IMG/VR virus record: IMGVR_UViG_3300008110_001359
Coordinates: 1-30,167 of that record
Length of the DNA: 30,167 nt
From: a virus
Direction: 5' to 3' (one strand)
Shown piece after piece: positions 1-30,167 of this stretch; the first letter of the stretch is position 1; every line of letters begins with the position of its first letter. The translations under genes were made by a program, and so were the position numbers. The notes beneath the pieces are model-generated. The model did no database searches, was not told where the DNA came from, and saw only the letters and a program-made list of their open reading frames with translations.

Positions 1-1227
1 AATTCTGGGTACGCAAAATCAACAAGTTCTGTAAAAGAATTAAAAGCTGACGAGATGTCAGATGATATAGTTTCTCAAAGACGACAAATTCACAAAGCTA
101 TGGAAGGCGTTTATGAAATGATGAAAAGTCTTTATGTGGTTTTAAAAACAAAAGCTGCATTAGATAAGCACGGTCCAGCCATGCTAAAGGCAGAGCGTAC
201 TATCAAGCAAATGGAAGAGAAGTTCGCTGCAAATCCAAAGTTTAAAGATGTTAAAGACGTTTCTGCATTCAACGCAGCAAAAAAAGAAATTCAAAAATAT
301 AACAATGAAGCAAGAGACGAAGCAATATATCAAATTACACAATTCTTTGAAAACAATATGTCCAAAGATAGCGAACAGTTCCTTGAAGCTTTGCATAAAG
401 ATTATGTTACAAATTTAAACGACATACGTAAAAATCCAGCATTTTTGGCCAGAGTATCTATACCGCCTGAGTTAAAGGGCCCTGAAGATGCCGGTGCTAT
501 GGCAGTTGCTGATTTGAAAACATTTCAAGATAGGTTTAAGGCGCGTAGAAAGGATTCTGCCGCTGCTGCAACAATTGATTCTAGATTTAGACAAGCAATT
601 GAATCTTCGGATATGTCTCAGCTTGTAAAAACATTTTCTACGGCTGCCTTTGAAGAACCATCGCAGGCAGCAATATTGCACGATAAATTAACAAAAAGAC
701 TGCCTGAAACAGAAGCCAATTTTTTCAAAAAAATGACCGATAAAGAACTTCAAGAAATTACCAAAAAGTTAGATGCTACAAATACGTTGCAGAATATTAC
801 CCATAATTTTTGGAATAGATTCCACTTTACAACTCCAGAGTTTGTGGAAGCTGATCCTAATACTTTGGTAGATTATTTTTCCAAAAATTTGAAATGGCTA
901 AATGATAAGAATCTAATATTAATAGTTCAAAATATGCTAGATGAATTTGACAGAACTCATGAGCACCCAGAAGAAAAAAGCAGATTCGATTCTGAGCAAT
1001 TTAATCATCCCGGTTACATCAAGTGGAAAGAACATGTTAAAAAAGCAAGAAGGCAAAAACGAGATGCGTTAAATATGGGAATACAAGAGCTCGAGAAACG
1101 CCGAAAATACAATCAATTTGTGGCAAGAATTACGCATCCAGAGAGACTTGAAAAGATGCTAAGTTTTGCTAGAGAAGCAGAACAACCAGAGCGCAAGAAA
1201 GCTGGAAGACCAAAGAAAAACGTATAA
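1..1227 (+). CDS. Hypothetical helical protein, 5' end outside window
   Basis: The reading frame is open from base 1, so the first ATG (base 55) may be internal and the true start probably lies upstream of the window. From that ATG the protein is 390 residues, highly charged, rich in Lys, Glu and Ala, and looks almost entirely helical. The C-terminus ends in a basic stretch with a GRPKK core flanked by lysines, which resembles an AT-hook, although one such motif is weak evidence of DNA binding. I recognise no family. It is followed 6 bases later by another small plus-strand gene and sits upstream of virion-type genes, so a structural or assembly role is possible but is only inference. Confidence 0.75.
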   Translation, partial: NSGYAKSTSSVKELKADEMSDDIVSQRRQIHKAMEGVYEMMKSLYVVLKTKAALDKHGPAMLKAERTIKQMEEKFAANPKFKDVKDVSAFNAAKKEIQKYNNEARDEAIYQITQFFENNMSKDSEQFLEALHKDYVTNLNDIRKNPAFLARVSIPPELKGPEDAGAMAVADLKTFQDRFKARRKDSAAAATIDSRFRQAIESSDMSQLVKTFSTAAFEEPSQAAILHDKLTKRLPETEANFFKKMTDKELQEITKKLDATNTLQNITHNFWNRFHFTTPEFVEADPNTLVDYFSKNLKWLNDKNLILIVQNMLDEFDRTHEHPEEKSRFDSEQFNHPGYIKWKEHVKKARRQKRDALNMGIQELEKRRKYNQFVARITHPERLEKMLSFAREAEQPERKKAGRPKKNV

Positions 1228-1233
1228 TGATTT

Positions 1234-1500
1234 ATGCAAAATGTTCTTCAGGACCCCGGATATGCAAATTTTTTAAAAACTCACGGTTTAATTGCGCACA
1301 TTTCTAAGCTTGATATACCGGATGTAAATGAATTTTTGCCAGTAATTTACAAAGTATGTTCTACCATATCTTCCACTGATGAATTAGAAAACTTTGCTAA
1401 ATTCCTCAATAAGATTTACGAAAGCGGATATTACAAATCAGCTGAAGACCATAAAAAGGCGCTGGCAGCTATGGGTCTTAATACCAGTCTTATAGTTTAA
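1234..1500 (+). CDS. Hypothetical protein, 88 aa
   Basis: Small, mostly helical protein with no recognised family, membrane segment or metal-binding motif. The ATG at 1234 lies 6 bases after the previous stop and has no good Shine-Dalgarno sequence, so translation is probably coupled to the upstream gene. An ATG at 1227 in another frame leads to a stop after about 26 codons and is not a better choice. The 3' end overlaps the convergent minus-strand gene by 11 bases, leaving no room for a terminator. Confidence 0.6.
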   Translation: MQNVLQDPGYANFLKTHGLIAHISKLDIPDVNEFLPVIYKVCSTISSTDELENFAKFLNKIYESGYYKSAEDHKKALAAMGLNTSLIV

Positions 1501-2170
1501 AACTTGGCTGTATGTCAGTTGGGCCGCATACTATAAAGCATCCTTCAGGAGCGCTCCTTACACTATTAATTTTCCACCATCTTCTGGTATCGTTTTTAGG
1601 ATAAAGAATTGAATTCTTAGTCAAAAAATCTAGGTGCGACCAGAAAATTAACTCCATGTCATCTTCTTTTATGATAAAATTTTCAAAAACAAAGTTTCTT
1701 GTGTATTTAATTTTTACAGTTTTGTCGGAATAAAGAGGATCGACAACTTCTTTTGTTTCAGCCAACATGCAATACATGATATCTTTTTTATAATTTCTTA
1801 ATTTCTCGTTTACTGTCTGTGGTCTTAAAACTTCTTCGTCGGTTTCAGGTTGAGGAGACTGTGTTGGTTCTGGTTTTGTAAAATCTGGTATTTCAAATTC
1901 CTGAATTTTTACTTCCTCTTTTATTTTAGCCTCCTTAGGAGGAGGGGGAGGAGTAGGCATTTCAGGCTTTTGCTGTTCTGCCGTTACAGTAGTTGTTGTT
2001 CCAAAATCTAGTTTTTTATTGGGTTTTTGCGGATTTTGTTTATTATTCACGATGTCAGGAGAGAAGTCCATGTTGTGGACTTCGAAATTATCCCAAACTT
2101 CTTGAGACATCATTATTGGGTTGGGTCCGCGAACCTTATATACAGATCCATCTTTATTTTTAATTACCAT
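1490..2170 (-). CDS. Conserved-type phage protein with Pro/Glu-rich linker
   Basis: About 226 residues from the chosen ATG at 2170. There are three parts: an N-terminal basic segment beginning MVIKNKDGSVYKV, a central low-complexity linker rich in Pro, Glu, Lys and Thr (roughly residues 60-120, including a run of six prolines), and a compact C-terminal domain with several aromatic residues, including a Trp-Trp pair. An ATG 36 bases further upstream (2206) is in frame but lies in the divergent promoter and ribosome-binding region of the plus-strand gene, so I prefer 2170. No Shine-Dalgarno sequence precedes it; an AT-only stretch does. Function is unknown; the two-domain-plus-linker design is compatible with a virion or assembly protein. 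Confidence 0.7.
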   Translation of the reverse strand: MVIKNKDGSVYKVRGPNPIMMSQEVWDNFEVHNMDFSPDIVNNKQNPQKPNKKLDFGTTTTVTAEQQKPEMPTPPPPPKEAKIKEEVKIQEFEIPDFTKPEPTQSPQPETDEEVLRPQTVNEKLRNYKKDIMYCMLAETKEVVDPLYSDKTVKIKYTRNFVFENFIIKEDDMELIFWSHLDFLTKNSILYPKNDTRRWWKINSVRSAPEGCFIVCGPTDIQPSFKL

Positions 2171-2207
2171 GTTAATTATATATATAGTAAAGAGATCTGG
2201 AGGCATA

Positions 2208-2657
2208 ATGGCTTTAGTTGTTCCAAATATTGGGGAAACCGCGCTACTTAAGAAAATGTTTAATCAAGAGCAGACAACAACTCTGCTTCTTAAGCTGTAT
2301 TACAATGACGCTACACCAAACGCTTTTTCCACCTTATCTTCATTTAGTGAATGTGGGTTTTCTGGGGATCCTCCAACACCAAATGGGTCTTTTCCCGGTT
2401 ATACAAACGCAACCATAACCAACAGCAATTGGGTAGTTGCTACTCCAGTTGGTGCTACCTATGCCGAAGCCGGATATGGAGAACAAACTTTCACTTTTAA
2501 CGCATATACTTCCGCTCAAACAGTTTTTGGATACTATGTGACAGACACTCTCAACAATCTGTTGTGGGCAGAAAGATTTACAAACGCACCATTTACTTTG
2601 CCGCCCGCTGGCGGAACTATAGCAGTCACCCTAACTATTAATTTGGAAAATGTATAA
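2208..2657 (+). CDS. Putative virion structural protein, beta-rich, 149 aa
   Basis: The start at 2208 is fixed by a strong GGAGG at 2199-2203; the frame is open further upstream but only through the divergent promoter region. The protein begins MALVVPNIGE and is rich in Thr, Asn, Gly and aromatic residues with alternating polar and hydrophobic positions, as in beta-sandwich virion proteins. The segments GYYVTDTLNN and LLWAERF match from memory a recurring pattern in small structural proteins of environmental phages (G-Y-x-V, then W-A-E-x-F). It overlaps the next gene by 8 bases. The exact role (capsid decoration, fibre or tail component) cannot be told from sequence. Confidence 0.7.
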   Translation: MALVVPNIGETALLKKMFNQEQTTTLLLKLYYNDATPNAFSTLSSFSECGFSGDPPTPNGSFPGYTNATITNSNWVVATPVGATYAEAGYGEQTFTFNAYTSAQTVFGYYVTDTLNNLLWAERFTNAPFTLPPAGGTIAVTLTINLENV

Positions 2658-4104
2658 GATTATCGTTAATATATGTTTTAAAGAATGGCTGTTAGTTGAA
2701 GATGAAAAATCTCAGCTAGCAGAGTTTAGTGTATTGAAAAACGATTACATAAATCCTTTCATAGACAGGCTCATACAGCATGGAGATACACATCCCGGAT
2801 TTTTGACTCCATCACAAAAAACCGAACTTATGCATCTTAAGACATCTGACGACTTGTTTCACATGATGTCTTCGGCAGATCGGGGTTATTTTGACAAAGC
2901 TGGTGCATTGACAGATAGCGATAAAATTAAAAAACTCATCAACCGCGAAATCGGCAAACTGAATTTTGATGCTGCTGGTAACTTGGGAGATTTAATACAT
3001 CAAGTCAATACTGCTAAAACCTCAAAAAGTCTTCCAGAATACGATCCAGAAAGCGATGCAACTCCTTACAGAAGACATACTGTTGACGACATAAAACAAT
3101 TTTTAGATCACATTTTTAGTAGAAAAGTTATTTACACTACCAAGCGCGCCGAAAAAGATTTCGGGGGAACTGGCGGAGCAAAGGGTGCAACGGAAGATAC
3201 GCCGGGCATCGAGGGATTAGCAAAGGTACAAGCAAAGGATCCAGAAGAGATTCGTGAACTTGGTGCAAACTTAGAGGCAAGGCGAAAGATAGACAAACTT
3301 TCAGATTGTGTCAGACTTATATTTACAAAACAGAATGAAAAATATGCTAGGAAAGCGAAAAACTATGCAAAGCAAGTTGAAAACTCAATAGCTGACCCAG
3401 AGGAAAAATTGTCTGTTTCGCAATTAGTAGATTTGAAATTAGCCAGTTTATTTCAAATTGTTTCAAGATACATGAATGAGCGCGTAACTTCTATAGACGA
3501 AAGAGGATTCCCAACTTCTAGTGATTTATTTGTACAAAAAGATATAGACAATGTTTTACAGGGCAGAGTTAAATTGCTCGATAGAATAGTCAAGAGTGAA
3601 AATTTTATTCCATATTTACGTAAACTCATCAAGGATAACGACCCTGTAGCGGTTGATTTAGAGAAGGCCGTGCTTGGAATTCTATTTGTGGCGGCTGCCA
3701 AAAAAGCTTCGTCAACCTCCGGAAGTATCGCACAAGTTATGCCAGCCTTTATGGGATTGGAAGCAGTAAAATCAAACGCTGCAAATCAAACATTCCTCCA
3801 GAATCTTAAAGAGAAATTCTTAGATGACAAAGTATTAACTGACAAATTTAATTTCAAAAAATTAGATGCTTTAAATGCAGTTTCAGAAGGAAAAGACGGA
3901 GCACTAGATTCTTACATGATTTCTCATACTTTTCCAGACATAAATAAGGGAACTGAAGAAGCAGCTACTTTCTTGAATTTTATGGAAAAAATGAAAAACA
4001 CGAAAGAGCCTTTAATAGGAGCAAGGGGCGAAAGACTGACGTTAGATCTTGAAAAAGATTGTGAAGATGTTGCGCAGATTTTGCAAAAGGCTGGTGTTAT
4101 ATGA
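2650..4104 (+). CDS. Large helical protein with capsid-targeting-like leader
   Basis: 484 residues, start ATG inside the end of the previous gene (8-base overlap), so probably translationally coupled. The N-terminus contains CFKEWLLVE at residues 9-17, followed by an acidic stretch. This resembles the T4 capsid-targeting leader, in which an aromatic/Lys core precedes an L-x-E cleavage site; here L-V-E is at residues 15-17. The rest is predicted helical, charged and without metal or nucleotide motifs; a Gly-rich patch lies near residues 173-180. No family recognised. It may be packaged or part of the prohead core, by analogy with T4 only. Confidence 0.75.
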   Translation: MYKIIVNICFKEWLLVEDEKSQLAEFSVLKNDYINPFIDRLIQHGDTHPGFLTPSQKTELMHLKTSDDLFHMMSSADRGYFDKAGALTDSDKIKKLINREIGKLNFDAAGNLGDLIHQVNTAKTSKSLPEYDPESDATPYRRHTVDDIKQFLDHIFSRKVIYTTKRAEKDFGGTGGAKGATEDTPGIEGLAKVQAKDPEEIRELGANLEARRKIDKLSDCVRLIFTKQNEKYARKAKNYAKQVENSIADPEEKLSVSQLVDLKLASLFQIVSRYMNERVTSIDERGFPTSSDLFVQKDIDNVLQGRVKLLDRIVKSENFIPYLRKLIKDNDPVAVDLEKAVLGILFVAAAKKASSTSGSIAQVMPAFMGLEAVKSNAANQTFLQNLKEKFLDDKVLTDKFNFKKLDALNAVSEGKDGALDSYMISHTFPDINKGTEEAATFLNFMEKMKNTKEPLIGARGERLTLDLEKDCEDVAQILQKAGVI

Positions 4105-4673
4105 CAATTTATAATTGCAACGGTAGGCCATATCGACCTACTGGAAGTCTTCAGCAATTTGGCGATGAATTGCCAGAGCATGCCTTATTCAATCAATGGG
4201 ATGAAGAATCTATAAGACAAGGTGGTTCTCCAATATTTTATTATGAACTTTTCGTAAATATGAACAATATCGATCCCATTTATTTGGAGACGAGAACAAA
4301 AATATACAGTCCGCAACCTGTGCAATTATGGTGTTATTACGAACCAGTTCCAAGTCAAAATTATCAGACTCCTTTTGGAATAGACAGCCCAGATGATATG
4401 TTGTTTGAATTCAATTATCAAACTGTTTTAAAAACTCTTGGACATGTGCCAAAAATAGGAAGTAGATTTTTTACACCATTTTTGAAAGAAAACTGGGTAA
4501 TTATAGAACGAAAGACTGGCGAAATGAAAATGTACGGCGTGGTAAGATTACAATGTTTGTGTCAGAGATTCCAAGAAGATTCTGTTTCTGGCACTTCTGT
4601 TAATGAATCGCAGGGAGTAAATTATAGCTCTGTACTTCAGCCAGTTACACAACCTACATATAAAATAATTTAA
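4101..4673 (+). CDS. Putative neck / head-completion protein (gp14-like, tentative)
   Basis: 190 residues, ATGA overlap with the preceding gene. It starts with a Cys/Arg/Pro-rich segment, then has a beta-rich body with tyrosines and prolines, including WCYYEPVPSQ near residue 75, a DDMLFEFNY segment and IGSRFFTPFLKENWVI. The order 'YY-x-P, short acidic-aromatic segment, glycine, F-x-P-x-L, then W/I-x-x-I-E' is reminiscent of T4 neck protein gp14, which seals the head after packaging and joins the tail. Similarity is weak and read by eye. Its position just before the sheath terminator, sheath and tube genes supports a head-tail interface role, but another tail or head protein is possible. Confidence 0.4.
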   Translation: MTIYNCNGRPYRPTGSLQQFGDELPEHALFNQWDEESIRQGGSPIFYYELFVNMNNIDPIYLETRTKIYSPQPVQLWCYYEPVPSQNYQTPFGIDSPDDMLFEFNYQTVLKTLGHVPKIGSRFFTPFLKENWVIIERKTGEMKMYGVVRLQCLCQRFQEDSVSGTSVNESQGVNYSSVLQPVTQPTYKII

Positions 4674-4683
4674 AGGAGCATTT

Positions 4684-5373
4684 ATGAAAAGTTTTTTTGA
4701 ATTTTACGACAAACTTAAGTCTAAGAGGCTTAATGAGCAGGACGCCATGGTGCCACCAAATATGGGCATGGGACAAGCACCTCCCGGTGGTCAAATGCCT
4801 AGTGCAGGAGGCATGGATAGCATGGGTGCTCCCGGTCAAGTTGCCGGGCAACAAGGAATGAACCTTGACGCACCGCAAGATATGGGTGGTATGGATCAGC
4901 TTGATGCTGACCAAGATGAGGGCAAGGAAGATTCTGACAGCCAAACCGCGCCACCAGAAGGAGAGGCCACAGCAGAATCTTTGTACCCCACGATTGACAC
5001 TCTTATTAAATTCGTCAAGGATTACAGCGTTGGCGATGATGATGACAAAGATCAAAAGCGCGAAGAGCTTTTGTCGCAACTTGATGCGATTAAAAACAAT
5101 ATCGCTGATTTAACAGGAGTCCAGCCTCCATCAGGTCCATCCGACGAAGAGAGTGATGACAGCGTTGGGGCTAATCAGATTGACGCTTCAGCAGATGAAA
5201 TTCCACCGGGAAAGCAAACTGCTTACGGTGGTGAATTCGGTGACCAAGCTGGAGGAGCAAGCATGCCAAATATGGACGGAACAGGAAACATGTACGGCAA
5301 CATGGATGGAGGTTCTAACCCTGCCACTACCGGTGGCGGCGCACTTGGATTTGGCGGCGCATTCGCCGGATAA
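4684..5373 (+). CDS. Gly/Met/Asp-rich protein with capsid-targeting-like leader
   Basis: 229 residues, preceded by AAAGGAG 6 bases before the ATG. The N-terminus MKSFFEFYDKLKSKRLNE closely resembles the T4 internal-protein leader (M-K-x-aromatic-x-x-F ... then L/I-x-E); cleavage would fall after E18. Behind it is a low-complexity segment rich in Met, Gly, Pro, Gln (about residues 20-75), an acidic segment, a short helical domain (about 98-140) and a Gly/Asn/Met-rich tail. Such composition fits a disordered prohead core or internal head protein. A strong terminator follows directly, so it ends the transcription unit. No enzyme motif. Confidence 0.75.
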   Translation: MKSFFEFYDKLKSKRLNEQDAMVPPNMGMGQAPPGGQMPSAGGMDSMGAPGQVAGQQGMNLDAPQDMGGMDQLDADQDEGKEDSDSQTAPPEGEATAESLYPTIDTLIKFVKDYSVGDDDDKDQKREELLSQLDAIKNNIADLTGVQPPSGPSDEESDDSVGANQIDASADEIPPGKQTAYGGEFGDQAGGASMPNMDGTGNMYGNMDGGSNPATTGGGALGFGGAFAG

Positions 5374-5392
5374 TAGATGTATTATTGAATTC

Positions 5393-5420
5393 AAAAGGAG
5401 GATCATTGGATCCTCCTTTT
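5393..5420. terminator. Bidirectional rho-independent terminator
   Basis: AAAAGGAGGATC (5393-5404) and GATCCTCCTTTT (5409-5420) form a perfect 12-bp stem with a 4-base loop; six T follow from 5417 on the plus strand. The opposite strand also ends in a T run, so it can stop both the plus-strand unit ending at 5373 and the convergent minus-strand gene ending at 5421. It is the only clear terminator at a convergent gene pair in this window. Confidence 0.9.
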
Positions 5421-6209
5421 TTATTTAAATAGCTTCAATTTCAACTTTACATAATTTTCAACTTTCATGCTAAGCTTGTTAACTAATAATTTTAATTGCA
5501 CCAGCCCATATAATTGTACATACTTTGATAATTTTTTATATAGATTGTCGAAATAATTATGTTGATTGTCTTTGTAACCTCTGGCTATTATGCTTCTCCT
5601 GTTGGCAAATGTTGCAGCTTGCCATCTTCTATTGTTCTTCAAGTCTGTACTCATTTCCTCTATAGTAATTTTTTCATTTAACACAGGAAATACTTGGCAT
5701 ATCTTATCGCCTTTCTTGAACCGTAGTGCCTGTCCTTCTCTGGGACTATTAAATACTATGAAGAATAAACTGCTCCACCAACTTGTTTCAAGGTGACCTG
5801 AAATTACGCATGCAACATTATCTTCTGAGTAGAATCTAGGATGATTTTCTATTCTCAAAACGTATTTTTCATCGACCATAATATCCAAGCATGTATTCAT
5901 GCTAAAGTGTTTTTCTCCTAAACAACCAACTGGTATACCTATTTTTTGAACTATTTCTGTGTCTTTCTTCCAATTATCTTCTGCAATTATTTGTATTTTA
6001 CCATTCGTTTTACTGACGGTTATTTCTGTATTGAATGGATAACATATTTCTATCCCATAAGTATTTGCATCAACGAATGGTTTGCACATGTAAGGTTGTA
6101 TTTTTTGTTCTTTTCTGTGCTCGGTAGGCGCGCCAGACCAGCCTTCTAATTCCAAATGTATTGGTTTTGGAGCAAATTCATTGTTTAAATGTCTGTATTT
6201 CAAATGCAT
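5421..6209 (-). CDS. DUF6065-like protein (tentative)
   Basis: 262 residues from ATG 6209, chosen because GGAG lies 6 bases upstream (6216-6219); the open frame runs on to 6305 but that part crosses the start of the divergent gp15-like gene. The central region has the features I associate with DUF6065: a Pro-Phe-x-Asp-Ala segment leading to G-I-E-I-C-Y-P-F, a second part with E-N-H-P-R-F, then a Trp-Trp pair with hydrophobic residues (ETSWWSSLFFIVFNSPREG), a basic lysine patch and F-P-V. DUF6065 has no established function that I know. The last 60 residues are basic and aromatic. It is a single minus-strand gene between plus-strand structural units, ending at the shared terminator. Confidence 0.7.
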   Translation of the reverse strand: MHLKYRHLNNEFAPKPIHLELEGWSGAPTEHRKEQKIQPYMCKPFVDANTYGIEICYPFNTEITVSKTNGKIQIIAEDNWKKDTEIVQKIGIPVGCLGEKHFSMNTCLDIMVDEKYVLRIENHPRFYSEDNVACVISGHLETSWWSSLFFIVFNSPREGQALRFKKGDKICQVFPVLNEKITIEEMSTDLKNNRRWQAATFANRRSIIARGYKDNQHNYFDNLYKKLSKYVQLYGLVQLKLLVNKLSMKVENYVKLKLKLFK

Positions 6210-6242
6210 TTTTAACTCCAAGTACATAACTATTTTAGTACT

Positions 6243-7241
6243 ATGCAACCTATAGGCCCAAATCCAAATTCGTATGGCAAGTCTCTTAATGACTGCCAAG
6301 ACCAATCACCGATGTGGAGGTCGGAAAACATTGATCCACCACCGGGATTTTGCGACCAGCCACCGGATAATCAGAACAATCAAGCAAACAAAATACCAGC
6401 ACCTTCTGACTGGTTTGATGACTTTCTAGACAAGAAATATATGCTGGGATCACAAAACAATGCTGATCCTATGCAAACCGGACAAATTGTAAACAATCTT
6501 AATCCTCCAAACAGGAATGTCGTTTATCGATATGCAAGGTCGCTAAGGTCTTGTGACGAAGCTGTAATGGATTTGTTTAGAAATTTAGTTGTAATTGATG
6601 ACGATGGGAAGAGCCATCAAGTACCTATCATATGGGCAACACAAGAACGCGCAGTTGCCGCCGTAGTTCAACAAAACGTTAGAAAAGATCTTACCTTGGT
6701 TGTTGACAGAATCAGGCTCCCCATGTTGGCCATCAGTTCTACGGAATATGCAATTGATCCATCTCGATACACATATCACAAGGCAATAAATTTCTTGAGT
6801 GATAACAAAGGATTGCCAACATTTGTGGAATCTGAAAGGTTTGAAAGAGATACGGTATTTGGGTTAGCAAGAGGCATTCCAATTAATATTGGCTACACAA
6901 TGTACGCATGGACTCTTCAACTTGAGGACATGAACCAAATACTAGAACAAATCCTAACTAAATTCTCTCCTGTTGCATATATAAAAGTCAGAGGAGTACT
7001 CTGGGAAGTCTGCGTCAAATTAGATTCGATAGCAAACAATTTGGAAACAGAGCCCGGGGATGCTGCTTTAAGAGTAATTAAGTTTCAATTTGGTATCACT
7101 GCCGAAACTTACGTTAATCAGCCGATTACACGAAACAAGGCAGTCCTTAATACTAAAGTTGATTTTGTTAATTCTCTTAATGAAGCGGAAATCTCAGAGG
7201 TAATTAAACGTCTGGAAGAATCGGTAGAAGGGGTACAATGA
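6243..7241 (+). CDS. 15: Tail sheath terminator / tail completion protein, gp15-like
   Basis: 332 residues. T4 gp15 forms the hexameric ring capping the tail tube and sheath where the head joins. Matches seen: VPIIWATQERA (T4: VPITYASKEHF), then a hydrophobic segment DRIRLPMLAISSTEYAID (T4: PRINLHLVDFSYN), then the strand GYTMYAWTLQLEDMNQILEQI with FSP after it (T4: ELSIFTRYEDDMFQIVEQI followed by F-x-P). The N-terminal about 75 residues are Pro/Asn/Gln-rich and have no counterpart in T4 gp15. It is immediately followed, with an ATGA overlap, by a small gene and then the sheath, the expected neighbourhood. No clear Shine-Dalgarno sequence precedes the start. Confidence 0.75.
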   Translation: MQPIGPNPNSYGKSLNDCQDQSPMWRSENIDPPPGFCDQPPDNQNNQANKIPAPSDWFDDFLDKKYMLGSQNNADPMQTGQIVNNLNPPNRNVVYRYARSLRSCDEAVMDLFRNLVVIDDDGKSHQVPIIWATQERAVAAVVQQNVRKDLTLVVDRIRLPMLAISSTEYAIDPSRYTYHKAINFLSDNKGLPTFVESERFERDTVFGLARGIPINIGYTMYAWTLQLEDMNQILEQILTKFSPVAYIKVRGVLWEVCVKLDSIANNLETEPGDAALRVIKFQFGITAETYVNQPITRNKAVLNTKVDFVNSLNEAEISEVIKRLEESVEGVQ

Positions 7242-7441
7242 TTGAAATAACCAATATGCAGAAATCGCCAATACAATTGATTATCAAATCAAAGCGCGCT
7301 TTGCATTCATATGATGTGATAGATATTCCCGGCGTTGGGAACGGACAAAATAAAATATTGATAGAAGAACATCTGCATACACCATATATAGATAGGGCAG
7401 AGAAGTCTGGTTATATCAAACAGAGAATTTTGAAAGATTAA
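7238..7441 (+). CDS. Small conserved-type protein before sheath gene
   Basis: 67 residues, ATGA overlap with the gp15-like gene and 16 bases before the sheath start. Sequence features are short beta strands at the N-terminus (QLIIKSK), a DIPGVG turn, then a charged helix (DRAEKSGYIKQR). I have the impression of having seen similar short proteins just upstream of sheath genes in other large phages, but I cannot name the family. Its place in the tail operon suggests a tail or assembly role; this is inference. Confidence 0.65.
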   Translation: MIEITNMQKSPIQLIIKSKRALHSYDVIDIPGVGNGQNKILIEEHLHTPYIDRAEKSGYIKQRILKD

Positions 7442-7457
7442 GACATAGGAGTAAATT

Positions 7458-9671
7458 ATGGCACTATTACAAAGTTTTCCGCCTTCAAACACAATAAGTC
7501 CTTCGGTCAGATTCACCGAACAAGACTTAACTTTGCTTACAACGACTCCAGCAACCAATGCTATTGGTTTGGTTGGATTTGCTAGTAAGGGCCCCATCAA
7601 TACCCCTACTTTAGTAACGTCAACTTATGAATTACATACTCTGTTTGGCTACCCGCATCCTTCCCAAGGATACGCGCCATACTTGATGTATGCTGCACAA
7701 AATGCTTTGGCTTTCACAAATGCAGTTTGGATTGTGCGTGTAGCAGATACTGATCCCAACTCTTTGTATTACGCAACCACAGCTAGCAAACAAGTACCTG
7801 CTGCAGGCGGTTTGCTTAAAGTCCATGGAGCATTGTTTGACGTAGGCGACACCATTTCTTATCCCGGCGTTGCAGACTATACATATAGCTTCCGTTGGGC
7901 TCTTAACGGAGTACTAAGCAGTAAGGTTGTTAAGTTGCGTACTGATGCTGGAAGACCAGCTCCGTTTACTGGTGTTCCTTACACTGTACCGGAAATTGTT
8001 GATGAGCTAAATCTAAGTCTAAATCCAACGATTGATGGTGTCGAGTTCTTCTTGTATACTGACTCAAGCACAGGTCAGGAAGCAGTTGGGTTCCAGACAG
8101 TTTGGGCCTATGGCGACCAGTCCAGCTTAGAGCTAATCAGCGTACTTGACAATCTTGTTGGATCTACGCCTGCCACTACAGGAACTGCTCCTAATTACAC
8201 TAACGTTAATAACGCTATCGGTTTAGGCAATGATATGACTGTTCCTGTTAAAACAGGCACTGCAACTCACTATCCTGCTTCCGCTTCAGTCGTTACACCC
8301 GGAATTTGGGACTTCCCAGTCGGCACTTACAACTTACAGGTAGTAACTGATGGATCTGGGCTTGTTAGCGTTGACAACGTTATTAGAACTTATGATTTCT
8401 CTACATTATTAAGTGGAGCTTCCTATCCTACTACAGCACTTTTGGTTGCTGATTTGAATACAGCTATCACAACTATCGACCCAACTGTTGCAGGTGTTCC
8501 TCTTGAAGGAGTGCCAGTTTGCTTCCAGTTTGCAGCTAGTTCTGATGCTGTCCAAGTCACAACCAACACCGCTCTAACGGATGGTCAGGGATTGCTATGT
8601 GGTAGAAATGCCAAGATTAATGTTCGCGGCGGTACTCTCGCTGCAATATTCGGATTTAATGCTGCTGGCGTAACTGGACTAACACCTGACGGTGTAGCTG
8701 ACAACGAGGACAGCGATGCTAATGACGGTATGTGGATTGGAACTAACAGCATTCCTGTTACCGATCCAACTTATTACACATTCGAGCTATTTGCTGACAG
8801 CCCGGGCATAGAAGGCAATCAGACCTTTGTTACCTTCAAGAAATATCCTGAAGGCAATACATTCAGCATGGATGTGTTCCTTCTAAATCCCGTAACAAAT
8901 GCAACTCTTCAGGTTGAAGGATGGGGTAATCTTTCTAAGGACCCAGACTCTGCTTTCTATATCCAAACTTACATTAATAGTTTTAGCAACTACATCAGGG
9001 TTCTAGACAATACAGCTACTACTGCACCTCCCGCAGATACTAGCAACCAACAATCTGTCGCACAGAATGATATTCGTTTGAGCGGCGGTTCAGATGGATA
9101 TCCTGTCGGCGAGACTGCTTTGCGTGACGCCTTGTTGATAGGCAGTCCTGTCAATATGAGTGGCGTTTATGCCTTCAGCGACCCAGAGCAGATCAATATC
9201 GACCTTTGTGCTGTTCCCGGTGGTACAACGACCATTGTAATAGATGGACTTATCTCAATGTGCGAAGAGTATCGTCAGGATTGCCTTGCAGTTATCGATC
9301 CGCCAGCCGGATTGACTCCTACCGAAGTAGTTCAATGGCAGAATGGCCAAAGCCCTGTTAACTCTCAGAGATTCAACAGCGATTTTGCCGCTCTCTACTG
9401 GCCTTGGATCATGATCTATGACAGCTACAATAACTTCAATGTTTGGTGTCCTCCTAGCGTTGGCACAGTAGCTGCTATAGTGAATAGCGACAACATTAGC
9501 GCTCCTTGGTTTGCTCCTGCTGGCATTCAAAGAGGTGTTGTGCCTAACGTTATTGACGTTGCATATGTGCCTACTCTCAAAGAGAAGGACAACATGTATG
9601 GCAACCAAAACGCTGTCAACCCGATCGTACGCTATGCTGGACTCTTGACCGCATTAATGTTCGTAGAATGA
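7458..9671 (+). CDS. 18: Tail sheath protein, N-terminal and central parts (gp18-like), frame-broken
   Basis: 737 residues with AGGAG upstream. The sheath protein forms the contractile outer tube. The N-terminus GLVGFASKGPINTPTLVTS and the segment ending WIVRVAD are typical of phage sheath domains, followed by long Thr/Asn/Gly-rich insertions (about residues 95-480). The conserved region before the C-terminal domain is present (YVPTLKEKDNMYGNQ, NAVNPIVRY). After that the frame runs off into about ten unrelated residues and stops at 9669-9671. Sheath proteins normally continue here with about 20 residues containing a W/F-G-x-K-T motif and then L-D-R-I-N-V-R; the latter is present in another frame (9644 on). 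So the segment is missing and the frame has changed. Codon choice looks less AT-rich than in flanking genes, as expected for an abundant protein. Confidence 0.9.
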   Translation: MALLQSFPPSNTISPSVRFTEQDLTLLTTTPATNAIGLVGFASKGPINTPTLVTSTYELHTLFGYPHPSQGYAPYLMYAAQNALAFTNAVWIVRVADTDPNSLYYATTASKQVPAAGGLLKVHGALFDVGDTISYPGVADYTYSFRWALNGVLSSKVVKLRTDAGRPAPFTGVPYTVPEIVDELNLSLNPTIDGVEFFLYTDSSTGQEAVGFQTVWAYGDQSSLELISVLDNLVGSTPATTGTAPNYTNVNNAIGLGNDMTVPVKTGTATHYPASASVVTPGIWDFPVGTYNLQVVTDGSGLVSVDNVIRTYDFSTLLSGASYPTTALLVADLNTAITTIDPTVAGVPLEGVPVCFQFAASSDAVQVTTNTALTDGQGLLCGRNAKINVRGGTLAAIFGFNAAGVTGLTPDGVADNEDSDANDGMWIGTNSIPVTDPTYYTFELFADSPGIEGNQTFVTFKKYPEGNTFSMDVFLLNPVTNATLQVEGWGNLSKDPDSAFYIQTYINSFSNYIRVLDNTATTAPPADTSNQQSVAQNDIRLSGGSDGYPVGETALRDALLIGSPVNMSGVYAFSDPEQINIDLCAVPGGTTTIVIDGLISMCEEYRQDCLAVIDPPAGLTPTEVVQWQNGQSPVNSQRFNSDFAALYWPWIMIYDSYNNFNVWCPPSVGTVAAIVNSDNISAPWFAPAGIQRGVVPNVIDVAYVPTLKEKDNMYGNQNAVNPIVRYAGLLTALMFVE

Positions 9672-9970
9672 TGTTCTATGTCGAGAAGCAGATCAGAAGT
9701 CTATCTCGTCAACTTCTATTCCAGCCTCACACAGACTCGCTTAGAAGGCAATTCATTCTTCTTGCTAATGGCGTGTTGAACAACGTTCAAAACAACCAAG
9801 GCATTACAGCCTACAAGGTGGTTTGCGATGAAAATCTCAATCCTCCCGAGGTAATTGATCGAAACGAGTTAAGAGCGCAAATCGGAATCGTTCCGACTAG
9901 AGCTGTTGAATTCATCTTTATTGAATTCACACTCTACAGAACTGGTGCATTAGATACGGTAACAGCTTAA
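9668..9970 (+). CDS. 18: Tail sheath protein, C-terminal domain in a separate frame
   Basis: 100 residues from the ATG that overlaps the sheath stop as ATGA; homology begins earlier, at 9644, where the same frame encodes LDRINVRRMMFYVEKQIRS, the classic start of the sheath C-terminal domain. Further conserved features are SRQLLFQPHTD, the G-I-T-A-Y-K-V-V-C-D-E segment, NPPEVIDRNEL and VEFIFIEFTLYRTG. In contractile tails this domain carries the C-terminal strand that links neighbouring subunits and lines the tube. There is no Shine-Dalgarno sequence, but the ATGA overlap could allow coupled re-initiation, giving a two-piece sheath. A deletion in this genome or an assembly error is at least as likely. 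Confidence 0.85.
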   Translation: MMFYVEKQIRSLSRQLLFQPHTDSLRRQFILLANGVLNNVQNNQGITAYKVVCDENLNPPEVIDRNELRAQIGIVPTRAVEFIFIEFTLYRTGALDTVTA

Positions 9971-9991
9971 TAGTTAAAAGGAGATATAAAT

Positions 9992-10627
9992 ATGGCAGAT
10001 CCAATTATGATGGGCATAGGCCCAATAGGAACAACAAACGACATCATCTTCAAGAGGAAGTTTAGATGGACATTTGAAGTAAATCAGGTTTGCGGCGGTG
10101 GAAACACTTTCGGACAAATTCCTGCTTCATTCGTCAAAGTTGCGTCTAGACCGAATGTTTCTTTTGATGAAACTGAAATTAACTTCTTACAGGGAAAAAT
10201 GTATATCCCCGGTAAGGCGACATTTGAGACTGTCACAGTAACCTACTATGACATTACTCCTGTCCGCAGCACAACAATCCTTAACTTGTATAACTGGATT
10301 GGTTCAGTTTACAATTTCCTCGGCGAGCCAACATTGGCCAACAATATGGCAGGAAGCTGGGAGAATCCCACCATGTCCTCGTTTGGCAATGGTGTTGGCG
10401 GATACGGTGGCACTGGCATTCTAACCATGTATGATGGTGGCGGCGCTCCTCTAGAGCAGTGGACACTATACACATGCTGGCCACAATCTGTTAACTTTGG
10501 CGACTTGGATTACAGCAGCAGCGACGAGTGTAATATTGAGTTAACTCTTCGTTACACGTTTGCTAAGTGGCGTAACCTTTGCGGATACGAGCAACCGAAC
10601 CCCTGCTACGCCGGCTGCCGTTTCTAA
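9992..10627 (+). CDS. 19: Tail tube protein (gp19-like)
   Basis: 211 residues, start set by AAAGGAG at 9977-9983. Tail tube subunits stack as hexamers inside the sheath and form the channel for DNA. Recognisable features are FKRKFRWTFEV near residue 21, RPNVSFDETEINF followed by GKMYIPGKATFETVTVTYYD, and the C-terminal part LEQWTLYTCWPQSVNFGDLDY followed by ELTLRYTFA, which match the usual tube layout. It follows the sheath gene directly and ends 24 bases before a strong terminator. The extreme C-terminus has several cysteines and aromatic residues, more than in T4 gp19. A paralogue lies just downstream. Confidence 0.9.
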   Translation: MADPIMMGIGPIGTTNDIIFKRKFRWTFEVNQVCGGGNTFGQIPASFVKVASRPNVSFDETEINFLQGKMYIPGKATFETVTVTYYDITPVRSTTILNLYNWIGSVYNFLGEPTLANNMAGSWENPTMSSFGNGVGGYGGTGILTMYDGGGAPLEQWTLYTCWPQSVNFGDLDYSSSDECNIELTLRYTFAKWRNLCGYEQPNPCYAGCRF

Positions 10628-10651
10628 TATTGAGAATTATCACCAGTTCAA

Positions 10652-10684
10652 AATCCCCGTCTTTGAAATAAAAAGACGGGGATT
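10652..10684 (+). terminator. Rho-independent terminator after tail tube gene
   Basis: AATCCCCGTCTTT (10652-10664) pairs perfectly with AAAGACGGGGATT (10672-10684), a 13-bp GC-containing stem with a 7-base loop, followed by a T-rich run TTCTCTTTT. This closes the sheath-tube transcription unit. The second tube gene begins only about 30 bases later, so it needs its own promoter or read-through. Confidence 0.93.
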
Positions 10685-10714
10685 TTCTCTTTTATAGATA
10701 TATATTTTTGGAGG

Positions 10715-11242
10715 ATTTTTAAGAGGCAGTTTCGCTGGCTTTTCAGTATCGAGAATATTGTTGGCAAACCTGAAGCTAACACCGTAAATGTAAAACCTCC
10801 ACTAAAATCACAAAGGCCCAATATTAGCTTCAAAGAAATTCCTCTAGAACATCAAAGCGAAACTATTTACATGCCGGGAAAAGTTGAATGGAAGCCTATA
10901 AATTTAACAGTTTATGATGTTGCAGCTTATTCATTGTTCAATGGTGCCTGCAGGCTAATAGACAATAATGTTTACAGATGGATTAAATTGTTTTATTGGC
11001 CAGAAAATTCTACATACGGGTTCGCCACAAATCAGAACCCCAATACGTCTTTCAAAAGACCAGCTTTCTTGACTATGCTTGATGGTCAAGGTGGAGTATT
11101 AGAGCAATGGCAATTCGACAACGCTTGGTGTCAAGACGTTAATTTTGGCGAACTTGATATGGCAGGATCAGACGTTATGACTATAGACCTTACTTTGAGA
11201 TATGACCGAGCCTATATAATTGGACCGCGCTTGCCTGCTTAA
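10715..11242 (+). CDS. 19: Second tail tube paralogue, no usual start codon
   Basis: The first in-frame ATG is at 10871, but clear tube homology runs further upstream: IFKRQFRWLFSIENIV (from 10715) parallels IFKRKFRWTFEVNQVC of the first tube, RPNISFKEIPLE parallels RPNVSFDETEIN, and the ATG at 10871 sits inside the conserved IYMPGKVEW. The C-terminal part (LEQWQFDNAWCQDVNFGELD, then DLTLRYDRA) also matches. The protein is about 175 residues from 10715. GGAGG at 10710-10714 lies directly against the homologous region with no ATG, GTG or TTG in frame between the upstream stop (10664) and 10871. Either the first codons are lost in this sequence, or a rare start such as ATT is used. Many large phages carry more than one tube-like protein, so a real second tube component is plausible. 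Confidence 0.75.
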   Translation: MFKRQFRWLFSIENIVGKPEANTVNVKPPLKSQRPNISFKEIPLEHQSETIYMPGKVEWKPINLTVYDVAAYSLFNGACRLIDNNVYRWIKLFYWPENSTYGFATNQNPNTSFKRPAFLTMLDGQGGVLEQWQFDNAWCQDVNFGELDMAGSDVMTIDLTLRYDRAYIIGPRLPA

Positions 11243-11244
11243 TT

Positions 11245-11481
11245 TCAGTCGTGCATTTGCTCAAATTTAATCATATGCCTGCACTTGCTTAGAAATTCAT
11301 CTAATTGCTTTGGTTTTAAACCCAAAACCCTGCAAGCCCCGCTTTTATTCAGGCGTCCCTTTTTAGTATATACTTTGCTCTCATTTAAAAGCAATGCTTC
11401 TATTTGTTTGCCTAAACCGCTTTTTTCTAGAATATCAAGTATCTCTTGTCTTTCTATAATATCAACAAAATGATTTTTCAT
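11245..11481 (-). CDS. Small basic protein downstream of late sigma factor
   Basis: 78 residues. The N-terminal half is helical; the second half (KKGRLNKSGACRVLGLKP, then KQLDEFLSKCR) looks like a small helix-turn-helix or other basic helical domain, with alternating short helices and basic residues. No family recognised. It lies 15 bases downstream of the gp55-like sigma gene on the same strand, has a TATAATTT box 5 bases before its ATG and lacks a Shine-Dalgarno sequence. T4 late transcription needs sigma gp55 plus a small co-activator, gp33; position makes this gene a candidate partner, but I see no direct similarity to gp33. Its 3' end is 2 bases from the convergent tube paralogue. Confidence 0.65.
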   Translation of the reverse strand: MKNHFVDIIERQEILDILEKSGLGKQIEALLLNESKVYTKKGRLNKSGACRVLGLKPKQLDEFLSKCRHMIKFEQMHD

Positions 11482-11486
11482 AATAT

Positions 11487-11494
11487 AAATTATA
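11487..11494 (-). promoter_or_regulatory. Possible late-promoter box, weak (TATAATTT, 5 nt before ATG)
   Basis: TATAATTT on the minus strand with a 5-base spacer to the ATG at 11481. Six of eight bases match the T4 late box TATAAATA, and the spacing equals that of the better boxes in this window. Confidence 0.35.
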
Positions 11495-11496
11495 GC

Positions 11497-12018
11497 CTAA
11501 TGGTTTTTCTTTTTCTCTTTTTTTCTACCAGACATAACTGGATTACCATTCTTTATAGCAAATATTTTACTATATTTCTTTTTAAGCTCGTTATAGTTCT
11601 TAGCTGTGCGCCATAGTTGCCTAAAGTGATTTAGTATGCAGGTTGTCATATAGTTAAAAGCTTTACCCTTACTTGGGTCAAATTTTTCTACTCTTTCAAA
11701 GCAGATAAGAACACCCTCTTGTATGGCGTCGTCCTCATCTATGTTACTAAACTTAGCATATCTTACTATATTTTTAGACAAAGTATAGAAAGCGTCTGCA
11801 AGTATTTTTTGTGCAGAAGTAAGGTCATCACTTGCTCGCACAATTTCTATATTGTCAAGGGCCAGAGGCACCATGACACTATTTTTTACTTGAAAGATAG
11901 ACCTTTGAAAATTAAGATCTTCTAAAAGAATTTGAAATTTATTTTGTTGTTTTTTGGCTGTTTGGAATCTTATAATAATAGATTCAAAACTTTTATTATT
12001 TAAATATTCGGATGACAT
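11497..12018 (-). CDS. 55: Late-transcription sigma factor, gp55-like
   Basis: 173 residues, close to T4 gp55 (185). gp55 is a minimal sigma factor that directs host RNA polymerase to late promoters with a TATAAATA box. The core sigma region 2 is visible at about residues 70-145: ILADAFYTLSKNIVRYAKF, then DEDDAIQEGVLICFERVEKF, DPSKGKAFNYMTTCILNHF and a basic RQLWRTAKNY, the order seen in sigma-70 region 2 and gp55. There is no region 4, as in gp55. The C-terminus is a lysine-rich tail, which in T4 carries the clamp-binding site; no hydrophobic clamp motif is obvious here. It is divergent from the TPR gene, 30 bases away. Confidence 0.8.
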   Translation of the reverse strand: MSSEYLNNKSFESIIIRFQTAKKQQNKFQILLEDLNFQRSIFQVKNSVMVPLALDNIEIVRASDDLTSAQKILADAFYTLSKNIVRYAKFSNIDEDDAIQEGVLICFERVEKFDPSKGKAFNYMTTCILNHFRQLWRTAKNYNELKKKYSKIFAIKNGNPVMSGRKKEKKKNH

Positions 12019-12035
12019 AATCTAATATATTAACC

Positions 12036-12043
12036 TATTAAAA
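12036..12043 (+). promoter_or_regulatory. Possible late-promoter box, weak (TATTAAAA, 5 nt before ATG)
   Basis: TATTAAAA followed by the 5-base spacer ATTTT and the ATG at 12049. The match to TATAAATA is partial, but spacer length and the spacer sequence are identical to those at 27296-27308. No Shine-Dalgarno sequence precedes this gene. On the other strand AATATATT lies 5 bases before the sigma-factor ATG. Confidence 0.35.
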
Positions 12044-12048
12044 ATTTT

Positions 12049-12777
12049 ATGCAAACTTTTTTAGCGATTCCAGCCAACTCTGACATCCAATTGCGGACAA
12101 ATAACTCAAAATTTTGTCCGGATGTAATTATATATCAAAAAGAAGAAGAAATACATAAAGATAAAAAAGTTGTAATATTGAGAGATGACGAGAAAATATT
12201 ATCCTGTTCAAATATAAATGAAATAAATAAATTTTGCATTAAAAGCGGAGAATGGCTTATCAAAGACAATACCAGATTAAGAAATGCTTCTCAATCTGCT
12301 AAAATAGCACCAATTATTGTTGAAACAAATAAAAATTTGCATCCGTGCATATTGGACAAAACTTTACAATATGAATATGAAAAAAAAGATTATGTGCAAT
12401 TTGCAAATTTAGCAGAACAATATTTCTTTGAAAATGGATTTTACAAAGATTTGTTTTTGCTCTATTATCAAAGTGTAATCTTGTTCTTTAAGTTAGATAA
12501 GCACAAAGAAGCCCAAGATAAATTATCCCTTCTTCTGAACAAGAATGATTCTTTGGCTGAAGGGTGGTGTCTACTGGGAGATTTTCTAGTACATAAAAAA
12601 ATATTTCATGAAGCTAAGCGCGCTTATGCTCTCGCGATACAAAAAGGCCAAACCAGAGATATCTATGACGACCTTCCGGTTTGGCCTAAAAAATATGAAA
12701 AGTATCCAAAGGAAAAAATACAAGAAATAGATAAACTTATGGAAGAAACCAAAGTTATATCAGTGGACAATTTCTAA
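12049..12777 (+). CDS. TPR-repeat protein
   Basis: 242 residues. The N-terminal about 105 residues show no known domain. From about 110 onward the sequence is helical, with a tetratricopeptide-type repeat at about 175-207 (AEGWCLLGDFLVHKKIFHEA followed by KRAYALAIQKG), preceded by a degenerate repeat (about 115-165). The ending DDLPVWPKKYEKYPKEKI resembles the conserved tail that follows TPRs in some phage and bacterial glycosyltransferase-associated proteins, but no glycosyltransferase domain is present here. TPRs mediate protein-protein contacts. It is the only plus-strand gene in a block of minus-strand genes, and its 3' end overlaps the convergent gene by 18 bases. Confidence 0.7.
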   Translation: MQTFLAIPANSDIQLRTNNSKFCPDVIIYQKEEEIHKDKKVVILRDDEKILSCSNINEINKFCIKSGEWLIKDNTRLRNASQSAKIAPIIVETNKNLHPCILDKTLQYEYEKKDYVQFANLAEQYFFENGFYKDLFLLYYQSVILFFKLDKHKEAQDKLSLLLNKNDSLAEGWCLLGDFLVHKKIFHEAKRAYALAIQKGQTRDIYDDLPVWPKKYEKYPKEKIQEIDKLMEETKVISVDNF

Positions 12778-13152
12778 TTCGTTAACTACCACTGTGACTT
12801 GGTCTTCCCACCTGCTTACTGTGATCTGCTTTCTGCCGGGAGGTAGGCGCTGCAAATTTTCTTCTAATTCTCCAATAGAACAATTAATTACTTTGAAAAC
12901 ATTTTTTGCAAGTCTTTTTGTTTGCTCTTGAACTTGCTGTTCAGGATTCACGTATGTCTTGTCAGGGTAGTAAGCGGTTATTTGCTCCCTAGCTTCATTC
13001 AATATCTGATTGTATATCTTCAGGTTACATGAACAATTAGGATTAGCTAAGAATTTTTGAACAGGATCTTTAAGAGATTCCGGAAGCGTGTTTCTGAAAT
13101 TCTCATCCTTTAAAGCATTTTTTACATCAAGTACTGATATTGGTGCTGACAT
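12760..13152 (-). CDS. Conserved-type phage protein, 130 aa
   Basis: Start ATG 13152 (MSAPISVLDV) is chosen because GGAG lies about 6 bases upstream; a TTG two codons earlier is less likely. The protein is helical with a KDENFRNTLPESLKDPVQKF segment, a short Asn/Cys segment with C-S-C, and a later NPEQQVQEQTKRLAK helix, ending in a beta-strand pair. I have the impression of similar proteins in other large phages but cannot name a function. It overlaps the upstream zinc-ribbon gene by 26 bases, so the two are likely co-translated, and overlaps the TPR gene tail-to-tail. Confidence 0.65.
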   Translation of the reverse strand: MSAPISVLDVKNALKDENFRNTLPESLKDPVQKFLANPNCSCNLKIYNQILNEAREQITAYYPDKTYVNPEQQVQEQTKRLAKNVFKVINCSIGELEENLQRLPPGRKQITVSRWEDQVTVVVNELEIVH

Positions 13153-13366
13153 TTTCAATCTCCTTCATTGTGTGACCACATACAACACATTTATAAATCT
13201 TCTTCTGTGGTATCATTTTTGAATCCGTTTTTTGATCGATTGGCTTGGAATGATCTAAAAACGGAGGTTTCTTTTGTAATATACTTCTATCGTACTGCAC
13301 TAACATCTCGGCAGGCAGGAAATATTTTTTATTACAGTTTTGACACCAAAAAGCTTTGTTTTCCAT
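13127..13366 (-). CDS. Small zinc-ribbon protein
   Basis: 79 residues with two CxxC knuckles, C8-x-x-C11 (WCQNCNKKYF) near the N-terminus and C-V-V-C-G-H near residue 60, which should bind one zinc ion. Such small ribbon proteins often contact nucleic acid or other proteins; the partner is unknown. It sits 1 base after the stop of the membrane-protein gene and overlaps the next gene by 26 bases, so it belongs to a tightly packed minus-strand operon of four small genes. Confidence 0.7.
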   Translation of the reverse strand: MENKAFWCQNCNKKYFLPAEMLVQYDRSILQKKPPFLDHSKPIDQKTDSKMIPQKKIYKCVVCGHTMKEIENVSTNIST

Positions 13367-13367
13367 A

Positions 13368-13703
13368 TTACTGATTTAATGTAGTTTTTGACTCTATAAA
13401 AACCATAATAGTTGCCCAAAAAACTGCTAAAAGTGAAGTGGCACAACCATTAGCAAAATTAAGTCCTAGCTGTAATAGCAAACTCATTATGTCGCCACGC
13501 CACTCAGGAGTTAAGAAAAATAGACTCAAAAACAATCCGCTCCAAAAACCACAACATTGATGACAATCCAAAACCTTCATTACATATTCTGGAATAATTT
13601 TTTTCAAAAATTCTTTTACAGGAACAAAAATAGCCCCTTCAACTATAATGACCGTCATACCTACAGATCCCAAAAGCATCAATAAAAATGAAGCTAGCGC
13701 CAT
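13368..13703 (-). CDS. Small membrane protein with C-x-x-C-C-G-F-W-x-G motif (DUF1360-like)
   Basis: 111 residues with three likely membrane-spanning segments (about residues 2-28, 50-66 and 78-104). Between the first and second is the motif LDCHQCCGFWSGLFLSLFF, matching the C-x-x-C-x-G-F-W-x-G hallmark of the DUF1360 family of small membrane proteins found in phages and bacteria. The function of that family is not established to my knowledge. The gene overlaps the upstream gene by 10 bases. Position in an operon with a zinc-ribbon protein suggests a host-takeover or lysis-stage role, but nothing in the sequence proves it. Confidence 0.7.
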   Translation of the reverse strand: MALASFLLMLLGSVGMTVIIVEGAIFVPVKEFLKKIIPEYVMKVLDCHQCCGFWSGLFLSLFFLTPEWRGDIMSLLLQLGLNFANGCATSLLAVFWATIMVFIESKTTLNQ

Positions 13704-14062
13704 GATAACACCTTTATTTCCTTTCCTTTTCTAAACAAAACTGTCTCTGCATAATTAGAGGCATCTTCTATGTATAATTCAAGTTTATCTATATCAGTTG
13801 CAAAATACTTTACACTGCTATGTTTTATAGTCGCTATATTTATAGGTATACCTAGTTCTATTTCTAATATCTTTTTTTCTTCTTCAGTCAAAAGCGAACA
13901 AAAGTCTAATACACATCTAGTTGCTACTGATCTAAGGCTTGGACTTGCTTGAGCCACCGTCCATCCATCAAATAAAAATTTGTATTTTGGTAGCTTAGAT
14001 TGTATAATTTTATTTGTAAACACAAATTTTTCTAAATCTTTTATAGAAAGATTTTTTACCAT
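13694..14062 (-). CDS. Hypothetical protein, 122 aa
   Basis: First gene of the four-gene minus-strand operon. The N-terminal half is helical and basic, with FDGWTVAQASPSLRSVATRC near residues 31-50; the C-terminal half is mixed alpha/beta with an acidic DIDKLELYIEDASNY segment. No family, metal site or membrane segment recognised. The ATG at 14062 has no Shine-Dalgarno sequence but has CTATAATA 4 bases upstream, so it may be made from a leaderless transcript like other first genes here. It is divergent from the gp26-like gene, 35 bases away. Confidence 0.6.
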   Translation of the reverse strand: MVKNLSIKDLEKFVFTNKIIQSKLPKYKFLFDGWTVAQASPSLRSVATRCVLDFCSLLTEEEKKILEIELGIPINIATIKHSSVKYFATDIDKLELYIEDASNYAETVLFRKGKEIKVLSWR

Positions 14063-14066
14063 ACTC

Positions 14067-14074
14067 TATTATAG
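14067..14074 (-). promoter_or_regulatory. Possible promoter box, weak (CTATAATA, 4 nt before ATG)
   Basis: CTATAATA on the minus strand ends 4 bases before the ATG at 14062. It contains TATAATA, so it could be a sigma-70 -10 element or a variant late box; the short distance to the ATG again implies little or no leader. Confidence 0.3.
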
Positions 14075-14097
14075 CAAGTCAATATAGGAGAATATAA

Positions 14098-15120
14098 ATG
14101 TCAGAATTTCCAAATCCTGAAGGTCAAGTAGCTGGTGGTGGTGTGCAAATTACTGGTAACATTCCACCGGAATTACTAGCTAGAATGCAAAGGCCAGAGA
14201 ATGCTCAGAGTCCTCAGAGTCCTCAGAGTCCTCAGCCAGTCCCACACTTGCCACCTCATAATGTTCCAATGCAAACGAATTTTTCGAATGCTTCTGCCTC
14301 TACTCCATATGCATCTAATTCAAATCTTGAGTCTATCTTAAGTAAACTACGCCAGCAGAACACTGTTTATGAGGAAATTACACTTCCTAGTTTAGGACGC
14401 TTTTACAATGGTACTGACGGTCCTGTAGATGGCAAGCTGCATATTAGACCAATGTGTGGCGAGGAAGAACAGATTCTTGCGACTCCGCGATTTGTCCGTA
14501 AGGGACAGGCTATAGATATGATTTTCAGTCGTTGTATCCAAGAAAGTTTCAAGCCCGCTGAACTTCTTTCTGCCGACAGGACTTTTATTCTTATTTACCT
14601 TCGTGGTATTTCTTATGGTGCTGAATATGAGGTTGAGGTAAAGGATCCAGATTCTGACCGTAAGTTTACTACTGTAATTGATTTGGATGGGCTTGTAAAG
14701 AATATTTGTCCGGCTGACTTTGGTCCTAACTTGAGCGACCAATTGCCAAAGAGCGGGTTGCCTTTTACATATCGACTGTCTCGTGGCAAAGATGAAACTG
14801 AAATTCAGGAGCATCGCGAACGTCGTCTTCGTCAGTACGGAGATAATGCAGCCGATGACACGTTGCTATTCCGCAGCACTCAACTAGTTGAATCAATTGC
14901 AGACATTACTGACAAGACTGAAATTCAGATTATTCTGAGAAGTTTGCCAATTCAAGATTTGACATATTTGCGTCAGGTTTGCAATGAGCCTCCTTTTGGC
15001 GTTGATACCAAGGTCTCGATTGTTTCGCCTATGAGTAGCGAAGAATTCGAGGTGGATCTCCCTTTGGAATCGGCCTTTTTCTTCCCACGGCGCAAGAAGA
15101 AGGACAAGACCCTAGCTTAA
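14098..15120 (+). CDS. 26: Baseplate hub-type protein, gp26-like (T4_baseplate family)
   Basis: 340 residues, AGGAG 7 bases before the ATG. The N-terminal about 90 residues are Pro/Gln/Ser/Asn-rich and probably disordered. The domain from about 93 on matches the T4 base plate protein family (PF12322): ITLPSLGRFYNGTDGPVDGK, then LHIRPMCGEEEQIL, IDMIFSRCIQ, then ADRTFILIYLRGISYGAEYE and a central acidic segment, ending with a lysine-rich tail. In T4 gp26 takes part in baseplate hub formation. The downstream small gene overlaps by one base, as often seen for a gp26 plus assembly-factor pair. The N-terminal extension and tandem repeat are not in T4. Confidence 0.75.
   Translation: MSEFPNPEGQVAGGGVQITGNIPPELLARMQRPENAQSPQSPQSPQPVPHLPPHNVPMQTNFSNASASTPYASNSNLESILSKLRQQNTVYEEITLPSLGRFYNGTDGPVDGKLHIRPMCGEEEQILATPRFVRKGQAIDMIFSRCIQESFKPAELLSADRTFILIYLRGISYGAEYEVEVKDPDSDRKFTTVIDLDGLVKNICPADFGPNLSDQLPKSGLPFTYRLSRGKDETEIQEHRERRLRQYGDNAADDTLLFRSTQLVESIADITDKTEIQIILRSLPIQDLTYLRQVCNEPPFGVDTKVSIVSPMSSEEFEVDLPLESAFFFPRRKKKDKTLA
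14204..14235 (+). repeat. 9-bp tandem repeat coding Gln-Ser-Pro
   Basis: CTCAGAGTC is repeated three full times plus five bases, in frame inside the gp26-like gene, coding a Q-S-P tripeptide repeat. It lies in the disordered N-terminal region, so copy number could vary between related phages without damaging the folded domain. Confidence 0.85.
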
Positions 15121-15305
15121 TGATGCGTCGAAACCTTCTCGATGAGCTTTTTTTCTTCATGTATCACTTACGAATTAGCAAAGCCGAATGGCTTGCTCTA
15201 GAAATTTTTGAACGAAAATATCTTATTGACAAGTATATTCAACAAAAGAATTTAGAGCGCGAAGAGATAGATAAAGAGAGGAAAAAAGCTAATAGAAGAA
15301 GGTAG
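15120..15305 (+). CDS. Small protein next to gp26, putative baseplate assembly factor
   Basis: 61 residues; the ATG overlaps the gp26-like stop by one base (TAATG), implying translational coupling. Sequence shows a helix with FFFMYHLRISKAEWLAL, then IFERKYLIDKYIQQKNLE and a strongly charged, basic C-terminus. The pattern 'two aromatic residues, M-x-H, then E-R-x-Y-L-I-x-x-Y-x-x-Q-K' recurs, from memory, in small proteins encoded after T4_baseplate genes. A role in hub assembly, like that of T4 gp51, is an inference from position. Confidence 0.65.
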   Translation: MMRRNLLDELFFFMYHLRISKAEWLALEIFERKYLIDKYIQQKNLEREEIDKERKKANRRR

Positions 15306-15310
15306 TTTTA

Positions 15311-15990
15311 ATGGTACAACAAATAAAAGAACGCTATCAAAATCCAACCGTAGATGAAGAAGTTCGTCTACGGATGTATTTTTATAACAGCAATCTTTTT
15401 TCAAATGTTTATGAAATCAAAGAAATAAACATTTTTTTCATACCTAAAGGCTTCTCGCCCCAAGAGATTGGAGCAAGAGAATTAGTTCAAACTATACCCG
15501 GCAGCCAAGTTGTTAATGAGGGTGTAGGCAAGTATTACGTAGACATTTTTACAACTGACGGTGTTTATGTTGTTGGAAATTACACCGATGTCTGGACAGT
15601 GAATTTTGTAAATGACAACGAAGGAACATCAGAACTTGCAAACTTATTTACTGTTTATCCAAGACTTTGGTATTCGACTCCAATACCAGTGGTTTACGAT
15701 TTTAATTATGTATTCAGACCTAGTCAATTAAGAATTGGAAGCAAACAATATCTGATAATTCAGGTCACGCCAAACGTACCTAAAGGCACTGATCTTCAAC
15801 GCTATTACGAAAACCTCGCAATTTTAGGAAACAAGAACCAGTTCAATTTAGAGAAAAAATGTTTGGCTATTATTGGCTTGATACTGACAAGTGTGGTTTT
15901 GAAGTTGGAATTTATGATATTTGGTTCCAAATTAACATGGGTGAAAATAATTACATTTCACCACGATATCAACTTCAAATTTATTCCTAA
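15311..15990 (+). CDS. Virion-type protein with a -1 frame break
   Basis: The frame starting at 15311 (AGAAGG upstream) gives a coherent beta-rich protein to about residue 172 (RYYENLAI), then turns into nonsense-like sequence until a stop at 16093. In the -1 frame from about 15826 the protein continues sensibly: KQEPVQFREKMFGYYWLDTD, then KCGFEVGIYDIWFQINM and a stop at 15988-15990. So about 226 residues are intended, and one base appears to be missing near the T run at 15822-15825 (an extra T there would join the frames). I see no classic slippery heptamer. Content (GVYVVGNYTDVWTVNFVND, proline-bounded strands) suggests an Ig-like or baseplate/fibre fold; position after the gp26-like gene supports a baseplate or tail role. 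Family not recognised. Confidence 0.7.
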
Positions 15991-16058
15991 AACCCCTTGC
16001 TTTTTACCGTCAATTCGCTTACCTTTCTCCTACCGAGCGAGCCCAGCAAGGAGAGAAA

Positions 16059-17486
16059 ATGCAAGGCGACAAGAAATTGGATTTTTGGTTTAAACACGGT
16101 CGTAATGTTTTGTTTGTTGGAAAACATGGATGCGGTAAAACTGCTAGCATTAAACAGTGTTTTGAAAGAAATGGATTAGTACACGGAACAACATATTTGT
16201 ATTTTAGCGCAAGCACATTAGACCCTTGGGTAGATTTAGTTGGCGTTCCAGAAAAGGTAGAAAAAGACGGCAAGGTTTTTCTAGATCTCGTAAGACCGAA
16301 AGCATTAGCTTCCGGTACAGTAGAAGCTATATTTTTTGATGAATTTAATAGAGCACCGAAAAAAGTAAGGAATGCCGTAATGGAATTGATGCAATTCCGT
16401 TCAATTAATGGTATGGTGTTTCCCAATTTAAAGTGCATATGGGCTGCTATCAACCCAGAAGAAGATGATAAGTATGATGTGGAAAAAATTGACCCAGCTC
16501 AAAAAGATCGTTTTCACGTAATTCAAAATGTCCCATACAAGCCAAACAAGGAATGGTTTATTAGTCGTTTTGGCGAAAACATAGCTGTGAGCGCGATCGA
16601 ATGGTGGGGCGACTTGCCGGATGAAGAAAAAGAAAAGGTAAGTCCAAGACGGCTTGAATATGCTTTAAATGAATTTGAAATAGGCGGCACGCTCTCTGAC
16701 GTGCTTCCGATGACTTCAAATGTAAACAAGTTGCTACAGGCATTGAGAAATGGCCCTGTAGAAGAGAAATTAAAAGAAATGATGGAAAATAATGATGTCG
16801 TGTCTGCAAAAGCGTTTCTGGCTAACGATAATAATTTTTCATCAGCAGTGAAATTTATTTTAGCAGAAGATTCATACTTGAGCTTTTTCGTTCCTCTAAT
16901 GCCAAAGGAACGCGTATGTGCTTTGATGTCCGAATATCCACATGTTTGCAGAACCGTCACCCAAGTTTCACAAACAAATAAAGAAATGTGGAACTTGATG
17001 CGCGAAATAGTCATGGCAGGACAAGATGAAAAATTAGTTAAAATGTTGCATAGGTATGTGTCAACTAATGAAGATTTATTGGTAAAAGATTCAACAAGTG
17101 AAGCTCCCGAGCCACCGTATTACAATCAGAATCCGAAAAAGATTTCTTTCATCAACTTTCAGTCTATGACAGATCTTCAAGGGGAAAAAGTTGATGAATA
17201 TTTTGAAGAAATTAAAAAAGCAGTGTCGAAAGACATGACTGAAGAAGATGCTCTCGAATGCATCAATGCCTTGGCTCATATTATGCAGAATTCTTGGTCT
17301 ACTTGCATGCTCAAGCCTGAAAGGAAGGCCTTGGTAGGAATAATAAATCATTGTTTGAAAATACTTAGCGATACTAAAAAATACAGTTCGGTATTGGCTT
17401 GGGTAACAAGCGAAAACAGATTAATTTGTAACATGTTTGTAAAACTTCAGCAATGCGGCCTGTACAAGAAAGTTTTGAGGGTATAG
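16059..17486 (+). CDS. MoxR-type AAA+ ATPase
   Basis: 475 residues; GGAG lies 5 bases before the ATG. An AAA+ domain fills the first about 250 residues: Walker A GKHGCGKT at 21-28, Walker B IFFDEFNRA with D94/E95, then NAVMELMQFRSINGMVFPN and CIWAAINPEED (sensor 1 Asn). The D-E-F-N-R-A form of Walker B and the early Walker A are typical of the MoxR/CbbQ branch, which remodel proteins together with a VWA-domain partner. The C-terminal about 220 residues are helical and unrecognised. The next gene, one base away, encodes that type of partner. The pair follows baseplate genes; a role in virion assembly or in remodelling a host complex is possible. Confidence 0.85.
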   Translation: MQGDKKLDFWFKHGRNVLFVGKHGCGKTASIKQCFERNGLVHGTTYLYFSASTLDPWVDLVGVPEKVEKDGKVFLDLVRPKALASGTVEAIFFDEFNRAPKKVRNAVMELMQFRSINGMVFPNLKCIWAAINPEEDDKYDVEKIDPAQKDRFHVIQNVPYKPNKEWFISRFGENIAVSAIEWWGDLPDEEKEKVSPRRLEYALNEFEIGGTLSDVLPMTSNVNKLLQALRNGPVEEKLKEMMENNDVVSAKAFLANDNNFSSAVKFILAEDSYLSFFVPLMPKERVCALMSEYPHVCRTVTQVSQTNKEMWNLMREIVMAGQDEKLVKMLHRYVSTNEDLLVKDSTSEAPEPPYYNQNPKKISFINFQSMTDLQGEKVDEYFEEIKKAVSKDMTEEDALECINALAHIMQNSWSTCMLKPERKALVGIINHCLKILSDTKKYSSVLAWVTSENRLICNMFVKLQQCGLYKKVLRV

Positions 17487-17487
17487 C

Positions 17488-18735
17488 ATGAAACCAATAT
17501 CGGACATATTGTGGCAAGAAATATGCAATGATCTATTAGATCACCATTCTCTTTTTTATAAATTGGGAGAAATGGGAAAGCCATTTCTCACCGATAGAAT
17601 TTCTACAGCTTGTGTTACTTTTGACAAAAAGGGTAATTTTTTGTGCTTTTTATTCAACCCAGACTTTTGGGAGAAATCTACTTTATATGAAAAGAAGTTT
17701 GTGATTTGTCACGAAGCATTACATATTATTTTGAATCACGGAAAACGATTTGCTGATAGCAAAGACAATACTCGCGCAAATTACGCGATGGATGTGGTCG
17801 TAAATCACAGCTTAGTAAATCGTTTTGGATTCATACGTGATGAGATATCTGGTTGGCAGGATTATTGTTGGGTAGATACCATTTTTAAAAATAAAAAAGT
17901 CAACAGTATGGATATTCCGGAAGATGAGACTGCCGAATATTATCTTAACCTTTTAAACAGAATTTATTCTGATGATAAGTTTTCAAAACAATTTGGACTT
18001 GTTGATGAACATAGCTTTACAGAAGAGGATATGAAAGAGCTTTTTGAAAAATTGAATGCAGAATTAAGCGAAGAAGAAAAAGAGGCTTTAAAGAAATACT
18101 TAGAAAAACACGGTAAAGAAGCCGGGAATACCGCAGGCGGATTAGCTCACTTAGTTGCGAATGAAAAAGTAAAGGTCAAGAGAAAGTGGGAAAGCGTTAT
18201 TACAAAATGGACAAATCTTCGTTTGAAAGATGGAGATGAGTGTGTAGAACAATGGGCCAGAAAGCACAGGAGATTTCAATTTTTAAATAACGGCATGTTT
18301 TTGCCTAGCGAGATGGATATTGAAGAAATGTCTTTGCAAAAAGACAAAATAACAGTTTATTTCTATTGTGATACAAGCGGAAGTTGTTGGCACCTTAAAG
18401 ACAGATTTTTTTTGGCTGCCGAGTCTTTACCTAAAAAACATTTCGATGTTAAGATGTTTTGCTTTGATACTGCTGTATACCCGACTGATTTGAAATCTAG
18501 AAAAATGTATGGAGGAGGCGGCACAAGTTTCGGAATAATCGAAAATCATCTTGCGTCTGAAACAGTAAATAAAAGCTTGCCATATCCAGAATCAGTATGG
18601 GTTTTAACTGACGGCCATGGTGACCTAATTAATCCTAAATTTCCAGAACGCTGGCACTGGTTCATAACCGAGTATGGATCTAATTCTTATGTGCCATCCA
18701 AATCTAAGTTTTATTCCTTATCGGACTTTTCCTGA
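17488..18735 (+). CDS. Metallopeptidase plus VWA-like protein (DUF2201-type), partner of MoxR ATPase
   Basis: 415 residues. The N-terminal domain holds a zinc-peptidase-like motif, H75-E76-A-L-H79 with a further H84 (CHEALHIILNHG), in the context expected for the putative metallopeptidase domain that precedes VWA-like domains (DUF2201 group). A lysine/glutamate-rich helical linker (about 180-225) follows. The C-terminal VWA-like domain has a MIDAS-type D295-T-S-G-S motif (YFYCDTSGSCW), a Gly-rich turn with Thr-Ser (YGGGGTSF) and VWVLTDGHGD. The gene starts one base after the MoxR stop, so the two proteins are probably made together and interact, as MoxR and VWA partners do in bacteria. The peptidase substrate, if any, is unknown. 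The 3' end overlaps the convergent nuclease gene by 25 bases. Confidence 0.85.
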   Translation: MKPISDILWQEICNDLLDHHSLFYKLGEMGKPFLTDRISTACVTFDKKGNFLCFLFNPDFWEKSTLYEKKFVICHEALHIILNHGKRFADSKDNTRANYAMDVVVNHSLVNRFGFIRDEISGWQDYCWVDTIFKNKKVNSMDIPEDETAEYYLNLLNRIYSDDKFSKQFGLVDEHSFTEEDMKELFEKLNAELSEEEKEALKKYLEKHGKEAGNTAGGLAHLVANEKVKVKRKWESVITKWTNLRLKDGDECVEQWARKHRRFQFLNNGMFLPSEMDIEEMSLQKDKITVYFYCDTSGSCWHLKDRFFLAAESLPKKHFDVKMFCFDTAVYPTDLKSRKMYGGGGTSFGIIENHLASETVNKSLPYPESVWVLTDGHGDLINPKFPERWHWFITEYGSNSYVPSKSKFYSLSDFS

Positions 18736-19265
18736 TTCATGAAAAAATACTTATCCGGAAGCTTCAAAAATTCACGTAGAGGAATGCAGGTATAGTCGCG
18801 GTACTGCAGACTGTAGTTGTATGTGCCCTCTAGTATTTTTGTTTTGCAGAAAACAAGCCAAGGCTTTCTATCTCTTTTGTAAAAAAGCAGAGGAGGACGG
18901 CCACACCTTTTACTGTCGTCTTCTACTTGTTTGATAAATTCATCCAAATCTGCAATACTACCATCTATAGCAGAACTTAATTCTATTTTGTTATAGCCGC
19001 CTTTACTTTCACAAACAAACCTGAAATTTTCTGGACACACTAGATCACCAGTAAAAGAATCAATAGCATGTTTAGGCATGTCTTTGATACTTCCCCATCG
19101 ATTGCCGCTACCGACAGATCTGCTAAAACCTTTGCCAAATCTTTCATTTAAAAAAGCAACTAACTCTCGTTCAACTCTTTTGCCTTTTCTGCAGCCGTTT
19201 GTTCGCTTGGTTTTGCTTTTAAACTTTTCTATGTGGAAAGTTTCTTCAATGTCATCAAAATCCAT
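18711..19265 (-). CDS. PD-(D/E)XK nuclease, Holliday-junction-resolvase-like
   Basis: About 184 residues. ATG 19265 overlaps the upstream stop (TGATG); a GTG one codon earlier is also possible. After a basic N-terminus comes RKGKRVERELVAFLNERFG (helix with the first conserved Glu), then FSRSVGSGNRWGS, GDLVCPENF with the conserved Asp, and FVCESKGGY giving E-x-K. This order (E, then D, then E-x-K with SKGG) fits the PD-(D/E)XK fold of archaeal-type Holliday junction resolvases and related phage nucleases. T4 uses the unrelated endonuclease VII for branched DNA; this gene may be the functional substitute. It is co-transcribed with the glutamine amidotransferase. Substrate specificity cannot be read from the sequence. 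Confidence 0.72.
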   Translation of the reverse strand: MDFDDIEETFHIEKFKSKTKRTNGCRKGKRVERELVAFLNERFGKGFSRSVGSGNRWGSIKDMPKHAIDSFTGDLVCPENFRFVCESKGGYNKIELSSAIDGSIADLDEFIKQVEDDSKRCGRPPLLFYKRDRKPWLVFCKTKILEGTYNYSLQYRDYTCIPLREFLKLPDKYFFMNQEKSDKE

Positions 19266-20305
19266 CACTCCCCCAGATTTTTTAAAAGCGCGTCACATCT
19301 TTTGTTAATATCTTTTAAATTAGCAAAAATATAGTTCGCTTTGTTTTTTTCTACATCTGACATATTAAGCTTGTCAAGCTTATTAGTAATAGAGTTAGAA
19401 ATGGTGCTAAATTTATTTTTCATTCCACTAATTACATCATTTAAATTTTCTTGTTTTTCCAAACTCAAAGAATTTTTCCAGTTTGACTTATCTGTCTTTA
19501 ATTTATACATAGGCAAATCAAAGCTCTTGTCTGGAGCCTCTTTTAAAGAAAAATTGTACTCGGATAACTCTATAGAAAAATTGTTGTGCAAACTTAACTC
19601 AATATATCCATTTTTTGGAAGCTCATAGAATCTGTAATTTTTGATTCTCTTTTTGATAATATCAACACTTTCAAAAAATATTGCTGTTGTGCTGCAAAAG
19701 AAAATTTGATTAAGCTCTTCGCGCAAGTCTACAACAATAAGAGGTCTATGTTCATTTCTAAATAAATGCAACTTTCTAAAATCTTCCTCTACTTCTCCAT
19801 AAGCCACTGCATAATGACTATTCTTACTATGCATCAGAAAGTTTTTAACTTTATCCAAGAAATCTTCGTCTTGTTCTAATATTCTTAGGAATAGTTCTGA
19901 ATCACATTCTGTTTCTACTTCGTAATGATACTTTAAAGTTTCATACTCATTTTTATTAATTACTCCGTTGTGTATTACCGCTTTTTTTAAACATCTGCTT
20001 ACGAAAGGATGATTATTTTCATTGTACGCGGGGATGCCAACACCGGCAGATGCAGCGCGACAATGAAACAGCCCTAAATTAATGTTATTTTGCCATATTG
20101 CTTTGTATTCTGCTAAATTAACAAATTCAATCGCAGGAATTGGCTTTTTGTAATACAAAACTTGCTTGTTTGGGAAGTTTTCTACGCAATAAAAACCAGA
20201 TGCATCAGTGCCGCGCACCTGTGTCTTCACAAACAGCGCAGTTGACAAATCTTTGGTGAGTTCAGGGTTTTTACTCTCACCTATAAATCCAAATAATCCA
20301 CACAT
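19265..20305 (-). CDS. Class II glutamine amidotransferase (Ntn hydrolase)
   Basis: 346 residues, starting M-C-G-L-F-G-F, so Cys2 becomes the N-terminal catalytic residue after Met removal. Other family features are in order: QVRGTDASG (usually R-G-x-D), LFHCRAASAG, NNHPF, AVIHNGVINN-type segment (HNGVINKNE), and ECDSELFLRIL. These are the glutamine-binding and oxyanion-hole parts of GATase domains as in GlmS, PurF and AsnB. No synthetase, isomerase or transferase domain follows; residues about 245-346 are helical and unrecognised. The ammonia acceptor is therefore unknown: a separate protein partner is expected. Two bases after the CTS-like gene at 20307 and overlapping the nuclease gene, it forms a three-gene operon. 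A role in nucleotide or DNA-base modification is possible, not shown. Confidence 0.85.
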   Translation of the reverse strand: MCGLFGFIGESKNPELTKDLSTALFVKTQVRGTDASGFYCVENFPNKQVLYYKKPIPAIEFVNLAEYKAIWQNNINLGLFHCRAASAGVGIPAYNENNHPFVSRCLKKAVIHNGVINKNEYETLKYHYEVETECDSELFLRILEQDEDFLDKVKNFLMHSKNSHYAVAYGEVEEDFRKLHLFRNEHRPLIVVDLREELNQIFFCSTTAIFFESVDIIKKRIKNYRFYELPKNGYIELSLHNNFSIELSEYNFSLKEAPDKSFDLPMYKLKTDKSNWKNSLSLEKQENLNDVISGMKNKFSTISNSITNKLDKLNMSDVEKNKANYIFANLKDINKRCDALLKNLGE

Positions 20306-20306
20306 A

Positions 20307-20843
20307 TTAGGATGCTGGTCTTGCTTGGTCTGTTGGGCCGCCCAGAGGCGGTATGGTGCTTAAATCGGTTGTTCCAGTTGTCATGGCAGTTTGATTATCA
20401 AAGTTGTTTCCTCCAACCTTGCTCATATCGTTTTGGTCCGATCCAAGCTCTTCGGAGCCCTTGTCCATAACTGCTAAATTATTGATTGGACCTTTAATCT
20501 TGTTTAGAATGTTTTGATTAATTAAGTCCAAGCAGCCCTTAATTATTGCTGCAATATCTTGGTTTTGTGTATCTTTGTCGCCATCAGCTAAAAGTTTCAT
20601 GTTGTAAGCTACAGTTTGTAATGGAACTAAAAATACTTGTTGCTGTTTTAACCAGTGTCCATGAATCATAGTTTGAACTAAAGAGAAAATGTCTTCGCAG
20701 TCTCCTTTTAATTCTACTAAACCTGTAGATGCCAAGTTTAACATAGACTGCAATCGTTCTGCAACTTCCGAAGCAGCTTTCTTAAGTACACGATTATCCT
20801 CTAGTAGGACAAATCTTTTAAATGATATTGTTTCTTCGAACAT
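20307..20843 (-). CDS. Helical protein with capsid-targeting-like leader
   Basis: 178 residues. N-terminus MFEETISFKRFVLLEDNRV contains an aromatic/Lys core (SFKRF) and L-L-E at residues 13-15, resembling the leader cut from T4 internal head proteins. Residues about 20-125 are helical; the rest is a polar, disordered tail rich in Asn, Thr, Gly, Asp and Pro. No family recognised. GATAAATA lies 4 bases before the ATG and there is no Shine-Dalgarno sequence. Probably a late, packaged or core protein, by analogy. It is the first gene of the operon with the glutamine amidotransferase and nuclease. Confidence 0.7.
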   Translation of the reverse strand: MFEETISFKRFVLLEDNRVLKKAASEVAERLQSMLNLASTGLVELKGDCEDIFSLVQTMIHGHWLKQQQVFLVPLQTVAYNMKLLADGDKDTQNQDIAAIIKGCLDLINQNILNKIKGPINNLAVMDKGSEELGSDQNDMSKVGGNNFDNQTAMTTGTTDLSTIPPLGGPTDQARPAS

Positions 20844-20847
20844 ACTT

Positions 20848-20855
20848 TATTTATC
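20848..20855 (-). promoter_or_regulatory. Late-promoter-like box (GATAAATA, 4 nt before ATG)
   Basis: GATAAATA on the minus strand, followed by AAGT and the ATG at 20843. It differs from the T4 late box TATAAATA at the first base. A second related stretch, AATAAATATATCTG, lies about 15 bases further upstream (around 20860-20873), so either could be used. No Shine-Dalgarno sequence is present. Confidence 0.55.
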
Positions 20856-20870
20856 GCTCAGATATATTTA

Positions 20871-21398
20871 TTATACCTGTTCTAATGCCATTTTTTTTGC
20901 TATTTCAAAAGGAATTGGAGAATAATTATGATGTTCAACACAACAATTGAAATAAGCTGGGTCTATACTTGTATCGTTTAACATCACTTTGCGATGATGT
21001 ATATGACCATGCATATTAATCAATCCATCAAACAAACAGCTATTATGCACAGGATAATGAGATAAAATAAAACTTCTATCCAGTCTGTGCGTTCCTCTAA
21101 TGTCTTTGAAATACGGCATGTAGTCTGATATTTTGAATATATCATGATTTCCTCTAATTAAAACCTTTTTACCGTTTAATCGCTCGAGAATTTTAATGTT
21201 TTTTCTTGATATTGCAACATCACCAAGGTGATAAACTTGATCATTTTTATTTACATTCTTATTCCAATTATCTATCATCGTTTCATCCATGGCTTCCACG
21301 GAAGGAAACTTACGTATCAAGCTGCCGTCATCCTTAACAAAAGTTAAGAATTTTTCATGGCCAAAATGAGTATCTGAAATAAGAAAGAGGTTCGCCAT
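20871..21398 (-). CDS. Calcineurin-like metallophosphoesterase
   Basis: 175 residues from ATG 21398. The five metal-binding blocks are present in order: S-D-T-H-F-G-H (D9, H11), HLGDVA, IRGNHD, ILSHYP, and MHGHIHH. Length and sequence resemble small phage and bacterial phosphoesterases of the YfcE type. Substrate unknown; nucleotide hydrolysis or RNA/DNA 3'-end work are possibilities. The start codon lies in the 3' arm of a perfect 14-bp stem-loop and AGG of a possible Shine-Dalgarno sequence lies in its loop, so translation may be controlled by RNA structure. An upstream GTG at 21449 adds unlikely residues and overlaps the RNR end. Confidence 0.88.
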   Translation of the reverse strand: MANLFLISDTHFGHEKFLTFVKDDGSLIRKFPSVEAMDETMIDNWNKNVNKNDQVYHLGDVAISRKNIKILERLNGKKVLIRGNHDIFKISDYMPYFKDIRGTHRLDRSFILSHYPVHNSCLFDGLINMHGHIHHRKVMLNDTSIDPAYFNCCVEHHNYSPIPFEIAKKMALEQV

Positions 21399-21419
21399 AA
21401 ACCTATTATGGCGAACCTC
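21387..21419 (-). promoter_or_regulatory. Perfect 14-bp stem-loop covering the phosphoesterase start codon
   Basis: GAGGTTCGCCATAA pairs with TTATGGCGAACCTC (plus-strand positions 21387-21400 and 21406-21419), with a 5-base loop. In the minus-strand mRNA the loop reads UAGGU and the AUG of the phosphoesterase is in the 3' arm. A U-rich stretch (CUCUUUCUUAUUU) follows, so it may instead, or also, act as a terminator for the RNR gene ending at 21440. Confidence 0.8.
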
Positions 21420-21439
21420 ATAAGTTTTTTCAATACTAA

Positions 21440-23893
21440 TTAGCCGCACTTAGACCAACCGCAATCGCGGCAGACAATGCAACCATCATCTCTTTGAATG
21501 TTAGCGCTTTTGCACTCTGGACATTCTTCTCCGTGAACTTTTGTTCCGTCCTTGATGTACTTTTTGAGAGTTCTAGCAAGCACTTTGCTTAGGCTGGCTA
21601 AATCTCCTTTAGTTTTTTCCAGCTGATGGACCACGAACTCAATGCTGGTTCCATGGCGCAAAGCAGTACTTACCATACGACACAACGCATCGCCGTTTTC
21701 GTGATTGTTTATGTTTGTTAATGGATATGACTCATCATTTGACATAAACAGGTAATTGCTTCGGGCTTTTTTCTTCAAAAGTCCCTTTGACAGATTCTTC
21801 TTAATCATAGGCTGGTCGTTGAGAAGATTCTGGCCGGCAAATACCTCGTAGGGGTCGCCTTCCAAAAGTCCTACTACAACGTAGTATGGCTCGCCTTTGA
21901 TTATGGGGAAATGTACTTCCGCGTCGATCTCCTGTGGTCTTTTTGGAGCATCATTTTTGATAATTTTGTTCTCGGAAACTTTCGTCTCCTTCTTTGGCTT
22001 TTCAATTAACACACCGGTACGACAATTCTTCCTGTACACAGTCATGCCTTTGCAGCCAAATCTCCATGCTGCCTCATAGATTTTTGCCACTTGATCCTCA
22101 GTTACATCTTCTGGAAGATTAACTGTCTTGGAAATAGCATGATCTACATACTTTTGAGCTTCTGCTTGTAGCTTAACAGCAGCAACCCAATCAATATCCT
22201 CTGCGCAGTGACCATACCAAGGAGACTTTGATAAGTCGCTACACCCAGCCACCTTTCGCCATTGTGCTACCTTGGGATGAATGACTTCAAATTCTTGCCA
22301 GCAATCGCCATTTTGATCGCGGAAGTCAATCCTTACGTTCTTGTCTGTGGGATTTACTTTCTTTCGCCTTGTGTATGGATTGAGCATGAATAACGGCTCA
22401 ATTCCGCTTGTTGTTTGAGTCATGATAGATACCGAACCGGTAGGCGCAATCGTTAAATTGGCTATGTTCCTGCGACCATGGATGCTTATATCATTGTAAA
22501 GTTCAGGATCATTTTCACGAATCATTTGCAGGAATTGAGAGTCTTTTTCCTTTTCCCAATTCCAAATCTTGAACGGCCCAAGCTCTCTTGCCATCTCCAT
22601 GCTGCTTTTAAAAGATGCCAAGCAAAGAGTACGCATAATTTTGCCGGTGGTTTCAATGCTTTCATCGGAACCGTATCCTATTCCGATCGCGGCTAGAGTA
22701 TCGCCCAGAGCTGTAATACCAGTTCCGGTTCTACGTCCCTTTTCGCACTTATCATACACTGTCTTCCACAAATCAAGTTCCCGCTGCTTGATTGATTTAT
22801 CCTCTGGGTCCTTCTTGACCTTTTCGATAATTGATTGAATTTTCTCCAATTCCATATCGATCATGTCATCCATCATTCTTTGAATGATTTGACCATGCTT
22901 GGAGAACAATTCGAAATCAAAATAAGCATCCTTGGTAAAAGGATTTACCACATAGCTAAACAAGTTCAAAACCATCAAGCGGCAGGAGTCCCAAGAACAC
23001 AATGGCAACTCACTGCAGGGATTAGTACTTATTGTTTTGAAACCTTCATCTGCATAACAATCAACTGCGTTGTATTGGGTTACTTTATCCCAGAACAACA
23101 ATCCCGGTTCTGCGCGGAGCCAAGCATTGTGAATAATCTTGGACCACAATTCTTTTGCTTTTACAATCTTGTCATTTTCAGAAGGCGGAGCATCAACAGG
23201 GAACCTGAGCCTGAAAGTATCATCGTTTTCAACTGCCTTAAGGAATTCATCACTCAGTAAGACAGAAACATTTGCTCCAGTTACCTTGGTGTCATCATTT
23301 TTGACGGTAATAAAGTTTTCAACTTCTTTGTGAGCAACATTGATGGAAAGCATCAATGCCCCTCTGCGGCCACTTTGGCCAACTTCCCTAATTGTGTTGG
23401 AGTACCTTTCCATCCAGCTTGTTATGCCAGTTGAACTTCTGGCAGCATTTTTTACTGGTGCTTGTGCTGGTCTAAGTTTGCTAATATCAACTCCTACACC
23501 GCCTCTTCTCTTGCTTATCTGAGCAAGCATTTCATCTGTGCGCATAATGCCGCCGTAGGAGTCATCAGGGCTCTCTACTACGTAGCAATTACTTAAACTG
23601 ATAATTTGGTTATTGTTACCAATACCAAACATCGGGCTTCCTTGCGGCACCACATACTTGAATCTGTCCAGAAGTTCGAAGAACTTATTTTCCGAGATGG
23701 GATCTTTGAATTTCTTGCTCTCAATGCGAGCAAATTCCTTAGCTAATCTCTTGTGCATGTCTGACGGAGTAGATTCTAAAAGATTGCCGTTGTTATCGCG
23801 CAACGCATACTTATCCAAGAAAACCTTCGCTGCCAATTCGTCGCCTTCAAAATATGATACGGACGCTTCAAAAGCGTTTTCATAAGTGTACAT
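21440..23893 (-). CDS. nrdJ: Adenosylcobalamin-dependent (class II) ribonucleotide reductase
   Basis: 817 residues; AGGA upstream of the ATG. The enzyme reduces ribonucleotides to deoxyribonucleotides. Visible: first redox Cys in SNCYVV (C103), a KRRGGVGVDISKLRP segment, SGRRGALMLSI, the active-site N291-P-C-S-E295 motif (C293 the radical-bearing Cys), C304 as second redox partner, and NIANLTIAPTGSVSI. The C-terminal part contains a TSCPD-type domain (about 690-785) and a zinc-ribbon/redox tail with C-P-E-C and C-R-D-C-G-W-S-K-C-G. This architecture is that of B12-dependent NrdJ, which needs no separate radical subunit and works with or without oxygen; no nrdB-like gene is in the window. There is no N-terminal ATP cone. 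Confidence 0.92.
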   Translation of the reverse strand: MYTYENAFEASVSYFEGDELAAKVFLDKYALRDNNGNLLESTPSDMHKRLAKEFARIESKKFKDPISENKFFELLDRFKYVVPQGSPMFGIGNNNQIISLSNCYVVESPDDSYGGIMRTDEMLAQISKRRGGVGVDISKLRPAQAPVKNAARSSTGITSWMERYSNTIREVGQSGRRGALMLSINVAHKEVENFITVKNDDTKVTGANVSVLLSDEFLKAVENDDTFRLRFPVDAPPSENDKIVKAKELWSKIIHNAWLRAEPGLLFWDKVTQYNAVDCYADEGFKTISTNPCSELPLCSWDSCRLMVLNLFSYVVNPFTKDAYFDFELFSKHGQIIQRMMDDMIDMELEKIQSIIEKVKKDPEDKSIKQRELDLWKTVYDKCEKGRRTGTGITALGDTLAAIGIGYGSDESIETTGKIMRTLCLASFKSSMEMARELGPFKIWNWEKEKDSQFLQMIRENDPELYNDISIHGRRNIANLTIAPTGSVSIMTQTTSGIEPLFMLNPYTRRKKVNPTDKNVRIDFRDQNGDCWQEFEVIHPKVAQWRKVAGCSDLSKSPWYGHCAEDIDWVAAVKLQAEAQKYVDHAISKTVNLPEDVTEDQVAKIYEAAWRFGCKGMTVYRKNCRTGVLIEKPKKETKVSENKIIKNDAPKRPQEIDAEVHFPIIKGEPYYVVVGLLEGDPYEVFAGQNLLNDQPMIKKNLSKGLLKKKARSNYLFMSNDESYPLTNINNHENGDALCRMVSTALRHGTSIEFVVHQLEKTKGDLASLSKVLARTLKKYIKDGTKVHGEECPECKSANIQRDDGCIVCRDCGWSKCG

Positions 23894-23970
23894 TGTTTCC
23901 TGCTTTCTTTGAAATTAATGACTAAAAAATTATCTACAGCCTTCTTAGAAATTTTAGGTCAAATGCAAAA

Positions 23971-25953
23971 TTAAACCAATATACTTGTTCCATTTTTCAT
24001 TTGTAAATTTAGTTCCTGACAACCGTTAAGCAATTCTAAAAGATCGTGGTCGTGTGTGGTCACAACTACCTGTTTTTCTTTGGCTAATTCACAAATCATG
24101 TTGTAAATTCCTTCAACACCGACTGGGTCTATGTTGGTTGTTACCTCGTCAAGAAATACTAAACTCGGCATTCTTCCTGTATTCAAAGTCATTACATGAG
24201 CAAAAGCTTGTGAAAGGGCCAGATTTATTCTCCGCCTTTGACCATTGCTCATGATGTGATAAATCAACGGCTTTCTGTCGGGGAATTTTAAAATTGTTTC
24301 CGACAGTTCATTGTCAAAATTTATTTCTATTTTTGAATCAATCAAAAACTGAAGCCAATAGTTTACGTTGGCATTAAGCGCGGGAATTACTTCATCAATT
24401 ATGTACTTCCTAATTCCAGAATCGCCGAAGGCTATAGTCCAAAATGCGTAATACTCTGACTGAGTTTTTAAATCATTAATTATTACTTGTTTTGCTGATA
24501 AAGAACTATTTTCCTGTGTAATTTTTGCGTGTGTATCTTCGATCAGAGATGTGTATGGACAACCATTTTCCAAGTCTGTTAATGCTTTTTTGCTCGTTTC
24601 TTTGATGATACGAATCTTTTCTTCCACACCGGCTTTTTTGACAGTGTTGTCAGGTATTTGTATTTTATTGAGAACGCTTATCTTATCCAGCGTGTCTTTC
24701 TGTTTCTTTTCAATAGCTTTTACTTGTTTTAACTTTTCTGCCAAAACTTCCTGCAATGCCTTCTCTTTTGTTTCAAATTGAGTTTTTTGATTATCGTAAT
24801 CCTTGCATTTAGCATCTGCTTCAGAGTACTTGACTTTTATATCTTTCAATAGTGATTCGTGTTCTTGCTTTATTGTTGCATAATTATCGGGATTTATGGG
24901 CGCAAAGCAATGCTGGCAGTTAACGCCGGGTTCTAACTTGTCAATTTTTGACAAGACTTCATTTATTTTTTTGCCTTCTGCCACATAATTTTGTTTAACA
25001 ATAACAAATTCATGTTTTTCTTCAAGCAATTTGGTTTTGCTTGAACTAACAGCTTGCAAATCTTTTTCGCAAGATTTTTTATCTTCTTGCAATTTTGCTA
25101 ATTCGGATTTGTATGTTTCAAGGTCAGAAGTAGCTTCTGAGAGCTGCTTTTGCGCCTCTTCAAATTTCTGCACATCCTCAGATAAATTTAAAGATTCAAG
25201 CTCTTTTTCTGCGGAATCTAATTGAGACGCAAGGCTTTTAATTTCGGTTATTTTGGTGCTTTTCCAGAGCTTCAATTTTTCCTTGTAAAGATGCTCTGTT
25301 TGTTCAAGATTTTTTATGTTGCTTTCAATATGTGAGAGTTCCAACTCGGCAGTTTTAATAGACGATGCGTGATCTTTAGCAAGGCTTTTTGCCGTCTCAT
25401 GGTATCCGCGATACTTTTCTAAACTCAAAAGATTTTCGACTATGCTTCTTTTTTCGGCTGCATCGCATTCCAAAAAAGAATTGCTGTTATCGTCCGTAAA
25501 CACAAATATGTTTGTGAAAGTTTGGTAGTTTAGCCCAAGAGTGTCTTCAATTAATTTTTGAGTTGCAGGCATCCCGCCCAGTGTAAGTTCGTTATCATTC
25601 TTCCAAAAACGCAAGCTGTCAGGCTTTCGCTTTCTTTCTACCTTATAGTCATCCCAGCACACTTCTACACTTAAGCCTTTAGTGCAGTTTATGTGCATTA
25701 TATCTTTGTGACTTATTTTTTTAGGACTTTTGATAGTCTTTCCAAACAATCCATATACTATTATTTCTGGTATGCTGCTTTTGCCAGATCCGTTCGATGA
25801 TAGACGTTCTTCTTCGCCCTTTTTAAGGCTATCTAAATTAACTCCCTTTACCAGAATTATGTTTCCATAATTGGCAAAGTTGAGTTCTATTCCGTCGTCG
25901 CCAAAACACAAAAAATTCTTGGCGGCGATTCTTTTAAAATTAATCTTTTGCAT
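23971..25953 (-). CDS. 46: Recombination endonuclease subunit, gp46-like (SbcC/Rad50 family)
   Basis: 660 residues, the ATPase of the gp46/gp47 complex that resects DNA ends for recombination-dependent replication. N-terminal N-F-L-C-F-G and Walker A (SSNGSGKSS, about 52-60) are followed by a long heptad-type coiled coil (about 190-520) broken by a CxxC zinc hook, C346-Q-H-C349. The C-terminal half holds the ABC signature MSNGQRRRINLALS (about 567-580) and Walker B SLVFLDE (D602, E603), then TTHDHD. It overlaps the gp47 C-terminal fragment by 14 bases, the usual 47-46 operon order. An insertion after the P-loop region (about 40-52) is longer than in T4. Confidence 0.92.
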   Translation of the reverse strand: MQKINFKRIAAKNFLCFGDDGIELNFANYGNIILVKGVNLDSLKKGEEERLSSNGSGKSSIPEIIVYGLFGKTIKSPKKISHKDIMHINCTKGLSVEVCWDDYKVERKRKPDSLRFWKNDNELTLGGMPATQKLIEDTLGLNYQTFTNIFVFTDDNSNSFLECDAAEKRSIVENLLSLEKYRGYHETAKSLAKDHASSIKTAELELSHIESNIKNLEQTEHLYKEKLKLWKSTKITEIKSLASQLDSAEKELESLNLSEDVQKFEEAQKQLSEATSDLETYKSELAKLQEDKKSCEKDLQAVSSSKTKLLEEKHEFVIVKQNYVAEGKKINEVLSKIDKLEPGVNCQHCFAPINPDNYATIKQEHESLLKDIKVKYSEADAKCKDYDNQKTQFETKEKALQEVLAEKLKQVKAIEKKQKDTLDKISVLNKIQIPDNTVKKAGVEEKIRIIKETSKKALTDLENGCPYTSLIEDTHAKITQENSSLSAKQVIINDLKTQSEYYAFWTIAFGDSGIRKYIIDEVIPALNANVNYWLQFLIDSKIEINFDNELSETILKFPDRKPLIYHIMSNGQRRRINLALSQAFAHVMTLNTGRMPSLVFLDEVTTNIDPVGVEGIYNMICELAKEKQVVVTTHDHDLLELLNGCQELNLQMKNGTSILV

Positions 25954-26344
25954 CTTCTGCAGCCTTGACTATCTTGTTGCCAATTTCAATAAGAATCTTC
26001 TTATCCAATGCCAAGTTTTGCACTTGTTCTACATAACGTTCAAGTAATTTGTCTTGGTTGGCGATCAAGTCTTTCGCGTCTGCCAGAGCATGTTCGTCCT
26101 GCTTTTTTATCTGTTTTTTGACTTGGACAGTAGAAGCTTTTAATTCCTCTACAACCTTTGCCATGTTTTTCTTATTGCTGTTTGCATCATTGCTTTCGCT
26201 TATTATGCAAACAAACCCATCTTTAATTTCATTTGCATTGTAATTCTCTATTTCACTTTCCTGTATGTAAAAATGCTTTGGGCTGAAAGTATTCTCGATA
26301 TACGATAAAGAATCATTCGACGCATCCAATAAGATCACAGCCAA
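25940..26344 (-). CDS. 47: gp47-like C-terminal fragment in a separate frame
   Basis: Up to 134 residues; the only possible early starts are TTG (26344), GTG (26338) or TTG (26329), none with a convincing ribosome site. The N-terminal part VILLDASNDSLSYIENTFSP, followed by KHFYIQESEIENYN, matches what in phage gp47 proteins follows the G-H-x-H metal motif (strand, then I-x-N-T-F-S-P-x-H-F). The rest is a helical region that in gp47 binds gp46. The frame differs from that of the upstream fragment, and the segment in between is absent. It overlaps the gp46 start by 14 bases, as an intact gp47 should. Confidence 0.75.
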   Translation of the reverse strand: MAVILLDASNDSLSYIENTFSPKHFYIQESEIENYNANEIKDGFVCIISESNDANSNKKNMAKVVEELKASTVQVKKQIKKQDEHALADAKDLIANQDKLLERYVEQVQNLALDKKILIEIGNKIVKAAEDAKD

Positions 26345-26882
26345 CTACAGTCATATCTCCATCATGCTCTATTATTACATCTGCTACTGAACCAGCTGAG
26401 TTTAACCTTGCTCCATCGATGGCCAAGTGCCCCAAAAGATAAGAATTTTCTACTTTGTCTTTTAAATTTTCAAGCTCCGTTAAAGGTTCATGTGTGTACG
26501 GAATGAAATGCCAGTTCGTTCCATGTATATCAATTTCACAGGTTTTGTCTATGACAGTTACATTTTTGATTGCTTTAAATGGTCTTACGCTACTAACACT
26601 CCAACTTGAAGCATACCATAAATCATGATTTCCCAATAATAAATATGTTTGAAAACTTTCGTTTTGGTATTTTTCAAATACATTGAAAACCAAATTGTAA
26701 GTCAAACTGTCAATTTTTTGTCTGTCGTGGAGGAGATCTCCTCCAAAAAGTACTGCATCAACCTTTTTACTTTTAGCAGTTTCAAATACCCATTCCAAGG
26801 CCGCAATACAATGCTGCAACCTCTCCTGACTTTTTTTATGTGGATGTACGTGAAGATCACTGAAAAGCAGAAAGGTAGCCAT
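26313..26882 (-). CDS. 47: Recombination endonuclease subunit gp47-like, N-terminal part (SbcD/Mre11 family)
   Basis: 189 residues, about half the T4 length (339). Phosphoesterase motifs in order: S-D-L-H-V-H (D9, H11), GGDLLHDR, LLGNHDLW and LLGHLAIDGARLNSAG, followed by DVIIEHDGDMTVVG. After that the frame gives GCDLIGCVE and stops. The final conserved metal-binding motif, G-H-x-H, and the following I-G-S-P segment, normally 35-40 residues further on, are absent from all frames here, whereas the part that comes after them appears in another frame (26344-25940). As read, the nuclease should be inactive. Possible explanations are a real deletion or an assembly error. The start at 26882 has no Shine-Dalgarno sequence. 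Confidence 0.85.
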   Translation of the reverse strand: MATFLLFSDLHVHPHKKSQERLQHCIAALEWVFETAKSKKVDAVLFGGDLLHDRQKIDSLTYNLVFNVFEKYQNESFQTYLLLGNHDLWYASSWSVSSVRPFKAIKNVTVIDKTCEIDIHGTNWHFIPYTHEPLTELENLKDKVENSYLLGHLAIDGARLNSAGSVADVIIEHDGDMTVVGCDLIGCVE

Positions 26883-26918
26883 AATGTAATCATACTACTT
26901 TTACAGCCGATTTCAAGT

Positions 26919-27275
26919 TTAAGACTTTTTTTCTTGCTTTTTCAAGCATTTGTCCAGCGCGTTCCAAACATCTGTATTTTTCAAATCAATATCAGTAGGT
27001 GCTGCTGGTGCTCCTCCCAATCCGCCTCCAAGACCAGACATGTCTGGTCCTCCTAAAGGTGGCGCTGCTCCTCCTCCTAATCCACCAGCTGGAGGTGTGG
27101 CTCCCAAACCGGGATCTCCTCCTATGCCCCCTGCAGGCAACGGTGGCGCTCCACCCATGCCTCCTCCAATATCTCCTCCTGTCGGTGGAGCACTTCCAGC
27201 ACCAGCTGCTCCTCCAACAGGTGCTGCGTCGGCTTCATTAAGCATATTTTTTACGAAATTTCTGAAGGTTATCAT
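26919..27275 (-). CDS. Gly/Ala/Pro-rich low-complexity protein with capsid-targeting-like leader
   Basis: 118 residues. The N-terminus MITFRNFVKNMLNEADAAP fits the T4 capsid-targeting pattern best of all in this window: aromatic-x-x-F core, then L-N-E at 12-14 followed by Ala, the residue type preferred after the gp21 cut. Residues about 20-90 are repeats of short Gly-Gly, Pro-Pro, Ala-Pro and Gly-Leu units; the C-terminus is a charged helix. GATAAATA lies 5 bases before the ATG, with no Shine-Dalgarno sequence. The opposite strand also has an open frame through the repeats, but this strand has the leader and promoter. Likely a disordered internal or core head protein. Confidence 0.7.
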   Translation of the reverse strand: MITFRNFVKNMLNEADAAPVGGAAGAGSAPPTGGDIGGGMGGAPPLPAGGIGGDPGLGATPPAGGLGGGAAPPLGGPDMSGLGGGLGGAPAAPTDIDLKNTDVWNALDKCLKKQEKKS

Positions 27276-27280
27276 TACAT

Positions 27281-27288
27281 TATTTATC
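27281..27288 (-). promoter_or_regulatory. Late-promoter-like box (GATAAATA, 5 nt before ATG)
   Basis: GATAAATA on the minus strand, 5-base spacer ATGTA, then the ATG at 27275. It mirrors the plus-strand box at 27296-27303, with 7 bases between them: a back-to-back pair inside a 33-base intergenic gap. Confidence 0.6.
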
Positions 27289-27295
27289 CATGATT

Positions 27296-27303
27296 AATAA
27301 ATA
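27296..27303 (+). promoter_or_regulatory. Late-promoter-like box (AATAAATA, 5 nt before ATG)
   Basis: AATAAATA, 5-base spacer ATTTT, then the ATG at 27309. In T4 the late box occupies about -13 to -6, so the transcript would begin at the A of the ATG. Confidence 0.6.
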
Positions 27304-27308
27304 ATTTT

Positions 27309-27764
27309 ATGAAGAGCTTTAGAACATGGTTAGAAGATGTCGCGCCATCAGCGATGGATGAACCTACTGTTGCTGGTATTCCAGATGAAACTCCAGCTGC
27401 TAGTCCTGCCGACACAAAAATGACTACAAAACAATATCTTGAAAAATATAAACTTAAACCGTGGAAAGCTTCCAAAGAACAAATACTTTCTTTTTGGAAA
27501 ACCGTTGCACCTAATTCTCCTTTAGCTTTAAAACCAATTGCTTATGATCATGAAGGTTCGTCAATTCAGGAAGATACTGTCAGAATTACTGGTAGCAAGG
27601 AATTCATTTCAAGTGTTTTAAGTCGTCTGAAAGACTTTCTTAATTACGAAAATGACAAAACTAAGGTTATGGTGGCTTACAGACAAAGCCCAAGAAGCTT
27701 TTTACCCGGCAATAAAAATTCTTATATTTTCTATTTGCAGGTCATGGAAAGAGGCAAGGATTGA
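27309..27764 (+). CDS. Protein with short capsid-targeting-like leader, 151 aa
   Basis: Starts MKSFRTWLEDVAPSAMDEP: the K-S-F-x-x-W core matches the leader family, although the L-E-D sequence does not exactly fit L-x-E. Residues about 18-36 are Pro/Ala-rich; the remaining 115 residues look like a folded alpha/beta domain (helix SKEQILSFWKTV, strand-rich middle with EDTVRITGS, helix FISSVLSRLKDFLNY, final strands). No family recognised. First gene after a late-promoter-like box, no Shine-Dalgarno sequence. Overlaps the convergent minus-strand gene by 34 bases. Confidence 0.7.
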   Translation: MKSFRTWLEDVAPSAMDEPTVAGIPDETPAASPADTKMTTKQYLEKYKLKPWKASKEQILSFWKTVAPNSPLALKPIAYDHEGSSIQEDTVRITGSKEFISSVLSRLKDFLNYENDKTKVMVAYRQSPRSFLPGNKNSYIFYLQVMERGKD

Positions 27765-27916
27765 TATACTTCGTGATATTCTGTTAATTCTTCTGTTCTT
27801 TTAATTTGATTGTCGATTTTATCCGCGAGGTCCTGTTGTTTTTGCGTCATGTTTATGAATTTGCTATCAATTTTTTCCACAAGGGCTTTAATTACCGCAA
27901 CGTCGTCTAGTATCAT
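27731..27916 (-). CDS. Small coiled-coil protein, 61 aa
   Basis: 61 residues, almost all helical and charged, with heptad-like spacing of hydrophobic residues (ILDDVAVIKALVEKIDSKF, then QQDLADKIDNQIKR). GGAGG lies about 10 bases before the ATG. No known family. The 3' end overlaps the convergent gene by 34 bases. It might be a small regulator or assembly factor; nothing decides it. Confidence 0.55.
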   Translation of the reverse strand: MILDDVAVIKALVEKIDSKFINMTQKQQDLADKIDNQIKRTEELTEYHEVYQSLPLSMTCK

Positions 27917-28039
27917 AATGGGACGGACCTCCGTTTTATGGACATAGTATTAATGCTGAAGAATGACTTTTACAAGTACATTTGTGTGGAAAAATTTCTG
28001 CGGAAACCCTAAAATTAAATTATAGACAGAGGTGCAAAG

Positions 28040-29452
28040 ATGGCAAAAATTTTACTTAAAAACGACATAAGCCAAATCACAACAAAGAATGAACCTTTGT
28101 CTAAATTTCTTTACGAGAATCTCAGATTCCGCGATAGAAATTATTTCCACAATAGAGCTTACAGGCAAAGAATTTGGGACGGTTACACGAATTTCTTTAA
28201 TAAAAATAACGGTAAATTCCTAACTGGATTGCTCCCAGAAATTTTGATGGCTTGCAAAGCCATGAATGAGCCAGTTGAATTTATTGACCAAAGAACAAAT
28301 GTTGAATTTTCTGTAAAAGAAATAACCTCATCCTTTTTGCATTCCTGTACACCAAAAGGTTCTACACCAATAACTTTGGAAGACTATCAGGTAGACTTGG
28401 TAAATACCGCAATCAAGAATAAAAGAGGTGTTATATTTGCGCCAACCAGCGCTGGCAAGTCGTTGACAATGCTATCCATACTTAAATGCCTACCGTCTGG
28501 CACTAAAACTCTTGTATTGCAAAACAGAAAAACTCTAGCAATTCAAAACTACGAAGAATATACTAAATGGGGCCTCCATAATGTAGGACGCATTTGGGGT
28601 GGGGTTGATGAGCCCAGTGATATTACTGTGTCTACTGTTCAGTCTATTTCAAAGGCGGAAGATCTTTTGCCGCAAGTGGAAGTACTTTTAGTTGATGAAA
28701 TACATGATATGATGAGCGCGGCTCCCAAAGCTGTTTACAGAATGCTAAAAAAATGCAGTGTTAGAATTGCAGTTTCTGCTACTCCTTTCAAATTTGGAGA
28801 AAGCGACAAAATACAAAAATTTTATGTTAAAGGATTCTTTGGCCCTCCCTTCAAAATTAAATCAACAGAAACAGGAGTTGTTACAACCAAAGAATTACAA
28901 GAGCGCGGAAGACTATCCAAAAGCAAATGTAAATTCTTCAAAATAACATCTCCAGATTTAGAATATGAGCTTTACCAAGACGCTGTAAATTTGGGCATTG
29001 TCGAAAATGCCGAACTTCACGAGAAGGTTGTTAATTTAGCAAACTCACAGTCAGGCAGAACTTTAATTTTGGTCGATAGATTAGCCCATGGCGATACATT
29101 GCAGTCTCTAATACCCAACGCTCTATGGGTTCAGGGTAAGGATAATGATGAAACAAGAAAGCAAGTTATAGAACAATTGCAAAAATCTGAGAATTGTATA
29201 GCCATTGCTACACAAGGTATTTTCAATACTGGAATTAACGTATTTGTGCATACTTTGATTAATGCTGCCGGTGGGCAAGCAGACCATCAAATAATACAGA
29301 GAATGGGTCGCGGTCTTAGAACAGCCAAAGATAAAGAAGAATTACTTTACATTGATTTTATATTTGAAACAAACCCTTACCTACACAGACATAGCCTAAA
29401 ACGGGTCAAAATTTTGCAAAAACAGGGACACGATGTAGAAATTCTGGACTAA
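28040..29452 (+). CDS. uvsW: UvsW-like superfamily 2 DNA helicase
   Basis: 470 residues (T4 UvsW: 503); GAGG lies before the ATG. UvsW unwinds branched DNA and R-loops and helps switch T4 from origin- to recombination-dependent replication. Helicase motifs in order: Q-type region LEDYQVDLVNTAI, motif I APTSAGKS (134-141), motif Ia TLVLQNRKTL, motif II LLVDEIHDM (about 217-225, a D-E-x-H box), motif III SATPFKF, motif V GIFNTGINVFVHTLINA and motif VI QRMGRGLRTA. The N-terminal about 110 residues correspond to the UvsW DNA-binding domain position (RQRIWDGYTNFFNK fits). It overlaps the convergent minus-strand gene by 4 bases. Preceded by the only long divergent gap in the window. Confidence 0.88.
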   Translation: MAKILLKNDISQITTKNEPLSKFLYENLRFRDRNYFHNRAYRQRIWDGYTNFFNKNNGKFLTGLLPEILMACKAMNEPVEFIDQRTNVEFSVKEITSSFLHSCTPKGSTPITLEDYQVDLVNTAIKNKRGVIFAPTSAGKSLTMLSILKCLPSGTKTLVLQNRKTLAIQNYEEYTKWGLHNVGRIWGGVDEPSDITVSTVQSISKAEDLLPQVEVLLVDEIHDMMSAAPKAVYRMLKKCSVRIAVSATPFKFGESDKIQKFYVKGFFGPPFKIKSTETGVVTTKELQERGRLSKSKCKFFKITSPDLEYELYQDAVNLGIVENAELHEKVVNLANSQSGRTLILVDRLAHGDTLQSLIPNALWVQGKDNDETRKQVIEQLQKSENCIAIATQGIFNTGINVFVHTLINAAGGQADHQIIQRMGRGLRTAKDKEELLYIDFIFETNPYLHRHSLKRVKILQKQGHDVEILD

Positions 29453-29793
29453 GTTCCGGCTGTCATGATGTCAACGATATCACCTATGGTGCCATCTATT
29501 TCATCAACATTATCTAATTGTTTTCTTTTTGGATCGTCAGGCGGTAATTGTTTATAGAATTGAAGATTTTTAATTGTGTTTTTTACTCCCATTTGAGTGG
29601 AAGTTCCTTTGGGACCCGGCACTTCTTGCGTTTTAAGGTTTCGCAAAGGCTGTTTTCTCAGCTCTCCATTACTTCCAATTCCGCCTAAATCAAATGCGCT
29701 TCTTAAAATGTCAAGATAATTAGTTTCTTGGTTCTGAATTGTTTCATTCAAAACTGTTAAATACCATGACTTAAATTCTAGCTTTATTTCCAT
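29449..29793 (-). CDS. Protein with capsid-targeting-like leader, 114 aa
   Basis: N-terminus MEIKLEFKSWYLTVLNET has the F-K-S-W core and L-N-E at 15-17. The rest is helical then polar with Gly/Pro-rich stretches (PGPKGTSTQMGV) and an acidic C-terminal part. No family recognised. It has an exact TATAAATA box 5 bases before the ATG and no Shine-Dalgarno sequence, so late, leaderless expression is predicted. Likely a packaged or core protein by analogy with T4 internal proteins. Confidence 0.7.
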   Translation of the reverse strand: MEIKLEFKSWYLTVLNETIQNQETNYLDILRSAFDLGGIGSNGELRKQPLRNLKTQEVPGPKGTSTQMGVKNTIKNLQFYKQLPPDDPKRKQLDNVDEIDGTIGDIVDIMTAGT

Positions 29794-29798
29794 AGATA

Positions 29799-29806
29799 TA
29801 TTTATA
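29799..29806 (-). promoter_or_regulatory. Late-promoter box, exact TATAAATA, 5 nt before ATG
   Basis: TATAAATA on the minus strand, spacer TATCT, then ATG 29793. It is identical to the T4 late promoter consensus recognised by gp55; with T4 geometry the first transcribed base is the A of the ATG. Confidence 0.65.
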
Positions 29807-29826
29807 GAGGCTTAAGGTATTTTTTG

Positions 29827-30167
29827 ATGCAGCATAAATTATTATTTAAAGAGTGGATTGGCAAGAGTCCTGAAGTTATGTACGGATTTAGGCCAGACGT
29901 AAGCAAAATTGAGATTCCATTCTATGAATTGGAGCCAATAGAAGCCTTTAGTGTTGAGAAATGTTTAGAAGCTTTGGCCGCGACTGGTAAAATAGACGGA
30001 AAAGAAGCAAATGACATTTGGAAAACTCAGCTTTCATACGGACATGGATTGGGAAAAGTTAGTGTTACAAGTTCTCCTTATGGATCCTATAAATTTGTAG
30101 TAAGAAGATATGTAACTGATGCTAAAGGTAATTTGGTGCCAATATGCAGGCTTGTAATACCACTAAC
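29827..30167 (+). CDS. Unrecognised protein with FKEW leader, 3' end outside window
   Basis: Starts MQHKLLFKEWIGKSPEVMYG and stays open to the end of the window (113 codons seen). TAAGG lies 9 bases before the ATG. The FKEW core is shared with the gene at 2650, but no L-x-E follows closely (only S-P-E at 14-16). The visible part is alpha/beta: a helix near SVEKCLEALAATGKIDG, then a two-strand segment YKFVVRRYVTDAKGNLVPI. No family recognised. Divergent from the gene at 29793, 33 bases away. Confidence 0.7.
   Translation, partial: MQHKLLFKEWIGKSPEVMYGFRPDVSKIEIPFYELEPIEAFSVEKCLEALAATGKIDGKEANDIWKTQLSYGHGLGKVSVTSSPYGSYKFVVRRYVTDAKGNLVPICRLVIPL

Follow-up and report, generated by a model that had tools for sequence, protein, structure and literature searches.

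Short N-terminal leaders resembling the T4 capsid-targeting tag on unrelated proteins of an uncultured phage and its relatives

The window analyzed here, a stretch of 30,167 nucleotides from the virus record IMGVR_UViG_3300008110_001359, encodes seven proteins that begin with the same kind of short leader. This leader is conserved in relatives, is fused to bodies that are unrelated to each other and matches the tag of the T4 internal proteins, and genes for a T4-type prohead protease and capsid protein are present in larger relatives. It is likely that the leaders are capsid-targeting sequences of the T4 type that load proteins into the head; binding, packaging, cutting and injection are inferred, and there are no virion data. 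As inferred from T4, an F-x-x-[FWY] segment, whose first aromatic is most commonly residue 4 (48 of 128 scored proteins), would dock on the prohead core, and each tagged protein would thereby be drawn into the head during assembly. A gp21-type prohead protease is predicted to cut after a Glu a few residues on, commonly within L-x-E or L-N-E, leaving the mature proteins inside the head next to the DNA, from where they may be injected at infection or kept as core parts. The tag is portable: unrelated bodies follow it in the window, and larger relatives seem to have it on dozens of proteins, some of them enzymes.

Leaders in the window and their excess over chance

All seven leaders listed in a preliminary description of this DNA are present in the sequence (Table 1). 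They are 9-18 residues long, and five of them carry L-x-E at residues 12-18, as had been described, while the two at 27309 and 29824 do not. The latter gene starts with TTG, then ATG (29824/29827), and its protein is complete on contig G001 with 272 aa. The gene truncated by the left window edge begins with MSSKQKMIEIYESFATKLSSKVVNE in its complete copy on G001; it may be an eighth, weaker leader case and was excluded from the count.

Table 1. Leaders, ATAAATA boxes and sigma factor gene in the window
Feature	Position	Strand	Sequence and site	Gene or protein
Leader	2650..2700	+	MYKIIVNICFKEWLLVE, core CFKEW, predicted cut after LVE	484-aa protein (2650-4104)
Leader	4684..4737	+	MKSFFEFYDKLKSKRLNE, predicted cut after LNE	229-aa low-complexity protein (4684-5373)
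Leader	20799..20843	-	MFEETISFKRFVLLE, with SFKRFVLLE, predicted cut after LLE	178-aa helical protein (20307-20843)
Leader	27234..27275	-	MITFRNFVKNMLNE, predicted cut after LNE	118-aa Pro/Gly-rich protein (26919-27275)
Leader	27309..27335	+	MKSFRTWLE (start MKSFRTWLED), possible cut W-L-E	151-aa protein (27309-27764)
Leader	29743..29793	-	MEIKLEFKSWYLTVLNE / LEFKSWYLTVLNE, predicted cut after LNE	114-aa protein (29449-29793)
Leader	29824..29874	+	MMQHKLLFKEWIGKSPE / LLFKEWIGKSPE, no L-x-E	protein runs off window end
ATAAATA box	20848..20854	-		4 nt ahead of 20843 gene start
ATAAATA box	27281..27287	-		5 nt ahead of 27275 gene start
ATAAATA box	27297..27303	+	faces 27281 box	5 nt ahead of 27309 gene start
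ATAAATA box	29799..29805	-	within TATAAATA	5 nt ahead of 29793 gene start
Sigma factor (Sigma70 region 2)	11497..12018	-		Pfam PF04542, E 3.2e-7

The regular expression [FY]x.[WFY]...[LIMVF]xE, applied to the first 34 aa, matches 6 of the 41 ORFs of the window, compared to 0.99 expected from internal windows or 0.90 from shuffled N-termini. When each leader was scored with a matrix made from the other six families, the empirical p-values were between 0.0004 and 0.0019 (3.8e-4 for the leader at 2650), except for the weakest leader at 4684 (p 0.031), with a Fisher combined p of ~1e-13. The match excess and this combined value show that the leader is real. For 29824 the intact G001 copy was used here as well as in the clustering, in which the seven proteins form seven clusters at E 1e-3, in agreement with the earlier claim that the bodies are unrelated. 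Furthermore, in the contigs left out of training (G013-G018) 31 of 630 N-termini reach a core score of at least 8, compared to 4.1 expected from internal windows; these N-termini are not fully independent, since G013 and G014 have many genes in common, and the excess of the regular expression is small in G013 (2/45), G014 (3/49) and G016 (2/53). The motif [LI]xE follows the core in 19 of these 31 leaders, compared to 90 of 553 N-termini with low scores (p 7e-8) and to 5 of 45 internal sites of equal score in the same proteins (p 5e-6). Two other T4-type phages served as null calibration and gave 1/217 with 0.99 expected (Flavobacterium phage immuto) and 1/180 with 1.33 expected (HTVC008M). Chance or a composition bias of AT-rich N-termini can therefore hardly be maintained as an explanation, even if the motif is short and degenerate and 4684 is weak by itself, in view of the excesses in the window, in G013-G018 and in the huge relative LR756511, the leave-family-out p-values, the invariance of the 20843 leader and the lack of excess in immuto and HTVC008M.

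Conservation in relatives and upstream boxes

In most syntenic relatives the leader is kept and the body has diverged. Among 11 aligned orthologues of the 20843 protein the only invariant columns are F8, F11 and E15, all within the leader, and one Leu, and the regular expression matches all 14 members of this cluster, all 9 members of the 4684 cluster and 12 of the 16 members of the 27309 cluster. The gene at the 2650 position, beside the 4101 gene, carries the leader in G004, G005, G006, G007 and G012; G009 has a gene without leader at this place, a comparable gene was not seen beside the 4101 gene in G015, G017 and LR756511, and G010 ends there. Among the 15 listed records that have a match to gp47, the 27275 leader gene adjoins gp47 or lies one ORF off in 13, the exceptions being T4 and HTVC008M, and in G007 the leader is obtained only from a later in-frame Met. 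The 29793 orthologue in G003/G004 has a leader that is four residues shorter, still ending with L-Q-E. In the 20843 and 29824 alignments the leader begins some residues further in, and among eight aligned members of the 29824 family F8 and W11 are invariant, but not the Glu; in a 7-row alignment the G-F just past the Glu position is invariant as well, and the members in G015 and G017 have L-S-E and M-Q-E, respectively.

It is conceivable, although rather unlikely, that the leader docks on the prohead core and some members stay uncut, which would make them permanent core or head parts and not injected cargo. The lack of L-x-E at 27309 and 29824, the invariant aromatics and G-F around a variable Glu, the low-complexity bodies of 4684 and 27275 and a weak cut motif in LR756511 fit such uncut members, whereas the L-x-E in five of seven window leaders and the L-S-E and M-Q-E within the 29824 family itself speak for cutting.

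The preliminary description had also assigned the best ATAAATA boxes to leader genes. Indeed, ATAAATA is present within 45 nt upstream of four of the six scored leader genes, but of none of 34 others (p 1.6e-4). Its location 4-6 nt ahead of many tagged starts suggests leaderless late mRNAs, and the sigma factor encoded in the window is a candidate for the late sigma factor of these boxes, with a gp55-like role that is inferred; a Sigma-70 scan was uninformative. The box association is absent in G015 (1/13 vs. 5/285) and G017 (0/9 vs. 5/125), and has p > 0.05 in G005, G006, G007 and G011.

T4 internal proteins and head genes

A profile search with the leader retrieves the T4 internal proteins. 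A leader profile trained only on uncultured phages, with T4 excluded, ranks gp61.1 first, IPI second, IPIII fourth and IPII fifth among 267 T4 ORFs, with an uncharacterized ORF at rank three; on this basis gp61.1 is predicted to be one more tagged protein of T4. Over the complete T4 set, core score 8 is not reached more often than expected by chance (2/251 vs. 1.6 expected), and IPII and IPIII have a core score of only 6.8. Capsid targeting of T4 IPIII is mapped to residues 4 and 7, and the Glu of its leader is required for processing (PMC9026906). The F-x-x-[FWY] aromatics of the leaders align with residues 4 and 7 of IPIII, and their Glu with the processing residue.

A search for the prohead protease, which the preliminary description had suggested, was partly successful. 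A T4-type prohead protease together with a full-length capsid protein is present in G015 and G017 (two of 14 larger relatives) and in LR756511, with leader-like predicted sites; in the same set of 14 relatives the protease was found in these two only and the capsid protein in four, of which two are fragments. There was no protease or capsid match on a near-identical 91-kb contig, itself a fragment, and three related fragments, but the controls were silent too, so that absence is not shown; a phrog_22 search was uninformative. The predicted cut sites of protease and capsid protein in the larger relatives resemble the leader ends: Glu65 of T4 gp23 is invariant among five capsid proteins, preceded by residues giving MNE in G015 and LNE in G017, and in the protease N-terminus E-S is invariant, reading LNES in both. 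Moreover, G015, G017 and LR756511 have a gene between those for portal and protease whose product begins with a similar peptide; in LR756511 this peptide does not reach the tag threshold, and in G015 it is obtained only from a later in-frame Met.

The T4-type capsid-targeting reading of the preliminary description is therefore supported by the retrieval of the T4 internal proteins, the aromatics at residues 4 and 7, the protease and capsid genes of relatives and the similar predicted cut sites; this holds for the targeting sequence, and packaging, cleavage and injection remain inferred. The reading is held back by the two leaders that lack L-x-E, by the missing protease match on the 91-kb contig and by the lack of virion data. 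That the leader merely resembles the T4 tag and docks on another structure, like tail, baseplate, membrane or replication compartment, is very improbable: the tagged genes of the window do sit among tail and replication genes and the window has no head module, but the profile retrieves internal head proteins of T4, core and cut motif go together in G013-G018, and a head-region protein has a leader-like start.

Huge relatives and comparison with known systems

In LR756511 (595 kb) 44 of 1019 ORFs count as tagged at a combined score of at least 10, compared to 4.9 expected, so about one in nine of this set is expected by chance. The 44 proteins have 44 different bodies, each in a separate cluster, among them a C39-like peptidase and RNA-repair-type enzymes. 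For the cut motif, [LI]xE was found in 15 of 48 leaders of LR756511, compared to 155 of 915 N-termini with low scores (p 0.018, weak), and the difference to internal sites (8/40) is not significant (p 0.17). In LR756511 a leader of 17 residues precedes the domain of the HAD_SAK_1 protein, whereas three of four homologues from other huge phages start directly with the domain, the fourth being without a complete ORF call; this suggests that the leader is an add-on. A 415-aa metallopeptidase-like protein of G005 is a probable false positive. Out of 20 bodies chosen by hand among proteins of relatives that have leader-like starts, some of them below the leader score threshold, 10 have a Pfam match at E <=0.01, seven of these above the curated cut-off. 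For the seven window proteins PHROGs and Pfam gave nothing better than E 0.08, and for seven further tagged or leader-like proteins of relatives, run in PHROGs beside T4 gp67 and gp61.1, only two weak matches (E 0.0032 and 0.00082), both to families without known function. In the phage collection, tblastn with the 20843 protein gave nothing at E 0.1. For the 20843 family the structure prediction is a bundle of helices plus a disordered tail (mean pLDDT 69). That of 29824 has a folded alpha/beta body and a low-confidence leader (mean pLDDT 77); its fold search found none in the PDB at E <=0.001, and in the viral library three just below 0.001 with TM <=0.25, none convincing.

Judged by sequence, what appears to be new is the scale, with dozens of proteins in larger relatives, enzymes among them, bearing the tag; we found no description of expanded T4-type tags for huge phages in the open-access literature searched. 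We tentatively consider it possible that huge T4-related phages use a swappable tag to load tens of cargoes into the head, delivered ready-made with the DNA, and that in the lineage of the window the tag often comes with a late promoter whose box lies so near the start that a leaderless mRNA would result, so that both would form a promoter-plus-tag cassette. If this is true, the cargo of LR756511 would include a tRNA nucleotidyltransferase, a tRNA-ligase-type phosphodiesterase, the HAD_SAK protein and the C39-like cysteine peptidase, and the RNA-repair-type cargo could reverse tRNA-cutting defences at once. The tag offers a sequence rule by which preloading into the head can be predicted for uncharacterized phage proteins, and dozens of huge-phage proteins now called hypothetical become candidates for injected effectors that can be tested.

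Among known systems, the P1 DarB signal is likewise N-terminal and suffices to direct a reporter into the head; it is longer than 9 residues, lies within 30 and has no consensus that could be found among Dar proteins (PMC9024508). In SPN3US and related giant phages N-terminal propeptides of inner-head and ejection proteins are also cut by a gp21-related protease, but several of them are longer than 100 residues and just one has a length near 20 (PMC5694885), compared to 9-18 residues for the leaders described here. The tag of T4 IPI, IPII and IPIII is, like the leaders, N-terminal and ~10-20 residues long, with aromatics at positions 4 and 7, a Glu cut site, which for the leaders is predicted, and unrelated bodies, and T4-type protease and capsid protein occur in larger relatives of the window. 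The preloaded set of T4 includes the anti-restriction protein IPI as well as IPIII, the latter being required to infect strain ECOR17 (PMC9391042). Differences from T4 are the core, which here is mostly F-x-x-[WF] instead of Y-Q-E-F, the variable spacer to the Glu, the frequent ATAAATA box close to the start, and the number of tagged proteins, with seven in 30 kb and dozens in LR756511, some with enzymes as bodies.

Leaders in the window and their conservation

The window, a fragment of 30,167 bases from an uncultured virus, carries T4-type genes for a tail sheath stabiliser, sheath, baseplate protein, sigma factor and ribonucleotide reductase. It further encodes a helicase resembling UvsW and a pair resembling gp46 and gp47, which we so name presumptively from domains and gene order. 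The seven leader N-termini of the preliminary description are all present as described, here named by their gene starts (2650, 4684, 20843, 27275, 27309, 29793 and 29824), and L-x-E indeed occurs in five of the seven, being absent from 27309 and 29824; the bodies of the seven proteins, claimed to be unrelated, have no mutual resemblance. The leader pattern [FY]x.[WFY]...[LIMVF]xE, sought in the first 34 residues, matches six of 41 window ORFs (about one expected). With each family scored by a matrix built on the remaining six, p-values were 0.0004 to 0.0019, except for 4684 (0.031), and the combined p for the seven families was 1e-13.

Relatives located were a near-identical 91-kb contig (G001), G003 and G004 with ~77% sheath identity and G005 with 44% gp46 identity, while a UvsW profile search led to larger ones, including G015 (223 kb), whose capsid protein is 80% identical to that of the 595-kb uncultured phage LR756511, and G017 (511 kb). 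Three window frames that are short or split (see table) probably reflect sequence or assembly errors. In syntenic orthologues the leader is mostly retained, with exceptions including the gene at the 2650 place in G009, and the pattern misses four of the 16 sequences in the 27309 cluster. Among 11 aligned sequences of the 20843 family, nine of them 17-27% and one 86% identical to the window protein, F8, F11, E15 and L123 are invariant: the leader persists where the body does not. Invariant columns of the 29824 family (8 sequences) include F8 and W11 but not the Glu, and M1, F4 and P19 are invariant in the 27275 family (12 sequences), the remainder being mostly Pro/Gly-rich. The leader of 29793 has four residues fewer in G003 and G004, where it nevertheless ends in L-Q-E. 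The Pro/Gly-rich 27275-type protein adjoins gp47 or lies one ORF off in 13 of 15 records shown, the exceptions being T4 and the T4-type phage HTVC008M.

Coordinates of boxes, frames and genes
Feature	Record	Position	Remark
ATAAATA, 20843 gene	window	20848-20854	4 nt before start
ATAAATA, 27275 gene	window	27281-27287	5 nt before start
ATAAATA, 27309 gene	window	27297-27303	5 nt before start
ATAAATA, 29793 gene	window	29799-29805	5 nt before start
Sheath frame	window	7458-9970	longer on G001
gp47-like frame	window	25940-26882	longer on G001
Second tail-tube-like frame	window	10871-11242	longer on G001
Pro/Gly-rich protein	window	26919-27275	place and composition conserved in relatives, sequence little
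Tandem similar proteins	G017	153771-156607	477 and 468 aa; each start is leader-like
Second Peptidase_S77-like gene (L133)	LR756511	242621-242989	E 3.5e-9; distant from head module
gp61.1	T4, NC_000866	18966-19130	54 aa, hypothetical; MKTFKEFIKE

Predicted tagged proteins and head genes in larger relatives

The scoring matrix was built from 40 leaders of closer lineages of the window, and contigs G013-G018, which gave no leaders to it, served as test set; two of these, G013 and G014, are closely related, and G015 had been inspected with the pattern beforehand and is thus unused for training, not unseen. A core score of at least 8 was reached by 31 of 630 N-termini, where internal windows of these proteins gave an expectation of 4.1, and [LI]xE followed the core in 19 of these 31 versus 90 of 553 low-scoring N-termini (p 7e-8). 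Since the matrix itself favours Leu directly after the core, internal sites of equal score were added as control, of which 5/45 carried [LI]xE (p 5e-6). In LR756511 a core score of 8 is reached by 48 of 1019 ORFs (5.9 expected) and a combined score of at least 10 by 44 (4.9 expected), the latter having 44 different bodies. There [LI]xE after the core (15/48) is not above internal sites (8/40, p 0.17), so that tag recognition rests on the aromatics. Over both sets, the internal-site control slightly lowered our confidence in the T4-type targeting explanation, which remains high.

Among 20 hand-picked bodies (13 from LR756511, five from G015 and a single one from each of G009 and G017), seven exceeded the curated domain cut-off, namely a C39-like peptidase (E 5e-14), a poly(A) polymerase/tRNA nucleotidyltransferase (E 1e-25), HAD_SAK_1 (E 1.6e-15), a tRNA-ligase phosphodiesterase domain (E 8e-9), DUF5661 (E 5e-11), a KOW domain (E 9e-7) and the FSH1-type hydrolase of G009 (E 8e-7); three more matched below it and ten had no match at 0.01. 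Homologues of the HAD protein in LR756504, LR756502 and LR745206 have no leader and start with the domain itself (for that of LR745208 no complete ORF was called), as would be expected of a detachable tag. In LR745206 the nucleotidyltransferase has a leader-like start, MILKKYKMFLESRES (score 8.1). By eye, the post-leader stretch of a tagged 949-aa LR756511 protein is common to the tandem proteins of G017.

A search of 14 larger relatives found Peptidase_S77 in G015 (E 4.8e-27) and G017 (E 1.4e-25), and Gp23 at full length in G015 (E 2.3e-88) and G017 (E 4.8e-87) and as fragments in G016 and G018. The proteases of the relatives retain T4 H85 and S140, presumably the catalytic residues, and near their N-terminus an invariant E-S, preceded by LN in G015 and G017 and by LK in LR756511. 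The gene lying, with other genes around, between portal and protease starts with KLISFDAFKKIEE (G015, from a later in-frame Met), KLVSFDVFETIEK (G017) and KLINYDVFQKISE (LR756511, scoring 6.1 and thus below threshold). A five-way alignment including T4 has Glu throughout at the position of T4 gp23 residue 65 (MNE in G015, LNE in G017), and LR756511 has FNE at this place by eye; according to PMC9026906, the gp23 propeptide comprises 65 residues.

ATAAATA boxes before leader genes

Of 660 genes on ten contigs, the window among them, 22 carry an ATAAATA box 3-7 nt before the start, 17 of these among the 68 leader genes, compared with a mean of 3.2 and a maximum of 10 in mononucleotide shuffles. 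An AGGA-like ribosome site precedes only one of 23 close-box genes versus 207 of 684. The box is commoner at leader genes (p<0.05) in eight of the 12 contigs tested in the range G000-G012, some of which are near-duplicates, and in LR756511 (8/44 versus 22/972 others, p<0.05); the association does not reach p<0.05 in G005, G006, G007, G011, G015 and G017. T4 boxes within 40 nt are never closer than 12 nt to the start, and none of 250 T4 genes has the 3-7 spacing. If the box is a T4-type late promoter, with the geometry of that type, transcription would begin at or near the ATG. Boxes so close, which hardly ever come with a ribosome site, suggest that these late mRNAs are leaderless. HTVC008M, without a tag set, has close boxes at 9/179 genes (0.95 expected), and Flavobacterium phage immuto has four (2.8 expected). 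The box therefore probably belongs to late genes more widely, and in the lineage of the window it stands mostly before tagged genes.

Relation to the T4 targeting sequence

The leader matrix ranks gp61.1 first, IPI second, IPIII fourth and IPII fifth of 267 T4 ORFs; the third is uncharacterised, and at 6.8 the scores of IPII and IPIII fall short of the threshold of 8 used elsewhere. We predict gp61.1 to be an internal head protein. No tag excess was found in immuto (1/217) or HTVC008M (1/180), so such a tag set is not universal in T4-type phages. According to PMC9026906, the capsid-targeting sequence was defined on IPIII; IPII carries an identical sequence and IPI a similar one. Residues 4 and 7 chiefly determine targeting, processing depends on residues 8 and 10, and cleavage by gp21 follows L/I-x-E. 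Residue 4 is also the commonest core aromatic position here (48/128). On sequence grounds there is good support for the leader being a T4-type capsid-targeting sequence, and the tagged proteins are inferred to be packaged, cut and injected. A role of such tags in carrying varied proteins into heads has been suggested earlier (PMC9026906). This kind of tag is already known from T4; what is new is how large the predicted tagged set of a huge relative is and that it includes enzymes, together with a rule for finding it.
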